Positions 1-63,955 are shown, numbered from the stretch's first letter. The stretch is 63,955 bases of DNA from a virus (IMGVR_UViG_3300048011_000824:1-63955); one strand, 5' to 3'. Numbers and translations are program-made. Notes: generated by a model not told the origin, from the letters alone.

Positions 1-2
1 GT

Positions 3-476
3 TTGGCCAATCAAGGACAAGGCTTTATTTACGAAATGAGCTTCGGTAATGGCGGAACAAGTGTTGACCCAACAGGTATTATTACGTATCTAACACCAAA
101 CAGCACAGGCACAAATGCCAGCTTGTATAATCAAACATTTACAAAAGTAGTTGATGAATTGAGTGTTAACAACGTAGATCCAACAAGAAACAAAACAGAA
201 ATACGTCACGTAAGTGGCACAAACTACACTGACATTCTTGTTAGATGTTTGTTGGACTACGGCGAACCTGACGGACAGGATGCATTTGATACAGCAAGCA
301 ACACCGATGGAATTTTTGTGTTTGATGAACTTGGATTAAGAAGTTATTCTAATGCAGGAGAAGGCAGACTTATCACACATGTTATCTTCCATCCTGTGCA
401 AAAATCACTAAACAGACTTGTTCAAATTGATTATACTGTGAGAATCCAAAGTTTGAGTGGAATAAATGAGGGATAA
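3..476 (+). CDS. Virion structural protein, 5' end cut by window
   Basis: The frame is open from the first base to a TAA, so this is probably the C-terminal 157 residues of a longer gene; the TTG at position 3 could be a start but its upstream region is not visible. The C-terminus contains HPVQKSLNR followed by a beta-strand-like stretch. From memory, this resembles virion structural proteins encoded before fibre genes in T4-like marine phages. No catalytic motif is seen. The next gene starts 2 nt after the stop, so the two are probably co-transcribed. The structural assignment rests on context and motif memory, not on a search. Confidence 0.6.
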   Translation: MANQGQGFIYEMSFGNGGTSVDPTGIITYLTPNSTGTNASLYNQTFTKVVDELSVNNVDPTRNKTEIRHVSGTNYTDILVRCLLDYGEPDGQDAFDTASNTDGIFVFDELGLRSYSNAGEGRLITHVIFHPVQKSLNRLVQIDYTVRIQSLSGINEG

Positions 477-478
477 CA

Positions 479-2515
479 ATGGCTGATTATAATGTAAAAT
501 TTACTGACTTGGTTAACAAAGGTACAGTAAGCGTCGAAGAAAATAGTGTAAACGTAGACGATACCAGTCTGCAATTACCTGGACAAAATTTGCCCAACTA
601 CGGCGCAATTGTTAATGAAAACTTTTTGCACTTGTTGGAAAATTTTGCAAATAATGTAGCACCTAGTAACCCAGTTGAAGGACAACTTTGGTACGACACA
701 ACAACTGGTGTTGATCAGCTGAAAGTTTATGACGGAACCAACTGGATTGCAGCAGGTGGAATCAAAAAAGCAATTTCAGAACCAGAGGCAGCCGTTAGTA
801 TCATCGGCGACTTGTGGGTAGACACAACAAATCAACAAGTGTATTTGTACAGCGGCAGCGGCTGGATTTTGGTAGGACCAGACTACAGCGAAGGCGCAAG
901 TACAGGTTCGAAAATTGAAAGCATTGAAGCCACAGACAACAATCTTTACACAGTACTTGTAAACTTTGTAAATGGCGAAATTATTGCTATATATTCTAGT
1001 GTTGAATTTACTCCAAAGGCAAAACAAGCAGGATTTCCTACTGCTTATACAATCAAGCCTGGTGTTAACCTTGCTACACAAAGTGTATTTGCAGGACAAA
1101 AAGCCAAGTATTACGGAACTGCTGAAAAAGCAGAATCGCTAATTAATGCTGCTGGCACAGAAACTATAGAATACACAGACATTGCACGTTTGAGTAAAGC
1201 AAACGACTTTCGTAAAAAGACTCGTATTAAAACAGATCAAGGACTAACAGTTGGCGAAAATGACTTGTTACAACTTAGTGTTAGTGGCAGTACAGCATTA
1301 ATTCGCCAGTTATCGCCAGATGGAAATATTGACATTAAAGTCAACGACAACGGCATTAACTCAACTGCTATTCGAGTTACTCCACAAGGCAGAGTGGGTA
1401 TTAAAAACGAAGCTCCTACTGAAGAATTAGATGTAACAGGAAATATTAGATCATCGGGTAAAGTATTTGTTGACAGTACAATAAACAGTATTTCTAGCAG
1501 CGATGGAGCACTAACAGTTGCAGGCGGCATAGGTGTAGCAAGAGATGTCAATATCGGTGGTTTGCTAAATGTTGCAGGCGATGTTACAGCACAAGAAATT
1601 TTACCAGAAACAACCAACACACACAACATCGGTACTAGTGCATTAAAATACAACAACGTGTATGCAAATACATTTAGAGGAAATTTAGTTGGCAGCGTTA
1701 CAGGTAACGTTAGTGGCACATCTACATCAACTGGCAAATTAGCAAGTCCTACTACATTCCAATTTAATACAAACGGCGATGTAGTCGAAACACAAGCAAA
1801 TCCAGTGGTGTTTGACGGACAAATTGGCGGCACAACCAAACAATGGACGCTAGGAATTAATCCAGCGTTTGTAAGTACAAAGCCAGAAATTACAATTGTA
1901 AACACCGAAGCAGACGAGTTTCTAGTAAACAGATCCGGCGTCTTGTATAAAATAAAGCATGAAACACTTGTAAGTACAGTGCCAACATTCCAAAAAGGAA
2001 TGTTAATGCCGTTTGCTGGTACAGTTAGCCCCGCAGGCTGGGTGTTCTGTCATGGGCAGGAACTGCCACGAGGCGGCGAGTACGAACCGCTGTATGATAT
2101 TATCGGAGACTTGTATGGTGTTCCTTCCAATGCAGACGTTTTCAAAGTGCCTGATTTTAGAGGAAGAATGTTGGCAGGACATGTTGCTGATGCAACAAGT
2201 GGCAACCGTATACTAGATGACACTGCTACAGAAGTAGTAGGGCGCACAGGCGGTGCAGAGTCAACTGCAATTACAGTTGATAATTTACCAGATCACTCTC
2301 ATAGTTTAGAAGGCGACAACGGCGAGCAGTACTATGCAACCACTGGTGTTACAGGCGGTACTGACACTGGCGCAGTATCAACAAGTATTACAGGAACTGC
2401 ACCAGGCACAAGTTTAACAAGAACTGGCACAGTAGTTGATCAAGTCGGTGATCCATTCCATCATGTTCCACCGTTTGTTACAGTTGAATATATTATATAC
2501 ACAGGAGTTGTTTAA
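479..2515 (+). CDS. Tail fibre protein with tail-collar domain
   Basis: 678 residues. Residues about 30-95 form an N-terminal module (NYGAIVNENF, GQLWYDT, LKVYDGTNW) repeated in the next two genes; it probably anchors the fibre. The middle is Gly/Ser/Thr/Asn-rich with beta-repeat character (GSVTGNVSGTST). Around residues 505-570 lies a phage tail-collar type domain (GMLMPFAGTVSPAGWVFC, then VPDFRGRMLAGH). It is followed by a DHSHSL segment and a C-terminal VPPFVTVEYIIYTG, typical of collar/short-fibre proteins. It would sit at the distal tail and contact the host surface. The stop overlaps the next ATG by one base (TAATG). Confidence 0.88.
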   Translation: MADYNVKFTDLVNKGTVSVEENSVNVDDTSLQLPGQNLPNYGAIVNENFLHLLENFANNVAPSNPVEGQLWYDTTTGVDQLKVYDGTNWIAAGGIKKAISEPEAAVSIIGDLWVDTTNQQVYLYSGSGWILVGPDYSEGASTGSKIESIEATDNNLYTVLVNFVNGEIIAIYSSVEFTPKAKQAGFPTAYTIKPGVNLATQSVFAGQKAKYYGTAEKAESLINAAGTETIEYTDIARLSKANDFRKKTRIKTDQGLTVGENDLLQLSVSGSTALIRQLSPDGNIDIKVNDNGINSTAIRVTPQGRVGIKNEAPTEELDVTGNIRSSGKVFVDSTINSISSSDGALTVAGGIGVARDVNIGGLLNVAGDVTAQEILPETTNTHNIGTSALKYNNVYANTFRGNLVGSVTGNVSGTSTSTGKLASPTTFQFNTNGDVVETQANPVVFDGQIGGTTKQWTLGINPAFVSTKPEITIVNTEADEFLVNRSGVLYKIKHETLVSTVPTFQKGMLMPFAGTVSPAGWVFCHGQELPRGGEYEPLYDIIGDLYGVPSNADVFKVPDFRGRMLAGHVADATSGNRILDDTATEVVGRTGGAESTAITVDNLPDHSHSLEGDNGEQYYATTGVTGGTDTGAVSTSITGTAPGTSLTRTGTVVDQVGDPFHHVPPFVTVEYIIYTGVV

Positions 2516-4386
2516 TGAGTTATAGAATTAATAATACTAATGGAGACTTGTTAGTAGAATTACTTGACGGTAAAAAAGACATTGATACAACTGATTTAAC
2601 TCTTGTAGGAAGAAACTACACAGGTTACGGTGAAGATTTTAACGAAAACTTTATAAAGTTATTGGAAAACTTTTCAAATGTTAGTGCGCCAAACAATCCG
2701 ATTAGAGGACAACTTTGGTATGATACGTCAGAAGGCAGATTAAAAGTATATGATGGCGAGATATTTAAAAGCACAGATACAACAACATTTTCAAGTATTG
2801 AGCCAACATTAACCGAAGGCGATATTTGGATTGACAGTAGAAACAAACAAATGTATTTTAGTGACGGTGTTGCTAAATTCTTAGTAGGTCCTAACTATAC
2901 TAGAACACAAGGCCAAACTGGCACTGATGCTATTACACTACTTGACAACTTTGGTGCTGCAAAAACAGTGGCTAGACTTAGTGTCGCCGGCGTTCCTGTT
3001 GCAATTATTGCAAGAGAAGAATTTATTGCTGCAAACATTGATGAAAATATTCAATATTTAGATGGTGCTAACTTTACATTTAGTTTAAACATCAAACAAG
3101 GATTTAATTTAAACACAGACACTAGTGTATTCAATTGGCACGGAACTGCACAAACAGCACTCAATCTTGTTGACAACAGTAATAATCCGTTTTCGCCTAG
3201 TGACTTTATTCAAGTTTCTCCTAGTTTGCCAAATGACACTCCGCAAATTACCAATCATTATTTCCAAGTTAGAAATGACAGAGGTATTGTAATCGGCGAC
3301 AGTAACGATTTAAAAATCTATGTTGATAGTTCGGATAGCATGGTGTTACATGCACAGCGCAACAATCAAGATATAAAAATACAAACAACTGACAACGATA
3401 ATCCTGTAGATGTAATCACAATAGATGCAACAAACCAGCGTATGGGGTTGTTTAATGGCAATCCTACCACTGATATTCATATTGGATCACTTACTGATAG
3501 AAAAGATGTAAGAATTTCTGGAAATTTAATTGTAGACGGAGATACAACCAGTTTAGATGTTGCAACTCTGCGTGTTGAAGATATTAATATCGAACTAGGT
3601 ATCACAGAAGATAGTACACTGCTACCAGAAACAGCAGTTGACGGCGGCGGCATACTGCTTAGAGCCAGCGGCTTTGAAAAAACATTAGTGTGGAACTTAT
3701 CGAGCAATGCATGGAAAAGCAATGTTAATTTTGACATAGATGCAGGACGAACATATAAAATCGGCGGCGTAGATATATTAAGTACCACACAGTTAGCAGA
3801 CAGTGTAACACAAGCAACCGGACTGATTGAAATTGGGTCGTTGAATTATTTAAACGTTGACAATTTTAGTTTCAACGGCGGTACACTAACTGTTGCAAGT
3901 GACCTTATAATGAACATAAACGGTGATTTGCAAATTGATGTTGATCCTTCAAATAGTACAACTAAGATTTTAGGTCTAAGCGATCCGTCAGACCCAAATG
4001 ACGCTGCAAATAAAAATTATGTTGACAAACAGCGAGAGTTTGAAGATGTTTGGCTTTCGTTGGATATAACAGGAATCAACGATGCACAGATTGCACAGAT
4101 CATCAACGATCTAGTTCCGAGTTCGACAAAACGAGTAGGAGTGAGTGCAAGAGTACATTGTACACAGTATGCAGGCACTGTTGAATATAATGCAGGAGAC
4201 AGTTTGAGCAAAAGTACAGTAAATGTCGATAAAAACGGTGTCGAAAACCAGCCAGTGCTGGCAGATGTTAGTTTCAACGACACAACCGAAACATTGGCTC
4301 TTACAGTAACTAGGTCACTAAAACGATTTGAAGTCAACGGCGTACAGGAGTGGGAATGGGCAGAGGATCTCCTATCTAGCGTTTAA
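2515..4386 (+). CDS. Tail fibre-like structural protein, paralogue 2
   Basis: 623 residues. The N-terminus repeats the module of the preceding gene: NYTGYGEDFNENFIKLLE, GQLWYDT and LKVYDG at about residues 37-85. The central part contains a segment of the kind found in phage fibre shafts (DIHIGSLTDRKDVRISGNL and KTLVWNLSSNAWKSN). Near residue 490 is SDPNDAANKNYVDKQ, a motif common before trimerising fibre C-termini. No collar domain or enzymatic motif is visible. It is translationally coupled to the gene before it. The shared N-module suggests that the three fibres attach to the same baseplate or tail site or are alternatives. Confidence 0.78.
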   Translation: MSYRINNTNGDLLVELLDGKKDIDTTDLTLVGRNYTGYGEDFNENFIKLLENFSNVSAPNNPIRGQLWYDTSEGRLKVYDGEIFKSTDTTTFSSIEPTLTEGDIWIDSRNKQMYFSDGVAKFLVGPNYTRTQGQTGTDAITLLDNFGAAKTVARLSVAGVPVAIIAREEFIAANIDENIQYLDGANFTFSLNIKQGFNLNTDTSVFNWHGTAQTALNLVDNSNNPFSPSDFIQVSPSLPNDTPQITNHYFQVRNDRGIVIGDSNDLKIYVDSSDSMVLHAQRNNQDIKIQTTDNDNPVDVITIDATNQRMGLFNGNPTTDIHIGSLTDRKDVRISGNLIVDGDTTSLDVATLRVEDINIELGITEDSTLLPETAVDGGGILLRASGFEKTLVWNLSSNAWKSNVNFDIDAGRTYKIGGVDILSTTQLADSVTQATGLIEIGSLNYLNVDNFSFNGGTLTVASDLIMNINGDLQIDVDPSNSTTKILGLSDPSDPNDAANKNYVDKQREFEDVWLSLDITGINDAQIAQIINDLVPSSTKRVGVSARVHCTQYAGTVEYNAGDSLSKSTVNVDKNGVENQPVLADVSFNDTTETLALTVTRSLKRFEVNGVQEWEWAEDLLSSV

Positions 4387-4420
4387 CAGGTAAATATTAC
4401 TACAGCAAGGGTAAAAATAA

Positions 4421-5923
4421 ATGGCATATACTATTAACAAATTCAGCGGAATTCCTTTTATAACAGTAGAAGACGGTACCGCAGATACAACTACAGATTT
4501 AACACTGGTAGGTAAAAACTATACAGGATACGGTGAAATTCAAAATGAAAACTTTTTGTTTTTACTTGAAAGTTTCGCAGGCGAAACAGAACCGACCAGA
4601 GGTATAACCGGACAAGTATGGTACGACTCACTAAGTGAAAAGATTAGAGTATATGACGGTACAGTTTGGAAAGCCACAGGCGGCGCTGAAGTATCTGCTA
4701 CTACACCGGCAGGACTTGCTGAAGGCGATGGATGGTGGGATACCAGTTCTAGTCAGTTTAAAGTTCTTGATTCAAACGGTGAATGGATACTAGTTGGCCC
4801 GCAACGTGCCGGATCAGGTACCACCCAAATGCTTAGTGTTGAGCTTGCTGAAAACGGAACTGGGACACTTTTTGCTTGTATTGCTAGTTATGTCGGAGAC
4901 CAAATTGTTGCTATTGTAAGCAAAGAAGAATTTGCTCCAGCTTCGACTCAAAGTATAGATGGATGGGTTGCTAGTGATTTTCCTCTAATCAAAAGTGGAT
5001 TCACTGTTAGAGGTGTTGATGCAGACGGTAAATCTGACACTGATAATACCGGAGAAATAAATGTATATTGGGGAACGGCAGGTTCTGCATATAAATTAAC
5101 TGATGGTACCACAACATATGATCCAAGTGATTTCATTCAAGCTGGCAGTCAGTTAAATCTATTAAACTCACTTACTAAATTTGGTGACGATGGATTTACA
5201 TTGGGCCTTGACGACGATATTGTTTTTGATGTAAAAAATGGAAACCAGCCTACGATAAAATTAGTAGGCAACTACCTTGCTATTAGAGATAGTTTAAATG
5301 CAGATGCATTCCAAATTACAAACAATACTATTAGGCCATCAGTCGACAATACAAAAACATTAGGAACAGCAAGTTTTAAATTCAACAACATTCATGCAAC
5401 TACATTTACAGGCACTGCAACGCAAGCTGATACAGTAAAAGAAACCAACAGTGGACAATACAGAACTGCAACAACCAGTAGTACTGCTAATACTGTTGCA
5501 GTTAGAGATTCAAATGCAGATTTGTTTGCAAGATTGTTCAGCGGTACTGCTACACAAGCACGGTATGCTGACTTAGCTGAAAAATATAGTACAGCAGAAG
5601 AACTAGCACCCGGTACAGTTGTTACAGTATGCTCACATGAAGATCATGAAGTAGAAGCAGCAAGTATAGGTACAATGGCAATCGGCGTTGTATCAACAGA
5701 TCCAGCCGTAATGATGAATAGTGAAGCAGAAGGACAGTACATTGGCCTAAAAGGTCGTTTACCAGTTCGTATAATTGGCGCAGTTAAAAAAGGTCAAGCA
5801 GTATATGTCGACGATAACGGTTGTGCAAGTACAGCAATCAACGGCGGAAGCATAGTTGGTGTTGCACTTGAGACAAATATGTCGGAAGAAGAAAAGCTAG
5901 TTGAGTGTGTTTTAAAAGTATAA
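4421..5923 (+). CDS. Tail fibre-like structural protein, paralogue 3
   Basis: 500 residues. It has the same N-terminal module (NYTGYGEIQNENFLFLLE, GQVWYDS, IRVYDGTVWKATGG). After a shaft-like region (TLGTASFKFNNIHATTF, TGTATQADTVK), the last about 110 residues form a separate C-terminal domain beginning ADLAEKYSTAEELAPGTVV. That domain is found at the ends of fibre proteins in tailed phages and may be a folding or cleavable cap, though I cannot tell whether it is autoproteolytic. A 34-bp gap with AAGGG upstream of the ATG supplies a weak ribosome site, and a TAAATATTA word lies in the gap. Confidence 0.76.
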   Translation: MAYTINKFSGIPFITVEDGTADTTTDLTLVGKNYTGYGEIQNENFLFLLESFAGETEPTRGITGQVWYDSLSEKIRVYDGTVWKATGGAEVSATTPAGLAEGDGWWDTSSSQFKVLDSNGEWILVGPQRAGSGTTQMLSVELAENGTGTLFACIASYVGDQIVAIVSKEEFAPASTQSIDGWVASDFPLIKSGFTVRGVDADGKSDTDNTGEINVYWGTAGSAYKLTDGTTTYDPSDFIQAGSQLNLLNSLTKFGDDGFTLGLDDDIVFDVKNGNQPTIKLVGNYLAIRDSLNADAFQITNNTIRPSVDNTKTLGTASFKFNNIHATTFTGTATQADTVKETNSGQYRTATTSSTANTVAVRDSNADLFARLFSGTATQARYADLAEKYSTAEELAPGTVVTVCSHEDHEVEAASIGTMAIGVVSTDPAVMMNSEAEGQYIGLKGRLPVRIIGAVKKGQAVYVDDNGCASTAINGGSIVGVALETNMSEEEKLVECVLKV

Positions 5924-5926
5924 ATA
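5919..5926 (+). promoter_or_regulatory. T4-late-type promoter word TATAAATA
   Basis: Perfect TATAAATA overlapping the stop codon of the preceding fibre gene and 22 nt upstream of the ATG at 5949, leaving room for the GGAG ribosome site. TATAAATA is the established late promoter element of T4-like phages. A TATAAT at 5933-5938 is an alternative sigma70 -10, but no clear -35 matches it. Confidence 0.55.
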
Positions 5927-5948
5927 CACGCATATAATAGGAGACGAC

Positions 5949-6839
5949 ATGGCCGTAGGTGAAATTATTACCGCAGCAAGATATAACTTGATGCAAGCAA
6001 AAGTAAATTCTGTACTAGGAAATGGCACAGATGACTACGGATACGGCCAATCCTTATCAAGCAGTCAAGTACAAAAAGTAACAAATGTTGTACGTGCTAG
6101 TCATATGCAAAAATTAAAAACTGACATTAACAATGCAACTGTGCATCAAACAAACATTGCAACTACAATACCAAATGTTGCCAATGATGACGACATAACA
6201 GATGCAGTTTATGCACAATACGAAGCTGCATCAAATACAATTTTTGCAAATCACTTGGCATTTGATGTTAACCAAGTAACTGCACCAGAATCAAAAATTT
6301 CCAGCAGAAGAACACAAGCATGGGGCGGCGGCGGCGATCCGCAAACTGTACGCCACGAGTTTAAAGTAACTTTTAACAGTGCAGATCATGTACGTCACTT
6401 TTTCAACAGCGGCGGCGAAATACGAGTTCGTGGTACATTAACTGGAGGAACTGGTGCAAAATACACAGAGTGGGTATCTATGCTAGGAGCATTAGGCGTT
6501 GTAACAATGAACTACAACACAACTACTGCTGGAAGCGGCACTTCATTCTCCATAGGTGCATACGATTTAACAACTTCGTATCAAACACTTTGGACCAAAG
6601 CAGGCAGCGGTGTATACAGCGACAACTTGATTACAATCAAAGCAAAAAAATCAAGCAATACAATTACTATGCTGTTTGAATTTTTTGATGGCGAAGCACT
6701 TCCTGGAGGCGGCGGCACTGCAGGCGTTGATGAAAGGGTCAACGGAACACTTACTAGTATTGTTGAACAGCAACGAGCAACTGGTAATTTTGTAGAAGTT
6801 CCTACCCCTGTTTACAGCACTACTGTTGAATTAGGTTGA
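5949..6839 (+). CDS. Virion structural protein (paralogue of the next gene)
   Basis: 296 residues. The N-terminus MAVGEIITAARYNLMQAK is followed by a central domain containing HEFKVTFNSADHVRHFFNSG and GEIRVRG, then SMLGALGVVTMN and GVYSDNLITIKAK. The same order of motifs occurs in the next gene, so the two are paralogues. I recall similar proteins annotated as structural in T4-like marine phages. No enzyme motif, signal peptide or membrane segment is seen. GGAG lies just upstream of the ATG. Its stop codon TGA is embedded in the TTGACA -35 box of the promoter for the following gene. Confidence 0.68.
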   Translation: MAVGEIITAARYNLMQAKVNSVLGNGTDDYGYGQSLSSSQVQKVTNVVRASHMQKLKTDINNATVHQTNIATTIPNVANDDDITDAVYAQYEAASNTIFANHLAFDVNQVTAPESKISSRRTQAWGGGGDPQTVRHEFKVTFNSADHVRHFFNSGGEIRVRGTLTGGTGAKYTEWVSMLGALGVVTMNYNTTTAGSGTSFSIGAYDLTTSYQTLWTKAGSGVYSDNLITIKAKKSSNTITMLFEFFDGEALPGGGGTAGVDERVNGTLTSIVEQQRATGNFVEVPTPVYSTTVELG

Positions 6840-6864
6840 CATGAAAGATTATCTAATATATAAT
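6836..6864 (+). promoter_or_regulatory. Consensus sigma70 promoter
   Basis: TTGACA at 6836-6841 and TATAAT at 6859-6864 with a 17-bp spacer, a perfect sigma70 match. It sits 23 nt before the ATG at 6888 with a GGAG ribosome site between. The -35 box overlaps the stop codon of the upstream gene. Confidence 0.85.
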
Positions 6865-6887
6865 AGTTTCAATACTGGAGATATCTT

Positions 6888-7937
6888 ATGGTAACTAGCA
6901 ACGATAAAATTCAAAATGAAGATTATAATCAACTAAGATCTAACACTAGTGCAATCTATGTTTCACAATGGGGACAAACCATGCGTTCTGTTGATGTAAT
7001 CGGAGGTAGTACTCCTGGAGTTAGTGATACTGTAGAGTCTTCTCAAATGGATTTAATCTTTAAAGACATTCAATCGGTGCATGTACACCAAACTGGATCA
7101 ATAAATGCAGCACTAGCAGTGCCTGCTGTTGGGTATACCGTTGCCGCAGATACCGCACAAGGTTACAATCAGTCTACAGGCGCCAAGATAGCTGTATCAG
7201 GCGGTGCAGCTATGGGCCACAATGATTATATTGGTGCAGTTACAACTATCAGCAACTACAACCCTACTCATTTGAGCTATCCGTCCGGTAACTTCTCGCC
7301 AAGTAGTGCTAGAAGTAGTACACGAACTCCAACATGGGGTATAGGAACTACAGATCAACCAACAGCAATATACCATATTGTTACAGTTGCTTTTGCAAGT
7401 GCAACTGCTAAAAATTATTTTTTTAATGCAGGCGGACAAATTGCATTTAGTGCAGCAGCTACAAATATCGGCACTGGCGAAAGTCAGCTTAAAAACCAAG
7501 ATTGGGCAGATTTACTTTCAGCAATGGGCACAGTGTATTTTGACAAACACAGCACCAGTGCGTCATCAGGCACAAGCAACAGCCGCGGCTCCGACGATTT
7601 AACAGCCAGCTACTTGAATCTATTCACAAAAACCGGCAGCGGAAACTACAATGACAATTACTGGCAATTACAAGCCCGTAATGAAAGTAGTAGTACAATA
7701 CGTTTTAGAATAATTATTTCAGACAGTGACACAGGAACAGGAAACATTGGTGGACCAGGAACCGAAACTCCGATTGACGAACCGGTAACAGCTGATATTA
7801 CCAGCAATGTGCTATCTAGACGTCCTGACAGCAGTTATGTGTACAACAGCGTAACATACACTGCCTGCGATTTACCACATCCTACAATCACAAATCAAGT
7901 GTTGCTAACAGCAAACAACGCTACTGCACCTGCATAA
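6888..7937 (+). CDS. Virion structural protein (paralogue of the previous gene)
   Basis: 349 residues. It shares the layout of the preceding protein: an N-terminal alpha-rich start (YNQLRSNTSAIY, VHVHQTGSINAAL), then HIVTVAFASATAKNYFFNAG, QIAFSA, LLSAMGTVYFD and GNYNDNYWQLQARN. The C-terminus adds a short extra domain ending VLLTANNATAPA. It is probably a second copy that diverged after duplication and is likely a minor tail or fibre-associated component. It has its own perfect sigma70 promoter, unlike the fibre genes, suggesting expression partly independent of the operon. Confidence 0.68.
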   Translation: MVTSNDKIQNEDYNQLRSNTSAIYVSQWGQTMRSVDVIGGSTPGVSDTVESSQMDLIFKDIQSVHVHQTGSINAALAVPAVGYTVAADTAQGYNQSTGAKIAVSGGAAMGHNDYIGAVTTISNYNPTHLSYPSGNFSPSSARSSTRTPTWGIGTTDQPTAIYHIVTVAFASATAKNYFFNAGGQIAFSAAATNIGTGESQLKNQDWADLLSAMGTVYFDKHSTSASSGTSNSRGSDDLTASYLNLFTKTGSGNYNDNYWQLQARNESSSTIRFRIIISDSDTGTGNIGGPGTETPIDEPVTADITSNVLSRRPDSSYVYNSVTYTACDLPHPTITNQVLLTANNATAPA

Positions 7938-7942
7938 ACTTC

Positions 7943-7971
7943 TTGACATTTTTATAATAGTTCTGTATACT
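7943..7971 (+). promoter_or_regulatory. Consensus sigma70 promoter
   Basis: TTGACA at 7943-7948, a 17-bp spacer and TATACT at 7966-7971. AGGAG follows, then the ATG at 7992. This is a near-perfect host-type promoter in the 54-bp gap after the structural gene. Confidence 0.85.
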
Positions 7972-7991
7972 ATTACAAAAGGAGTCTCTAT

Positions 7992-8339
7992 ATGGATGAT
8001 AAACTAAAAGCAGCGTTGGATTTCAGTAATTATATGATTACGCTAGACAATCAAAAACGTGTGCTAAAAGAGCAGTATCAAAACAATTTAATTCATTATT
8101 TTGGCGGCGGCAGATTTACTGCAACACAAGGGCTTGTGAGCTTTGTACAAAGTTTGTTGCAACTAGAACAAACGTCTACAGTATTAGTAGACGACAACGA
8201 TATTCCTATTGCGGTTGATGATTTGCAAAAGTTTGCCAGTGATTTGGTTAGTGTGTACTTCGAAGCAACAAACACATACATGACAGAGTACAACAAATTA
8301 AAAGTCAATAGATCAGTTGAAGGTATATTCAATGACTAA
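7992..8339 (+). CDS. Small conserved phage protein of unknown function
   Basis: 115 residues, mostly helical by composition, with MDDKLKAALDFSNYMITL at the start, FGGGRFTATQGLVSFV in the middle and YNKLKVNRSVEGIF at the end. I recall similar small proteins next to structural genes in marine T4-like phages but know no function. It has a strong sigma70 promoter and an AGGAG ribosome site. Its last codons overlap the start of the next gene (ATGACTAA), implying translational coupling to the GT-like gene downstream. Confidence 0.6.
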   Translation: MDDKLKAALDFSNYMITLDNQKRVLKEQYQNNLIHYFGGGRFTATQGLVSFVQSLLQLEQTSTVLVDDNDIPIAVDDLQKFASDLVSVYFEATNTYMTEYNKLKVNRSVEGIFND

Positions 8340-9168
8340 AGGCGTTTTGGTTATTGCCAGAAACAACAGTAAGATTGATTATGTAAAGCAATCAAATTGG
8401 CTTGCTAAACGCATAAGCAAGTATTTAAACTTGCCCACAAGTATTATCACAGATAATGCAGCATATGTCAACAAGCATTATCCAAACACGTTTGATCAGG
8501 TAATTGAAATACCCAACGAAGAAAACTACACTCACAAAAGCTACAAAGATGGCATGTATGCTAGAACAAATCTAGAATTTAAAAACACAGCAAGATGTGA
8601 TGTATACGAGTTAACACCTTACAATGAAACACTGCTGATGGACACAGACGTAGCAATTTCGAACAATATACTAGCAAACTGTTTTGATGAAAACAATGAT
8701 GTAATGCTGTACAAAGATGCAGTAGAGTTATCCAACTGGAGAGACCTTTCGGAGTTTGAATATGTAAGCCCAAACAGCATTGACTTTTACTGGGCTACTG
8801 TGGTATTCTTTAGGAAGTCTCCTGTTGCAAAAACATTGTTTGATTGTGTTAAGCATGTGCAACAAAACTGGCAGCACTATAGAAATCTCTATCAAATAAC
8901 CAATCCTGTATTTAGAAATGATTTTGCATTTAGTATTGCAGTGCATATTATGAACGGAAACAAAAAAGGAAACTTTATCAAACAACTTCCTGGAACACTG
9001 TATTACATAACAGATAGAGATTTATTAATAGAAGAAACTGACGGAGTGTTTAAATTTTTAGTAGAAAAGAAAGATTCAACTGGTTATTTTCCAGTAAAAA
9101 TCACAGGAGAAAATGTGCACATTATCAATAAATTTAGTTTAGGAAGATACATTGATGAACAATCTTAA
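8332..9168 (+). CDS. Glycosyltransferase-like protein (GT-A fold, DTD)
   Basis: 278 residues. The N-terminus VLVIARNNSKIDYVKQSN reads as a first Rossmann-like strand, and ETLLMDTDVAIS at about residues 103-114 provides a DxD metal and nucleotide-sugar motif as in GT8/GT-A transferases. The start at 8332 was chosen because the ATG overlaps the previous stop and has AAGG upstream; an earlier in-frame start at 8317 would lengthen the overlap. It is followed by a second DxD protein overlapping by 14 nt. It would transfer a sugar to a glycan or protein; donor and acceptor are unknown. Confidence 0.62.
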   Translation: MTKGVLVIARNNSKIDYVKQSNWLAKRISKYLNLPTSIITDNAAYVNKHYPNTFDQVIEIPNEENYTHKSYKDGMYARTNLEFKNTARCDVYELTPYNETLLMDTDVAISNNILANCFDENNDVMLYKDAVELSNWRDLSEFEYVSPNSIDFYWATVVFFRKSPVAKTLFDCVKHVQQNWQHYRNLYQITNPVFRNDFAFSIAVHIMNGNKKGNFIKQLPGTLYYITDRDLLIEETDGVFKFLVEKKDSTGYFPVKITGENVHIINKFSLGRYIDEQS

Positions 9169-10006
9169 CTTTACTATATTTGCACAAAACAGCAACTTTG
9201 ATTATATACAGCAAGCATGCCTTGCTGCAATGAGCATACATTATACAAATCCTGGCAGTAATGTTTGTCTCATTACAAATGATGTTGTTCCAAAAAAATA
9301 CCAACATCTGTTTGAGCATGTGGTGCCTATTCCTTTTGGAGACAAAAGCAAAAAAAGCACATGGAAAGTAGAAAACCGTTGGAAAATTTATCATGCAACT
9401 CCTTATGAAGAAACAGCCGTAATTGACAGTGACATGCTGGTGTTGGACAATTTGCAACACTGGAAAACTACTTTAGACAATTATGATTTATATTATACAA
9501 ACAAAGTACAAACATATCGAGGCGAATGGGCCGACAATACATACTACAGAAAAAGTTTTAGAAATCATCAATTGCCTAATCTGTATGCAGGGTTCCATTG
9601 GTTCAAGCGTTGTGAGTTTAGTCACAATTTTTACAAATGGCTTGAACTAGTAATGAACAACTGGGAATTGTTTTATGGACAATTTGCCGGAGGTAAGTAT
9701 TTTCAAAACTTTCCTAGCATAGATGTTAGTAGTGCAATTGTAACAAAAATACTTCAGTGTGAAGACAAAATTACCAGCAACACTACCTATCCAACATTTA
9801 CTCATATGAAACTAAAATGCCAAGGCTGGGATAAAATATATGTGGACAGCTGGCAGCAACAAATTGGCACATACTTGGACAATGATTGTAATTTAAAGAT
9901 TGGCAACTTTAAACAAAGCGGTGTTTTTCATTATACAGAAAAAAGTTTTTGCAATCAGCAAATTATTCAAACATATGAAAACAAGCTAGGAATTTCCAAT
10001 GAGTGA
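9155..10006 (+). CDS. Glycosyltransferase-like protein (GT-A fold, DSD)
   Basis: 283 residues. FTIFAQNSNFDYIQQACLAA is followed by SNVCLITNDV and the DxD motif ETAVIDSDMLVLDNL at about residues 89-103, the pattern of GT-A family transferases. The C-terminal half is rich in aromatic residues (YAGFHWFKRCEFSHNF). The start was taken at the second of two adjacent candidates, an ATG overlapping the previous stop. Similar length and motif order to the previous protein suggest two steps of one glycan assembly. The activity is inferred from the fold pattern only. Confidence 0.62.
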   Translation: MNNLNFTIFAQNSNFDYIQQACLAAMSIHYTNPGSNVCLITNDVVPKKYQHLFEHVVPIPFGDKSKKSTWKVENRWKIYHATPYEETAVIDSDMLVLDNLQHWKTTLDNYDLYYTNKVQTYRGEWADNTYYRKSFRNHQLPNLYAGFHWFKRCEFSHNFYKWLELVMNNWELFYGQFAGGKYFQNFPSIDVSSAIVTKILQCEDKITSNTTYPTFTHMKLKCQGWDKIYVDSWQQQIGTYLDNDCNLKIGNFKQSGVFHYTEKSFCNQQIIQTYENKLGISNE

Positions 10007-10577
10007 TATTATATATGTACAAACAAAACGATATGTATATTTTGATGCTGAAGGAGAAATTTTAAGCATCAGCAATCAAAACACTTCAGAAGGCTCCTTT
10101 GTAGAAGTTGAAATAGATCAAGTTATAAATCTAATTACTGGCAAGGAAGTGTTGAGTAATTATGTTGTTATGTTTGATCCTGTTACCAAACAAAACGTTA
10201 TTAGGCACAGATTTATTGAAGAAGAATTGCAATTTGATATCAACAATCAAATTTACAAAGTGCCAACTATTGCAGGACCACGTCCAGATTTTACATTGCA
10301 GCAAGACATAAAAAACAAAAGATGGAATTTTGTATTAGATAGTGTGTTACAAGAAAATTTAAAAAAACAAACTGTGAGATTTTCCAGCAAGTTGAATTTT
10401 AGTATCACCAGTAAAAATGATCCACACAACTTGTATCAGTATTTTGTTGTTGATTTAGAAAACCTAGATCCAGAATATGCTATTCCTTTTGTATCCGAAT
10501 CCGAGCTTGACATTGATGCAGTAAGCGTATATACTACAAAGAGACTAGAAACATATTATCACGAGGTTATCAAATGA
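9999..10577 (+). CDS. Unknown protein, possibly structural
   Basis: 192 residues that I do not recognise. The N-terminus SDIIYVQTKRYVYFDAEGEI reads as beta strands. The rest mixes strands and short helices, with no Cys clusters, nucleotide motifs, signal peptide or membrane segment. It overlaps the GT-like genes on both sides by 4-8 nt, so it belongs to the same transcript. It could be a fibre accessory protein or a substrate or scaffold for the flanking GTs; nothing in the sequence decides this. Confidence 0.45.
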   Translation: MSDIIYVQTKRYVYFDAEGEILSISNQNTSEGSFVEVEIDQVINLITGKEVLSNYVVMFDPVTKQNVIRHRFIEEELQFDINNQIYKVPTIAGPRPDFTLQQDIKNKRWNFVLDSVLQENLKKQTVRFSSKLNFSITSKNDPHNLYQYFVVDLENLDPEYAIPFVSESELDIDAVSVYTTKRLETYYHEVIK

Positions 10578-11494
10578 GCAAATTTAGAGTATTGGATCAC
10601 GATATTATTTACTTGAGTTATGACGAACCTAATGCTGAAGAAAATTATGCAGACTTGTGTAGTAAAATTCCTTGGGCAAAACGTGTACACGGTGTAAAAG
10701 GATCTGATGCTGCACACAAAGCCTGTGCAGAGCTAAGTGAAACAGATCGCTTTATTACTGTCGACGGCGACAATATTATTCGCAAAGAGTTTCTAGCAAA
10801 AGAATTTGATTTAGAAGAACACAAAGAATTAAAAAATTGTGTCATTAGCTGGACAGCCGAAAACAACATCAATGGACTCATGTATGGCAACGGCGGAATC
10901 AAATGCTGGCCAAAAGAGTATGTGCTCAACATGCGCACACACGAAAATGCAGATCCAAACAACCCGCATGCACAAGTAGATTTCTGTTGGGATATTGAAT
11001 ACATTCAAATGAACAGTTGTTACAGTCTTATTATGAATAATTCTACTCCGCAACAAGCATGGCGTGCTGGGTTCCGCGAAGGTGTTAAAATGGCACTGGA
11101 TAGAGGCCTACGAGTTAGCAAAGAAGACTTTCACAAAAATCACTGGAAGAATTTACATCGTTTGTATATCTGGCTTATGGTAGGCGCCGATGTACAAAAC
11201 GGCGATTGGGCCATATTAGGAGCAAGGGCAGGACTATATATGACAATGTGTACAGAATGGGACTTTGTTAATGTACGTGATTTTGAATATTTAAATAATT
11301 TATGGTCTACTTCCTTTGCAGGCATTGAAGACATCGAATACGAAACAGGTATGTATGGCATTAAACTTATTAATGAGTTAGAAATACCAATTGCCGAAAC
11401 TCCATTTGGCGCCCAACAAAGTAAATTCTTTAAAACAGTGTATCAAAATCCCAGCAGAAATCCCAAACAACAATTCATAGACAAGGAAGTTTAA
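10574..11494 (+). CDS. Glycosyltransferase-like protein (EPNAEEN family)
   Basis: 306 residues. DIIYLSYDEPNAEENY, KRVHGVKGSDAAH and RFITVDGDNII give the start of a GT-A fold with a DGD motif around residue 57. NGLMYGNGGIKCWPK follows. A paralogue sharing all these motifs lies at 43038-44072. The family is common in marine phages and usually annotated as glycosyltransferase or hypothetical. It is followed with a 1-nt overlap by the first radical SAM gene, so a GT and an rSAM enzyme are made from the same message. Confidence 0.6.
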   Translation: MSKFRVLDHDIIYLSYDEPNAEENYADLCSKIPWAKRVHGVKGSDAAHKACAELSETDRFITVDGDNIIRKEFLAKEFDLEEHKELKNCVISWTAENNINGLMYGNGGIKCWPKEYVLNMRTHENADPNNPHAQVDFCWDIEYIQMNSCYSLIMNNSTPQQAWRAGFREGVKMALDRGLRVSKEDFHKNHWKNLHRLYIWLMVGADVQNGDWAILGARAGLYMTMCTEWDFVNVRDFEYLNNLWSTSFAGIEDIEYETGMYGIKLINELEIPIAETPFGAQQSKFFKTVYQNPSRNPKQQFIDKEV

Positions 11495-12876
11495 TGTCGC
11501 ATAATACCGATAATCTCAAAGCGATTAACGAAGTAACTACGAGACATTTTTCTCCTACATTTTGCTTTGCTAAATGGTATCACACAACGATCTATTTACA
11601 AACAGGTGAGACACATAGTTGTTATCACCCTGCTCCTCATGCTATTGACGTAGATGAGCTACTAACCAATCCTAGCGCATTACACAACACCAAACACAAA
11701 AAACAAGAGCGCAAAGAGATGTTGGAAGGCAAGCAGTGTGTAGGCTGTAACTATTGTTGGAACATTGAAAACATGGGCGACGACTATATCAGTGATCGCC
11801 ATATTCGCAGCGGCAGCATTTACAACGAAGAACGTCTCAACGAAGTCAAACTTAAACCCTGGGACTTTAATGTTAATCCTGAATACATTGAAATTTCGTT
11901 TGGTAACGAATGTAACTTCCGTTGTGGATATTGTCATCCAAAAGCCAGCAGTCGTTATCACAACGAAATCAAACAACACGGGCCGTATACAAATGTTAAA
12001 AATCACCGTTGTGACATTGACTGGTTTCGTGTGTATGAAGAAGATACCAATCCGTATGTTCGTGCATGGTGGAAGTGGTGGCCCGAAGTTAGCAAGACAT
12101 TAAACATTTTGCGTGTCACAGGAGGTGAGCCTACAATCCAAAAAAGCACGTACAGACTGTTTGACGAACTTGAAAAAGATCCTAAGCCACAACTTGAACT
12201 CAACGTAAACAGCAATCTCGGAGGCAAAGAGCGTCAGTTGGAAAAGTTCACTGATGGCGTTAATAGTTTGCTAAGTCAAGATAAGATCAAACAGTTTAAA
12301 CTGTTTACAAGTGTTGACACCTGGGGACATCGTGCTGAATATATTCGCGACGGTTTGGACATTGAAGTGTTTGAACGTAACTTGGATTATTTCATGCGTA
12401 ATACCACAGCGCAAGTTACATTTATGATTACATTTAGCTTGTTTAGTGTAACAACATTCAATACATTGTTGGAAAAAATTCTCGAATGGAGAGAAAAGTA
12501 CAACGATGTAAACAGCGGACGTTGGCAACGTATTCACTTTGATACGCCCTATCTCAAAGAGCCGTTGCAGTATGACATTAATATTCTTCCCAAAGAACAA
12601 TACATGCCTTACATGGAAAGTCACTTGAAATTTATCAAAGACAATATCCAAGAAGGCAGTAAGCAACACTTTAATGAGCTGGAATACGAAAAGTTTAGAC
12701 GTGTTGTTGATTATATGAAATCAACTGAATATGCACCAGAAAAAATTGCAGAAGGACGCAAAGATTTTTGGAACTTTTTCCACGAACAAGACAGAAGACG
12801 TAATACAAATTTTCAAGAAGCATTTCCTGAAATGTCAGATTTTTTTGAATTGTGTAATAATGCCAGTAGTAGTTGA
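11494..12876 (+). CDS. Radical SAM protein, class A (N-terminal Cys domain)
   Basis: 460 residues. The rSAM [4Fe-4S] motif CNFRCGYC is at residues 140-147 and GGEP at 210-213. Before the core is a Cys-rich region (C24, C43, C82, C85, C88) that could ligate an auxiliary cluster, as in twitch/SPASM rSAM enzymes but placed N-terminally. It is the most divergent class A member: it lacks the PWxH signature after C24 and has a CVGCNYC block. The C-terminus FQEAFPEMSDFF matches the FPE tail of other class A members. It would generate a 5'-deoxyadenosyl radical; the substrate is unknown. The next gene starts inside its end. Confidence 0.82.
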   Translation: MSHNTDNLKAINEVTTRHFSPTFCFAKWYHTTIYLQTGETHSCYHPAPHAIDVDELLTNPSALHNTKHKKQERKEMLEGKQCVGCNYCWNIENMGDDYISDRHIRSGSIYNEERLNEVKLKPWDFNVNPEYIEISFGNECNFRCGYCHPKASSRYHNEIKQHGPYTNVKNHRCDIDWFRVYEEDTNPYVRAWWKWWPEVSKTLNILRVTGGEPTIQKSTYRLFDELEKDPKPQLELNVNSNLGGKERQLEKFTDGVNSLLSQDKIKQFKLFTSVDTWGHRAEYIRDGLDIEVFERNLDYFMRNTTAQVTFMITFSLFSVTTFNTLLEKILEWREKYNDVNSGRWQRIHFDTPYLKEPLQYDINILPKEQYMPYMESHLKFIKDNIQEGSKQHFNELEYEKFRRVVDYMKSTEYAPEKIAEGRKDFWNFFHEQDRRRNTNFQEAFPEMSDFFELCNNASSS

Positions 12877-13282
12877 TCTATCAAAAGAGTTTGATTTAAA
12901 AGATTTCTTAAAAGAACTCGAAGTCAGCAAAGACATCGAAGTAATCAACGGCGAGCCATTTTCAAGTTCTATTTTTAATACAGTACTTTCTGTTATTTCG
13001 AGACGAGTAGATCGCGAAAGTATTAAACTAAAATTCAGCACACAGAAATTAATGATTTCGATAATGGGTGCATTTAAACTTAGACGTATCTGCGGTGTTG
13101 ATATGACAATACACACAGATAAAATTGATGATGTGTTCATGGACAATTTTCGTATATTGTTCAAATGGAACAACAACTTTGAAAACATTAGAATAATTGT
13201 TTCAGACAAAAATCTAATAAGTATTGCAGAAGAAGAATTTAAAAAATACAAACAAAAAGTTGTAATATCTTATGAAGAATGA
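12860..13282 (+). CDS. Unknown protein between two radical SAM genes
   Basis: 140 residues, start taken at the ATG 17 nt before the upstream stop. It has an alternating alpha/beta pattern (IKLKFSTQKLMISIMGAF, FENIRIIVSDKNLISIAEE) that could be a small Rossmann-like or STAS-like fold, but no motif is diagnostic and it has almost no Cys. It overlaps rSAM genes on both sides (17 and 11 nt), so it is probably an accessory factor made with them. It could be a partner or chaperone for the rSAM enzymes; this is inference from position only. Confidence 0.45.
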   Translation: MPVVVDLSKEFDLKDFLKELEVSKDIEVINGEPFSSSIFNTVLSVISRRVDRESIKLKFSTQKLMISIMGAFKLRRICGVDMTIHTDKIDDVFMDNFRILFKWNNNFENIRIIVSDKNLISIAEEEFKKYKQKVVISYEE

Positions 13283-14492
13283 TCATCTAAATAATAGTAA
13301 AACTTTTTGTATGTTTCCTTGGATGCATATGAATGTAACTCCTAAGGGCAACATATATCCTTGCTGTAGCAGTGACTATGTTGAGCCGTTTGCAAACACC
13401 AAAGACAGCACACTAGCACAAGCGTTCAACAACGATAAAATGCGACAGTTGCGACTCGACATGCTTGCGGGCAGAAAAAACGAAGCGTGTACGTTTTGTT
13501 ACAAGCATGAAGAAAGTTCGCCCCACAGTTTTAGAAAATACAGCATAGAACATTTTAGTCATTTGTATGACGATCTTGTGCCTAATACAAATTTGGACGG
13601 CAGTGTTGACAAATTCAACATGGCGTATTTTGATGTAAGATTCAGCAACATTTGCAATTACAAATGCAGAACTTGCGGAGGAGAATTCAGCAGTCAGTGG
13701 GCACAAGAAGAAAAACAACACGACAATAGAGAAAGTAATTTTCGTGTAATACAACATGCCGACAGCACTGGAAAGTTATTACAGGAAATATTAAATCAGA
13801 TTCCTCATATGGAACTGGCTTACTTTGCCGGAGGCGAACCTCTTATCACAGACGAACATTACACAATACTTACAGAAATGATTTCCAGTGGCGCCTGCAA
13901 AGATATCACATTACGCTACAACACAAACATGAGCAACTTTAAATATAAAAAGTTTGATATCATTGACATGTGGAGCAATTTTAAACGTGTAGAAGTTAGT
14001 GCAAGTATTGATCATTATGGGCCACGTGCAGAATATATTAGACACGGCACTGATTGGAATACTGTGTACAATAATTTAAAACAAATTAGAGATATTGACT
14101 TTATTGATTATCAGTTTAATTGTGTACTCAGTAATTTAAATTATGCAACACTTGGCGATTTTTTCAAATATATGATCAACAATGATTTGTTACGCAAGCA
14201 CGATTATATAAGTGTGTATCATCTGTTAAATCCAAGTTTTTTCAGTGCACAATCTCTGCCACAGCACATCAAAGATGCTGGTACAGAAAAGTTGCAGAAC
14301 GTAGTAGATCAAATCAAGGATGAATTTTGGTGTGCACAGCACATAGAGAACGCAATTAAGTTTGCAAATCAACATCACACTTGGCAAGAAAACAAGCAAG
14401 AGTTTATACATAATATAAACAGGAGAGACAAATTCCGCAATGAAAGTTTCGCACAATCTCTTCCGGAATTAAAAGAAATGTTAAATGGATAA
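13272..14492 (+). CDS. Radical SAM protein, class A
   Basis: 406 residues. The N-terminal Cys domain has the class signature TFCMFPWMHMNVTPKG with C13, a CC pair at 31-32 and CTFC at 73-76, enough ligands for an auxiliary Fe-S cluster. The rSAM motif CNYKCRTC is at 128-135 and GGEP at 188-191. Conserved class A text follows (RYNTNMSNF, EVSASIDHYG, AEYIRHGTDW). The C-terminus has the FAQSLPELKEML tail. The next protein has the same architecture and overlaps it by 8 nt, so the two arose by tandem duplication. The family is known in marine phages as twitch-domain rSAM proteins; the reaction is unknown. Confidence 0.86.
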   Translation: MKNDHLNNSKTFCMFPWMHMNVTPKGNIYPCCSSDYVEPFANTKDSTLAQAFNNDKMRQLRLDMLAGRKNEACTFCYKHEESSPHSFRKYSIEHFSHLYDDLVPNTNLDGSVDKFNMAYFDVRFSNICNYKCRTCGGEFSSQWAQEEKQHDNRESNFRVIQHADSTGKLLQEILNQIPHMELAYFAGGEPLITDEHYTILTEMISSGACKDITLRYNTNMSNFKYKKFDIIDMWSNFKRVEVSASIDHYGPRAEYIRHGTDWNTVYNNLKQIRDIDFIDYQFNCVLSNLNYATLGDFFKYMINNDLLRKHDYISVYHLLNPSFFSAQSLPQHIKDAGTEKLQNVVDQIKDEFWCAQHIENAIKFANQHHTWQENKQEFIHNINRRDKFRNESFAQSLPELKEMLNG

Positions 14493-15759
14493 AGAATATC
14501 ATCTAAAGCAAAACTCTGCTTTTTGCATACTGCCTTGGATACACATGCACGCCTGGCCAAACGGAAAAGCATTGCCTTGCTGTATTGCAGACAGTGATCA
14601 GCCATTTGGCGATCTCAAGACTGACAGTATAGAAGATGTCTGGAACAGCGAACAATACAAGAAATTACGTGTTGCTATGCTCAATGGCGAAAAGTTAGAT
14701 TGCTGCAAACGTTGCTATGAACTTGAGGACAGTACATGGACGTGGACGTTGCGTAAAAACAGCAACGAATGGTTTGGCAACAAACATTTTGATCTTGTAA
14801 ACAACACAACCGAAGATGGTAGTCTTACTGAAATGCGCATGGCATATATGGATATTAGATTCAGCAATATATGCAACATGAAGTGTCGTAGTTGTGGCCC
14901 TGAGCTTAGTAGTTTACATGCACAGGAACATGGAGAATTATACGGCAAACACGAAGTTGCAAAAATGCTGAAAAACAACGGCAGTACAGTTGTTAACATT
15001 GCCAAAGAAAACAACTACTGGGAGAACCTACAACAATACTTGCCAGATGTAGAAGAAGTATACTGGGCAGGCGGCGAGCCACTTATTACAAACGAACACT
15101 ACAAAATACTGGATCACTGGATTGACATTGGCAAAACTGATGTACGTTTGCGATACACCACCAACTTCAGCAACATGCGATACAAGAGCAAAAGCATATA
15201 CAGTTATTGGGAACAGTTTGGCGATGTACAAGTTAGTGCAAGTCTTGATGCAAATGCCGCTCGGGCAGAGTTTATGCGCACCGGCACTGACTGGCAGCAA
15301 ACAGAGCGTAATCGTATTGAAATGATAGAGCGTGTGCCGCATGTGCACTTTGAAATTACTCCGACTATAAGTTTGTACAATGCATGGAACTTTCCAGACT
15401 TTCATATGGATTGGGTCGAACGTGGTTTAGTAGACATTGAAAAATGCAGGCTCAACATGCTAACCGGTCCAGACTTTATGCGTATTGATTACATTCCAGA
15501 AGAGTACAAGCGTGAACTACGTGCCAAGTATATTGATTATAAAAAATGGGCATACGAAAAATGCAACGGCGACACTGACAAGATTCGAGAAGTATTAGGA
15601 CATATTGATAGTGTAATACAGTTTATGAATATCGGTTCTTACAATCAACAAAAACTTAGACAGTTCTTTGACAATAATCATAGGTTAGATGTGCATCGCA
15701 AAGAAGATTTTTGGGCAGTATTTCCTGAGTTAGGATGGTTACGTGAACACATTAACTAA
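14485..15759 (+). CDS. Radical SAM protein, class A
   Basis: 424 residues. The N-terminal domain carries FCILPWIHMHAWPNG (C14), CC at 32-33 and CCKRC at 73-77. The rSAM core has CNMKCRSC at 130-137 and GGEP at 196-199, followed by RYTTNFSNMRYKSKS and QVSASLDANAARAEF. The C-terminal tail is FWAVFPELGWLREH. It is a close paralogue of the preceding gene: the same blocks occur in the same order with similar spacing. The next gene starts within its last codons. Two adjacent copies suggest a heterodimer or two related modification steps. Confidence 0.86.
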   Translation: MDKEYHLKQNSAFCILPWIHMHAWPNGKALPCCIADSDQPFGDLKTDSIEDVWNSEQYKKLRVAMLNGEKLDCCKRCYELEDSTWTWTLRKNSNEWFGNKHFDLVNNTTEDGSLTEMRMAYMDIRFSNICNMKCRSCGPELSSLHAQEHGELYGKHEVAKMLKNNGSTVVNIAKENNYWENLQQYLPDVEEVYWAGGEPLITNEHYKILDHWIDIGKTDVRLRYTTNFSNMRYKSKSIYSYWEQFGDVQVSASLDANAARAEFMRTGTDWQQTERNRIEMIERVPHVHFEITPTISLYNAWNFPDFHMDWVERGLVDIEKCRLNMLTGPDFMRIDYIPEEYKRELRAKYIDYKKWAYEKCNGDTDKIREVLGHIDSVIQFMNIGSYNQQKLRQFFDNNHRLDVHRKEDFWAVFPELGWLREHIN

Positions 15760-16702
15760 AATTACTCCTATGGCAGAACCGTATGCATGCCTCACATGGC
15801 AAGTGAACAATTTCTGTAATTTTCAATGTAGCTATTGCAATCCTGGCAACTGGGCAGGCGACAATCGCAACAATGGCGCATTAGAGCGTTACAAAGAAAA
15901 CACAATGCATATATTTGATACATACAAGCAACGTGGATACAAGCATTTTAAAGTTTTCTTTAGCGGCGGAGAGCCAACACACTGGGAAAACTTTATACCT
16001 TTGGTGACTTATCTCAAAGAACAAATACCCAATATTACTGTTGCAGTAAACACAAATCTATCACGTCCTTTAAAGTATTGGCAAGAACATCATTATTTGT
16101 TTGATGATATTGTAGCCAGCTTTCATGTAGAGTTTGCCAAGAAAGACAGATACATTGAAAATGCTGTTTTTTTATGCGACAAAGTAGATTATCTATGCAC
16201 AAAGATGTTGATGCATGACGAAAGGTTTTGGGAAGTTGTAGAATTTGGAGAACGTGTGCGCAAGGAAGTTCCTAATTACAATTTAGAATGGACCCCGTTG
16301 TTTGATGAAATGAGTGTAAACGCAGGACCGTGGAATTATACAGATCCTGTAAAACAAAACTTTTTAGAAAACTCGCAGTTTGAAACTGTAATGCGCATAC
16401 CCAAACCTTACAAGGACAGCAAAGCAGTTAGTGTTGCACATTACGATACACACAGCGAGCCAGTTAACAGCAACAAGATTATTTCAGATAGACAGAACTT
16501 TTTTACAGGCTGGAAATGCTATGTGGATGATGCACTTTTTATAAATCCACGAGGAGAAATTTCAAGTGCCAGTTGCGGTGTTGGAAACAATCATGGAAAT
16601 ATATTAGATAACAACTTGACATTTGACTTAAAGCCTGTTATTTGTAGTAAGCAGCATTGTCATTGCGGCACTGATATTATCATTCCAAAAGAGCAAGTAT
16701 GA
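15743..16702 (+). CDS. Radical SAM protein, class B (C-terminal SPASM-like)
   Basis: 319 residues from a GTG that has AGGA 7 nt upstream; an ATG at 15770, just after the previous stop, is an alternative start. CNFQCSYC is at 25-32 and GGEP at 75-78. The last 70 residues hold a SPASM-like set of Cys: GWKC, then NPRGEISSASCG, then ICSKQHCHCGTD, suited to one auxiliary Fe-S cluster. MLMHDERFWE in the core resembles the MMHxxYWxE segment of classes B and C. It overlaps the next gene by 4 nt. It probably acts with the class A enzymes upstream. Confidence 0.82.
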   Translation: MNTLTKITPMAEPYACLTWQVNNFCNFQCSYCNPGNWAGDNRNNGALERYKENTMHIFDTYKQRGYKHFKVFFSGGEPTHWENFIPLVTYLKEQIPNITVAVNTNLSRPLKYWQEHHYLFDDIVASFHVEFAKKDRYIENAVFLCDKVDYLCTKMLMHDERFWEVVEFGERVRKEVPNYNLEWTPLFDEMSVNAGPWNYTDPVKQNFLENSQFETVMRIPKPYKDSKAVSVAHYDTHSEPVNSNKIISDRQNFFTGWKCYVDDALFINPRGEISSASCGVGNNHGNILDNNLTFDLKPVICSKQHCHCGTDIIIPKEQV

Positions 16703-17301
16703 ATTTACAAAACTGGACAAGATTTTACAAATACAACAATTTAGATCGTGCAGATCAAAATTCTGTGTATGTTCCTTATATAAGTCCTGACAAAAAAACA
16801 TTTTGCATGGATTACAGCAATTCGTCAGAATTCTTTTTTGACAACGAAGTGCGCTGGCTGGAACATTTGCAAAACGAAACATATGCTCCTGAATTGATTG
16901 ACATTGATAAAACGCACAAGTACATCACGTTTGAGTGGTATGATTCTAGCGTAAATCACTTGATGTTCGATCATAAGTTTACCCAAATAGAACAAGCACA
17001 ATCTACTTTAGCTGTATTAGAAAAACAAAACATTATAAAGTTAAATTACTTTCCTCACACTTGCTATATTGACAACAATAACAATTTTAGAATACACGAT
17101 CTATATGCATGTGCAAGTGTAAATAATTCTCAAATACCTTTTGATAAGATTGAACACTCGTTAAGTGATATTACAAAATTTTATTATCAACAACATGTAA
17201 ACAATGGAATTGTTGATTTAAAAAGAGTACATGCTAGTATGATTGCAAAAAATCAAGGAGATTGGCCTCAGTGTCTAAAAACAACTTTAGTCATGTATTA
17301 A
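16699..17301 (+). CDS. Predicted kinase-fold protein
   Basis: 200 residues. ELIDIDKTHKYITFEWYD reads like the N-lobe end and hinge of an aminoglycoside/choline-kinase-type fold. HTCYIDNNNNFRIHDLYA around residues 120-137 resembles the catalytic H(x)nN and DFG segments, with HDLY in the DFG place. The Gly-rich loop is not obvious and the first lobe is short, so activity is uncertain. A second protein with the same layout is at 40742-41422. If active it could phosphorylate a sugar or small molecule for the neighbouring pathway; it may instead be a pseudokinase. The fold call is inference. Confidence 0.42.
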   Translation: MNLQNWTRFYKYNNLDRADQNSVYVPYISPDKKTFCMDYSNSSEFFFDNEVRWLEHLQNETYAPELIDIDKTHKYITFEWYDSSVNHLMFDHKFTQIEQAQSTLAVLEKQNIIKLNYFPHTCYIDNNNNFRIHDLYACASVNNSQIPFDKIEHSLSDITKFYYQQHVNNGIVDLKRVHASMIAKNQGDWPQCLKTTLVMY

Positions 17302-18005
17302 TAAACGGGTGCAGTCACAGTGCTGGTAGCGAAATCGAAGGCAGCGGCATAGGCGAGGGTAACTACAACAGAGAAAATTCTTTTGGTGCCCAGTTTGCAA
17401 AGCAACTAGGCTGTACATACACAAACATTGCATATCCGGGTGCTAGCAACGACTACATAGCTCGTACAACATTATATTGGATGTTAGACAACAAAGAACT
17501 TGCAAAAAACACATTGTTTCTTATACACTGGACAGGCACAGATAGAACAGAATATTTTTACGATGCAGGCAGCACTACTGCATTTGATTTTATTCCATTT
17601 AGGCCTGATACAAAAGTAACACATTTGCATCCACAACATTATCCTGAATGGGCACCAAGTCAGTGGCAACGTAACTTAGATGTTTTGAGCAATCATTTGT
17701 TTATCAATCCAGTGCAGTGGAATATTAACCGATACAATAATATTATACAAACACAGGAATTTTTAAAAGCCCACGGGTGTAAATATGTATTTAGAAATGC
17801 ATTTCAGTGCTGTGACACTTCTGCTAGATATACTTATTATGCACAACGAATTGACAAACAGCATTTCTTAGATTATGATAATGCAGAAGAGAGTTTCTAT
17901 GAGCACTGTTTAAACAAAGGATATGGAGTAGAAGGTCAGCAATATTGGCACCATAAACTAGATGCACATACTTATTGGGCCAATCGTTTGTTTAGCTTGT
18001 TGTAA
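17271..18005 (+). CDS. SGNH/GDSL-family esterase-like protein
   Basis: 244 residues. Block I is LINGCSHSAGSE with the probable nucleophile Ser15, YPGASNDYIA supplies the block with Gly/Asn, and LDAHTYWANRLF near the C-terminus supplies Asp and His. Such enzymes remove or transfer acyl groups, often O-acetyl on polysaccharides. The start is a GTG at 17271 with AAGGAG 10 nt upstream. The gene overlaps the kinase-fold gene upstream, and its 3' end overlaps the opposite-strand gene by 34 bp. Two other SGNH genes are close by (19345, 21141). There is no signal peptide, so it would act in the cytoplasm. Confidence 0.72.
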   Translation: MSKNNFSHVLINGCSHSAGSEIEGSGIGEGNYNRENSFGAQFAKQLGCTYTNIAYPGASNDYIARTTLYWMLDNKELAKNTLFLIHWTGTDRTEYFYDAGSTTAFDFIPFRPDTKVTHLHPQHYPEWAPSQWQRNLDVLSNHLFINPVQWNINRYNNIIQTQEFLKAHGCKYVFRNAFQCCDTSARYTYYAQRIDKQHFLDYDNAEESFYEHCLNKGYGVEGQQYWHHKLDAHTYWANRLFSLL

Positions 18006-19294
18006 AACTTACTGAGTTTTTGTATGTGATTGTAGTTGTGCAATAGCTTTGGCAACATTGACTTATACATCTTACGAAGTGTTTTTACGTCATATTGATT
18101 TATGTAATCAATTGTTTCGGTGACTTTTGCAAGTCTATCAACATTGCTGGTTATATTGTCGTAGTCTTCTGGCCAGTATTCTTCAAACGTTTGAAATCCC
18201 ATTTCGTGTAGCATTTTTAATGTTCCTGGCGCAGCACACATCACAAAAGGCCTCAATGCTTTGATAGCATTTAGTGTTTTTTCACTGACATTTGGCCAAG
18301 GCTGTGTGACACGACTTTCCTGTACAATAGCACAAAAACATTGTTCGTAACTGTCAACTGGATCTTGCGTAGTACGCTGATTGTACTGCGGCCCAGTATT
18401 AAAGTCCGGGTCGCCATTGGTTTCGCATAACACAGGATTTTTAACTTCAAACGACAGCGGAACTTGTTGTTGTAATAATTCGTTGCCAGCTAGTAATTTT
18501 TCACTTAGTACAGGATGCCGCGATGAAAACTTGTTCCAATCAAACCACATTCTGTCAATCATTTCTTGATTACTAATTTTAAAATAAAAACTTATTTCGT
18601 TGTTTAATGTTAAGTTTTCAGCAGCAAGGTAGCTGACCATAAAATGCCTACTAGGGTCATATCTCCATGCCCCGCTCCAAAACTTTTTTTGTATTTTCTT
18701 TACAAAAATAGGAGGGTAAATATCTCCGGGCATTAGCCCTTTGCGATTGTAATCTTCTTGTATTTTAAATCTACTGCTGTACCAGCTTACAAACAGATCC
18801 ATACTTTTGAGAGTTATATTTTTATAAATGGTTTTGTAGTATTCCCAGCTGCGATGATCTGTGCAGTACACATGTAAATTTATATTGTTTTCGCCTGCCC
18901 ATTTGTCTAACGTATCCAATTCGTAACAGCGTATTTTGTTGACTTTCTCGGGCTCGTTGTCAATTTTCATAATATGCGGTTCAAGCAATCCGTTGTTGTT
19001 GGGAATGTAATGTGTTAGTACCTCAAAAAAGAAGAAATCAACTTGCTGTGTTTGTAAAACTTTTTTGTGTTTTTCAGTAACAAATAGTTTATCTAAGTTT
19101 GGAACATTGTGTGTTCCGTTGTAAATTACAGTAGGATTAGGATGCGTAATAATAAAACTCTCTTTAACAAGATCCATTAATCCTTCAATTTTTCCAATAG
19201 AAGTTAAACTGGTGCGTTCGCCATTGTGCTGTATTAACTCCGGCAAAAGTTTATTACGAGGTAAAAAATAAAGAGCGTTGAACCAGTCCTGCAA
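17972..19294 (-). CDS. Glycosyltransferase-like protein (EKT...GF family)
   Basis: 440 residues. The C-terminal third has the signature SEKTLNAIKALRPFVMCAAP, then LHEMGFQTFEEYWPEDYD. This is shared in form with proteins at 22530 and 24499 and resembles the nucleotide-sugar-binding end of fucosyltransferase-like GTs (GT-B). The N-terminal part is not recognisable. The start is a TTG with GGAG 7 nt upstream and no better candidate. Its 3' end overlaps the convergent SGNH gene by 34 bp. It is a monocistronic minus-strand unit between plus-strand genes with its own late-type promoter. Confidence 0.55.
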   Translation of the reverse strand: MQDWFNALYFLPRNKLLPELIQHNGERTSLTSIGKIEGLMDLVKESFIITHPNPTVIYNGTHNVPNLDKLFVTEKHKKVLQTQQVDFFFFEVLTHYIPNNNGLLEPHIMKIDNEPEKVNKIRCYELDTLDKWAGENNINLHVYCTDHRSWEYYKTIYKNITLKSMDLFVSWYSSRFKIQEDYNRKGLMPGDIYPPIFVKKIQKKFWSGAWRYDPSRHFMVSYLAAENLTLNNEISFYFKISNQEMIDRMWFDWNKFSSRHPVLSEKLLAGNELLQQQVPLSFEVKNPVLCETNGDPDFNTGPQYNQRTTQDPVDSYEQCFCAIVQESRVTQPWPNVSEKTLNAIKALRPFVMCAAPGTLKMLHEMGFQTFEEYWPEDYDNITSNVDRLAKVTETIDYINQYDVKTLRKMYKSMLPKLLHNYNHIQKLSKFYNKLNKRLAQ

Positions 19295-19312
19295 AAGTAT
19301 TCTCCTATGTGA

Positions 19313-19320
19313 ATTAAATA
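19313..19320 (+). promoter_or_regulatory. Possible late-type promoter word ATTAAATA (plus strand)
   Basis: ATTAAATA followed by C, 24 nt before the ATG at 19345, with AAGGAA between. It differs from TATAAATA at two positions but matches words before other plus-strand genes (37048, 56038). Weak evidence on its own. Confidence 0.35.
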
Positions 19321-19326
19321 CGTATA

Positions 19327-19334
19327 TATTTATA
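19327..19334 (-). promoter_or_regulatory. T4-late-type promoter word TATAAATA (minus strand)
   Basis: The plus strand reads TATTTATA, so the minus strand carries a perfect TATAAATA 32 nt upstream of the TTG start at 19294, with an AGGAG ribosome site between. It sits in the 50-bp divergent gap. Confidence 0.55.
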
Positions 19335-19344
19335 AGGAATAAAC

Positions 19345-20139
19345 ATGCACGGCTTGCATTTTAATAAAAACTATCCATTGTTAACTGATCAAGAAGTTGT
19401 TGGCTCTAAACAAAAATTTTACAGCACTGATGATAGCAAAACATTCAAGTATAATTGTAAAAAATTCCAAGGCAAGGATTGGCAATGGCGTAATGCTGAT
19501 ATATCGTACTCGTTTAATTCGCATGGATATAGAACAAAAGAATTTGGTGATGTTAACAAAGACTTCGTGTTAGGCTTTGGGTGTAGTTATACAGAAGGAG
19601 TAGGCTTGCCCAAGGAGGATATATGGCTCCATCAGTATTGTGAAAAATTAGGAATTGATTATGTTAATTTAGGCAAAGCCAGCACTGGAATGGACATTCA
19701 ATATTATAATACATTGTTGTGGAGAAACAGCAAATTGCCATTGCCTAAATTAGTAGTATGTCAGTGGCCGCAAAAGTTTCGAAAAAGTTTTGGATTTCAA
19801 GAAAGAGATTCAATAAGACTTTCTGACATGAGCGAAACTCCTACCAAAGACGGGCAATGGTGGGGAAAGCGTTATATCATGGACGAAGGCGAAATGAACA
19901 TAAACACATTAGGATGGTTTCTAGCAATGAACAATACGTGGAAAAGTCTTGGAGTGCCTGTGTTGAACTTTAGTTGGGAGCACGATATTACCGAAGACTT
20001 GAAATTCACAGAATATGATATACATTTTGTAGATCCTGCCGGGGTAGGTAGTATGCAAGCTCGTGATTGTATGCACGATGGCCCAGAGTTTCACAAACTC
20101 ACAAGTGATCAGCTATTAAGTATTCCGCACAAGATCTAA
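19345..20139 (+). CDS. SGNH/GDSL-family esterase-like protein
   Basis: 264 residues. FVLGFGCSYTEGVG (Ser81 probable nucleophile) is the block I motif, YVNLGKASTGMD a second block, and CMHDGPEFH near the C-terminus the Asp/His pair. The first about 70 residues (FSTD-type region with SYSFNSHGYRTKEFG) form an extra N-terminal segment seen in many marine-phage SGNH proteins. AAGGAA precedes the ATG. It is a single plus-strand gene between minus-strand genes and overlaps the amidinotransferase tail-to-tail by 24 bp. It probably hydrolyses or transfers an acyl group on a glycan; the substrate is not shown. Confidence 0.72.
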   Translation: MHGLHFNKNYPLLTDQEVVGSKQKFYSTDDSKTFKYNCKKFQGKDWQWRNADISYSFNSHGYRTKEFGDVNKDFVLGFGCSYTEGVGLPKEDIWLHQYCEKLGIDYVNLGKASTGMDIQYYNTLLWRNSKLPLPKLVVCQWPQKFRKSFGFQERDSIRLSDMSETPTKDGQWWGKRYIMDEGEMNINTLGWFLAMNNTWKSLGVPVLNFSWEHDITEDLKFTEYDIHFVDPAGVGSMQARDCMHDGPEFHKLTSDQLLSIPHKI

Positions 20140-21120
20140 CGTACAGCAATGAAAACAACCGCCGAGTGTACGTGCATGTCTTAATGGCAACATAGCACAC
20201 TCAATACCAACTGCTTCCAATGCTTTGCGTGTTGGCTCTTGGTGTTCTTCTAATACAACAAGATTAGGATTAACACTAAACAAGTTGACATTCCATGTCC
20301 ATATACTGCTGTTGCACAATCCTGGGTAATGTCCTGCATCTACAGGATCGGGTGCCCAAACTATATCCCAGTCTTTGAATGGACCTGGCAAGTCGTCTTT
20401 GCTTTTGATTCTGCTTGGATTTGCAAGCAATAGTCCTTCACGTAAAAATGCAATAGTGCTGTCGATGTGCATATAACTGTAAACATCTTCTAACGTATGT
20501 ACTTTAAAGTTGCCCGGTTCACTAACACTGTTAGCAGGCTTGTTAATCCAATTTTGCAAATATGTTGAGCCAGCTTTGTTGCCACTGTTGCTGACCAAGT
20601 ACATAATATCGTCATTTGCACGAATAGCATTTGCAGCATCAAAGCAAGGCGCTGTTTCTGTGAGAGCAAGTTTGTCGGGATCGCCTACACAACTTTCGTC
20701 ATACAGTCCGCTGCGATCTGTACGATGTCCAACTTCAATAGGCGAAACTCCTGGTAGCAAATGCTTCCACTCATCTTCTCTTGCTTCTAATGCCATAGGC
20801 GCAGCAAGCGCACGTTTGCCGTGTACAAAAACAGTGTCTCTTGGACAGTAGTTGTAATACTTTACATCCTCTGTGCGTTGCGGTCTTACAACCTCAACAC
20901 CCTCGCCTTCTAAAAACTTTACAAATGTTTCGAGGTCTTCGTTGCTCTCATTAACCACTTGCTGCGGATACAATCCTGGCACAACATCGCTAACGTCTGC
21001 TCTGTCAGCATAGTTGATAACTCTTAGACTTTCGTCCATCTCGGGTATACGGCAGTAATCAGCAACGCCGACACAAACCTTCTTTAGTGGATCCCACTCA
21101 TTGGTGCTATAAATACTCAT
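20116..21120 (-). CDS. Glycine/inosamine-type amidinotransferase
   Basis: 334 residues from the ATG at 21120. All catalytic landmarks of the arginine:glycine amidinotransferase (AGAT/StrB1) branch of the guanidino-modifying superfamily are present: CPRD near residue 92, CFDAANAIRA with Asp161, the YMHIDST pair His218/Asp220, and GGCFHCCTLD with nucleophile Cys325. The length fits the family. The reaction would be transfer of an amidino group from arginine to an amine, which could be glycine or an amino sugar. An aminotransferase gene lies 0.8 kb away. A longer reading to 21201 exists but would run through the neighbour's promoter and start. Confidence 0.88.
   Translation of the reverse strand: MSIYSTNEWDPLKKVCVGVADYCRIPEMDESLRVINYADRADVSDVVPGLYPQQVVNESNEDLETFVKFLEGEGVEVVRPQRTEDVKYYNYCPRDTVFVHGKRALAAPMALEAREDEWKHLLPGVSPIEVGHRTDRSGLYDESCVGDPDKLALTETAPCFDAANAIRANDDIMYLVSNSGNKAGSTYLQNWINKPANSVSEPGNFKVHTLEDVYSYMHIDSTIAFLREGLLLANPSRIKSKDDLPGPFKDWDIVWAPDPVDAGHYPGLCNSSIWTWNVNLFSVNPNLVVLEEHQEPTRKALEAVGIECAMLPLRHARTLGGCFHCCTLDLVRNT
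21108..21115 (+). promoter_or_regulatory. T4-late-type promoter word TATAAATA
   Basis: Perfect TATAAATA followed by C, 25 nt before the ATG at 21141 with AAGGAA between. It lies inside the first codons of the opposite-strand amidinotransferase, so the promoter and that coding sequence share bases. Confidence 0.6.
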
Positions 21121-21125
21121 ATAGA

Positions 21126-21133
21126 TATTTAAG
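21126..21133 (-). promoter_or_regulatory. Late-type promoter word CTTAAATA, leaderless position
   Basis: On the minus strand CTTAAATA lies 5 nt before the amidinotransferase ATG (21120), with no ribosome-binding site in between. The spacing equals that at other divergent junctions. The same bases on the plus strand contain the AAGGA ribosome site of the neighbour. Confidence 0.4.
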
Positions 21134-21140
21134 GAATTTG

Positions 21141-21971
21141 ATGAGCAGATTATTTGTTTTTGGTTGTAGTTTTTCGCAGTACATGTGGCCAACATGGGCA
21201 AATATAGTTGCTTATGATTTGCAAATGCCGTTGTATAACTTTGCTTTTGCAGGATTAGGTAATGTGGGCATTATGCATCGTGTAATGGAAGCCGATATGA
21301 AGTTTGGATTTACACCCGAAGATAAGATAATGATTATGTGGACCAGTTGGTCTCGAGACGATTATGTACAAGCACATGGTATGTGGAAATCTGCAGGTAG
21401 TAGATTCAACGATGCGCTTACTCCAAAAACAATAACAGAATTAAAAAACCGCTGGTCTCCAATGGACGATATTGTAAAAAATGCAACAGCTATATCTTAT
21501 GTGAGTCGTTTATACAAAGACAACATACTCTGGCAAGGGCATGGATTTGATCCATGGGTTGACGAAGGAGTAGACGAAATTGTACAAGACTTATTTTTAA
21601 ACGAAGAACAGCAAATGAAACACCTTCATTTAAGTAGATTTTATAAAAGTAAAATTACTGCATTGCCTGTGAGAAATCTCGAAAGCGGAAATCTTGCATT
21701 TGATTATGTTGAAGATAGTCATCCTGATGTTGCAGAACACATTGATGTGGTACAAAATTATATATATCCTTGTCTAGGCTATGTTATACGTGACGACACA
21801 GTTGGTATATTTACATCCTTGCATAAAACTATTAAAAAGACGCTGATAAAAAAGAAATTCAAAGAACTACATCAAGTTGTACATGTTCCAGATGGTATTA
21901 TTGCACAAAAATATCCTGAGATACATGCTTACTTGGATGTTAGAGCTTTGTGCGATGATATATCAGGATAG
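21141..21971 (+). CDS. SGNH/GDSL-family esterase-like protein
   Basis: 276 residues. Block I LFVFGCSFSQYMWPTWAN gives Ser10 as nucleophile; YNFAFAGLGNVGIM supplies the Gly/Asn block and FDYVEDSHPDVAEH the Asp-x-His. Unlike the SGNH protein at 19345, it starts directly with block I. About 50 C-terminal residues after the His are extra (TIKKTLIKKKFKELHQ, basic and helical). It has a late-type promoter and AAGGA site, and overlaps the opposite aminotransferase-like gene by 43 bp at the 3' end. It probably acts on a glycan or lipid ester made by the surrounding enzymes. Confidence 0.7.
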   Translation: MSRLFVFGCSFSQYMWPTWANIVAYDLQMPLYNFAFAGLGNVGIMHRVMEADMKFGFTPEDKIMIMWTSWSRDDYVQAHGMWKSAGSRFNDALTPKTITELKNRWSPMDDIVKNATAISYVSRLYKDNILWQGHGFDPWVDEGVDEIVQDLFLNEEQQMKHLHLSRFYKSKITALPVRNLESGNLAFDYVEDSHPDVAEHIDVVQNYIYPCLGYVIRDDTVGIFTSLHKTIKKTLIKKKFKELHQVVHVPDGIIAQKYPEIHAYLDVRALCDDISG

Positions 21972-22519
21972 TCTTTCCAGTTCCATATCTTTGGTGCAGT
22001 GTCTTTAGCAGCTTGTAATTTATCTAATCCAACCTGTGCTGTTTCTGGAGTCATGTAGTAGTGATATCCAATACTATCAATGTCTTGTTCCATCCAGCTG
22101 CACTCTCTGTGCCTACCGTCATAGCCTAGCTTGATGAGATTGTCTCTATCATCTTTGTTTTCGCACAGTATCATACCTCCCCTGCCCAGGCTAAGGTGCT
22201 TTCTATATTGAAAACTCAGACACATGTATGTTCCTGGAATATAACTGTTGGCTCTCCACATGGTAGCTGCATCAATCACATTATCACTTACATGATAATA
22301 CTCCGTCCACTGGTTGTCTTGAAATGACCAGTCTATGTTTAATCTTTGTAACACCATAGGAATACTAAGATATGTGTGTTTAGGAGAAACTGCTGTAGTT
22401 ACGTTTTTATAACGCAAGCACATTTCAACAGCGTGTGTGCAGCAATCTGTGCTTACTGCATATGGTGCACCAAAATATTCTGCAACCGCTTTTTCAAATT
22501 GATCTACTATCTCGAACAT
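21929..22519 (-). CDS. Miniature DegT/DnrJ/EryC1/StrS aminotransferase
   Basis: 196 residues, about half the usual 370. Recognisable blocks are FGAPYAVSTDCCTHAVEMCL, VIDAA (Asp83, PLP pyridine contact), SFQYRKHLSLGRGG with the probable PLP lysine Lys108, and GYHYYMTPETAQVGL. The segment between the first two blocks is about 60 residues shorter than normal and the C-terminal small domain is missing, yet the frame is clean. The start was chosen at 22519 from the bidirectional promoter; a longer frame reaches 22579. It would transaminate a keto-sugar if active. The neighbouring amidinotransferase could then modify the amine. Confidence 0.7.
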   Translation of the reverse strand: MFEIVDQFEKAVAEYFGAPYAVSTDCCTHAVEMCLRYKNVTTAVSPKHTYLSIPMVLQRLNIDWSFQDNQWTEYYHVSDNVIDAATMWRANSYIPGTYMCLSFQYRKHLSLGRGGMILCENKDDRDNLIKLGYDGRHRECSWMEQDIDSIGYHYYMTPETAQVGLDKLQAAKDTAPKIWNWKDYPDISSHKALTSK

Positions 22520-22532
22520 AATTATACTTATG
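22517..22532. promoter_or_regulatory. 16-bp bidirectional leaderless promoter/start element
   Basis: The 16 bases CATAATTATACTTATG contain the start codon of the minus gene at the left end (CAT) and of the plus gene at the right end (ATG). Read on the plus strand it is CATAATTA, 5 nt, ATG; on the minus strand it is CATAAGTA, 5 nt, ATG. Both words resemble the TATAAATA late promoter. Neither gene has room for a leader or ribosome-binding site. Confidence 0.5.
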
Positions 22533-23612
22533 CACGATAATAATTTCAATGGCAACTTTTTAAAAAGATGGACTGACAATAACTTTTATTACTTTATATG
22601 GGGCGAAACTTCACCTCCTGATATCTACAATGACATGAAGTTGCCTACTCCTCCCAAAGGCTTTTACATTATTGGCCCGGAGGAATGGGAACCAGTTGAG
22701 ATATTTCCCAATGGGTGGGAATATGTAGCATTTAAATGTTATGCAGAAAAACACAATATTGACTTTAAGGCTATCACAGGCGCAGTCAATGATAAAAAAT
22801 ACAATTACAGATACAAATATGCAGGCGACAAAAACTTTCTAAGTTATCCTACATACTTTGCAAATGTAGTTGTTAACCATGCAATGGACACACAGCGAAA
22901 GCCACTTGGACACACAAAAATAAAAAAACTATTTACAAGTATGAATGGAAGAGCACATCCGTGGAGATGCGAATTTATTGATCACATGTACAAATACAAT
23001 TTGTTTGATCACGGGTATATCAGTTGGCACGAACTTGATAAAGTAGATGATTATGTTTATGAATTCAAATGGTGGACACCTACTACCATGAGCTTTGATG
23101 CTCAGTGGAACGGCGATGACGGAATGTGTGACATTTATAAACCACCAAAGGAATTTCAAAACAGTTTGTTTAGTTTGATAAGTGAGTCAAATACAGAGTG
23201 TTTGTTTTATACAGAAAAAACATTTTTGCCCATACTAAACAAACGTCCGTTTTTTATTTACGGCGCACCTCATGCAAACACATATATAAAAAACTATGGA
23301 TTTGAAATATTCGATGATATAATTGATTATAGTTTTGACAGCATTGATGATGATACACTTCGTTGCGAAGGATACTTTGAGCAAGTGAAAAAACTTACTG
23401 AAATACCTCTTGACATATTGTATAAAAAAGTATATAATAAATGTGAACACAACTACTATCGAATGTTGGATATTGTAGAAAACAAAGAGTATATGCCAAA
23501 GCTGTTTGAAAAGCTCGCAAAGAAACACAACGGACACCGGTACTTAGCCAATTACAACAGATTATTAAACATTGGCAAGACAGAGTCTTACAAAGAATGG
23601 AAACACAAATGA
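22530..23612 (+). CDS. Glycosyltransferase-like protein (EKT...GF family)
   Basis: 360 residues. The C-terminal signature is TEKTFLPILNKRPFFIYGAP, then IKNYGFEIFDDIIDYSFD, as in the proteins at 17972 and 24499. KIKKLFTSMNGRAHPWRCEF earlier resembles a donor-side strand and loop of GT-B or FT-like transferases. The N-terminal about 100 residues are not recognised. Its ATG forms the right end of the bidirectional start element. It overlaps the epimerase gene downstream by 4 nt (ATGA), so transferase and sugar-nucleotide enzyme are coupled. Confidence 0.55.
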   Translation: MHDNNFNGNFLKRWTDNNFYYFIWGETSPPDIYNDMKLPTPPKGFYIIGPEEWEPVEIFPNGWEYVAFKCYAEKHNIDFKAITGAVNDKKYNYRYKYAGDKNFLSYPTYFANVVVNHAMDTQRKPLGHTKIKKLFTSMNGRAHPWRCEFIDHMYKYNLFDHGYISWHELDKVDDYVYEFKWWTPTTMSFDAQWNGDDGMCDIYKPPKEFQNSLFSLISESNTECLFYTEKTFLPILNKRPFFIYGAPHANTYIKNYGFEIFDDIIDYSFDSIDDDTLRCEGYFEQVKKLTEIPLDILYKKVYNKCEHNYYRMLDIVENKEYMPKLFEKLAKKHNGHRYLANYNRLLNIGKTESYKEWKHK

Positions 23613-24520
23613 AAATACTAATTACAGGCAGTACTGGATTTATCGGTCAGCATTTGTTGCCAAGATTACGTGCAATCGGTGATGTACACGAATTAAAAAG
23701 TGATCTAAAACAGCATTATGCTGTAAAAGAAGAAGTTGCACATGTCAATCCTGATATCATTGTACACCTTGCAGCTCGCACAGAAGTACAGCAAAGTTTT
23801 TATGAGCAAGTTGAATTCAGTGAAGTTAATTATGTAGGCACAGTGAATTTAATTGAGTCTTGCAGACAACTAAAGACTCTTCCGTATTTTGTATTTGCAA
23901 GTACAATGGAAGTGTACGGCTGGCAACCCATCAGCGACGAAGTTGAGCAAACAGGCACATACAAAACCAGTGTTGCATTTAATGAGCACACACAGCCTAA
24001 TCCAAATGCTCCTTATGCTGTTGCCAAATACGGCTGCGAAAAATACTTGGAATATGCTGGCAGAGCATACGGACTCCCGTGGGCAAGTTTTAGACAAACC
24101 AACAGCTATGGTCGCAAAGACAACGACTTCTTTGTTACAGAGCAAATTATTTCACAGATGCTTGCAGGAGATACTTGTAACCTGGGATATGCAGAGCCTT
24201 ATAGAAACTTTATTTACATCAGCGATTTGTTGGATGCGTGGATGTCAGTTATTGAAAACAAAGATGCATGCAAAGGAAACTTCTACACGATTGGCCCAGA
24301 CGATCCACGTAAAATTAGACATTGTGCAGAATATATTCAACAGCAGCTTGGATGGAACGGTACTATTAACTGGGATACAAAAGATCCTCGACATGGAGAA
24401 ATTTGGTGGTTAAACAGCGATCACAACTTGCTTACCAGCAAAACAGGATGGCAGCCTAAAATTTCTTATGAAGAAGGCATTGATAGGACTATTAGCCATT
24501 GGAAACAAAAACTCAAGTAG
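23609..24520 (+). CDS. NAD-dependent sugar-nucleotide epimerase/dehydratase
   Basis: 303 residues. An extended SDR: GSTGFIG near the N-terminus binds NAD(P), HLAARTEV is the next conserved block, FASTMEVYG holds the catalytic Ser/Thr, and YAVAKYGCEKY supplies Tyr and Lys. RNFIYISDLLDAWM is the usual substrate-side motif. The length fits the GalE/RmlB/WcaG family. The start was chosen at the ATG overlapping the previous stop (ATGA); an ATG 12 nt earlier is also in frame. It should convert a nucleotide-diphosphate sugar for the adjacent GT-like proteins; the exact sugar cannot be told. Confidence 0.88.
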   Translation: MKILITGSTGFIGQHLLPRLRAIGDVHELKSDLKQHYAVKEEVAHVNPDIIVHLAARTEVQQSFYEQVEFSEVNYVGTVNLIESCRQLKTLPYFVFASTMEVYGWQPISDEVEQTGTYKTSVAFNEHTQPNPNAPYAVAKYGCEKYLEYAGRAYGLPWASFRQTNSYGRKDNDFFVTEQIISQMLAGDTCNLGYAEPYRNFIYISDLLDAWMSVIENKDACKGNFYTIGPDDPRKIRHCAEYIQQQLGWNGTINWDTKDPRHGEIWWLNSDHNLLTSKTGWQPKISYEEGIDRTISHWKQKLK

Positions 24521-25587
24521 TATACACAAACTGGGACCCATGCAATGATATTGAAATGCTTGGGTTACAACGAATGTCTTTTAAAGATTGGACTAAAAAT
24601 CCTTCTGGTGTGTTTTTGTATGCTATAGATTATAGATACAATTTTGACTCTGCTGGATTAAACTTTGCTAAACTTTACGACAATGTTCATATATTGCTGG
24701 ATGACACATTAGAAGGATTTAGCTATAGAACTTTTAAAAAAGTCTATGAATTGGTAAAGGATTACAATCTTGAAAATCGTGTAACATATGCAACCGGTCA
24801 TTTAGATGCTGAAAAAGAATACACTCTTTGGTTAAGAGATCAAAAAAAGATATTTGATGTATATCCATTAAACAGTTGGTTTTGGAGACACCGAGACTGG
24901 GCAGTGGATTGCGGCAATGATGTTAGTGTTGATAAAGATATGTGGTACTGCTGTTTGCAAAATAGACCAAGACAACATAGGTCAGCAACTACTATATATC
25001 TGCATTACTTAGATTTATTAAAACATGGATTGGTTTCTGCAAATATTTTTAACTTGTATAATGTATTTAATCCTGAAAATTTTAACAAATCGGTTTTATT
25101 AAAAAAACAAATTCCAAAAGTTGATAAAATTTTACCGTTGTGTCTTGATGTATATGGCGATATAGACAAGTGTTATCCAAACGATTTAAATCCTGATATA
25201 TACGGCAGGACATTAATAAATCTTGTAAGTGAAACATTTTATACTGAAAATGACAATAATCGTGTTAGTGAAATGTTTATTACAGAAAAGACATATAAAT
25301 CGTTTACTTGTTATCAAATGCCTGTTATAATAGGGCCAAAGGGCGTTGTAAAACGTCTCAGAGAATACGGATTTGATATGTTTGATGACATAATTGATCA
25401 CAGTTACGATGACTTGGATGATGCTGAACGATTGTTTGGCGCTGTTGATGTATTAAGACAAATAATTGAAAACAAAAATTTAACAAAGCTAAATGCAGCA
25501 ACAAAGAAAAGAAGAATTGATAACAAAAAACTTTATTTAAACGGGTTGAATATAGACAAGAAAGTAACCGACTACCTATGTACGTAG
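24499..25587 (+). CDS. Glycosyltransferase-like protein (EKT...GF family)
   Basis: 362 residues. FITEKTYKSFTCYQMPVIIG, then LREYGFDMFDDIIDHSYDD, is the family signature shared with 17972 and 22530. WYCCLQNRPRQHRS in the middle is the equivalent of the strand before it. The start is a TTG overlapping the epimerase end by 22 nt; no ATG lies near, so the start is uncertain. It is third in an operon of GT-like, epimerase, GT-like, methyltransferase and rSAM genes. The activity is predicted by motif comparison inside this window and by context. Confidence 0.55.
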   Translation: METKTQVVYTNWDPCNDIEMLGLQRMSFKDWTKNPSGVFLYAIDYRYNFDSAGLNFAKLYDNVHILLDDTLEGFSYRTFKKVYELVKDYNLENRVTYATGHLDAEKEYTLWLRDQKKIFDVYPLNSWFWRHRDWAVDCGNDVSVDKDMWYCCLQNRPRQHRSATTIYLHYLDLLKHGLVSANIFNLYNVFNPENFNKSVLLKKQIPKVDKILPLCLDVYGDIDKCYPNDLNPDIYGRTLINLVSETFYTENDNNRVSEMFITEKTYKSFTCYQMPVIIGPKGVVKRLREYGFDMFDDIIDHSYDDLDDAERLFGAVDVLRQIIENKNLTKLNAATKKRRIDNKKLYLNGLNIDKKVTDYLCT

Positions 25588-26177
25588 ATTTAAAAGATGT
25601 AGCGTTTTGGATGGATGCTGTACGCAACAGTGAAAATCATTACAGTGTATTAGAAAGTTTTTGGAAAGGACAACTGCAAAGCAAAGAATGGCTAATTGAC
25701 AATTTAAAAACGTGTGTGGGCACAAATCCTGATATTGTTATTCACGGCGGGTGGAATGGTGTGCTTGCTAGTATGCTTTTTAATAGTGTAATCAGACCAG
25801 GACAAATACGCAGTGTTGACATTGATGAAAATTGCGAAGACACTGCTAATATGATTTGCAAGCGTCAGGAAATAGATGGAAACTTTCGTGCAGAAACTTC
25901 AGACATGTGCACATACGAATACGAATTTAATCCTGATATAGTTATCAACACCAGCACAGAACACATTTCGCAAGAACAATACAATACGTGGTTAAGCCGT
26001 GTACCAGATAGTTTAGTTGTATTGCAAAGCAACAACTATTATGATTTACCAGAACACATACGATGCTTTGACACAGTAGAAGATTTTGCAGCACACAGCG
26101 GATTGTCATATATAATTAAGCAAGAGACATTAGAATTGCCTTTGTACAATAGATTCTTGCTAATAGGACGTAAATGA
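25578..26177 (+). CDS. Class I SAM-dependent methyltransferase
   Basis: 199 residues. DIVIHGGWNGVLASMLF is motif I, IRSVDIDENCEDTAN motif II with the acidic residue after the second strand, and DIVINTSTEHIS the post-II strand. VVLQSNNYYDLPEHI follows. A longer paralogue with the same blocks is at 44056. It overlaps the upstream GT-like gene by 10 nt and the downstream class A rSAM gene by 4 nt. The substrate is unknown; the cluster suggests a sugar or a product of the rSAM enzyme. Confidence 0.72.
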   Translation: MYVDLKDVAFWMDAVRNSENHYSVLESFWKGQLQSKEWLIDNLKTCVGTNPDIVIHGGWNGVLASMLFNSVIRPGQIRSVDIDENCEDTANMICKRQEIDGNFRAETSDMCTYEYEFNPDIVINTSTEHISQEQYNTWLSRVPDSLVVLQSNNYYDLPEHIRCFDTVEDFAAHSGLSYIIKQETLELPLYNRFLLIGRK

Positions 26178-27553
26178 CAGATTTTATAAAACTATTCAAC
26201 GATCAGCTGGCAGACAAAGCTACTCCTACATTTTGTGCATTGCCTTGGATACACCTGGCAACACGTCCCAATGGCGACATGCGACTGTGTTGCAGTGCTA
26301 ATGCCAGTGGCGCAGGCACAGATCACACAGTTGGTATTGTAAAAACAGATGCAGGACAACACCTAAACTTTGCAAAAAGTTCTCCTATGGAAGCATGGAA
26401 CAGTGAGTACATGCGCAGCGTAAGACGCACCATGATGGATGGAAAAATACCTGCCAGTTGCACAAAGTGTTTTGAAGAAGAGTCAAAAGGTGTTGTGAGC
26501 AAACGTGTATGGGAAACCGGCACATGGATGGAACGTGGGCTCGAAGTAGAAGAGTTGCTTAACAATACTAAACCAGACGGCAGGTACAAAAACGAATTGC
26601 AGTACTTGGACTTGCGCCTTGGACACACTTGCAATATCAAATGTGTAATGTGCTCGCCGCATGACAGCAGCAAATGGGTAAAAGATTGGAAAGTTCTTGA
26701 GCCACAATTGGAAGACCCTGAAGTCAAGCGTCAAATGCAATGGGACAAATCAGAGTTCAACAACAAGTGGCACGAAGAAGAAATCTTCTGGCACGACCTG
26801 TACAAACAAATACCCAACTTGCGCGAAGTATATTTTGCAGGCGGCGAGCCTCTAATGATCAAAGAGCACAAAAAGTTTATAGAAGAAATCATCCGTCAAG
26901 GATACAACACACGCATACGTTTGCGCTACAACACAAACGGCATACTTGTTGATCAAGAACTCATCGAGCTGTGGAAACATTTTGAACTTGTAAAAGTTGG
27001 TGTTAGTATGGACGGCTTTGGTGACCGTAATGCTTACATAAGATATCCTACAGATTGGGAAACAGTAGAACGCAATTTGCACATGCTGGATAATACTCCT
27101 GACAATATCCGTCCTAGCATTGCTACTGCTATACAAATTTTTAACATCAAACATTTGCCAGACTTTGCACACTGGAAAATCAGCAGTAATTTTAGAAAAG
27201 TAAACACAGAACTAATCAAAAACATAACAGCAGGCGGCGGCATTTTCAACATGCACTTGTTGTATATTCCTACGTTTATGAGTATACAAATATTGCCCAA
27301 AGAAGACAAACAAGAAATTAGAGAATTGTTTGGAAGATTCAAAGGGTATCTGTACGACCACTACACACAAGACGACAACTTTTGGAAACACAATCCTTAT
27401 GGATGGAGACGCTGGGAAGCTATATTAAATCACATGGATGCAGAAGACAAAAGTAGTTTGCTGCCAGGCTTCAAAGAATATGTAACAAAGTTGGATGCTA
27501 TTAGAGGAGTAAGTGCCAAGGATGTATTTCCTGAGCTAGCACATTTATTATGA
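26174..27553 (+). CDS. Radical SAM protein, class A
   Basis: 459 residues. The N-terminal Cys domain has FCALPWIHLATRPNG (C21), CC at 39-40 and CTKC at 96-99. The rSAM motif CNIKCVMC is at 153-160 and GGEP at 223-226, followed by RYNTNGILV and VGVSMDGFGDRNAYIRYP. The C-terminal tail is SAKDVFPELAHLL. It is closest to the gene at 46292, sharing the SANAS-type segment after the CC pair and the SPHDSS segment after the rSAM motif. It overlaps the methyltransferase and the next rSAM gene by 4 nt each, so three enzymes are translated as a block. Confidence 0.87.
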   Translation: MTDFIKLFNDQLADKATPTFCALPWIHLATRPNGDMRLCCSANASGAGTDHTVGIVKTDAGQHLNFAKSSPMEAWNSEYMRSVRRTMMDGKIPASCTKCFEEESKGVVSKRVWETGTWMERGLEVEELLNNTKPDGRYKNELQYLDLRLGHTCNIKCVMCSPHDSSKWVKDWKVLEPQLEDPEVKRQMQWDKSEFNNKWHEEEIFWHDLYKQIPNLREVYFAGGEPLMIKEHKKFIEEIIRQGYNTRIRLRYNTNGILVDQELIELWKHFELVKVGVSMDGFGDRNAYIRYPTDWETVERNLHMLDNTPDNIRPSIATAIQIFNIKHLPDFAHWKISSNFRKVNTELIKNITAGGGIFNMHLLYIPTFMSIQILPKEDKQEIRELFGRFKGYLYDHYTQDDNFWKHNPYGWRRWEAILNHMDAEDKSSLLPGFKEYVTKLDAIRGVSAKDVFPELAHLL

Positions 27554-28467
27554 TCAGCAGCATTAAAAATTTGTCCACAGAGTTAAGCATAGAGTTAGAA
27601 CTAGGAAACGTTTGTAACTTTAAATGCAGCTATTGTTTTCCAGGAGCAAATACTGGAGATAAATTGTGGCCAAATGTTGATAGATTATCCACTGCACTAA
27701 TAAGATATTTACAAACTCACAACAGAAAAACACGACTGTACCTTGTAGGCGGAGAAACAACGCTGTGGAAAGACCTTCCTGAATTTTGCAAAACAATCAA
27801 ACAACAACACGATGTAATTATTACGATTAGTACAAATGCAAGCAAAAGTTTAAGATGGTGGGATCAATATGGAGATTGTTTTGATGCAGTGCATATTAGC
27901 TTGCATGTAGAAGAATCAAATGTTGACCATATTATAAAAGTTGCCGATTTGTTGTATGAAAAAGAAATTGAAACAAACGTTGATGTACTGATATCTCCTG
28001 ATAATTTTGATGAATGTGTTAAACTAGTAGAACTTGTGCACAACAGCAAAAACAAATTTCCAGTTATTGCCAAAACAGTGTTGATCAACGGCAAACACAA
28101 TTACACAGATACGCAGTTGGAATATATGAATGAGCCTATAAAACGTATTCCCAACATGCAATGGTATGATAAAGTTAGAAGAAAGCCCCGTACAACAGTG
28201 CTGCTCGACGACGATACAATAGTATACAATGACAATTATTTTGCTTTAAACAATTTGAATTACTTCAAAGATTGGATGTGCCATCTTGGTGTTGATATTG
28301 CTAGAATCGACCATGCCGGTAATGTAAAAGGAAACTGCGGACAAATGGTAAATCAAAACATTTATACAGATGATAGATTTAAAATTCAACCAGTTGTATG
28401 CGAACAAGAAATTTGCAATTGCAGTGGAGAAATGTGTGTTACCAAATGGAGAATAGATGGAGTTTGA
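27550..28467 (+). CDS. Radical SAM protein, class B (C-terminal SPASM-like)
   Basis: 305 residues. CNFKCSYC is at 22-29. The usual GGEP is GGET at 67-70, a substitution also tolerated in other rSAM proteins. The C-terminal Cys set DWMCHLG, then GNVKGNCGQ, then CEQEICNCSGEMCVTKW, can hold one auxiliary cluster. It is a paralogue of 15743 and 33411. It begins 4 nt before the end of the class A gene and ends 11 nt into the class C gene, so classes A, B and C are encoded in a row as three consecutive overlapping genes. Confidence 0.82.
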   Translation: MISSIKNLSTELSIELELGNVCNFKCSYCFPGANTGDKLWPNVDRLSTALIRYLQTHNRKTRLYLVGGETTLWKDLPEFCKTIKQQHDVIITISTNASKSLRWWDQYGDCFDAVHISLHVEESNVDHIIKVADLLYEKEIETNVDVLISPDNFDECVKLVELVHNSKNKFPVIAKTVLINGKHNYTDTQLEYMNEPIKRIPNMQWYDKVRRKPRTTVLLDDDTIVYNDNYFALNNLNYFKDWMCHLGVDIARIDHAGNVKGNCGQMVNQNIYTDDRFKIQPVVCEQEICNCSGEMCVTKWRIDGV

Positions 28468-29491
28468 TATACTATATCCAACTGAACCAGGTGCAATGCA
28501 AATTGCTTGGGAAAGTACATTAAAGTGCAATCTCGATTGTGCATATTGTGGCGACGGCCATGACAACACAACAGAACATCCTCCGTTGTCAGAATGTCTA
28601 AATACTGTAGATTTTATATTTGAGTATGTCCGTAGAAAAGGCGTCAAACAAGCAAATTTAAATATTCAAGGCGGCGAGAGTTTATTCCACCCTAATATTA
28701 TGAATATTTTAAAATATCTCAAAGACAAAAAATCAAACTTTGATTTTTATATGGGAATTGCATTTATAACAAATGCAGTAGTGGGTAAAAACCTATGGAA
28801 ACGCATATGCGAGTATGTGGATTTTTTTACTATTAGTTTTCATGCTGAAAGCACACCCAAGCAGCAACAAATGGTTAAGAATAATATTTTGCATTGTGCT
28901 GAACGTAACAAAAACTTTCACGTGGCAATTATGATGCATCCACGCCACTGGGACACATGTATACAAATGATCGAATGGTGTAAATCCAACAACATCGATT
29001 ACGTTGCAAGACAAATTGATCATCACTGGCTTGATATGCGATGGAACTACAATGCTGAACAAAGTGAATACTTGCTTGGCAGAAAGGTCACAACAAAAGA
29101 CAAAATAGCACATGCGTTTGTTAAAGGATTAAATCTAAGTGCAACAGGTAGAAGTTGTTGCAGCAAAAGAGAACTGTGCGCCAGCGGCTGCAAAACAGAC
29201 TACGTAAAAAACAATTTCAAAGGATGGCATTGCAGTGTTGCAGATTACTTTTTGTATATTAGACAAACAACTGGCGAAGTTTTCACCAACAAAGACTGCA
29301 AAATGAATTACAACAATGAAGTTGGGCCAATTGGTTATCTAAATGATACAGATGCTATATACAACTCTATGCACAGCAACGGAATTGTGTGTAAAAAAAG
29401 CAGTTGTTGGTGTGGACTGTGTGCACCCAAAGCCAAAGAGCTTGACAAATTTAATGCCATGATGGAAGATTTAAACAATCAAAGTCTGTAG
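28457..29491 (+). CDS. Radical SAM protein, class C
   Basis: 344 residues. CNLDCAYC is at 24-31 and GGES at 72-75. IMMHPRHWDTCIQM marks the class B/C core. The C-terminal part has CCSKRELCASGC, GWHC, a Cys after NKDC, and CWCGLCAPKAK, giving at least eight Cys for auxiliary clusters. Paralogues are 32368 and 48755. It is the last gene of the plus-strand operon, and its end overlaps the opposite-strand gene by 41 bp. The activity is that of an rSAM/SPASM enzyme with unknown substrate. Confidence 0.83.
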   Translation: MEFDILYPTEPGAMQIAWESTLKCNLDCAYCGDGHDNTTEHPPLSECLNTVDFIFEYVRRKGVKQANLNIQGGESLFHPNIMNILKYLKDKKSNFDFYMGIAFITNAVVGKNLWKRICEYVDFFTISFHAESTPKQQQMVKNNILHCAERNKNFHVAIMMHPRHWDTCIQMIEWCKSNNIDYVARQIDHHWLDMRWNYNAEQSEYLLGRKVTTKDKIAHAFVKGLNLSATGRSCCSKRELCASGCKTDYVKNNFKGWHCSVADYFLYIRQTTGEVFTNKDCKMNYNNEVGPIGYLNDTDAIYNSMHSNGIVCKKSSCWCGLCAPKAKELDKFNAMMEDLNNQSL

Positions 29492-30599
29492 TTTGTAAAT
29501 TTTCTACAAGTCCGTATTCAATCCTCCAGGGCGTTATTCCTTCAGCAGCCCGTTGGTCAAATATAATTGTTGCAGTAGGAACAGTGTCTTTTAAAAGATT
29601 TATAAGAAGATTTTCTTGTTGTACTCTATAATACAAACTATACATCATAGCAGTACCTTCGTAGCAAAATATATTGCTCATATCAATTATCAATCCTTCG
29701 GGATTTTCTTTTGGAATATTTGCAACAAATTCTTGTGGGTTGTTTATTGGATCGCACAAAACTCCTCCTCCGACACTCTCTAATGCTTTAGGATTATAGT
29801 CGTAGTATATTTTATGTGCACTTGGGCTACGCAAATCAGCAGCATGTTTATTAGCAGGCGTTACAAGTGTGTGTATTGGAGTGTTGTACGGTCTTGGGTA
29901 ATTAACAGCATCGCCTGTTGCAGTATCGTGTACGTGTGTTGTAAGGCAATAATTATATTTTTGATATACATAGCTAGTTGTTTCGCCTTTTGTATATAGA
30001 TAAAATTTTCCATCACGCACATTGGTGTTATAAGTTTCGATACGTATATGATTGTTGAGAAATGCACTTATGAGATTCCATCCAGGTAGTTTATGAGCAA
30101 ATGTTTTTTCAATGTCCCCTGGCGCAATCCAAGATGGCAAATAATCATCGTGTATATTATTGTACGAACGAATTGGGTTGTATTGTATATGACTTGAAAA
30201 CGGTTGTTCGTTTCCAAATTTAGGACACCCTAGTTTAACAAATGTTGTTAAATTGATGCTAAAACATTGCGGGTGCAAGCCATAATATGCATCACTACCG
30301 TCGAGGATATGTCCTATCAAATGGTATTCGTTAGGGTGATTATCAAAAAATGTTGATCCGTTGATAAACTCTGTGCCGGCACTTATTACAACGGCATATT
30401 TGTAGTTTTTACTTGCATACTGTAATAGCAAATCAACGCTTTTGTGTTCTAGTACATCGTAGCCCATGCCAGTAAGATTGCTAATTGTATAATCTGCACG
30501 ATTTATAACCAGCTGGCGATCGTGTGTATACTTGTCAATATCATTTACAATGCACACACATGTTGTGTTACTTTCAAACTTGGCTTGATATATGTTCAT
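29451..30599 (-). CDS. Unknown protein with GT-like N-terminal half
   Basis: 382 residues. The first half has KYAVVISAGTEFINGSTFFD and YYGLHPQCFSINLTTFVKLG, which read like the acceptor and donor strands of a GT-A-like fold without a clear DxD. The second half has GLIIDMSNIFCYEGTAMMYS and TATIIFDQRAA, which resemble the last strands of a Rossmann methyltransferase-like domain. It may be a two-domain enzyme. It overlaps the preceding oxygenase gene on the same strand by 26 nt, suggesting coupling. I do not recognise an established family and assign no activity. Confidence 0.42.
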   Translation of the reverse strand: MNIYQAKFESNTTCVCIVNDIDKYTHDRQLVINRADYTISNLTGMGYDVLEHKSVDLLLQYASKNYKYAVVISAGTEFINGSTFFDNHPNEYHLIGHILDGSDAYYGLHPQCFSINLTTFVKLGCPKFGNEQPFSSHIQYNPIRSYNNIHDDYLPSWIAPGDIEKTFAHKLPGWNLISAFLNNHIRIETYNTNVRDGKFYLYTKGETTSYVYQKYNYCLTTHVHDTATGDAVNYPRPYNTPIHTLVTPANKHAADLRSPSAHKIYYDYNPKALESVGGGVLCDPINNPQEFVANIPKENPEGLIIDMSNIFCYEGTAMMYSLYYRVQQENLLINLLKDTVPTATIIFDQRAAEGITPWRIEYGLVENLQTTDFDCLNLPSWH

Positions 30600-31320
30600 G
30601 CTGTTGTTTGTAACTTTCTACAATAAGTTTCATAAATTCTTGTTTACGACTGCCCAAGTAACAATGTGCAATTATATGCAATCTGTCTTTGTTGCTGTTG
30701 TTGACTACACTATGATCATTGAAAATATTTACAAGAAACATTTTTCCGTTGCTAAATGGAACACATCCTTGATCTTTCAATGTCATGTGACACTCGCTAG
30801 GATGATCAACAGCAATATTAACAGGCAACGGCCAGTTAAAAATATTTTCTTCAGTTATCATTGGCGTGTAATCGTTGTGAGGTGAAATCCATCCGCCGGC
30901 TTCTAGTTTCATAAATCTAATTCTTGCATAACGTTCTGCTGGAAATGTTTCGTTAAAAAAAGATTTTATGCTGGCGGTTTTATTTCCTAGTTCGGTCCAA
31001 CTGTAATCAGGTTCTTTTCCTTGCACATAAGTGCGCCAGTCATTTGTTTTGTCAGTACCTAATCCGTGTAATGCACAGCTCTCCCATCCTTGATGAGTGC
31101 CTTCGCCTGATGATTCGTCTCTATGAGGAACATAATATTCTTTGGCTGCTGTTGCATCTTGCTGCCAATCTTCTACGTCAAACTTGCAATTCAGTTCTAC
31201 CCAGTGATACCCGTTTCCAGTTAGTATCCATTTTACTTGACTTTCAATATCGTAATCCGGAAGTGGCTTTAATACAACAGGAGTGTCTTTGTGTGCATTA
31301 TAAAAGTCTAAATGATCCAT
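30574..31320 (-). CDS. 2-oxoglutarate/Fe(II) oxygenase, Asp/Asn hydroxylase-like
   Basis: 248 residues. RIRFMKLEAGGWISPHNDYT supplies the HxD iron ligands (His-Asn-Asp), and NDHSVVNNSNKDRLHIIAHC the distal His and the Arg for 2-oxoglutarate. The spacing and beta-rich pattern fit the aspartyl/asparaginyl beta-hydroxylase-like cupin family. The N-terminal about 110 residues are an additional segment with many Trp. The start has a perfect TATAAATA 4 nt upstream and no ribosome site, so it would be leaderless. It is first in a two-gene minus-strand unit. Such enzymes hydroxylate proteins or small molecules. Confidence 0.78.
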   Translation of the reverse strand: MDHLDFYNAHKDTPVVLKPLPDYDIESQVKWILTGNGYHWVELNCKFDVEDWQQDATAAKEYYVPHRDESSGEGTHQGWESCALHGLGTDKTNDWRTYVQGKEPDYSWTELGNKTASIKSFFNETFPAERYARIRFMKLEAGGWISPHNDYTPMITEENIFNWPLPVNIAVDHPSECHMTLKDQGCVPFSNGKMFLVNIFNDHSVVNNSNKDRLHIIAHCYLGSRKQEFMKLIVESYKQQHEHISSQV

Positions 31321-31324
31321 ATGG

Positions 31325-31332
31325 TATTTATA
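31325..31332 (-). promoter_or_regulatory. T4-late-type TATAAATA at leaderless position
   Basis: Plus-strand TATTTATA, so perfect TATAAATA on the minus strand, exactly 4 nt before the ATG at 31320. T4 late transcripts begin about 6 nt after the word, so the mRNA would start at or inside the start codon. Confidence 0.6.
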
Positions 31333-31346
31333 TCATTAACTGCGCA

Positions 31347-31354
31347 CATAAATA
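31347..31354 (+). promoter_or_regulatory. Late-type CATAAATA at leaderless position
   Basis: CATAAATA (one difference from consensus), then 4 nt, then the GTG start at 31359. Together with the divergent minus-strand TATAAATA it makes a 38-bp two-way control region. No ribosome-binding site is visible on either side. Confidence 0.5.
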
Positions 31355-31358
31355 AAAA

Positions 31359-32387
31359 GTGTTTAGTTTTGATCAATTACAAAGTGTACATATAGAAATT
31401 ACCAATCGCTGCCAAGCAAAGTGTCCAATGTGCAGCAGGAATCATCACGGTGGATTGACTAATCCGTTGCTCAAAGAATCAGATTGGATTATTGCAGATT
31501 TTAAAAGAATCTTCACGCCTAGAGTAAAAAAACAAATTGATAAAGTAACATTTTGTGGAAATTTTGGCGACCCTTTGCTAAACTTTCATTTTGTACAAAT
31601 GCTTGACCATATAAAAGATGACAACATCTACGTTGACATACACACAAACGGCAGTTTGCGTAATAGAGATTTTTGGAAAACTTTACCAAAGCATTTGCCA
31701 GCAGAGCATAAAGTAGTATTTGCAATAGATGGCTTGGCCGATACTCACAGCAGATATAGAATAAACACTGACTTTGACAAAATAATCAACAATGCAAGAA
31801 CTTTCATTAATGCAGGCGGCACTGCTGAATGGAGTATGATACGCTTTGCACACAATGCTCATCAAGTTGATGCAGCAAAAGCAGTATCCGAATATTACAA
31901 GTTTAAATATTTTACTGTAAAAAACAGCAGTAGATTTGCATTAGGAAATACATTTGATGTGTTGGATAACTCTGGCAATGTAGTAGATACACTTGAGCCG
32001 CATGTACCCGAGCCCGAAATTGATATTGAAAAAATACCTGCAATAATAGAGCAGAGTGTGATTGATTGCTGGGCTAAGAAACAAAACGAAGTATACATTG
32101 ACGCACACCTAGATTTAATGCCTTGCTGTTTTTTAGCAAGTATTCCTTATAACTATTTTACTAGTAGTGATAAATTTTCTAATACAAAAAACTCAATTCG
32201 AGAACAGTATAAAAATCTAATCAAAGAGTTAGGAAACACTAGTATGCACAATTATTCAATTGAACAAATACTAAGTCGTCCTAGTTATTCTCAAGTTTGG
32301 ACAAAATACTGGACTACGCAGAAATTAATCACTTGTGCAAGAACCTGCGGCAATATAGTTAAAACACCTAGTCAACAATATTCTTAA
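31359..32387 (+). CDS. Radical SAM protein, class D
   Basis: 342 residues from a GTG; an in-frame stop lies just upstream, so no longer start is possible. CQAKCPMC is at 18-25, followed by SRNHHGG. The place of GGEP is taken by CGNFGDP at about 66-72. A C-terminal set of Cys (IDCWAKKQNEVYIDAHLDL then PCCF, and CARTCGN at the end) is SPASM-like. Paralogues are 45201, 47694, 56072 and 57747. It is a single-gene unit, leaderless, and overlaps the opposite class C gene by 20 bp. Confidence 0.82.
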   Translation: MFSFDQLQSVHIEITNRCQAKCPMCSRNHHGGLTNPLLKESDWIIADFKRIFTPRVKKQIDKVTFCGNFGDPLLNFHFVQMLDHIKDDNIYVDIHTNGSLRNRDFWKTLPKHLPAEHKVVFAIDGLADTHSRYRINTDFDKIINNARTFINAGGTAEWSMIRFAHNAHQVDAAKAVSEYYKFKYFTVKNSSRFALGNTFDVLDNSGNVVDTLEPHVPEPEIDIEKIPAIIEQSVIDCWAKKQNEVYIDAHLDLMPCCFLASIPYNYFTSSDKFSNTKNSIREQYKNLIKELGNTSMHNYSIEQILSRPSYSQVWTKYWTTQKLITCARTCGNIVKTPSQQYS

Positions 32388-33420
32388 ACATAGCTAGTGT
32401 TTTTGCTTTAGGCACACACATTCCGCAACCACAACGTTGATTAGGACAACGTATTATAGCATTTCTATTTTCGTATGCATATGTTAGTATACCTTCTGTA
32501 TTATTCAAGTTGCCAATTGCTCCAACTCTGTCGCTAAATGTTGCTTTGCATGTTTGATGGTGGTACACTTTTCCTGTATGTTCGTCGATGTGCAAGAAGT
32601 AATTGTTTACTGCACAATACCAGTCTTTGAAATTGGTGTTTACAGCTTCAACTTTGTTCCAGCAACCATTGCAACTGCCTTCAATACTTCTAGCACCGCA
32701 ACACCCTCTTGGCAATTCGTGTCCTCCTGCAATTTTTTCAGCTAAATCCAATGGTAATCCCTTTTGCTTCAAGTACCATTGTTGCTGTTGTACAGTGTAT
32801 TCGTGACTGGTTCTACGCTGACTGCCATCTGTGTCTGTAAACCAGTTGGTAAATCCAATGTTTCCATCACCGATAATAGTAGGTTTGCTATCAATACCTA
32901 GTGATACAAGATGTTCGTGTACTTCTACACACTCATTCCAGTAGTCGACATGCATCATTACATTTACTGTAAGCCACATGCCTGCTTGTTTTACCAGTTC
33001 AGCATTGCGTATGGTGCGTTTTTTTAAAGTTTCGTGTGCTTCTGCGTGATAGCTGAGTGTAATGCCTACAAAATTTTCTTTGATAAAGTCAATATGTCGC
33101 TCAGGCCAAGTTCCGTTGCTGGTCATTCCAACTTGAAATTCAGTTTCGTTGTTGATTTTGGTAACCAGATTCCAAAATTCTGGATTAACTGTTGGTTCCC
33201 CGCCTGTAAACCCTATATTCGCATTTGGTTGATTGTATAAATTTGTGTAATCTTTGATAAAATTTAATGTGTGCTCTAAATTATGCTTTGCAGTTGGCGG
33301 ACTGTAAGTGTCATGTCTTGTGCTTTCGCAGTAAGTGCAATCAAAATTGCATCTACGTCCAATATCCCAAGTTACCATCATTGGCTCGGGCTTGGATAAT
33401 TTAATTGCATCTATTTCCAT
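32368..33420 (-). CDS. Radical SAM protein, class C
   Basis: 350 residues from the ATG at 33420, overlapping the upstream gene's end by 10 nt. CNFDCTYC is at 24-31 and GGEP at 73-76; VNVMMHVDYWNECVEVH marks the class. The tail has CCGARSIEGSCNGCW, WYCAVNNYF, TCKATFS and CPNQRCGCGMCVPKAK, giving enough Cys for two auxiliary clusters. Its best paralogue is 48755, which shares the ESTRHDTYSPP/SPERHNAYSPH block after the rSAM motif. It is the last gene of a five-gene minus-strand operon. Confidence 0.85.
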   Translation of the reverse strand: MEIDAIKLSKPEPMMVTWDIGRRCNFDCTYCESTRHDTYSPPTAKHNLEHTLNFIKDYTNLYNQPNANIGFTGGEPTVNPEFWNLVTKINNETEFQVGMTSNGTWPERHIDFIKENFVGITLSYHAEAHETLKKRTIRNAELVKQAGMWLTVNVMMHVDYWNECVEVHEHLVSLGIDSKPTIIGDGNIGFTNWFTDTDGSQRRTSHEYTVQQQQWYLKQKGLPLDLAEKIAGGHELPRGCCGARSIEGSCNGCWNKVEAVNTNFKDWYCAVNNYFLHIDEHTGKVYHHQTCKATFSDRVGAIGNLNNTEGILTYAYENRNAIIRCPNQRCGCGMCVPKAKTLAMFKNIVD

Positions 33421-34307
33421 TTTGTTATATTCACATCTGCTGCACAAGTACACCACTCTCTAGTGCAAATTATTGATTCGTCTGGCATTTCAAAACTGTC
33501 GTCGTATATGTTGCCCAAGCTCCCGCCTACTCTGCATGTAGCTCGATGCACTTCGCCGTCCCAATTGATCATAAGACTCTCTAACCCAGCATTGCAATTC
33601 CAGTCTTTGAACTTGTTTCTATGTTCTTTTATCAAATCGTTTGCATGTACAAGTTCAAAATCGTCTACTAGTGTGTTGGGTTTGGCAGTAGCATTGCATC
33701 TTAGTATCCAGTCTAGGTCTTGCCCGTTGTATTTTAAATCGTCAAACCAGTCGTGCTTTTCTGTCCATCGTATTCTTCTTATAGTAAATGGAATGTTAAA
33801 TCCTGTTAAACGACTGGCAGCTTCTTTCAACTCTTTTATATAGTCGTGATGTGCCATTAGTGCAATATGAAAGTCTTTTGGATGCGACAATGTTTCCGTG
33901 GCAGTTGCAAAGTCAATTATTGTTCTCAGTCTGCGTTTCCAATGTGGATCTTCAAAATGCAAACTAAACACAATATAGTTTACAGGTATACGTTCGTAAA
34001 ATTCCACAGTGCGTGTGCCATTTGTAGTAACACTCAGCCATTGTATTTTACTTCTTGCATAATCAAGCAATTTTTCAAAAGCAGGATGTACAGTAGGCTC
34101 TCCGCCAGTAAAACTTATTCTTGCATTTTTTAATTGTGCAAGTTTGTCAACAGTGTGCATTAATTTGTCTAGTCTAGTGTGCGGACTAAAATTGTCATGT
34201 ATTTCTGCAGGACAGTATGTACAGTCTAAATTACAACGCTTGCCCAAATTCCATTCTATTTTTACACTGTCTTTGTAGTGATTCCATCTGTTTTCTACTT
34301 TAAACAT
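33411..34307 (-). CDS. Radical SAM protein, class B (C-terminal SPASM-like)
   Basis: 298 residues. CNLDCTYC is at 25-32 and GGEP at 68-71. The C-terminal Cys pattern DWNCNAG, then GEVHRATCRVG, then CTREWCTCAADVNITKW, is like 15743 and 27550. The block PAEIHDNFSPHTRLDKLMHT after the rSAM motif links it to class C as well. It overlaps the class A gene upstream by 13 nt and the class C gene downstream by 10 nt, so the A-B-C order seen at 26174-29491 is repeated here on the minus strand. Confidence 0.83.
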   Translation of the reverse strand: MFKVENRWNHYKDSVKIEWNLGKRCNLDCTYCPAEIHDNFSPHTRLDKLMHTVDKLAQLKNARISFTGGEPTVHPAFEKLLDYARSKIQWLSVTTNGTRTVEFYERIPVNYIVFSLHFEDPHWKRRLRTIIDFATATETLSHPKDFHIALMAHHDYIKELKEAASRLTGFNIPFTIRRIRWTEKHDWFDDLKYNGQDLDWILRCNATAKPNTLVDDFELVHANDLIKEHRNKFKDWNCNAGLESLMINWDGEVHRATCRVGGSLGNIYDDSFEMPDESIICTREWCTCAADVNITKWK

Positions 34308-35545
34308 ATCGATTCAAATGGTCCTTGTTTGCGACTTGCATCTAGCCTGTGATTAAATTCTAATGTTTGCGGCCATTTGTTGCTTAAATCACGTGCTTGT
34401 AAGAAGTTGATATTGTCTTGTATTTGTTGCAATGTCATAGGCAGCAATTGAGGATGCTGATCCATGCACTTCCACGTTTTAACATCAACCAACAGTTTTT
34501 TTAATTTACTTACAACGTCTTCTTTGTATTTAATCGGCAAGCATTGTGCACTTAGTACATTAGGATAATTTACTCTATGTGAATAAAATACAATGCCCAT
34601 TTTGTTTAAAAAGTAATCAATAATCTCTGGTAGCTGTACGATATTGCCTGCTTGTACAGTACATGCACCTACAACATAGTCCACATTAGGAAAACTTTTA
34701 AACACTTTGATGTTATCTTCTATTTCGCTGAACTTGCCGTTGCCTCGAATATACTCGTAGACATCGTGCAAGCCGTCTATGCTTACGTTTACGCTCACCT
34801 TTTTAAACTTGGGCCAGTAGTCGTGTATTGTTCTACCGCCTTTAATACCCGTCACTGTGCCGTTTGTAGCGTACTTTAATTCAATATTGTCGCCGTGGCG
34901 TGCAAGCATGTCTAATATTTTATAATGTGTAGGATCCATCAACGGCTCACCGCCTGCAAATTCTACTCTACGAAAGTAAGGCAATAGTTTTTCTAAGTTT
35001 TCCCAAAAGTCGTCCTTGTTTTCAAACAATCCAATGTACGGTGCTTTGGTTAGTCCAAGTTTTCTCACTGCATCTACAAGATAGTTGCCTTCGTCTTGAT
35101 AAAAACTTTCAACTTCTTCCCAGTCTTTCCATTGTGTACTATCCAACGGGTTGCACATACGACATTTTAAATTGCACAGGTTGTTTATTTTGATTTCTAT
35201 AGTTGGCAATTCAAACGGCATGGTAAAATCGTCTTGCAGACTATCCAGTGCATTAGGATACAAGTTAATACGTGACTCGGGGTAGCTATCTCGTATGTGA
35301 CGCTGTCTTAAACTTTCAACTCCTTGTGCTTCCAAGTCAAAGCAGGGTTTGCACACAGCTGGCTGTTCGTTGCTGAGTACTTGTCTGCGTACAGTACGCA
35401 TAGCATCGTTGTTCCATACTTCTTCTAGTGTTTGATTTTGTATAAATCCAATAGGTTGGCTACGGCAGCATACTTTAATTGCTCCGTCTTCTCGTGTAGC
35501 AAGTCCTGTAAACGGGTGCATACAAAAAGTTTTACTTGAGTGCAT
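34295..35545 (-). CDS. Radical SAM protein, class A
   Basis: 416 residues, start at the ATG (35545) that gives the class A N-terminus TFCMHPFTGLATREDG. C8, CC at 26-27 and CKPC at 65-68 make the N-terminal Cys domain. The rSAM motif CNLKCRMC is at 124-131 and GGEP at 198-201; VNVSIDGLHDVYEYIRGNG follows. It has PF instead of PW and lacks the FPE tail, ending instead RKQGPFESICLK. The start overlaps the QueC-like gene by 14 nt, so the PP-loop enzyme and this rSAM enzyme are coupled. Confidence 0.86.
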   Translation of the reverse strand: MHSSKTFCMHPFTGLATREDGAIKVCCRSQPIGFIQNQTLEEVWNNDAMRTVRRQVLSNEQPAVCKPCFDLEAQGVESLRQRHIRDSYPESRINLYPNALDSLQDDFTMPFELPTIEIKINNLCNLKCRMCNPLDSTQWKDWEEVESFYQDEGNYLVDAVRKLGLTKAPYIGLFENKDDFWENLEKLLPYFRRVEFAGGEPLMDPTHYKILDMLARHGDNIELKYATNGTVTGIKGGRTIHDYWPKFKKVSVNVSIDGLHDVYEYIRGNGKFSEIEDNIKVFKSFPNVDYVVGACTVQAGNIVQLPEIIDYFLNKMGIVFYSHRVNYPNVLSAQCLPIKYKEDVVSKLKKLLVDVKTWKCMDQHPQLLPMTLQQIQDNINFLQARDLSNKWPQTLEFNHRLDASRKQGPFESICLK

Positions 35546-36227
35546 TTTGTATCCCCCATTCTCTTTCTTTGCACCAGAAACATTCTCCGCAGATTGGTAC
35601 ATATTGATATGGGGTGTAGTTTGTGTAATCCAAATCTTCAAATTCGCCTTCGCAGCTACGTGTAATCTCCAACAATTCGCCAATTTCAAAATTCATATAT
35701 TGTTTAATAATCCAGTCTTTGCGAACATTAACAAAAGGATGACATATTTTTGCGCCCATGTGTTCCATTTCAACTGGCAAACTTGCATCGTCTCTGTCGT
35801 TGAGCTTGCCTTCAAAATCTTCAGTTGGATTAAGAGTAACGCCTGCATACCATGCATCTAGTTTAAACATATTTCCAATGTATTCGTTGTGTGCTCGGAG
35901 TATGATTCTGTTACCGGGCTTGAGCGCACCGTATTCGTCTTTGACAAGATATTCTGTGGGCTCCTCTAGTTCCGGCGGTATAAACCCCTCGATGTGTTCT
36001 ATACGATTACTAAAATTTTCTCGAAGCCAGCTTACAACATCTTTGGCAATCCATCGCTGCCAAGGTCGTGTTTTCCACATTCGAACTTGTGTAGTAAAGT
36101 AAATGTCAGCATTTGAATTGCGTAAAATAAGATACGCTAGTAGTGCACTATCAGCACCGCCACTTAAACTAATGCCAATACGTTTCCACTTCGATTCCAA
36201 CGGGATGTAAACTTTATCTATATTCAT
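35532..36227 (-). CDS. QueC-like PP-loop ATP pyrophosphatase
   Basis: 231 residues. RIGISLSGGADSALLAYL is the N-type PP-loop. TRSCEGEF and CGECFWCKEREWG near the C-terminus match the zinc-ligand region of QueC (preQ0 synthase), which amidates and dehydrates a carboxylate with ATP and ammonia. No QueD, QueE or GTP cyclohydrolase lies in the window, so preQ0 synthesis is not supported; a QueC-type amidation of another acid is possible. A paralogue (55334) also precedes rSAM genes on the minus strand. It overlaps the class A rSAM gene by 14 nt and abuts the oxygenase upstream. Confidence 0.75.
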   Translation of the reverse strand: MNIDKVYIPLESKWKRIGISLSGGADSALLAYLILRNSNADIYFTTQVRMWKTRPWQRWIAKDVVSWLRENFSNRIEHIEGFIPPELEEPTEYLVKDEYGALKPGNRIILRAHNEYIGNMFKLDAWYAGVTLNPTEDFEGKLNDRDDASLPVEMEHMGAKICHPFVNVRKDWIIKQYMNFEIGELLEITRSCEGEFEDLDYTNYTPYQYVPICGECFWCKEREWGIQNALK

Positions 36228-37033
36228 TAGTAATGTTTTAAATGTCCTATGCCGATACGCTGCCTAAAGTCTTGTGTAAATTTGCAATCAATACGCAACC
36301 CGTATTCTTGTTCCATACTAAATTCACCACCGTGCCAGTCTTGGTCGTTAAAAAAACATGCATGACTGTTGACATAATGTTTGCGTTTGTATTCAGGATC
36401 CCAAATATAAAATCCACGCTGTGTGTTTGGTCGAATGTGTATAAACTCTATGTTGTGATCAGTATAATTTCTAGTGTCTGCATCTAAATCTCTATGCTCA
36501 AAAGGCTTGCTACTACTTGCACTAACAAAAAATATTACTCTACCTATGTGTTCAACTATACCATCTTGTTTTAGTTTGTTGACCCATTGCATAACGCCGG
36601 GAAAATATTTTGCCTCAGGCGTTTCGTGTCTTTCTTCAGCGCCTCTATCTTTCATATTGGTGCCTTCTTCACGCAATACATAATAAATGTAAGGATCGTG
36701 TGCACCTAGCGTAGTAGACAAATATCGTACAAACACATTACGTTGTTTGTAATCACTAAAATCTTTGGGAAATATTTTATCACCTTCGATTCGTATTGGA
36801 TCATCGGCTTCTAATTGTTGATATTCTTCAAATGCTTTGTACACAGGCTTCCAATTTGCAATATAGCTCATATCGTCAAAGTCAAATCCTGGTTTCATCC
36901 AAGTTCCTTCTTTGGCAAATTCTCGTGCTTGTGCCATGCCTCTTGCAATTTCGGCATGTAAACTTTGAAATCCGTTGATATCTAAAAACGGATCTAAATC
37001 TATATAGGGTAAGTTTTCGAATCCTCGTATCAT
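36227..37033 (-). CDS. 2-oxoglutarate/Fe(II) oxygenase-like protein
   Basis: 268 residues. FFVSASSSKPFEHRDLD carries His-Arg-Asp as HxD iron ligands; FFNDQDWHGGEF gives the distal His and YGLRIDCKF the Arg for 2-oxoglutarate. GFYIWDPEYKRKHYVNSHAC lies between. It has an about 130-residue N-terminal extension that I do not recognise. It is first in a minus-strand operon of oxygenase, QueC-like, rSAM A, rSAM B and rSAM C. TATAAGTA lies 5 nt before the ATG with no ribosome site, so the transcript would be leaderless. The substrate is unknown. Confidence 0.7.
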   Translation of the reverse strand: MIRGFENLPYIDLDPFLDINGFQSLHAEIARGMAQAREFAKEGTWMKPGFDFDDMSYIANWKPVYKAFEEYQQLEADDPIRIEGDKIFPKDFSDYKQRNVFVRYLSTTLGAHDPYIYYVLREEGTNMKDRGAEERHETPEAKYFPGVMQWVNKLKQDGIVEHIGRVIFFVSASSSKPFEHRDLDADTRNYTDHNIEFIHIRPNTQRGFYIWDPEYKRKHYVNSHACFFNDQDWHGGEFSMEQEYGLRIDCKFTQDFRQRIGIGHLKHY

Positions 37034-37038
37034 ACAAT

Positions 37039-37046
37039 TACTTATA
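37039..37046 (-). promoter_or_regulatory. Late-type TATAAGTA at leaderless position
   Basis: Minus-strand TATAAGTA (one difference from TATAAATA), 5 nt before the ATG at 37033. The same CATAAGTA/TATAAGTA word plus 5 nt occurs at 22519. Confidence 0.45.
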
Positions 37047-37047
37047 T

Positions 37048-37055
37048 ATTAAATA
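37048..37055 (+). promoter_or_regulatory. Late-type ATTAAATA at leaderless position
   Basis: ATTAAATA, then CAGT, then the ATG at 37060. The opposite gene's promoter word lies 1 bp away, so the 26-bp intergenic region is nearly all promoter. Confidence 0.4.
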
Positions 37056-37059
37056 CAGT

Positions 37060-37716
37060 ATGATAACTAACACTGAATTTACAACAACCTCTGATAAACT
37101 TTTGCAAGCAAATGCACTTTGTCAACACATGGAAGGAAAAACTGTTATCAATCGTCCTACAGGAAATTTCTTTTATGATCCTTGGGAAATATTACCAGAG
37201 TACAAAGATACAGTATTTGAAGAATTGCTTGCACCATTAGAAAACATTGGCGAAGCAAGAATTGTAAAACAAGAGTCTGGCACTTGCTATTATGCACACA
37301 GCGATGTGGACGACAGATATCATTTAAACATCAGTGGCGATTGCGCTTGTCTATTAGACTTGGATAAAAACACAATGTATCCGTTGGAGTCTGATGGAAA
37401 ATATTACCTAATGAACGCAGGAAAAAATCACAGTGCTGCTAACTTTGGACAATACCCGAGATATCAACTTGTAGTTCGTAAACTATTGCAACGTGCAGGC
37501 TGGGTATATGAAACAATTGAGATACACGGCGGCGGCAACAATCCCAGGTTTGTGTTTGACAAATACATTAGTCCAATACTCAATGATATGAACAAACGGA
37601 ATGTAATGAACAATTTTCAAGTTCTTGAAACAGGTGTTCGTTTAACAACAAATAATTTTTGGGCAGAAACTTTAAAAAGCGTTTTGCCTATTGGATTTAA
37701 GATAGTTAAGCACTAA
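37060..37716 (+). CDS. 2-oxoglutarate/Fe(II) oxygenase-like protein
   Basis: 218 residues. CYYAHSDVDDRYHLNISGDC supplies HxD, GKNHSAANFGQYPRYQLVVR the distal His and Arg, in the order of aspartyl/asparaginyl beta-hydroxylase-like enzymes. The core is short. A C-terminal segment of about 60 residues (NFWAETLKSVLP) is extra. It is a single plus-strand gene flanked by minus-strand genes, leaderless, and overlaps the halogenase gene tail-to-tail by 45 bp, the longest overlap in the window. It could act on the same product as the halogenase, but this is inferred from position alone. Confidence 0.68.
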   Translation: MITNTEFTTTSDKLLQANALCQHMEGKTVINRPTGNFFYDPWEILPEYKDTVFEELLAPLENIGEARIVKQESGTCYYAHSDVDDRYHLNISGDCACLLDLDKNTMYPLESDGKYYLMNAGKNHSAANFGQYPRYQLVVRKLLQRAGWVYETIEIHGGGNNPRFVFDKYISPILNDMNKRNVMNNFQVLETGVRLTTNNFWAETLKSVLPIGFKIVKH

Positions 37717-39090
37717 TTTTTGTGTGTTGTTTGGTATGTCTTGTTTAAATTTTGACATATCGCAATCCCAAGTTGTTGCAAGTTGTGCCCACATATAATC
37801 AGGAAACATGCTATACCAATGCGATACATATTCTAACGTGTTGTCTTTGTATTTTTTATATACTAAATCAGCATGATTATCTCTTACACCAATTTTGCGC
37901 ATATCTTGCCAGAATTTATTTGTGCCTTTGTTGCACAATGTGTAGTGTACTAAAATAAAAAGTGCAGTGTCGTCGAACCCGGCTGGTATAATATCATCAA
38001 ATAAATTGTTGTTTTGGTAACGTATTGTATCAATTGCTCGGTGTACAGTGGCTAGTGTATGCCATATAGCATTTGCTTCCATAGGTTCAACAAATCCTGC
38101 TGTTAGACCTATTGCAAAAACATTTCCAGCTCTTGGGTTTTTTAATCTTCCAGGTTTCCACTTTAACAACCTAGGCTGTGCTATATTATTACACTCAACA
38201 GTTTTAAAATATGCAAGCATTTTGTCGTCATCAAAATACTCATCACTGTACACAAGACCGGATCCGGTGCGATCTTTTAAATCAATTTTAAATTGCCAGC
38301 CATAGTCGTGTCTAATACTTTGTGTATAGTATTTTGTGCCTTCATTTTTTAACGGCATTACCCATGCACTATTAACTTTATTGTCTTTGTATTCTACAAA
38401 AGAATCATCTACATTATTAACAAGCAATCGATTAAAGCCTGTGCAATCAAGCCAATAATCTGATGTAATTACTTCATTGTTTACTTTTACACTTTGTACA
38501 CCGTCTGAATTTGTTTTAACATTTGTAACAGTACCTTCGATAAACTTTACACCAAGTGGTTTTGAAATATTTTCTATTACCCAATTGCTTATACTATGTG
38601 CATCGATGTGATGCGATATTGACAACGGCTGTTTTGCAGATGTAGGTACAATGTTATTTTCCATAAAATTGTGCAACTCGTACCAACTAGATTGAAAATT
38701 ATCTGTGTGGCCATTTAAAAACAAATTTACAGCAACATCGAGTGTACTAAGTTGATTGACATCTCTGTTTATGTAAGTTTCTAAATCGTATTGATCAATA
38801 CTGTCTAATTGTTTATTGTAAGTAAATCCAAAATGCTGATCTTGTTCCGTCCATCCTTGGAAACAATTTGAAAGTTTCCATTCACTGTTTACACCTTGCA
38901 TCCAAACTGACTGGTCAACTCCAAACCTTTGTAAAAACGCCCATATATGCGGAGTAACACTTTCTCCTACTCCTATTGTAGGAATTTCTTTGCTGTAAAT
39001 TTGTACAACTTCTGCTTTGGGGAAGTTTTTCTTAGCCCATGCACCAGCAAATGCTCCAGCAGTACCGGCTCCTACAACTGTAATTTTCAT
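37672..39090 (-). CDS. Flavin-dependent halogenase (tryptophan-halogenase family)
   Basis: 472 residues. GAGTAG at 7-12 binds FAD; IGVGESVTPH follows at 39-48; SEWKLSNCF carries Lys72 at the place of the catalytic haloamine lysine; GFVEPMEAN carries the catalytic Glu region. The usual WxWxIP box is GWQFKID, so it is degenerate, as can occur in divergent viral and carrier-protein-type halogenases. A viral flavin halogenase (VirX1, cyanophage Syn10) has been characterised, so phage halogenation has precedent. It overlaps the AMP-ligase by 4 nt (ATGA), which suggests halogenation of an activated acyl substrate. It needs a flavin reductase, not seen here. Confidence 0.85.
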   Translation of the reverse strand: MKITVVGAGTAGAFAGAWAKKNFPKAEVVQIYSKEIPTIGVGESVTPHIWAFLQRFGVDQSVWMQGVNSEWKLSNCFQGWTEQDQHFGFTYNKQLDSIDQYDLETYINRDVNQLSTLDVAVNLFLNGHTDNFQSSWYELHNFMENNIVPTSAKQPLSISHHIDAHSISNWVIENISKPLGVKFIEGTVTNVKTNSDGVQSVKVNNEVITSDYWLDCTGFNRLLVNNVDDSFVEYKDNKVNSAWVMPLKNEGTKYYTQSIRHDYGWQFKIDLKDRTGSGLVYSDEYFDDDKMLAYFKTVECNNIAQPRLLKWKPGRLKNPRAGNVFAIGLTAGFVEPMEANAIWHTLATVHRAIDTIRYQNNNLFDDIIPAGFDDTALFILVHYTLCNKGTNKFWQDMRKIGVRDNHADLVYKKYKDNTLEYVSHWYSMFPDYMWAQLATTWDCDMSKFKQDIPNNTQKLVLNYLKSNRQNAF

Positions 39091-40154
39091 AACACTTGTG
39101 TACGAACAACTTTTCTAAGATTGTCGTCTACTGCAATATGCGGAACTTTTTTAATTCTAAATCTTTGAATATAGGAAAACTGTTCTTTGATTTTTTCGAT
39201 ATTGGATAAATCGCCAGTATAATGCAACACAATTCTATCGTTGACTTCTTGGCATAACGCAGCTTCTGCTCCGTTCTTGATTGCTTCTTTTTCTAATACT
39301 TCAGGATAAATGCGTGTGCCACACTCTCCTAATTTTAACATATTCAGTTTACGGCCTTTGAATACAAAACGATTTGCATCGCCTTCTACTACATCACCAC
39401 TTAGCCACCAATCTTTTTGCGAACTCCATTTGCAACAAATTTGGCTGTCTTCAATTTTAAAGTCAACGCCAGGAGTAACACAATCGAGGCCATATGTGTT
39501 TGGCTCCTCACTTAACAGTGTTACCGGAGGCACTTCGGTACATCCGTATGCATTGTATACTTTTTGTGCACCGTGCTCACGCAGTTCTTCTAACATTCCG
39601 TCTGGTGTAAATTCAACTGCCGTCATTAAACTGTCTAAACTACTCATATCTAGTTCTTTCCAACGAGGATGCTGATGCAATGTTCTCCAGATTACCGGAA
39701 GTATGAGAGAATGTGTCGGTCGAATTTCGTGCACTCTATCAATGTAGCTTAGGCCTGTAAAATTTTCAATATGTAGCTCGCAACCTAGCTTTGCTGCAAT
39801 CCAAGTACTAACTGGATAAAACGCAATCCCTCTTGGTGAATAATAACTCATTAGCCGACTGTTTTTGTCCAAGTTAAACAATTTAATGTTTGCGTCAACA
39901 ACTTGTTCAATTACTTCTCTAGTATGGCTGATTTGTTTAGGGTGTCCTGTAGTTCCACTTGTTGATAAATTCAAAAACCCATTGCCTTTGTGTCCCCAGC
40001 TTAGTGTACAATTATCGCCATACCATGCAGACAGTGTGTTGTAAACGTTTGGCAACCAATCCATGCTATCGCAGAAAAAGTTTTGATTTTTATGACCAAG
40101 GGTTGAATTCATAAATGTGTTGTCTAGCTTTTCGCCATTGATAAAAAGTTTCAT
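39087..40154 (-). CDS. AMP-forming acyl/aryl ligase (adenylation domain), short
   Basis: 355 residues, shorter than typical 500-residue ANL enzymes. The P-loop LSTSGTTGHPK is at about 63-73, YNAYGCTEVPP is the A5 motif, WLSGDVVE with the ATP-contacting Asp is A7, and FKGRKLNMLKLGE is A8. The C-terminus has a Lys (NLRKVVR) as in A10. The N-terminal sub-domain is reduced. It would adenylate a carboxylic acid. In pyrrolnitrin- and pyoluteorin-type pathways such ligases feed flavin halogenases via a carrier protein; I see no carrier-protein Ser motif in this window. Overlap with the halogenase implies joint function. Confidence 0.82.
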   Translation of the reverse strand: MKLFINGEKLDNTFMNSTLGHKNQNFFCDSMDWLPNVYNTLSAWYGDNCTLSWGHKGNGFLNLSTSGTTGHPKQISHTREVIEQVVDANIKLFNLDKNSRLMSYYSPRGIAFYPVSTWIAAKLGCELHIENFTGLSYIDRVHEIRPTHSLILPVIWRTLHQHPRWKELDMSSLDSLMTAVEFTPDGMLEELREHGAQKVYNAYGCTEVPPVTLLSEEPNTYGLDCVTPGVDFKIEDSQICCKWSSQKDWWLSGDVVEGDANRFVFKGRKLNMLKLGECGTRIYPEVLEKEAIKNGAEAALCQEVNDRIVLHYTGDLSNIEKIKEQFSYIQRFRIKKVPHIAVDDNLRKVVRTQVL

Positions 40155-40155
40155 A

Positions 40156-40749
40156 TTATAATCCTTCTAAAATAAATTCAGCCTCGGGCCAAACATGTTG
40201 TTTAAGATCGGTTATCCATTTTTCACTGTTGATTTTCCAAAACGATTGAAAATTGTTCCTATAGTCTAATTCGATTGGATTTTCTAAATACCCCCATCGA
40301 TGCATAACCTTGGTCCAAATTCGATGTACCTTGATTTGTGTGCCTACTTCGTTTTCATTTGTGCTCACATATATAGGAGTATTAATGCCACAATATTTAA
40401 TACATACAGGAAAAAGCAGTTGTGTTGTATAATGACTAAACGGATTGTTGTTGTAATTTTGCATACCAAACTTGTGCTCACCTCCAATAAGGTGTCTAAG
40501 AATACAGGTACGAGCTCCAACTCGGTATGCATTTTCCTCTAATATGTTCAGTTCTTCCAAACTGTGCAAGCACACACTTCCCACGGCTGCATCTTCCCAA
40601 TACAGTATATAGGTTTTATAATCTTTTAGATGTTTCATATTATCGTGCAAAACTTCTTGATTACAATTGTTGTAATACCCGTGTTGCTCTGCTTGTTTGT
40701 AAAATTCTCTTAGATCTAAATCTTCAGAAAATTCTTTGATACTAAACAT
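40156..40749 (-). CDS. Possible GNAT-like acyltransferase
   Basis: 197 residues from the ATG at 40749, overlapping the upstream gene by 8 nt. YKTYILYWEDAAVGSVCLHS followed by YRVGARTCILRHL resembles the strand order before the acetyl-CoA site of GNAT proteins, but the usual RxxGxG/A is not clear. The C-terminal half is Trp-rich (RIWTKVMHRWGYLE). It could take an acyl group from the AMP-ligase made next. The family assignment is weak; the protein may be an unrelated ancillary protein. Confidence 0.38.
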   Translation of the reverse strand: MFSIKEFSEDLDLREFYKQAEQHGYYNNCNQEVLHDNMKHLKDYKTYILYWEDAAVGSVCLHSLEELNILEENAYRVGARTCILRHLIGGEHKFGMQNYNNNPFSHYTTQLLFPVCIKYCGINTPIYVSTNENEVGTQIKVHRIWTKVMHRWGYLENPIELDYRNNFQSFWKINSEKWITDLKQHVWPEAEFILEGL

Positions 40750-41422
40750 ATATCTGTTTTGCCTCTTCGATAAAGTTAATTGGGTAATTTGATTTAAAGC
40801 TGTCCAAACAAATTTGTGCATAAAAGTCAAACGATGCTTGTTGATTGATACTAACATTGTTTTCTTGCAAATATCCTAGCAATTTGTTTTTTCTATCCTC
40901 ACTGATATGATCAAGCACATCTGTGATTGACACACGTGGCTCGTTATCATTATAACAAAAGAAATGATTAATACTTTTTAACTTGCCATCCACAACAAAA
41001 AAGCTGCTCGGATGCAAGCTGTATTTCCATATGCCTGCACGTCTGTAATCTTTTAAAATATCGATCATTTGTTCTTGCCAGTTGGGTAAAACATTGCTGT
41101 AGTTGTCTTGGTTGCAACTTGCTTGCTGCCAAAAATCTTCACCTTCAATTTCAAATACAATTCTTTTGTCGTGTTCATCAAGTTCTGTAATCTTTAATAT
41201 ATGATGAGGAAACTTTGCTGTCATTTGATTTGTAAATTCTAATTCACGTTTCCATTTAGATTGTAGTGCTGATTCTGACAAGCATTGATTTTTATGATAT
41301 TGTTGATCATATGTATAATGTACACTAAAAAGATTGTTTTGTCTATCTATTTTACTGGTGTAAACTAAATTATTTCTGCACAATCCAACGCCTGGCACAC
41401 GATTGTAATAATATTCAAACAT
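40742..41422 (-). CDS. Predicted kinase-fold protein
   Basis: 226 residues. ELEFTNQMTAKFPHHILKI gives the N-lobe helix and hinge area, IVFEIEGEDF the hinge, and DYRRAGIWKYSLHPSSFFVV then GKLKSINHFFCYND the catalytic-loop and DFG-like segments, with Asn-His in the place of Asp-Phe. The missing aspartate suggests a pseudokinase or a distinct chemistry. Its counterpart is at 16699-17301. It lies between the fibre-like gene and the acyltransferase-like gene in the halogenase operon. The fold is inferred by motif order only. Confidence 0.4.
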   Translation of the reverse strand: MFEYYYNRVPGVGLCRNNLVYTSKIDRQNNLFSVHYTYDQQYHKNQCLSESALQSKWKRELEFTNQMTAKFPHHILKITELDEHDKRIVFEIEGEDFWQQASCNQDNYSNVLPNWQEQMIDILKDYRRAGIWKYSLHPSSFFVVDGKLKSINHFFCYNDNEPRVSITDVLDHISEDRKNKLLGYLQENNVSINQQASFDFYAQICLDSFKSNYPINFIEEAKQIYV

Positions 41423-42993
41423 CAGCTGTACAATGGAATAAATTTAGTTTCGCCGTTGACTGTCATTTGTAACCAGCTGTCAGGTGCAGACGTATTGTGA
41501 GGAACAACTCCTGTTTCGCCGTCAACTTTGAATTCTGCAAGTGTTGTGTGCAATTTTCCCCATTTGTCAATTTTTGTATATTGCGGACCTGCGTCAACAT
41601 TATTTACAACAAAGTGCAATTCTCCACTGCACCCATGTCCGTCGATGTCCATGTATTTGAATTTATCATCTTGAGGAATTTTAGCAGTAATATATGCTGC
41701 AACACTTTTCTGTGTAGTCGATGTTTCTTCTGCTGTACTGTCAAACAAACTACTGTCTTCTGGGTCAGTTCCGGTTTGTATTGTAGCGTTCCAGTTCAGT
41801 GCTGGCAAACTGTCTCCCGGTTTCGAAGGAGCAGGTTGCATCCACGTTCCGCCAACTCCGCATAATTCAATACCTTGCTGAAACCAGTGAGGAATATCCG
41901 GCTCTTGTTTTCTGTAAAATTTAGCTTCGATGGCAGGTTGACTCCATGCACTTTCAATGTTTAAAAAGATTCCTTCATTGCCTATTTCTGTACTGTCAAT
42001 GTCGATGTGACTGCACACAATATCTTTGGTAAACAATTTAGTTGAGCTAAAAATATTTTGTTCAGGATCGTACGCCTCTGCACCAGCTGCACTGTACAAG
42101 TAGCCTGACATACTGATGCTGTCCCAGTGCTGCATGGTAGCATCGTATTTGACATCACCTGTGTACGGATTGACAATGTTTCCTTGAAACTCGCCGCTGA
42201 ATGTACCGTCTGCAGATTCAACATCGAGATTCTTGATGCGCATACTTTCACTGCTGTGGTTGTATATGACTTCGCCAATTTCGTTGTAAATATCTCCTAA
42301 GAATGTACCTGCAAATTGCCCGTTTACTTGCTTGTTGAATTCTCCAGAGTGCGGATTGAACACAATAGTTCCAATTTCGTCCATTATGTTGCCCACTAAA
42401 TTACCGTTGACATCACCATTAAAAGTGCCTGTTTCTTTGTCAACCAGTAATGCGCCATGCTCGCTTATAACGTTGCCTTGTAGATTTCCGTAAAATAATG
42501 TGTTGTCCTTGTCAAACGCAATTACACCTTCGCTGTTGTAAATGTTGCTAACAACATCTCCAGAAAACATTCCGTTTGCAAACAGCGAGTTTCCTTTGTT
42601 GTCCACTACATCGCCATTAACGTTGCCGTACCATGTTCTATTGCCAACGCTTGCAACCACAGATCCTGTATCGTCATACAAGTCGCCCACAAAGTTTCCT
42701 CTAAACACTCCGGTTTCAAAATCAAAAACTTGGTTGCCAAAATGATCAATTAAATTAGCATGGACGTTTTTTGCATAAACTTCTTTAGTCTCAGCATCAA
42801 AAACAACTTCGTCGTTGTTGGCAATTATGTTGCCTTTGAATGTTCCAAAGAATGTTGCAGTCTGTTCGTCCAACAACACCTCGCCGGTGCTGCTGGCAAT
42901 GTTTGCTTTTAGAGTATTGGTCCAACTATCTAAAATAATTGTGCTGTCTGCACCTTCAATGTTTATCCGATAAGATGCGCCGTCATAAATCAT
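41422..42993 (-). CDS. Repeat-built fibre-like structural protein
   Basis: 523 residues. The first about 290 residues consist of about nine degenerate repeats of roughly 30 residues. Each has GxFxGxhxGNhh followed by (D/N)xxGxhhFD; examples are TFFGTFKGNIIANN, GVFRGNFVGDLYDD and GMFSGDVVSNIYNS. Periodic Gly and alternating hydrophobics suggest a beta-solenoid shaft. The C-terminal 200 residues are a globular domain with SGELHFVVNNVDAG and a terminal TVNGETKFIPLYS. No collar or peptidase motif is seen. The AAGGAG ribosome site precedes the ATG. It is first in the minus-strand operon of kinase-like, GNAT-like, ligase and halogenase genes, far from the main structural block. Confidence 0.66.
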   Translation of the reverse strand: MIYDGASYRINIEGADSTIILDSWTNTLKANIASSTGEVLLDEQTATFFGTFKGNIIANNDEVVFDAETKEVYAKNVHANLIDHFGNQVFDFETGVFRGNFVGDLYDDTGSVVASVGNRTWYGNVNGDVVDNKGNSLFANGMFSGDVVSNIYNSEGVIAFDKDNTLFYGNLQGNVISEHGALLVDKETGTFNGDVNGNLVGNIMDEIGTIVFNPHSGEFNKQVNGQFAGTFLGDIYNEIGEVIYNHSSESMRIKNLDVESADGTFSGEFQGNIVNPYTGDVKYDATMQHWDSISMSGYLYSAAGAEAYDPEQNIFSSTKLFTKDIVCSHIDIDSTEIGNEGIFLNIESAWSQPAIEAKFYRKQEPDIPHWFQQGIELCGVGGTWMQPAPSKPGDSLPALNWNATIQTGTDPEDSSLFDSTAEETSTTQKSVAAYITAKIPQDDKFKYMDIDGHGCSGELHFVVNNVDAGPQYTKIDKWGKLHTTLAEFKVDGETGVVPHNTSAPDSWLQMTVNGETKFIPLYS

Positions 42994-43002
42994 ATTTTCT
43001 CC

Positions 43003-43031
43003 TTGACAAAACTGCTTACTGTATATATACT
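43003..43031 (+). promoter_or_regulatory. Consensus sigma70 promoter, leaderless position
   Basis: TTGACA at 43003-43008, a 17-bp spacer and TATACT at 43026-43031. The ATG at 43038 is 6 nt after the -10, so the transcript would begin at the start codon. The -35 lies next to the ribosome site of the opposite gene. Confidence 0.75.
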
Positions 43032-43037
43032 AACAAC

Positions 43038-44072
43038 ATGTATGATATTTTCTTTATTGGTGATCCAGAAAACAAACAGTATAAAAATCTCAAGAAACGA
43101 TTTATAACAGCAAAATGCACCAGCAGTGTGCTAGATGCCAAACAAAAATCGCTTACTAGTTTCCTATGGATTGTGTATGACGACATAGAAGTAAACCCTG
43201 ACTTTGACTTTAATTACAAAGTAGATGAGTACAGCAAAGAATACACACACGTTTTTCAAAACGGAGACTTTTACGACGGCGTTGTGCTCATGCCCAAGAA
43301 CGGCTATCACAGCCCGGGCGAAATCAAAGCAAGGTTTTTTGTTAATAAAAAAATTGTAGAACAACAAGCAAGTTCTCCTATAAAGACTGAGTACGACATT
43401 GTGTTTATTAGTTACAATGAGCCCAATGCTGATGAGAACTTTCAAAAACTAAAACAACGTTTTCCACGAGCACAGCGTGTACATGGAGTCAAGGGCATTC
43501 ACCAAGCACATATTGCAGGTGCAAAATTATGCAACACTGAATCTTTTTGGATTGTTGACGGCGATGCTGATGTGCTAGAAGACTTTAACTTTGATTATGT
43601 TCCTGAACACCACAACACCGAAGCTGTGCATGTGTGGCGCAGCATGAATCCCATCAACGATATGGTTTATGGATATGGCGGCATCAAGCTATTTCCAACA
43701 CAACTTACTATCAACATGGATATCAGCAAACCCGATATGACCACAAGTATTAGCAGTAAGTTTGTTGCTGTAAAAAAAGTATCAAACATCACAGCATTCA
43801 ATACAGACCCGTTCAACACTTGGAAAAGTGCGTTTAGAGAATGCTGTAAATTGAGTTCAAAAGTAATTGACAGACAAAAAGAAGACGAAACAAACAAACG
43901 TTTGCACACTTGGTGCACTGTTGGCAAAAACAGAGCATACGGAGAATATGCTCTTGCGGGTGCAAAAGCCGGCGCTGCTTTTGGCGCAAGAAACCAAGGC
44001 AAACTAGACATACTCAAACAAATCAATGACTTTGATTGGTTGCAGGAGCAATTTAATGCTAAAAACATTTGA
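43038..44072 (+). CDS. Glycosyltransferase-like protein, tandem half-domains
   Basis: 344 residues from the ATG 6 nt after the promoter -10; a longer frame reaches 42939 but lies in the neighbour's coding region. The second half YDIVFISYNEPNADENFQ, then RVHGVKGIHQAH and FWIVDGDADV, matches the family at 10574. The first about 115 residues begin YDIFFIGDPENKQYKN and have FLWIVYDDIEV, i.e. a shortened, degenerate copy of the same unit without the GVKG block. This suggests an internal duplication in which the first half may be a binding module. It is followed by a methyltransferase overlapping by 17 nt. Confidence 0.6.
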   Translation: MYDIFFIGDPENKQYKNLKKRFITAKCTSSVLDAKQKSLTSFLWIVYDDIEVNPDFDFNYKVDEYSKEYTHVFQNGDFYDGVVLMPKNGYHSPGEIKARFFVNKKIVEQQASSPIKTEYDIVFISYNEPNADENFQKLKQRFPRAQRVHGVKGIHQAHIAGAKLCNTESFWIVDGDADVLEDFNFDYVPEHHNTEAVHVWRSMNPINDMVYGYGGIKLFPTQLTINMDISKPDMTTSISSKFVAVKKVSNITAFNTDPFNTWKSAFRECCKLSSKVIDRQKEDETNKRLHTWCTVGKNRAYGEYALAGAKAGAAFGARNQGKLDILKQINDFDWLQEQFNAKNI

Positions 44073-44997
44073 GCTACTAGATAGGTTTGAATTACTTTAC
44101 CCTACTAATACCAAACTTGCCGATTTACGTCGAGCATATATTGATCAAGATATTTCAAGCATTTTTAGATTGCTGCCATCTACAGTAACCGGAGAACTAG
44201 AAGACTTGCGTAAAGCAGTGCTTGAACAAAATTTACACAGTATTTTTAGATTAGTTGACGATGATGACTTGCGTAAATTAATTATGGAAGACAACACATG
44301 GAAGTTATGGCCCGTATTAGATCGTTATGTTGATACACAATTTACAGCAGCGTTTAAAAATTTTTATGTCAACAATACTGAAATATGGGATGATTGTTTT
44401 AGCAGAGGACAGTTGCGAAGTAAACTTTGGTTAGTACATGAACTTAAAAAGTGTAATGCAGATTTAGGTACTGTTTTCTTATGTGCAGGATGGTACGCTA
44501 CTCTTGCAACTATGCTGTTTGAAAGTGACATTAAAGTAGACAAAATACGCAGTTTTGATCTAGATCCTAGTTGTGCTAATATTGCTGAAATATTTAACAA
44601 AAAATGGTTTATAGATGATTGGCGCTTCAAAGCCAGCACAGTAGATATAATGGATTTTGAATGGTCTGAAAAGCCTGCTCCAAGTGATGGTACAATAGGA
44701 AATTTTTATTATATGACAGAAGCCAACGGCAAACAAGTACAAATGAAAGACTGTCCGGATACTATTATCAATACCAGTTGCGAACACATTGAAAATTTTG
44801 CAGAATGGTATGCTAAGATTCCAGATGGCAAATTAGTTGTGCTACAAAGCAATAACTACTATGAAGTAGAAGAACATGTCAACTGTGTTAAAGATATCAA
44901 AGAATTTGGAAACATGGCACGTATGACTGGTCCGCTATATGCAGGCGAATTGGAATTGCCCAAGTACAAAAGGTTTATGTTAATTGGATATAAATGA
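44056..44997 (+). CDS. Class I SAM-dependent methyltransferase
   Basis: 313 residues from the ATG at 44056, with CAGGAG 7 nt upstream. Residues 1-110 form a helical N-terminal extension with two similar units (LRRAYIDQDISSIFRLLP and LRKAVLEQNLHSIFRLVD). The catalytic part begins VFLCAGWYATLATMLF (motif I), IRSFDLDPSC (motif II) and DTIINTSCEHIE. The shorter paralogue at 25578 has the same blocks. In both places a GT-like gene precedes it and an rSAM gene follows. The substrate is unknown. Confidence 0.72.
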   Translation: MLKTFELLDRFELLYPTNTKLADLRRAYIDQDISSIFRLLPSTVTGELEDLRKAVLEQNLHSIFRLVDDDDLRKLIMEDNTWKLWPVLDRYVDTQFTAAFKNFYVNNTEIWDDCFSRGQLRSKLWLVHELKKCNADLGTVFLCAGWYATLATMLFESDIKVDKIRSFDLDPSCANIAEIFNKKWFIDDWRFKASTVDIMDFEWSEKPAPSDGTIGNFYYMTEANGKQVQMKDCPDTIINTSCEHIENFAEWYAKIPDGKLVVLQSNNYYEVEEHVNCVKDIKEFGNMARMTGPLYAGELELPKYKRFMLIGYK

Positions 44998-45208
44998 ACT
45001 AAGTGTAAGAGACTTGCAAAAAGAAAGTGCAAGAGCACTCAGCACAATGCAAGCAACAAACAACAACATATGGCAGTTCAACAAACGTGCTCACCATAAT
45101 AGTCACAACTGGTATGTAGCAGTCATTGAATGGTATGTAGAACAGTACGGTGACTTGCCAAGCCGAGTAGGCCCGGGTAAAGATATAAAGTTGGTATACG
45201 ATGTATAA
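44984..45208 (+). CDS. Small protein before a radical SAM gene, unknown
   Basis: 74 residues from a TTG that overlaps the methyltransferase end; a later ATG in frame would remove about 21 residues, so the start is uncertain. The composition is unusual: NNNIWQFNKRAHHNSHNWYV followed by IEWYVEQYGDLP, rich in Trp, His and Asn. No signal, membrane segment or known domain is apparent. It overlaps the following class D rSAM start by 8 nt. It could be a small accessory protein; a role as peptide substrate of the rSAM enzymes is possible but has no leader-core hallmark to support it. Confidence 0.45.
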   Translation: MDINELSVRDLQKESARALSTMQATNNNIWQFNKRAHHNSHNWYVAVIEWYVEQYGDLPSRVGPGKDIKLVYDV

Positions 45209-46280
45209 GTACGAAGACATTAGAACCATACATTTAGAAAACACACAAAACTGTCAAGCCAGTTGTCCAATGTGTGATAGAAATCAAAACGGCGGAGCAT
45301 TAAATCCGCATATTGATTTAAGCGAACTAACATTAGATGATTGTAAACGTATTTTTGAACCCGAGTTTATTGCACAACTAGACACAATGTACATGTGCGG
45401 CAATTTAGGCGATCCTATTGTTGCAAGAGACACACTAGAAATATTCAAGTATTTTAGAGAGCATAACTCTAAGATGTGGTTGAGTATGAACACCAATGCA
45501 GGAGCAAAGAGCGTCGAATGGTGGCAAGAACTTGCAAGTGTATTCGGAACTACGGGTGCTGTTATTTTCAGCGTTGACGGCCTCCGCGATACCAATCATA
45601 TCTATCGCCAAGGCGTTGTATGGGACAATGTAGAACGCAACATGCAAGCGTTCATTGCCGCAGGCGGCAGAGCACGTTGGGACTTTTTGATATTTGAACA
45701 CAATCAACATCAAGTTGAAGAAGCACAAGCACTTGCCGACGAATGGGGATGTGAAAAGTTTATACCAAAGAAGACAGGAAGATTTGTCACGGCAAAAAGT
45801 GAAAAGAAAGAATCACACCAGGCAGTCGATCGCAAAGGCAACAATACAGCGGAACTCAAGAAACCTGATGAAAAATATCTAAACAAAGCACTCAGCAAAC
45901 AAGATGCACTGTTGGAAAAATACGGCAGTATGGATGCTTATTATGACGTAGTACCTATTAATTGCAAGGTTAAAAAAGACAACAGCTTGTTTATCACAGC
46001 CGAAGGATTGGCAATGCCATGCTGCTGGACGGCTGGGCGTATGTACAAATGGTGGAACCCCAATCCAAAAACAGAACAAGTATGGGACTTTATAGATGCT
46101 GTAGGTGGCAAAGATTCTGTAAACGCAAAGAAGGTAGGACTACGTGCAGTATTTGAAACAGGCATGTTTGATGCTATAGAAGCAAGTTGGAATACCAAAG
46201 GATGTGCAAATGGCAAACTCAAAGTGTGTAGTATGAAGTGCGGTGTCGAGTTTGACCCGTTTGCAGAACAATTTAGATAA
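45201..46280 (+). CDS. Radical SAM protein, class D
   Basis: 359 residues. CQASCPMC is at 18-25 followed by DRNQNGGALNP; CGNLGDP at about 66-72 replaces GGEP. VIFSVDGLRDTNHIYRQGV and RARWDFLIFEHNQHQ are class blocks. Between residues 195 and 235 is a charged Lys/Glu segment that is probably flexible. The C-terminal Cys set is INCKVKKDN, PCCWT and CSMKCGVEF. It starts in the last codons of the small gene before it. The class A gene follows 11 nt later, giving the order D-A-D-C-A in this cluster. Confidence 0.84.
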   Translation: MYKYEDIRTIHLENTQNCQASCPMCDRNQNGGALNPHIDLSELTLDDCKRIFEPEFIAQLDTMYMCGNLGDPIVARDTLEIFKYFREHNSKMWLSMNTNAGAKSVEWWQELASVFGTTGAVIFSVDGLRDTNHIYRQGVVWDNVERNMQAFIAAGGRARWDFLIFEHNQHQVEEAQALADEWGCEKFIPKKTGRFVTAKSEKKESHQAVDRKGNNTAELKKPDEKYLNKALSKQDALLEKYGSMDAYYDVVPINCKVKKDNSLFITAEGLAMPCCWTAGRMYKWWNPNPKTEQVWDFIDAVGGKDSVNAKKVGLRAVFETGMFDAIEASWNTKGCANGKLKVCSMKCGVEFDPFAEQFR

Positions 46281-46291
46281 GTACGTATATA

Positions 46292-47704
46292 ATGACAGAT
46301 AAAAAACACCCTTCCGATACATTTTGCCTACTACCGTGGGTGCATTTGAGTACACGCCCCGATGGTAGTATGCGAGTATGTTGTACAGCTAATGCAAGCA
46401 GTGTAGGCCCAACCAATGACAAAGAGCATGGTGGCCAAGTTGGCATTCTCAAAACAGATGATGGCAAACCCAACAACCTAAATGTAAGCGACTTCGAAAC
46501 TGCTTGGAACAGCAACTACATGAAAAATGTTCGCAAGCAAATGCTCAATGGCGAAAAGCCTCCAAGTTGTTTAAAATGTTACAAAGAAGAAGCAGCAGGG
46601 CACCGCAGCAAACGTCAGTGGGAAACAGCATACTGGGAAAAGCGTGTTGACCTAGATAAAATATTAGCAGACACAAATGAAGACGGCAGTGTTCCACCTA
46701 ATTTAGCATACATAGACTTGCGCTTTGGAACCAAGTGTCAATTGGCATGTGTGATGTGTAGTCCTCATGATTCAAGTGGGTGGATCAAAGACTACAAAGC
46801 AATTTTTCCTGCTGTACAAAATCAATCACTCAAAGAGATTATGCAGTGGGAAGACAAAGGCAGTACCAATGGCAGCAGTTACAATTGGCATAAACAGAAT
46901 CCTACATTCTGGAAACAGTTTTATGAACAGATGCCAGACATGCAGCAGATTTACTTTGCAGGTGGCGAGAGTCTTATTATTGAAGAACACTATGAAATAC
47001 TTGAACATGCTATTAAAATGGGGTATGCTAAAGATCTTGAATTGCGCTATAACTCAAATGGAGTAGAATGGCGTGATGATTTGTTTGACTTGTGGAAAGA
47101 ATTTAAGCTGGTGCGTTTCCACTATTCAATAGACAGCATCAAAGAAATGAATGACTATATACGCTACCCAAGCACATGGAGCAGACAAGAAGAAGTGTTT
47201 CATATCTTAGACAACGAAACCAGCAACAATGTAGAAATAACAATTGCATGTGCAGTACAGGCATTAAACGTTTATTACATTCCAGACTTTATTAAATGGA
47301 AATTAGAGCAAGGCTTTAAAAAAATCAACATGTGGCCGTTTGGCGCTGGCGGTGTCAACTATCATTTTGTTTACTGGCCTGCACATTTAAATGTAAAAGT
47401 ACTGCCTGATTGGTTTAAAGCAGAGTGTCGTCGTAAATATGAAGAGTTTTATCCATGGTGGGAAGCCAATTGGGAAAAAGGCATACCAAGCTGGCACAAA
47501 GACAAAGTAGAATATGCAACATGGAGAGATGCTGATTATGGAATCAAGCGCCTTGAAGGTATGCTAAAGTTTATGGAAAGCGAAGACTGGAGTCGTCGTT
47601 TACCAGAAATGCAAGAGTTTCTTGCGTTATGCGACAAACAACGAGGCATAACATTTGCCAAAACGTTTCCGGAAATGAAAGACATATTTAACAATGTATC
47701 TTAA
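46292..47704 (+). CDS. Radical SAM protein, class A
   Basis: 470 residues. The N-terminal domain has FCLLPWVHLSTRPDG (C12), CC at 30-31 and CLKC at 93-96. CQLACVMC is at 149-156; the GGEP site reads GGES at 224-227. RYNSNGVEWRDDLFDLWKE and IDSIKEMNDYIRYP follow. The C-terminal tail is FAKTFPEMKDIF. It is closest to 26174, sharing the SPHDSSGW/SPHDSSKW segment. The next gene overlaps by 11 nt, so it is paired with a class D enzyme on each side. Confidence 0.86.
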   Translation: MTDKKHPSDTFCLLPWVHLSTRPDGSMRVCCTANASSVGPTNDKEHGGQVGILKTDDGKPNNLNVSDFETAWNSNYMKNVRKQMLNGEKPPSCLKCYKEEAAGHRSKRQWETAYWEKRVDLDKILADTNEDGSVPPNLAYIDLRFGTKCQLACVMCSPHDSSGWIKDYKAIFPAVQNQSLKEIMQWEDKGSTNGSSYNWHKQNPTFWKQFYEQMPDMQQIYFAGGESLIIEEHYEILEHAIKMGYAKDLELRYNSNGVEWRDDLFDLWKEFKLVRFHYSIDSIKEMNDYIRYPSTWSRQEEVFHILDNETSNNVEITIACAVQALNVYYIPDFIKWKLEQGFKKINMWPFGAGGVNYHFVYWPAHLNVKVLPDWFKAECRRKYEEFYPWWEANWEKGIPSWHKDKVEYATWRDADYGIKRLEGMLKFMESEDWSRRLPEMQEFLALCDKQRGITFAKTFPEMKDIFNNVS

Positions 47705-48758
47705 TATTAATGAAATACAAACTATACAACTAGACCATACCAGCAGATGTAACCTAGGATGTCCTCAGTGTGCTAGAATGTGGGACAGTGGAAAAATTGT
47801 TAATCCTGCAATGCCAATAACTGATCTAACACTAGATGATTATAAAATAATTCTAGAACCATTTGAAGATAATAAATTAGAACTTTTCCATTGTGGAAAC
47901 TTTGGCGACGTGATAGCAAGTCCTACATTTGACGAAACATATGAGTATTCTTTGCAACACGCTCGTATGATAAGAATTGCTACCAATGGTAGTGCAAGAA
48001 CACCCAACTGGTGGAGACAATTAGCAGAAAAAGGTGGCAACAAAATCTTTGTAATTTTTGCGCTGGATGGTTTAGAAGATACTAATCATTTGTACCGAGT
48101 TGGTGCAAATTGGAAAAAGGCAATGGAAAATGCTCAAGCATATATTGATGCAGGTGGCCGTGCAGATTGGAACTTTATTGAGTTTGAGCACAATTATCAT
48201 CAAATTGATGAAGCACGCCAGCTAGCAAAGGACATGGGATTTCATAAATTTAGTGTAAAATATACTGCTAGATTTGCAGATCAACAAACCAAAAAACTCA
48301 AAACAAAAAAAGGCAATGAAGTCAAAGACACCGACAACAATCAAAATCAAAAAGATATGCGTAATATTATTCAAACTTATAACAGCTTTGATAATTATGT
48401 GCAACAGACACCGATTACTTGTAAATTTCAACAAGATAAAAAAATTTTTATAGATATGACAATGAAATTATGGCCTTGTTGTTGGATGGGAGCTCCGGAG
48501 TTTTTGAATCATAAAAACCCACAAACAGATAGTTACGAACATTTTTGGAAATTATACGGAAAAGACTTTAACAATATGAGGAAACATGGATGGAAAGTTC
48601 TTGAACATGAATTCTTTCAAAAATATTTAGATCGTTCCTGGAACAATCAGGACGAAACTTACAAACGCATATATACCTGTGGAAGAACTTGCGGAGACAA
48701 GTTTGAATTTAGCAGCGGATATGGAAAAAACTTTAACCCGGAAGTATTAAAAAAATGA
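47694..48758 (+). CDS. Radical SAM protein, class D
   Basis: 354 residues. CNLGCPQC is at 19-26, then ARMWDSGK; the GGEP site is CGNFGDV at about 67-73, so even the final Pro is replaced. FALDGLEDTNHLYRVG and RADWNFIEFEHNYHQ match 45201, and a charged linker lies at about 200-225. The C-terminal Cys are ITCKFQQDKK, PCCWM and CGRTCGDKFEF. It overlaps neighbours by 11 and 4 nt. It is clearly a copy of 45201 with drift in the substrate-side residues. Confidence 0.84.
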   Translation: MYLNINEIQTIQLDHTSRCNLGCPQCARMWDSGKIVNPAMPITDLTLDDYKIILEPFEDNKLELFHCGNFGDVIASPTFDETYEYSLQHARMIRIATNGSARTPNWWRQLAEKGGNKIFVIFALDGLEDTNHLYRVGANWKKAMENAQAYIDAGGRADWNFIEFEHNYHQIDEARQLAKDMGFHKFSVKYTARFADQQTKKLKTKKGNEVKDTDNNQNQKDMRNIIQTYNSFDNYVQQTPITCKFQQDKKIFIDMTMKLWPCCWMGAPEFLNHKNPQTDSYEHFWKLYGKDFNNMRKHGWKVLEHEFFQKYLDRSWNNQDETYKRIYTCGRTCGDKFEFSSGYGKNFNPEVLKK

Positions 48759-50038
48759 ATGATGCCAGAGAACCAATAGAATTTGCATTGCCTGAAAATG
48801 CTGCCGAAGCAATCGATAATGATAACAAAGTGTTTATGATCATATGGAGCTGGGGACTACGTTGCAACTACGATTGTAGCTATTGTAGTCCGGAGAGACA
48901 CAATGCATATAGTCCACACACCGAAAAGGAAAATTTATTAAAAACAGTAGGTTTTTTAAAAGAGTATAAAAAACGTATTTCTAAGTTTATCGACCACAAG
49001 ACATATTATATTAGTATGACAGGCGGCGAACCTACAGCTAACCCGTATTTTATTGAAACAGTAAAAGAGTTAAAAATACAATCGCCGGAGTTTAAGTTAG
49101 ATGTAACAACCAACGGTAGCTTTAATAACAAAATTAGAAATACAATTCTTGAAGTGTTTGATCATATTACCGTTTCCTATCATGCCGAAGCTGATAAAAA
49201 ATTAAAAGACAAAGTTCTTGACAACATACGATACTTTCATACTAATGGATTAAAAATCAAAGTTAATCTTATGATGCATGCTTATGAGTATTGGGATGAG
49301 TGTGTTGAATTAGCTAACACGTTTAAAGAAGAGGGCATTGATTTTGTTCCACGAATTATTGGCGAAAGTATGGAAAAAAATAGATTCAATCATCAATATA
49401 CCGAAGAGCAACAGCGTTGGATGAAAGACTTTTGGAAAGTCGATAGTAATAAAAACATTACAGGAAAAACTGCAGAAGTTAAAAAATCGCAATCTACAAA
49501 TGCAAAACAAGTAAGAGAAGAAAACAAAACTCGTAAACCAGAAAATGCCGCCGGACTAGCTAAAGCAAATTTAGGAAGGTATTGCTGCGGTAAAGCAGAC
49601 ATGTGCAGCTTAGGCGCCGATACAAAAACTTGGAGCACAAGTAAACTAGTTAATCACACAAAGTTTCAAAAATGGTATTGCTTGGTTAACTTTTACTTTT
49701 TATATCTTGATCAAGAACTAGATCAAGTTTGGCATCATCAAACATGCAAAGCAACATGGGATCCAAATAGACCTTTCTTTAGAGATCCTACTGATTCTAC
49801 CAAAGACATACGTGCTCCTATTGGTAAAATTTCTGAATATACTAGAATACTAGATGAGCTTGACAATAGAGTATCAGGCGGCTATATACCTATGATACAA
49901 TGTCCTAGAGGAAGTTGCGGCTGCGGTGTATGTGTGCCCAAAGCCAAAGACGCGATTATAGCAGACTCGTTGTTCAAAAAACATATTAAAAATCTTGAGC
50001 CAGCTTGGCAAAACTCAAGTAAGATAGAAAATAAGTAA
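48755..50038 (+). CDS. Radical SAM protein, class C
   Basis: 427 residues, the longest class C member. A 30-residue N-terminal lead precedes the core; CNYDCSYC is at 37-44 and GGEP at 90-93. VNLMMHAYEYWDECVEL marks the class. Residues about 235-270 contain a Lys/Gln/Asn-rich insertion (TAEVKKSQSTNAKQVREEN). The tail has RYCCGKADMC, WYCLVNFYFLY, HHQTCKATW and CPRGSCGCGVCVPKAK. It overlaps the class D gene by 4 nt and ends 4 nt before the class A gene. Confidence 0.84.
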   Translation: MNDAREPIEFALPENAAEAIDNDNKVFMIIWSWGLRCNYDCSYCSPERHNAYSPHTEKENLLKTVGFLKEYKKRISKFIDHKTYYISMTGGEPTANPYFIETVKELKIQSPEFKLDVTTNGSFNNKIRNTILEVFDHITVSYHAEADKKLKDKVLDNIRYFHTNGLKIKVNLMMHAYEYWDECVELANTFKEEGIDFVPRIIGESMEKNRFNHQYTEEQQRWMKDFWKVDSNKNITGKTAEVKKSQSTNAKQVREENKTRKPENAAGLAKANLGRYCCGKADMCSLGADTKTWSTSKLVNHTKFQKWYCLVNFYFLYLDQELDQVWHHQTCKATWDPNRPFFRDPTDSTKDIRAPIGKISEYTRILDELDNRVSGGYIPMIQCPRGSCGCGVCVPKAKDAIIADSLFKKHIKNLEPAWQNSSKIENK

Positions 50039-50042
50039 TAAT

Positions 50043-51431
50043 ATGACAGATCAAAATAAAACATCGCCTGCATTTTGTCCGTTGCCATGGATGAGTGTAA
50101 ATGTTAGAAATAACGGAGATTTAAGAGTTTGTTGTAATGCCAATGTAGGCTTTGACAAAGGTCTAGTCAAAAAAGACGACGGAACAATTTACAACTTAGG
50201 TGCCGACGGAATAAACGAATTTCGCAACGCAAAGATAATGAAAGAAATTAGAAAGTCCATGCTCGTTGGAGAATTTCATCCAAGTTGTATTCGTTGTAAA
50301 AGAGAGCACGATGCAGGTATGGAAAGTCGTGCCGACAACGAAAAAATAATTTGGAACCATATTATCACAGAAGAACAGGCAAGAGATCTTACCGAAGAAG
50401 ATGGCACAATTGATATTGAAGCAAATCCAATAAAATATACCGATTTGCGTTTTGGAAATTTATGTAATTTAAAATGTCGCATGTGCGGTCCTACAGATAG
50501 CAATCAGTGGTATGATGATCAAGCAAAAGTTTGGAATACAACCAGCTACAACGATGCCGAAAAGGTTATTCCTTTGGTTAAAAATGCAAAAGGAAAATTC
50601 ACAGCCGATACAAATATATATGATTGGTATAATAATCCACTGTTTTGGAAAGATTTAGAGGATGCTATTCCTAGTCTTGAGAGATTATATATTGTAGGCG
50701 GAGAACCTTTGCTTATTGATCAACATTATGAATTTTTACAAAAATGCATTGATATGGGTAGAGCAAATAAAATTATTGTTGAATACAATAGTAACATTAC
50801 TAACATTCCTGAACGTGCATGGAATATTTGGAAACACTTCAGACGTATACAAGTTGGTATGAGTGTAGACGCAGTTGGTCCGATCAACGATTATATACGT
50901 AATCCTAGTAAATGGTGGAAGATTGCAGAAAATATGCACAAATTAGATCAAGCAGAAGGCAATTTTAAAGTTTGGTGGGCTGCAACTATTCAAGCATACA
51001 ACATGTATAACTTGCCCGAAATGATGCGTTGGAAGATTGCACAAAATTTCAAGAGGATCAACAAAAAAGTTCATTGGAAACCGGTAATCAGTCCTCATCC
51101 TTTGCACAACCCAGACTTTTTAAATGTTAAAATATTTCCCAAGGAAAGCAAGCAATGGATTGAAAAATATTTTGAAGAACAAAAAGTCGAAGCAAAAGAA
51201 GAAATTTTTACATATGATTTCCTAAGCGAAGAAGACAAAAAATCAAATTACAAGTTTTTCTGTAAAATATTAGATCAATATGTATCATATATGAATGCTG
51301 ATGATTATAGTCATAGATTGGAAAAGTTCTGGCATTACACTAATAGTTTAGATAAGTTACGCAATGAAAATCTCAAAGATGTTTGCCCAACTACTTGGAA
51401 ATTATTGCTAGGCGATCAATACAACAATTAA
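50043..51431 (+). CDS. Radical SAM protein, class A
   Basis: 462 residues. N-terminal Cys domain: FCPLPWMSVNVRNNG (C12), CC at 30-31 and CIRC at 82-85. CNLKCRMC is at 141-148 and GGEP at 219-222. EYNSNITNIPERAWNIWKHF and VGMSVDAVGPINDYIRNP follow. The C-terminus NLKDVCPTTWKLL is a variant of the FPE tail. It is the last gene of the plus-strand run starting at 43038 and overlaps the opposite class A gene by 4 bp at their stops. Two class A proteins thus end against each other. Confidence 0.85.
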   Translation: MTDQNKTSPAFCPLPWMSVNVRNNGDLRVCCNANVGFDKGLVKKDDGTIYNLGADGINEFRNAKIMKEIRKSMLVGEFHPSCIRCKREHDAGMESRADNEKIIWNHIITEEQARDLTEEDGTIDIEANPIKYTDLRFGNLCNLKCRMCGPTDSNQWYDDQAKVWNTTSYNDAEKVIPLVKNAKGKFTADTNIYDWYNNPLFWKDLEDAIPSLERLYIVGGEPLLIDQHYEFLQKCIDMGRANKIIVEYNSNITNIPERAWNIWKHFRRIQVGMSVDAVGPINDYIRNPSKWWKIAENMHKLDQAEGNFKVWWAATIQAYNMYNLPEMMRWKIAQNFKRINKKVHWKPVISPHPLHNPDFLNVKIFPKESKQWIEKYFEEQKVEAKEEIFTYDFLSEEDKKSNYKFFCKILDQYVSYMNADDYSHRLEKFWHYTNSLDKLRNENLKDVCPTTWKLLLGDQYNN

Positions 51432-52606
51432 ATATCTTTAAAAATATCATTAAATTGAGGATAAGATTTAAAAAAGTCTTGTCCTCTATATTTGTCGGTG
51501 CCTTCTAAATATTGTTTTAAACTGGGCAACAAATGACTATCGTCTTTGCTATTCATAAAGTTCTTAATGTATTCCAAGCCATTGTTTATTTTTTCTACAT
51601 CGCATTTGTTTTGATATTCATTAAATTTTTCTGTAATGCGCTTTTTGATGTGTGAAGGTAAAACTGTAACACATAAATTTTCTGGAAATGTCAAGTGTGT
51701 AGGATTCATTCCTTTCCATGGACCTGGGTCATTGTCATACCACCATTGCATACTTTCGGGCATATTCCAAACATTTAGTAAACTTATTGTGCTGCGTAAA
51801 AACACTTGAAATCCGTGACTTTGCTTTAATTCTAAGAAACGTTTAGTGACAGCTTCAGTTGTTTCATATTTTGCAGGCCAGCGTATGTATTCACTTTCTG
51901 CAGGATCGGCACTATCAAAACTTAGTGCAAATTCTACTTTTTTAAATTTGCTCCATTTGTCTATCCAGCTTTGTTTTGGCATAATAGTGCAATTGGTACT
52001 GTAATTTAGTAGTATATCACTGCAATCTCGCTCTGCTAACATTTTGTCAACTAGCACCCATTGATCCTTTGTCATTAGCGGTTCGCCACCTGTGAACTTT
52101 ATATGCACTAGATCGTTGATAAACGGATATATGTTGGCAATGTCGCTTTTGCTTTTTTCAATCTTGTTGGATGTCTTACCATATATTGCTTGTTCTTCTT
52201 TAAACCATTTCCATGCATAACGACTATCACACATGCGACATGCAAGATTGCAGTCATTGCTGATAGCAAGTTCGATCCAACGTATGGTAGGATTATTTAA
52301 ATCAACAAGTTCGTCTATGGGCAAATCTGTATTATCGTGATATCTTTCTCGTAAACTTTTTTTGCCCGATTCTTCTTCTTGATAGCAGCGTATGCAGCCT
52401 GGAACTTGTTCGCCGTTGATCATTTTATCACGAATATCATTCATCCAGTCTCCGTAAAAAACTTCACTGAGAGACTTTTCATTAAGATTGTTTTCATTAG
52501 GTCTGTGCTTTTCTGCAAAGCGGCAGCAAGGTTTTACTCTACCAGTAGGATCAACAAACTGATGATCCCACGCCATACTACAAAATGTTTTACTAGGTAT
52601 TTTCAT
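51428..52606 (-). CDS. Radical SAM protein, class A
   Basis: 392 residues. Cys domain: TFCSMAWDHQFVDPTG (C9, with AW for PW), CC at 27-28 and CIRC at 71-74. CNLACRMC is at 119-126 and GGEP at 173-176. FALSFDSADPAESEYIRWP corresponds to the substrate-side block. The C-terminal tail is FFKSYPQFNDIFKD. It follows the class A gene at 52613 after 6 nt on the same strand, so these are probably a pair made from one transcript with the B12-type rSAM protein and the QueC-like enzyme. Confidence 0.85.
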   Translation of the reverse strand: MKIPSKTFCSMAWDHQFVDPTGRVKPCCRFAEKHRPNENNLNEKSLSEVFYGDWMNDIRDKMINGEQVPGCIRCYQEEESGKKSLRERYHDNTDLPIDELVDLNNPTIRWIELAISNDCNLACRMCDSRYAWKWFKEEQAIYGKTSNKIEKSKSDIANIYPFINDLVHIKFTGGEPLMTKDQWVLVDKMLAERDCSDILLNYSTNCTIMPKQSWIDKWSKFKKVEFALSFDSADPAESEYIRWPAKYETTEAVTKRFLELKQSHGFQVFLRSTISLLNVWNMPESMQWWYDNDPGPWKGMNPTHLTFPENLCVTVLPSHIKKRITEKFNEYQNKCDVEKINNGLEYIKNFMNSKDDSHLLPSLKQYLEGTDKYRGQDFFKSYPQFNDIFKDI

Positions 52607-52612
52607 TATAGG

Positions 52613-53830
52613 TTATCTTTTATATCTATCAAATATACTTTTTAAATGAGGAAACATTTCCAAAGTATTTTGTTTTCTTATTTTATCCATCAACATTGCA
52701 TACTCAACAAACTCGTTTATTAATTGCTGATCATTTAACTCGTCTTTCAACAAGTATTTTATTATTTGGTCTAGTGCTATTTTAATTTTATCACTGCAAA
52801 GAGGTTTTAATTTTTTTAATTTTTCTACTTGTAGTTGTCTGTCTGCTAAAGGTACTAAACTTAAATTGCTTCTTTTAGGTGCAATTGCAGGAAACCAGTG
52901 CATTGAAAAATTTGGATAGTTTTCTAAAACCCATAACAACAAACGATCGAGGGTCAAACAATTATAAGGAGTAACGGTTACGCATACTAAGTTATCGGTA
53001 GTGGTTAAACGAGTATCTACTATTTTTAAATTTTCTTCTATAACTTTCCATTGTGAAGGCCATCTTATAAACTCGTTTTCTTTGCCTAATCCATCAATGC
53101 TTATTTGAAAGTTTACCTCTTTAAAACCATTAAGTATGTTAACAATTCTATCATTCATAAACGACATATTAGTATGCACTAGTAATTTTATATTATTGTT
53201 TGGTAATTTTTCAATAATGTTTTCTAAAAGCAGTAAACATTTTTCGTCATAAAATGGCTCTCCGCCATGTAATTCAATCTGTTCAATGTGTTCAATATGA
53301 TTCCAAATTTGATCAATAAAACTAGTATCTGATTTTCTATTCAATATTGATGTATATATAACCGAATCTTTGTCCGACTGAGACAAGGAGTCAAAATTTT
53401 TCATATACTGAGATTCGATAACAGTGCTATTTTGAGGATGGCACATTAGACATGCTAAATTACATTTTGAAGATAATCTAATTTCCCATTGAACTGGACT
53501 AGTTGGAACCTCCCCATTGTTTTCTTTAGCATAGTCAATTATATGTTGATATTTTTTAAGAAACCGACGATTTGCAGAATTTCGTTTGCTTGTTCCATTG
53601 TTTTTTTCGATATGATTGCATATATCGCAATACGGTTGTGTTTTGTTGTCTAGCATATCTTTTCTAAACTTTTTTAGATTGCTGTGATTCCAAAATTCAT
53701 CGATACTAACATTGTTTAGATTAGGAAGTGCTGGCATGTGTTCATGATAACCTTCGCTGCAAATTTTAAAATCGCCAGTAGGTCTTGTACTAAGATTTAT
53801 AAATGGAAGAACACATACGTTTTTATTCAT
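52613..53830 (-). CDS. Radical SAM protein, class A, reduced Cys domain
   Basis: 405 residues. The N-terminus VCVLPFINLSTRPTGDFKIC shows the class A form (C6, PF for PW), but the CC pair is a single C24, and the later pair is CDIC at 68-71. Hence one of the five usual N-terminal Cys is missing. CNLACLMC is at 123-130 and GGEP (LHGGEPFYDE) at 189-192. FQISIDGLGKENEFIRWP and the tail LEMFPHLKSIFD are intact. Its ATG overlaps the B12-type gene's stop. The auxiliary cluster may be altered or have a different ligand. Confidence 0.84.
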   Translation of the reverse strand: MNKNVCVLPFINLSTRPTGDFKICSEGYHEHMPALPNLNNVSIDEFWNHSNLKKFRKDMLDNKTQPYCDICNHIEKNNGTSKRNSANRRFLKKYQHIIDYAKENNGEVPTSPVQWEIRLSSKCNLACLMCHPQNSTVIESQYMKNFDSLSQSDKDSVIYTSILNRKSDTSFIDQIWNHIEHIEQIELHGGEPFYDEKCLLLLENIIEKLPNNNIKLLVHTNMSFMNDRIVNILNGFKEVNFQISIDGLGKENEFIRWPSQWKVIEENLKIVDTRLTTTDNLVCVTVTPYNCLTLDRLLLWVLENYPNFSMHWFPAIAPKRSNLSLVPLADRQLQVEKLKKLKPLCSDKIKIALDQIIKYLLKDELNDQQLINEFVEYAMLMDKIRKQNTLEMFPHLKSIFDRYKR

Positions 53831-55341
53831 TATACGCTCGGCCCCATTGACCCACCTTCGTTGTAATGATCGTATATATGTTGCACTTGTTGTTTTTGAT
53901 TTGTAATTTTTTCTAGTTCTGCTAGCAAATGATCTGTTGCCTTTTCTACTATAGGATAATCAAGTTCTTTTAATTTGTCTTTTAGCCGTAGCCATCTACG
54001 TATTCTAACTTCTCTAGTGTTGTCTTTGTATACCCAGTGTTTGTTTTGATCCCAAGTTATTCCCATTTCTTTTTGTTTCCAGTATACTGGAGATCCGGGA
54101 ACAATATCCATAGTCGGGCCTAGTGCAACACTTCTAACAAGTTTTTTCTCATTAATCCAATTGTATTTGTCCATCATGTCTAACGTTTTTTGAAATTCTT
54201 TTTCGTCTTCGGTAGGATAGCCAACCATCATAAGCCATGCCATATCTATTCCATACTTTGCACACATACGAAAAGTAAAGTCCATTGCCTCGTCGTTGAA
54301 CATCTTTTTCATGTCATCTCTAACTTTTTCGCTGCCGCTTTCAATGCCAATACTAACGAATCTTAAACCTGCTTCTGCCATTAGTGCATATACTTCTTCG
54401 CCCATTTGGTGTTCTGGTCTAGCAATAAATTGTCCTTGCCAAATTACAGGTTTCATCATGCCTTTGTCTCGATAGTCAATTAATGTAGTGCAAATATCTT
54501 TTAATTGTTTAACACTGCCATTTAATAAACTATCAGTAAAAAGAAATCTTTTACTTCCGTATGCTTGATTTTGTATTTGCATCTCTTTAGCAATACTTGC
54601 TCCGCTACGGTATCTAAACTTTGGCCAAACACTTTGTATATCACAAAAACTACATTTACGAACACATCCCCTTGATCCAGTAATATAAACAAAATCGGTG
54701 CCCATTTTGTTTTCGTCTTTGATGCGTGGGTCGCTCCATGTAGTAGGATATTTGTCTATATGAAAATCGCTGTAGTCGGGAATAGGTATAGTATCTAAGT
54801 CGTCAATTTGTTCAGGTGGATTGCCATTTACACCGGGTACATCAAAATCTCCTTTGAGTATACTTACAATAGCATTTTCACCTTCGCCGACAACGTATGC
54901 ATCTGCTAGTCCTTTTTTGTAAACATTTGGACCTGTGTGTTCTGCAAAGGGTCCTCCAACAACAATCTTTATGTGAGGAAAGTGTTCTCTTATCAATTCG
55001 CACATGCGTATAGTAATCCATTTGCTGCGTTGACTAAAGATGGTCATTCCTATCCACTTTGGATTTTTGTTTCTTATAGTCTCAATCCATCGTAAACTAT
55101 GTTCATGAATTACTTCGTTCCAAAATTCTTTGAATTTGTCTTCGTACCTAAATGTAAGATCTGTATCAAACCACACATTGCCATATGTTTCAGTGTCTAC
55201 ATTTAACCAAAGATCTAGATTTAAATCGTAACAAAACGCACTGAATCCTTGTGCTTCGACTGTTGCTTTTAAAATTGCCGGAGCAGTGATAGGAGCCCTA
55301 AGTTCTAATCTTGGTAATGTTAAAAATACAATATCAACCAT
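53830..55341 (-). CDS. Radical SAM protein with B12-binding-type N-terminus (class E)
   Basis: 503 residues. The N-terminal about 165 residues have the beta-alpha pattern of cobalamin-binding Rossmann domains (VFLTLPRLELRAPITAP, IGMTIFSQRSKWITIRMCEL, KIVVGGPFAEHTG, AYVVGEGENAI). The DxHxxG motif of base-off B12 proteins is absent, which is common in rSAM class B. The rSAM motif CVRKCSFC is at 226-233 after VYITGSRG; IGIESGSEKVRDDMKK and MVGYPTEDEKEF follow. Class B enzymes methylate or rearrange unactivated carbons. It overlaps the QueC-like gene by 8 nt and the class A gene by 1 nt. Confidence 0.86.
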   Translation of the reverse strand: MVDIVFLTLPRLELRAPITAPAILKATVEAQGFSAFCYDLNLDLWLNVDTETYGNVWFDTDLTFRYEDKFKEFWNEVIHEHSLRWIETIRNKNPKWIGMTIFSQRSKWITIRMCELIREHFPHIKIVVGGPFAEHTGPNVYKKGLADAYVVGEGENAIVSILKGDFDVPGVNGNPPEQIDDLDTIPIPDYSDFHIDKYPTTWSDPRIKDENKMGTDFVYITGSRGCVRKCSFCDIQSVWPKFRYRSGASIAKEMQIQNQAYGSKRFLFTDSLLNGSVKQLKDICTTLIDYRDKGMMKPVIWQGQFIARPEHQMGEEVYALMAEAGLRFVSIGIESGSEKVRDDMKKMFNDEAMDFTFRMCAKYGIDMAWLMMVGYPTEDEKEFQKTLDMMDKYNWINEKKLVRSVALGPTMDIVPGSPVYWKQKEMGITWDQNKHWVYKDNTREVRIRRWLRLKDKLKELDYPIVEKATDHLLAELEKITNQKQQVQHIYDHYNEGGSMGPSV

Positions 55342-56020
55342 TGACTTGTTTTAACGCCCATTCTCTTTCTTCGCACCACCAGCACTTGCCACATTCTTTG
55401 GTAAAATTTTCTGTAATTTTTATATCGCCTTCGCACGAACGTGTAAGTGGAAGCAAACTGTTTATTAAGTTATTCTTTTTATATTGATCAACGATTAATC
55501 TTTTATCTACCATTGCCCATGGCACAGTTTCAACAGGTGCTTTGTAAATATTTTTTTCAGTAGGATTGTTTCTTTCCAGCTGCGGATTTTGATCATTGAA
55601 TTTGTTCATTACTTCTTTCGAAGGATTTTTTGTTTTTCCACTAAACAAATGATCTATAACATTATTTACAAACAAAAAACTCATTATATGATTAAAATGC
55701 TTTTCTTTTTTGTTGTCGCTTTCGCATTCGTCTTCGGGAACATTAAAGTAATAATGCTTTCCGAACGTTTCGGCACATTTGAGATCAGATGCAATAAAGT
55801 TTACAACACGTTTGGCATGATCGTAACTCCACGGACGAATAGCAAAACGTGCGCTAATAGGATGTATGATCACATCTAATTGTTGTTCTTTGATTTGTTT
55901 AGCAAGCAGATAGCATAGTATGGAGCTGTCTGCACCGCCCGACATTGAAACACCAATTGCTTTTACTCCGTCTGGAATTTTTAAATTTGCTGTTTGTCCA
56001 AAACTATCAGTAATTTGCAT
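55334..56020 (-). CDS. QueC-like PP-loop ATP pyrophosphatase
   Basis: 228 residues. AIGVSMSGGADSSILCYLL is the PP-loop; TRSCEGDI and CGKCWWCEEREWA the zinc-site region. They align with 35532 over both ends, with a different middle. It is first in a minus-strand operon with a class E and two class A rSAM genes. The start has AGGA 11 nt upstream and an AATAAATA word further up. As for the other copy, no other preQ0 gene is present, so a dedicated amidation or nitrile-type reaction on another substrate is more likely than queuosine synthesis. Confidence 0.75.
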   Translation of the reverse strand: MQITDSFGQTANLKIPDGVKAIGVSMSGGADSSILCYLLAKQIKEQQLDVIIHPISARFAIRPWSYDHAKRVVNFIASDLKCAETFGKHYYFNVPEDECESDNKKEKHFNHIMSFLFVNNVIDHLFSGKTKNPSKEVMNKFNDQNPQLERNNPTEKNIYKAPVETVPWAMVDKRLIVDQYKKNNLINSLLPLTRSCEGDIKITENFTKECGKCWWCEEREWALKQVNG

Positions 56021-56037
56021 TTTAAAATCATCCTAAG

Positions 56038-56058
56038 TTAAATACATACATATTTATT
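56038..56058. promoter_or_regulatory. Possible divergent late-type promoter pair
   Basis: TTAAATAC (plus) at 56038-56045 lies 26 nt before the GTG at 56072. AATAAATA (minus; plus strand TATTTATT 56051-56058) lies 30 nt before the ATG at 56020. Both leave room for a ribosome site, unlike other junctions. Individually weak. Confidence 0.35.
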
Positions 56059-56071
56059 GAGAAAGCTGATT

Positions 56072-57181
56072 GTGTATTTAACAAATGAAACAATAGAAGA
56101 GCTGCATGTAGAAACAACAAACAAGTGCAATGCTGCATGTCCTATGTGTGATAGAAATATTTTTGGTGGCATTGATAAACCAGGAAAAGGATTTTCTGAA
56201 TGGAGTCTTGAAGATATTGACTCGGTTTTTACTGGGCTACCTAATTTAAAATTTGTGTATTTCTGTGGAACACACGGCGATCCCCTAGCATCAAAGCATA
56301 TTTTTGAAGCAATACACGCTGTTAAAAAACTAGGTGCAAGAATAGAAATGTTTACCAACGGTAGTTTAAAAACACAAAACTGGTGGCACAAACTTATAAG
56401 CATACTAGATGAACGTGACAGAATAACTTTTGGAGTTGATGGACTGGAAACAAATCACTTGTATAGACAAAACACTGATATCAATAAAATTGTATCTCAT
56501 ATGAAAATTGCAACTGCTAGCAAAGTAAAAGTGAGATGGGATTTTCTAGCTTTTAAACACAACGAGCACGAATTAGAAAATTGCAAAAAGTTTGCAAAAG
56601 AAATTGGAGTAACAAATTTTAGAGTTAGAAGAACAGCAAGATTTGATCTATATAGTCCTTGGCCTGTTATAAATCAAAACGATAAACTTACTCATTATTT
56701 AGAAATTCCTAGTGATCCTGAGTTAATACATCCTAGTCTCAAAGATTTACAAAGTTTGCAAAACAAAAAAATTAATATGACAAATACGTCTGATCGAGAA
56801 ATAATTATACAAAGAATGAAAAATAGAAAAACTAATTATATGTTAGATTCAGATCCGATTGTTGATAATAACAACTGGAAAATCAATTGCATGTACAAAG
56901 AAGCTAAAAAAATATATGTAAATAGCAGATTGGATGTGTTTCCGTGCAGTTATATAAGCGATTCAAATGAAACATTTAAAGCACTAACTCCTCAAGAATT
57001 AAAATATCCAGAAGGCGAGTTAAATTTAAAAACCAAAACATGGAAAGAAGTTTTAGATCATAAATTTTATGCAAAGGATTTGGTTGAGTCGTTTACAAAC
57101 AACAATATTATACCTAGATGTATAAGAACGTGCGGCGTTGTTGAAAGAATTTATCAACAAAATTTGAGGATAGAAGAATGA
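56072..57181 (+). CDS. Radical SAM protein, class D (tandem copy 1)
   Basis: 369 residues. The start is a GTG chosen because it gives MYLTNETIEELHVETTNKCN, aligning with the ATG start of copy 2 (57747); a TTG at 56057 is less likely. CNAACPMC is at 19-26, then DRNIFGGIDKPGKG. CGTHGDP at about 65-71 stands for GGEP. ITFGVDGLETNHLYRQNTD and RWDFLAFKHNEHE follow. The C-terminal Cys are INCMYKEAKK, PCSY and CIRTCGV; copy 2 has PCCY at the middle position. It shares a 72-bp identical stretch with copy 2. Confidence 0.86.
   Translation: MYLTNETIEELHVETTNKCNAACPMCDRNIFGGIDKPGKGFSEWSLEDIDSVFTGLPNLKFVYFCGTHGDPLASKHIFEAIHAVKKLGARIEMFTNGSLKTQNWWHKLISILDERDRITFGVDGLETNHLYRQNTDINKIVSHMKIATASKVKVRWDFLAFKHNEHELENCKKFAKEIGVTNFRVRRTARFDLYSPWPVINQNDKLTHYLEIPSDPELIHPSLKDLQSLQNKKINMTNTSDREIIIQRMKNRKTNYMLDSDPIVDNNNWKINCMYKEAKKIYVNSRLDVFPCSYISDSNETFKALTPQELKYPEGELNLKTKTWKEVLDHKFYAKDLVESFTNNNIIPRCIRTCGVVERIYQQNLRIEE
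56086..56157 (+). repeat. 72-bp direct repeat, copy 1
   Basis: Identical to 57761-57832, offset 1675 bp. It encodes the N-terminal stretch around the CxxxCxxC motif of two class D rSAM genes. Identity over 72 bp with divergent flanks indicates recent duplication or gene conversion. Confidence 0.95.
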
Positions 57182-57756
57182 TTGTAGCAGGAGACTCAAC
57201 ATATAACGTAAGTAAAGAAATATTTAAACTTTGTCCTGATGCAGTTTTTTGCAGCAGAAAGACTGGGTATAATCTTTTAACAGACAACGGTAAAGAACAA
57301 TTTGCTCAAGAGTGTTTGAATCATAATCATATTTTAATTGTAAGTGCATTAGATGATTTTCATATAATTAAATTATATGATATGGTTTATAAAATGTGTG
57401 TTGAACACGATCACAAACCTCACATAATAACCATAGGCAGCACAATAGATAGATTGGGAAACGGCAACGGTAGATTATACTCTACAGAGAAAAAAGCATT
57501 GAGAGAACATACTATAAATTTAAACTTGCATAGTTCTAAAGTAAATGGTCCAAAAACTACACTTTTGAGTTTTGGCATGTTGGAAAATATGAAGAAAAAA
57601 TTTCCTGATAGACAATGTATTAGTTTAGAATTAGTTGGCAAATACATCAAGTGGATATTAGAACAGCCTAGTCACATTAATATAAATGAAATAAACATAG
57701 ATCCTATGCAAGACATGCATTGGCAAGAAAATGAAATAGACTATAAATGTATATAA
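57178..57756 (+). CDS. Short SDR-like oxidoreductase between two rSAM genes
   Basis: 192 residues, shorter than the usual 250. The N-terminus MIVAGDSTYNVSKEIFK has a Rossmann-like strand with a changed Gly motif. HILIVSALDDF is strand 4, IITIGSTIDR gives the catalytic Ser region and YSTEKKAL the Tyr-x3-Lys, followed by TLLSFGMLENMKKK. It overlaps the rSAM copies on both sides (4 and 10 nt). It could oxidise or reduce the product of the two class D enzymes. The divergent Gly motif leaves cofactor binding uncertain. Confidence 0.62.
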   Translation: MIVAGDSTYNVSKEIFKLCPDAVFCSRKTGYNLLTDNGKEQFAQECLNHNHILIVSALDDFHIIKLYDMVYKMCVEHDHKPHIITIGSTIDRLGNGNGRLYSTEKKALREHTINLNLHSSKVNGPKTTLLSFGMLENMKKKFPDRQCISLELVGKYIKWILEQPSHININEINIDPMQDMHWQENEIDYKCI

Positions 57757-58820
57757 CACCTGAAACAATAGAAGAGCTGCATGTAGAAACAACAAACAAG
57801 TGCAATGCTGCATGTCCTATGTGTGATAGAAACATACATGGAGGACTTGATCGCCCGGGTAGAGGACTTTCTGAATGGACATTAGAAGACATTGATTCAG
57901 TTTTTACTGGACTACCCAATTTAAAATTTGTGTATTTTTGTGGCACACACGGAGAACCGTTGTCTTCTAAATACATCTTTGAAGCAATACAGGCTGCAAA
58001 AAATGTAGGCGCTAAAATAGAAATGTTTACCAACGGCAGTTTAAAAACCGTAGAGTGGTGGAATCGATTGGTGAACATTCTTGATAAAAATGACAGAATA
58101 ACTTTTGGAGTTGATGGAATAGAAACAAATCATTTGTATAGACAAAATACAAACATTGACAGAATATTAGAAAGAATGCAAATATGCTGTGATGGAGAAG
58201 TTAATGTTAGATGGGACTTTTTAGTGTTTAAGCACAATGAACATGAAATGGAAGTGTGCAAACAAAAAGCCCGTCAAATGGGCGTAAGTCATTTTAGATT
58301 TAGACGCACATCGAGATTTGATGTTTTTGATCCTTTTCCAGTGCTTGATAAAGATCTAAATGTTACACATTATCTCGAATCACCAGATAACAAAGAATGG
58401 CAACATCCTGGCACTGCTAAAATGAAAGATATTCTTGTAGAGATTAAACAAATCGGTGACCGCGATATAAATATGACAGGATTTGAATACACAGAAAGAT
58501 CGTTGCCCGAGAACTGGAAAATAAATTGTTTATACCAAGAATCAAAAAAGATTTATGTCAATAATAGATTAGAAGTGTTTCCGTGTTGCTACCTCAGTGA
58601 CGAATTTGAAACATGGAAAACATTGGCAAAAGGGCAGTTGTCTTATCCATTCGGTGAATTGACTTTGAGAGATAAAACATGGAAAGAAGTTTTAGATCAC
58701 AAATATTTTGCAGAAGATTTGGTAAAGTCTTGGCAGCAACAAAATGTGCATCCACGGTGTATACGAACTTGCGGAAAGGTTAGAAGAGAAGCCGAACAAA
58801 ATGTAAACGTTGATATCTAA
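57747..58820 (+). CDS. Radical SAM protein, class D (tandem copy 2)
   Basis: 357 residues. CNAACPMC is at 19-26, then DRNIHGGLDRPGRG; CGTHGEP at about 65-71. ITFGVDGIETNHLYRQNTN and RWDFLVFKHNEHE match copy 1. The C-terminal Cys are INCLYQESKK, PCCYLSD and CIRTCGK. It differs from copy 1 mainly in the 190-250 region. It ends one base before the opposite-strand nitroreductase gene. Together with the SDR between the copies it looks like a unit that duplicated around one oxidoreductase. Confidence 0.86.
   Translation: MYITPETIEELHVETTNKCNAACPMCDRNIHGGLDRPGRGLSEWTLEDIDSVFTGLPNLKFVYFCGTHGEPLSSKYIFEAIQAAKNVGAKIEMFTNGSLKTVEWWNRLVNILDKNDRITFGVDGIETNHLYRQNTNIDRILERMQICCDGEVNVRWDFLVFKHNEHEMEVCKQKARQMGVSHFRFRRTSRFDVFDPFPVLDKDLNVTHYLESPDNKEWQHPGTAKMKDILVEIKQIGDRDINMTGFEYTERSLPENWKINCLYQESKKIYVNNRLEVFPCCYLSDEFETWKTLAKGQLSYPFGELTLRDKTWKEVLDHKYFAEDLVKSWQQQNVHPRCIRTCGKVRREAEQNVNVDI
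57761..57832 (+). repeat. 72-bp direct repeat, copy 2
   Basis: Second copy of the 72-bp exact repeat at 56086-56157, covering the same codons of the downstream rSAM gene. Confidence 0.95.
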
Positions 58821-59417
58821 TTAAATTTGTGAAACTTCGATGTTTTTGTTACATGAATGCACATCTTTTACAATGATGTTGTTTTTAACAACTTCGGTTC
58901 TTTTGTAATTTAAATTAGGCATTCCTATTCCTAGCATTAATACTGGATCGTCAATTTTATTAAATTTATCAAACATTAATTTAATCAAACTTTCGTGTAC
59001 GAAACATTTACAAAATCCAGTTTTATATCCTAAATTGGCAGCAGCTAATCCTGCTGCTCCGCTACTGATGCCTACTGACATTGCAATATCTCTATCTATA
59101 ATCCTCGGATAGTTTACTTGTTGAAACAGCGGATCTGTTACAGATTTATTACTAGTCCATATTAATAATAATGGAGCATTGACTTGTGAATTTCTATCTA
59201 TAGTACCGTTGTCCGAAGGATTGATGGATATGTTATATACAGCGTTGTTGAATTCGAGATCGGTGCTAACATACAAGTTGTAGTAAGCAAGGTTGTTTTT
59301 TGTAGGCATAGTTGTGCAAACGTTAACTATTTCGTCTATGTGTTCTTGAGGTATATCTGTATATTTCCAGTTACGTTGACAACGTTCTACATCTTGTGCT
59401 AATTCTAACATATTCAT
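58821..59417 (-). CDS. Nitroreductase-family FMN oxidoreductase-like protein
   Basis: 198 residues. CQRNWKYTDIPQEHIDEIVN with PTKNNLAYYNLYV gives the N-terminal FMN-contact segment, IAMSVGISSGAAGLAAANLG the central helix, GYKTGFCKCF the following strand and LMLGIGMPN the C-terminal block of nitroreductases. The Arg cluster at the start is reduced to QRN. AAGGAG precedes the ATG. It is a single minus-strand gene between two rSAM units. Nitroreductase-like proteins can dehydrogenate azolines or reduce flavin; it might also serve the halogenase as a flavin reductase, though it is 20 kb away. This role is speculative. Confidence 0.74.
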   Translation of the reverse strand: MNMLELAQDVERCQRNWKYTDIPQEHIDEIVNVCTTMPTKNNLAYYNLYVSTDLEFNNAVYNISINPSDNGTIDRNSQVNAPLLLIWTSNKSVTDPLFQQVNYPRIIDRDIAMSVGISSGAAGLAAANLGYKTGFCKCFVHESLIKLMFDKFNKIDDPVLMLGIGMPNLNYKRTEVVKNNIIVKDVHSCNKNIEVSQI

Positions 59418-59441
59418 TTTGTTCTCCTTAATATTATTTAG

Positions 59442-59469
59442 TTGACTTTTTTTACAAAGGCTATATAAT
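59442..59469 (+). promoter_or_regulatory. Sigma70-type promoter, leaderless position
   Basis: TTGACT at 59442-59447, a 16-bp spacer and TATAAT at 59464-59469. The ATG at 59476 follows 6 nt after the -10, so the message would be leaderless. The -35 lies in the divergent gap. Confidence 0.7.
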
Positions 59470-59475
59470 AGCAGT

Positions 59476-60591
59476 ATGAATGAAGATTTAAAATGGAGTA
59501 ATTATGACTTTACCAAGATACCGTTTGACGACATTGTTCAAGTCGGTCAACGTACTCTTCTTTATAGAGATATTTTTACTGTTAGTTGGTTACTTGGTAG
59601 GTTTTGCAATTATCGTTGCAGCTATTGTTGGCCTTATGCAAGATCCGACCGCAAAGACCACAGACCGACTGAACTCTGCTTACGAACAATAGATGAAATA
59701 AAGCGTCAGGCCCGTGATAACGGTTTTAACAGTTTTCACTTTAGCCTCAGTGGAGGCGAGCCTACTTTCCATCCTGGATACTTGGACATACTAAAACATC
59801 TAGCAAACGATGTAGACAACACCAACTATACTAGTGTGCATATGACATCAAACTGCTCACGCAATATGGCATGGTTTGAGCAATATGTAGAAGCAGTGAA
59901 GCCATTTCATCGCGCCAGCATTACAGCAAGTTTGCACACAGAACATTTAGATACCCCTGAAAAGATGCAGGACTTTGCAGACAAGCTGATCTTCTGCCAA
60001 GAGCATGATGTACAAGTAACTATCAACATGGTTATGGTACCAGACTGGTTTGAGCGTGATTGGGACAACGCATTGTTCTTTCATGAACAGGGTATAAACG
60101 TAACGCTGAAGCCTCAAAGCGACCCTACAGCCAGTCGAGTGGTAGATGGGTATACAGCAGACAACCTAAAACGCTTGCACAACGGTATGCCGCAACGTGC
60201 GTACACAGAACACAAGCGCAAATGGGCAGAACGACCTAAGCCTACATTTGAAATTCCTGCAGGAGTTGACGGGAAACTAGACACAAGTATTCCGTGGCAC
60301 ATGCAAGTAGAGTTTGAAGACAAAGACGGCAAAAAATGGTATATGGATCAAGCGGAGAGATTTAATGCATTTAACTTCAATAAATTCAAAGGCTGGAATT
60401 GCAATGCTGGTTATCAGGGCATTATTATTCGTGAGCCTGACGGCAGTGTTAAGCGAAGTTATAGTTGTCATGATGTACCTTTAGGAAACATTGAAACTGG
60501 GTTTAAACTGTTTGGTGCGCCAGCGCCTTGTATTACTGACAGTTGTGTGAGCAGCGCCGATAGCAAAATACCAAAGAGAAAAGAAATATGA
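59476..60591 (+). CDS. Radical SAM protein, class B (C-terminal SPASM-like)
   Basis: 371 residues. CNYRCSYC is at 44-51 and GGEP at 93-96 (FSLSGGEPTFHP). VTINMVMVPDWFERDW marks the class. An insertion of about 60 residues precedes the C-terminal part (RPKPTFEIPAGVDGK). The Cys set is GWNCNAGY, SYSCHDVPLGN and CITDSCVSSADSK. It is larger than other class B members (298-319 residues) and lacks their C-x-C pair. I recall similar proteins in T4-like marine phages. It overlaps the SDR-like gene downstream by 4 nt. Confidence 0.84.
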   Translation: MNEDLKWSNYDFTKIPFDDIVQVGQRTLLYRDIFTVSWLLGRFCNYRCSYCWPYARSDRKDHRPTELCLRTIDEIKRQARDNGFNSFHFSLSGGEPTFHPGYLDILKHLANDVDNTNYTSVHMTSNCSRNMAWFEQYVEAVKPFHRASITASLHTEHLDTPEKMQDFADKLIFCQEHDVQVTINMVMVPDWFERDWDNALFFHEQGINVTLKPQSDPTASRVVDGYTADNLKRLHNGMPQRAYTEHKRKWAERPKPTFEIPAGVDGKLDTSIPWHMQVEFEDKDGKKWYMDQAERFNAFNFNKFKGWNCNAGYQGIIIREPDGSVKRSYSCHDVPLGNIETGFKLFGAPAPCITDSCVSSADSKIPKRKEI

Positions 60592-61016
60592 AATACTATA
60601 TTACTGGAACACGCAGAGGCTTAGGCAAAGCGTTGGTTAAAAAATATGAGAATTGTAATTCTTTAGAAGATTGTGATATTTTTATTAATTGCAAACACAA
60701 CGGCTTTGAACAGATAGAACTTCTATACAAAGCAGCCGAAATGGGTAAAAAAATAATAAATATTAGTTCCAATTCAGGAGATGGAATAAAGAAAAAACCG
60801 CATATGTATGCAGTTCAAAAAAACGCATTAGACAAAGCAAATGAACAATTATTTTACCAAGGTGTTAACACAACTTGTATAAGATTTGGATATTTTGACA
60901 GTGAACGTGTAGCAAATGTAACTGAACCTAAAATGAATATAGATTATTGTGTTGAACTAATAGACTGGATATTATTGCAGCCTTACAAAATTAAAGAAAT
61001 AACAATCACCCCATAA
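60588..61016 (+). CDS. Very short SDR-like oxidoreductase
   Basis: 142 residues, about 100 fewer than normal SDRs. YYITGTRRGLGKALVKK holds the GxxxGxG cofactor motif, IFINCKHNG the next strand, INISSNSGDG the Ser region and YAVQKNAL the catalytic Tyr-x3-Lys. The strand 2-3 region of a full SDR is deleted, but the frame is intact. It follows the class B rSAM gene by a 4-nt overlap. The protein at 57178 is a second short SDR that also directly follows an rSAM gene. Confidence 0.72.
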   Translation: MKYYITGTRRGLGKALVKKYENCNSLEDCDIFINCKHNGFEQIELLYKAAEMGKKIINISSNSGDGIKKKPHMYAVQKNALDKANEQLFYQGVNTTCIRFGYFDSERVANVTEPKMNIDYCVELIDWILLQPYKIKEITITP

Positions 61017-61028
61017 GAAAGGATTGTA

Positions 61029-61613
61029 ATGAGCAATTTTAAAATATTAAATGATATACCTATATTTGACTACAAAACTTCGTTGAATGACTTGTTATCA
61101 CAAAATATATTATCTTGGGGAATACACAATCAAATTTGCCTGAATTCTATAAAAGGCAAAGAAGACGACTATCATCTAGGCGCAGCTAGTTTGAATAGAG
61201 ATTGGAATAAAGAAGAAAAAGTTCTCCAACCAAATGGAACTTATAAAACTGTAGTGCCTCTAAGAAAAAATCCGTTAAAGCCTCGAGATTTTACTGAACT
61301 TTGCACTCCTTTTAGAAAAACTGTGTTTGAAGATTTGTGGAACTTTTTAAAATTGAGCTACAATATAGGCAGAATTAGATTTATGAAAAGTTCTTCCAAG
61401 ACCTGTTTATCTTGGCACACTGATATATCTCCGAGATTGCACTTTCCGATAAAAACTCAAGTAGGCTGTTTTATGGTAATCGAGGATGAGGTAAAACACC
61501 TAGACGAAGGAAAATGGTGGTATGCAGAAACAACTAAATTGCATACTGCATTTAATGGAAGTTTTCAAGACAGAATACATTTAGTTGTAGATATTTTACC
61601 AGAAAACACTTGA
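61029..61613 (+). CDS. 2-oxoglutarate/Fe(II) oxygenase, Asp/Asn hydroxylase-like
   Basis: 194 residues. IGRIRFMKSSSKTCLSWHTD gives the HxD iron ligands, LHTAFNGSFQDRIHLVVDIL the distal His and the Arg. The order matches the oxygenase at 30574. AAAGGA precedes the ATG with good spacing. It closes the plus-strand run of rSAM, SDR and oxygenase before the transporter-type gene. The substrate is unknown. Confidence 0.74.
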   Translation: MSNFKILNDIPIFDYKTSLNDLLSQNILSWGIHNQICLNSIKGKEDDYHLGAASLNRDWNKEEKVLQPNGTYKTVVPLRKNPLKPRDFTELCTPFRKTVFEDLWNFLKLSYNIGRIRFMKSSSKTCLSWHTDISPRLHFPIKTQVGCFMVIEDEVKHLDEGKWWYAETTKLHTAFNGSFQDRIHLVVDILPENT

Positions 61614-61638
61614 CACATTAAAAAATTTGTTATATAAT
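61610..61638 (+). promoter_or_regulatory. Consensus sigma70 promoter
   Basis: TTGACA at 61610-61615, a 17-bp spacer and TATAAT at 61633-61638, the best promoter in the window. It overlaps the end of the oxygenase gene and drives the solute-binding protein gene. Confidence 0.88.
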
Positions 61639-61666
61639 TTTAAGAGTTATATATCAAAGGAGAATA

Positions 61667-61672
61667 ATGTAA
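61667..61672 (+). promoter_or_regulatory. Start-stop element ATGTAA before the solute-binding protein
   Basis: ATG TAA lies between the AAGGAG ribosome site (61657-61662) and the true ATG (61674). Its spacing to the ribosome site (4 nt) competes with the longer spacing (11 nt) of the real start. Start-stop elements can limit or tune translation; function here is unproven. Confidence 0.4.
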
Positions 61673-61673
61673 C

Positions 61674-62756
61674 ATGAAGAGTATTATTTTTGCAACAGCA
61701 GTTGCTTTATCGGCTTCGTCGGCAACGGCGGATAGCATTAATGTTGTTACATATGGCGGCAGCTGGCTAAAAGCACAAGAAAGAGCTATGTTTGAGCCAT
61801 TTACACAGGCTACAGGAACAGAAATCAATGTTATTCCTAATAGCGAATATGCATTAGGTGCACTAAGAGCACAAGTTGAAAGTGGAAATATAGAATGGGA
61901 TGTAATTAATCTACGGCCGGAAGCAATCACACAAGCATGTGATGAAGGATTGCTTGAAAACTTTAATATAGATGATGTCCTAGCACCTGCCCCAGACGGA
62001 ACACCAGCCAGTGAAGATTTCTTTGCAGACTTTGTAGAACCATGTGGTGCACCGCAAATTCTTTATAGTATCCAATTTGCTTACAACACAGACAAATATG
62101 GCAACAACGGTCCACAAACTGTAGCAGACGTATTTGACGTAGAACGTTTCCCTGGAACACGTGGACTACAAAAACGTGCATACAACAATCTCGAGTGGGC
62201 ACTTATTGCCGACGGTGTTGATAGATCAGTAGTGCGTGATGTGCTTGCTACAGATGAAGGTCTTGATCGTGCATTTGCTATGATGGACAAGATCAAAGAC
62301 AGTATTGTTTGGTGGGATAAAGCAGCTACAGGCATTCAGCAGATTTCAGCAGGAGAAGCAGACATTGCAGCCAACTACAATGGACGTTTTTGGACAGCCA
62401 GCGTAATCGAAGGTCAGCCAATCCAAGTAATTTGGGATCACCAGATCTATACTGTTACTGATTGGGTCGTTGTCAAAGGCCGTATGACAGATGATGTTAA
62501 AGAGTTTTTACGTAGCACAACCTCGCCACAAGCACTTGCAGACATTAGTAAAGTTATCAGCTACGGTCCGGCTCGTCGGAGCAGTGTTGCACTAAACACA
62601 GGCAACTGGATTAATCCAGACAACGGGCAAGACATGACAACGGCGATGCCAACATATGCAAATAATATGGCAACTGCGTTTGGCAGAGACGGTGCATGGT
62701 GGGCAGAACACGGTGAACGTATTAACGAACGCTGGGAGGCATGGCTACTACAGTGA
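61674..62756 (+). CDS. PotD-like periplasmic solute-binding protein
   Basis: 360 residues. MKSIIFATAVALSASSATADS is a Sec signal peptide with cleavage likely after ATA near residue 19. NVVTYGGSWLKAQERAM, EWDVINLRPEAITQACDEG, SAGEADIAANYNGRFWT and VVVKGRMTDDVKEF are typical of the spermidine/putrescine-type extracellular binding family. No lipobox Cys is seen, so it would be free in the periplasm. No permease or ATPase gene accompanies it, so it would work with the host's transporter. Similar genes occur in marine phages. It has its own strong promoter. Confidence 0.85.
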   Translation: MKSIIFATAVALSASSATADSINVVTYGGSWLKAQERAMFEPFTQATGTEINVIPNSEYALGALRAQVESGNIEWDVINLRPEAITQACDEGLLENFNIDDVLAPAPDGTPASEDFFADFVEPCGAPQILYSIQFAYNTDKYGNNGPQTVADVFDVERFPGTRGLQKRAYNNLEWALIADGVDRSVVRDVLATDEGLDRAFAMMDKIKDSIVWWDKAATGIQQISAGEADIAANYNGRFWTASVIEGQPIQVIWDHQIYTVTDWVVVKGRMTDDVKEFLRSTTSPQALADISKVISYGPARRSSVALNTGNWINPDNGQDMTTAMPTYANNMATAFGRDGAWWAEHGERINERWEAWLLQ

Positions 62757-63205
62757 TTCAAGAAATTGACTACAATATAATTTGGTCAATTTGGAACGAC
62801 AAACTCTGGCCGGGTAGAGAAACTATTCGGCCAGTTTCTTCTATGACATACTACAGGGAAGAAAACTTACAAGTATACAATCTAGAATACAGCAAGCCCG
62901 TATTTTTAGGATTGTATCTCGACAACGATTTAGTTGGTGTTAACAGCGGACACATAGTAAACAGATTTGAATACAGAAGTAGAGGGCTTTGGGTAAGTAA
63001 TCAATATAGAAGACAAGGCATTGGCGCTACGTTGCTTAATGAGACTATTAAATACGCCCGGCAACGAGGTTGTAAATATATTTGGAGTTTTCCTCGAGAA
63101 CAGAGTTTGAGTGTTTATACAAAAGTAGGGTTTGTTAAAGTTAGTGAGTGGATTAATCAAAACGTTGAGTTTGGGCCAAACTGCTATGTGAGGTTAGATT
63201 TATGA
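62741..63205 (+). CDS. GNAT-family N-acetyltransferase
   Basis: 154 residues. RGLWVSNQYRRQGIGATLLN is the acetyl-CoA-binding motif A with RRQGIG, followed by AGCK-type region (RGCKYIWSFPREQ) and YTKVGFVKVSEW as motif B. The ATG lies 16 nt before the solute-binding protein's stop with GGGAGG upstream. The substrate could be an amino group on sugar, protein or a small molecule. It overlaps the next gene by 4 nt. Confidence 0.85.
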   Translation: MATTVIQEIDYNIIWSIWNDKLWPGRETIRPVSSMTYYREENLQVYNLEYSKPVFLGLYLDNDLVGVNSGHIVNRFEYRSRGLWVSNQYRRQGIGATLLNETIKYARQRGCKYIWSFPREQSLSVYTKVGFVKVSEWINQNVEFGPNCYVRLDL

Positions 63206-63955
63206 TAGAGTTTAGCTACAACAATCATATAAAATACGGGTATGACAAAGTATACGATTATCAGTTTCGATCGTCTTCTGATCAAACATATTCCTTGCAG
63301 TTTTCAAAAGCCAAACACACAGTGTTGTCATACAAAGACGAATGCATTAGAACTGCACACCTTATAAAAGAACGTGCTGGAAATCAACCGATCTGGATAA
63401 GCTACAGTGGTGGTATTGACAGTGAATGTGTGATTAGGTCGTTTATGGAAGCCGGTATACCTTTTAATGTAGCAACAACAAAGTTCAAGGGCGAACTAAA
63501 CGAATATGATTTGTATTTTGCTAGAAAGTTTTGTAGAGAAAACAATATCAGGCTGCATGAAATACAAATCGACATCGAAAAGTTTCTAGAAAATGATCTT
63601 GAAACGTATGCATATGCACTAAACTGTAATAGTCCTATATTTCCAAGTCATTTGAAACTGTGGGATCAGTTAGACGGTTACATAGTAGCAGGACACGGCG
63701 ATCCTATTTTTAGAAGAATAGAGTCTACTAATGATTGGTATTTTCAAGTTAAAGAAAATGAAGACACTGTGTACAGATACTTTAAGTGGCGCAACAGAGA
63801 TGGAGCCCCTGGCTTTTATGCGTACACTCCTGAAATACTATTGAGTTTTATGTATACTCCTGAATTTACTAGACTGATGACATTTGGTCATAGAGGAAAA
63901 GTAATGGGCATAACCGGTACAAAAGAAAACATTCTCAAGCGTTCATTTGGCATAG
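63202..63955 (+). CDS. PP-loop ATPase (asparagine-synthase-like), 3' end cut
   Basis: At least 251 codons, running off the window. The start ATG overlaps the GNAT stop (ATGA). IWISYSGGIDSECVIRSF is the PP-loop, and IVAGHGDPIF resembles the conserved acid-bearing strand of asparagine-synthetase-type PP-loop enzymes. The first 70 residues lack a class II glutaminase Cys at position 2, so ammonia or another donor would be used. It is the third PP-loop enzyme in the window but has no QueC-type zinc motif in the visible part. Confidence 0.7.
   Translation, partial: MIEFSYNNHIKYGYDKVYDYQFRSSSDQTYSLQFSKAKHTVLSYKDECIRTAHLIKERAGNQPIWISYSGGIDSECVIRSFMEAGIPFNVATTKFKGELNEYDLYFARKFCRENNIRLHEIQIDIEKFLENDLETYAYALNCNSPIFPSHLKLWDQLDGYIVAGHGDPIFRRIESTNDWYFQVKENEDTVYRYFKWRNRDGAPGFYAYTPEILLSFMYTPEFTRLMTFGHRGKVMGITGTKENILKRSFGI

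Follow-up and report, generated by a model that had tools for sequence, protein, structure and literature searches.

Twenty-two predicted radical SAM enzymes in an island beside the tail-fibre genes of a large uncultured phage

An island of 49 kb encoding 22 predicted radical SAM (rSAM) enzymes adjoins the tail-fibre genes of a large uncultured phage. We analyzed it in the window, which is the whole 63,955-bp IMG/VR record IMGVR_UViG_3300048011_000824. The island is likely a multi-enzyme pathway, and it looks like an old one that has been vertically kept. We give roughly even odds that it makes and radically edits a glycan containing an aminosugar or aminocyclitol, located on the host surface or on the virion, a substrate that we infer from the accompanying genes. 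Clusters rich in rSAM genes are already known from T4-like marine phages; new here are the density and conserved order, a small core, the presence of that core in Bdellovibrionota chromosomes, and a companion protein of 74 aa. An uncultured phage group devotes about 26 kb to oxygen-sensitive radical chemistry, with the order kept and the genes protected by selection.

Radical SAM genes and their classes

The CxxxCxxC motif is present in exactly 22 of the 65 genes called in the window. After shuffling of each protein, the motif occurred in 0.18 genes on average and in 3 at most, which rules out chance matches as its source. All 22 genes also matched the Pfam Radical_SAM model (PF04055), with E-values from 7e-17 to 6e-4; most passed the gathering score and the remainder aligned over the correct stretch. 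The motif lies inside this domain in every case, making all 22 predicted members of the superfamily. A six-frame search of the window recovered 21 rSAM. The count of 22 rSAM enzymes in one phage segment, made in the first-pass annotation, therefore stands, and its reservation that many of the motif-bearing genes might lack an rSAM fold finds no support. Its gene coordinates were also correct, save minor start-codon choices (56057/56072, 35545/35689). Together, the 22 genes sum to 25.9 of 49.1 kb (Table 1).

Class A had been described as nine genes with an N-terminal Cys domain, and this description was borne out. All nine exceed the cut-off of 170 for NCBIfam NF033640 (N_Twi_rSAM), scoring 290–427 bits, and four N-terminal cysteines are invariant among them; the cut-off was passed by no window gene outside class A and by none of 14 control genomes. 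The family name itself carries no stated function. A separate C-terminal cysteine set is found in classes B/C and D and is SPASM-like in B and C, which intergrade. Given these N- and C-terminal cysteines, auxiliary Fe-S clusters are likely present in nearly all 22 enzymes. Class D mostly has CG[NT]xG[DE] where the other classes have GGE. Class E is a B12-binding rSAM whose nearest NCBIfam families are PhpK (96 bits, cut-off 600) and the RiPP B12-rSAM C-methyltransferases (95.8 bits, cut-off 281.85), both scores being far under the membership cut-offs.

Records reached through class A or class D relatives contain 3–25 rSAM domains each, including 25 in 76.8 kb, 22 in 71.7 kb, and 21 in 170 kb, as well as 23 in 243 kb and 20 in 342 kb among the larger ones. 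Another 20 long records, picked for a relative of 59476, contain 1–22 each. Every one of these records was chosen because it holds a relative, so the counts describe this phage group and not phages at large. The possibility, raised in the first-pass annotation, that such numbers are ordinary in the group is supported by these related records, whereas the five cultured phages counted had 0–6. A T4-like ocean genome, TARA_ERS488813_N000010, similarly has many rSAM genes (12) in a single marine genome; the available portion of that report accounts for them by Fe-S supply and describes neither the core found here nor a bacterial counterpart (PMC5332604). Our literature search for rSAM arrays in jumbo phages or Bdellovibrio returned nothing relevant.

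In addition to the genes listed in Table 1, the island contains a tryptophan halogenase and AMP-binding pair, a nitroreductase-like gene, and three Asp/Asn hydroxylase-like genes (beta-hydroxylases).

Table 1. Predicted features of the window, with the matches on which each assignment rests
Feature	Coordinates	Strand	Evidence
Tail-fibre/virion structural genes, seven ORFs, left island border	3..8339	+	Phage_Collar, PHROG virion structural
Two related putative glycosyltransferases (8317, 9152)	8317..10006	+	mutual similarity; function by eye
Core GT-A-fold glycosyltransferase 1	10574..11494	+	AlphaFold pLDDT 88; Foldseek
rSAM class A	11494..12876	+	PF04055 1.2e-6, NF033640 304 bits
rSAM class A	13272..14492	+	PF04055, N-terminal SPASM, NF033640 378 bits
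rSAM class A	14485..15759	+	NF033640 377 bits
rSAM class B	15743..16702	+	PF04055 1.4e-9
Amidinotransferase, StrB1-related (inosamine-phosphate amidinotransferase)	20116..21120	-	PDB 1bwd E=3.5e-51
Short DegT/LegC-type sugar aminotransferase	21929..22579	-	PF01041 1.9e-16, TIGR04181 5.7e-9
NDP-sugar dehydratase/epimerase	23597..24520	+	PF16363 3e-37, PF01370 4e-37
rSAM class A	26174..27553	+	PF04055 9e-13, NF033640 396 bits
rSAM class B	27550..28467	+	PF04055 9e-13
rSAM class C	28457..29491	+	PF04055 1.2e-8
rSAM class D	31359..32387	+	PF04055 1.6e-8
rSAM class C	32368..33456	-	PF04055 9e-15
rSAM class B	33411..34307	-	PF04055 5e-15
rSAM class A	34295..35545	-	PF04055 9e-11, NF033640 326 bits
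PP-loop/QueC-like protein, paralogue of 55334	35532..36227	-	PF06508 0.003, weak
Tail-fibre-like repeat protein inside island	41422..42993	-	fibre-like by eye
Core GT-A-fold glycosyltransferase 2, C-terminal part of ORF 42939-44072	43380..44072	+	33% to 10574
Core methyltransferase-like protein	44026..44997	+	AlphaFold pLDDT 71, C-terminal domain about 90
Conserved 74-aa protein	44984..45208	+	homologues in 51 fetched loci
Core rSAM class D	45201..46280	+	PF04055 9e-6
Core rSAM class A	46292..47704	+	NF033640 427 bits
rSAM class D	47694..48758	+	PF04055 3e-6
rSAM class C	48755..50038	+	PF04055 7e-14
rSAM class A	50043..51431	+	NF033640 358 bits
rSAM class A	51428..52606	-	NF033640 309 bits
rSAM class A	52613..53830	-	NF033640 290 bits
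rSAM class E, B12-binding + radical SAM	53830..55341	-	PF04055 7e-17, PF02310 4e-10
PP-loop/QueC-like protein	55334..56020	-	PF01171 6e-4, weak
rSAM class D, recent duplicate of 57747	56072..57181	+	PF04055 4e-10; 60% to 57747
rSAM class D	57747..58820	+	PF04055 1.6e-11
Core rSAM class B, most conserved member	59476..60591	+	PF04055 3e-14

Genomic setting and evolution of the island

Judged by its gene content and that of a relative, the window is the host recognition cluster of a T4-like myophage. In the relative G002, the orthologous fibre genes abut a baseplate-type structural gene of 4,581 aa, beyond which follow gp6-, gp25-, and gp5-type baseplate genes, with the portal gene elsewhere in the record; as read in G002, the cluster thus starts directly downstream of this giant gene and the island lies beside fibres and VrlC/baseplate genes, the position expected of such a cluster. 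G002 (170,115 bp) is taken to be a fragment because the record ends within its capsid gene. The window itself terminates within the cluster. In pelagimyophages, the host recognition cluster is likewise a large island by VrlC/baseplate genes in which LPS-type glycosyltransferases and fibre genes occur with rSAM cassettes that are gained and lost between close relatives (PMC7029224). The island described here differs in its 22 rSAM genes, whose order is co-linear across relatives, in a core that Bdellovibrionota also possess and, in G002, in a DNA polymerase nearest to those of Sinorhizobium phage Phosso and Agrobacterium phage Atu_ph07 (46–49%).

The island recurs, with its order kept, in many uncultured phages. 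Its 11.5–37 kb part is co-linear, with few exceptions, in five relatives (G002, G008, G020, G035, and G016), while the 44–63 kb part is variable. In our trees, which were quick, included some long branches, and carry SH-aLRT support alone, the nearest relative of most window rSAM genes was the positional orthologue in another phage, which suggests that most of the paralogues had arisen before these phages diverged. Paralogue identity is about 20–39%, with 56057/57747 (60%) as the sole recent duplicate. The adjacent A-B-C order at 26174–29491 (plus strand) and 35545–32368 (minus strand) had been read as a sign of block duplication. The two blocks do not mirror each other in the trees, where A26174 clusters with A46292 instead of A34295 and B27550 is unpaired with B33411; together with the low identities, this leads us to reject a recent duplication of the block. 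The first-pass proposal of a multi-step pathway built by duplication thus keeps its first half, which fits the conserved gene order and purifying selection, and loses its second.

Where dS could be estimated (G008 vs. G035), dN/dS of the rSAM genes was about 0.04–0.13, and the 11.5–37 kb part is under strong purifying selection. Synonymous sites were often saturated when the window was compared with G002 or G008; dN in these comparisons was 0.08–0.40 for the rSAM orthologues compared and 0.36–0.62 for fibre genes. The fibre-like gene at 41422–42993 (33% aa identity, dN 0.62 vs. G002 and G008) was among the fastest evolving genes compared. The island could instead be a hypervariable region that has gathered unrelated cargo genes belonging to no shared pathway, as the differences in the 44–63 kb part and the cassette turnover in pelagimyophages (PMC7029224) might suggest, but we consider this quite improbable given the co-linear, selected 11.5–37 kb part and a three-rSAM core that remains together in bacterial chromosomes. 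Ordered recurrence in phages and the core in Bdellovibrio-like chromosomes argue for an old, maintained pathway rather than a recent burst of duplication.

A core set shared with Bdellovibrionota

Six genes, namely the rSAM genes 46292, 59476, and 45201, the GT-A-fold genes 10574 and 42939, and the methyltransferase gene 44026, form a core held in common with Bdellovibrionota genomes (41–67% identity). In IMG/VR, 59476 has 207 relatives, of which the best 80 are 76–96% identical in their best-matching segment; a search of 50,697 cultured phage records yielded none. Searches of cultured phages with the window DNA, 42939, and the 74-aa ORF gave no match, and those with 26174 and 45201 gave weak partial matches only. 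The wide alignments A1 and A3 proved too heterogeneous for finding loci. Within the phylum Bdellovibrionota, 22 of 369 genomes had strong matches to 59476. We fetched 20 of these loci. Relatives of 46292 were located around 59476 in 17 loci (47–63%) and of 45201 in 14–15 (41–48%), with all three rSAM genes together in 14. Relatives of 44026 were present in nine loci, of 42939 in eight (39–49%), and of 10574 in six (37–49%). One locus (L352) also had relatives of 51428 (48%), 53830 (65%), 57747 (47%), and 47694 (55%). Another (L338), in which tail-fibre homologues were also present, is probably a phage contig assigned to the wrong bin. Two loci were taken as chromosomal because their contigs, of 936 kb and 1.62 Mb, exceed any plausible phage length. 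Phage and bacterial sequences formed separate groups in the 59476 tree (support 88 and 90), which points to an old exchange between them, in either direction.

It is conceivable, though doubtful, that the core is an undescribed system of uncultured large phages and Bdellovibrionota for a new radically edited glycan, expanded in phages by a dozen or more additional rSAM steps. With its six genes, also found in Bdellovibrionota chromosomes, the core offers a small expressible target for identifying the enzyme products.

A proposed glycan pathway and its alternatives

In the proposed pathway, a guanidinylated aminosugar or aminocyclitol would be assembled by the StrB1-like amidinotransferase together with the sugar dehydratase and the aminotransferase. 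Going by family resemblance, the rSAM enzymes may then alter it stepwise by dehydrogenation, deoxygenation, epimerisation, or methylation, and the glycosyltransferases would attach the product to the surface glycan of the infected cell or to tail-fibre proteins. A carbohydrate-type product explains most of the parts and is favoured by these three genes and by the class A N-terminus, which in profile comparison matched the auxiliary-cluster domain of BtrN, an aminocyclitol dehydrogenase. BtrN's own auxiliary domain is C-terminal, unlike that of class A. The 20116 protein aligns with StrB1 (PDB 1bwd) over essentially its full length (6–332 of 334) and is 78–94% identical in five relatives. Whereas BtrN and StrB1 belong to aminocyclitol antibiotic systems, no complete aminoglycoside pathway was recognised in the window.

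Several further observations favour a glycan: the resemblance of class D to cytosylglucuronate decarboxylase among other matches, the family 2 glycosyltransferases additionally present in Bdellovibrionota loci, the fibre-adjacent position shared with the pelagimyophage cluster and its LPS-type glycosyltransferases (PMC7029224), and the purifying selection on rSAM pairs. The non-rSAM partners in the core, with predicted GT-A and methyltransferase folds, point the same way. The top Foldseek matches of the 10574 model were the glycosyltransferases TarP, SunS, RmlT, and WrtF, at TM-scores (0.3–0.4) so low that the likeness is one of fold only, which weakens the case; those of the C-terminal domain of 44026 were class I SAM methyltransferases. 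Neither the 10574 nor the 22530 family found a match in a sequence search of the PDB. The glycan reading is also weakened by the atypical halogenase and AMP-binding pair and beta-hydroxylases, and by the lack of any recognised lipid carrier, flippase, or polymerase in the island. A simple serotype switch would fit poorly, as the gene set is kept while the tail fibres diverge.

Class A and D profiles also matched SkfB and tetraether lipid synthase, rSAM enzymes that act on peptides or lipids, which counts against a glycan as well. The related rSAM/SPASM families include several peptide maturases, and the rSAM enzymes could modify phage proteins post-translationally, most likely a fibre or adhesin such as 41422–42993, with the glycosyltransferases acting on the same proteins. 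A fast-evolving fibre-like gene within the island, fibres abutting it, and three hydroxylase-like genes of a kind that modify proteins in other systems would agree with this. We regard it as unlikely, since it leaves the amidinotransferase and sugar genes unexplained and Bdellovibrionota loci have the core without fibre genes, one viral-like contig excepted.

The 74-aa ORF, absent from the first-pass gene reading, has homologues that most often lie immediately behind 44026-like genes. Its conservation in an operon with core genes, along with the halogenase, AMP-binding, nitroreductase-like, and B12-rSAM genes, could indicate a secreted small molecule or RiPP with the 74-aa protein as precursor or carrier. 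This appears improbable: it is the one recurrent small ORF of unknown role beside the core and is conserved end to end, with none of the conserved-leader, variable-core pattern of a RiPP precursor. Moreover, no homologue was found in the Bdellovibrionota loci searched, and the halogenase pair occurs in G002 only among six relatives compared.

The two putative glycosyltransferases next to the fibre genes (8317 and 9152) are syntenic in relatives. A conservative ocean catalogue of auxiliary genes filtered out LPS-type islands (PMC11360552), and islands like this one may therefore be under-reported.

A small protein beside 44026

The 74-aa protein that follows the methyltransferase-like gene 44026 is conserved over its whole length in 51 other fetched loci, and the usual place of its homologues in fetched loci is immediately 3' of 44026-like genes. 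It had no match in Pfam or among cultured phages.

Further features of the window and of related phages
Feature	Position	Strand	Remark
74-aa protein	44984-45208	+	TTG start; between 44026 and 45201 (class D rSAM)
183-aa ORF	12731-13282	+	Position of full class A rSAM gene in related phages G002, G008, G035
Solute-binding protein, periplasmic	61674-62756	+	SBP_bac_8, 8e-40
Asp/Asn beta-hydroxylase-like genes (3)	30574-31320, 37060-37716, 61029-61613		
Tryptophan-halogenase-like, then AMP-binding gene	37672-40154	-	
GTP cyclohydrolase, QueE, TGT/DpdA-like genes	L145:11887-13440, L146:3934-5510		G002 loci

Other genes of the phages

The 183-aa ORF, with a weak match (34% over 85 aa), is possibly a remnant. 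The solute-binding protein, here phage-encoded, carries an apparent signal peptide and matched one other IMG/VR locus at 89%. The tryptophan-halogenase-like gene occurs together with the AMP-binding gene in just one of the six relatives in the comparison, G002. Its TGT/DpdA-like gene, assigned by eye and without a PHROG match, hints, with the GTP cyclohydrolase and QueE genes, at 7-deazaguanine modification.

Relatives in bacterial MAGs

Two contigs are probably misbinned phage DNA: L338, from a Bdellovibrionales MAG, carries homologues of the window phage's tail-fibre and rSAM genes, and L190/L208, from Gammaproteobacteria MAG MED685, carries a relative (84%) of 59476, a class B rSAM gene.
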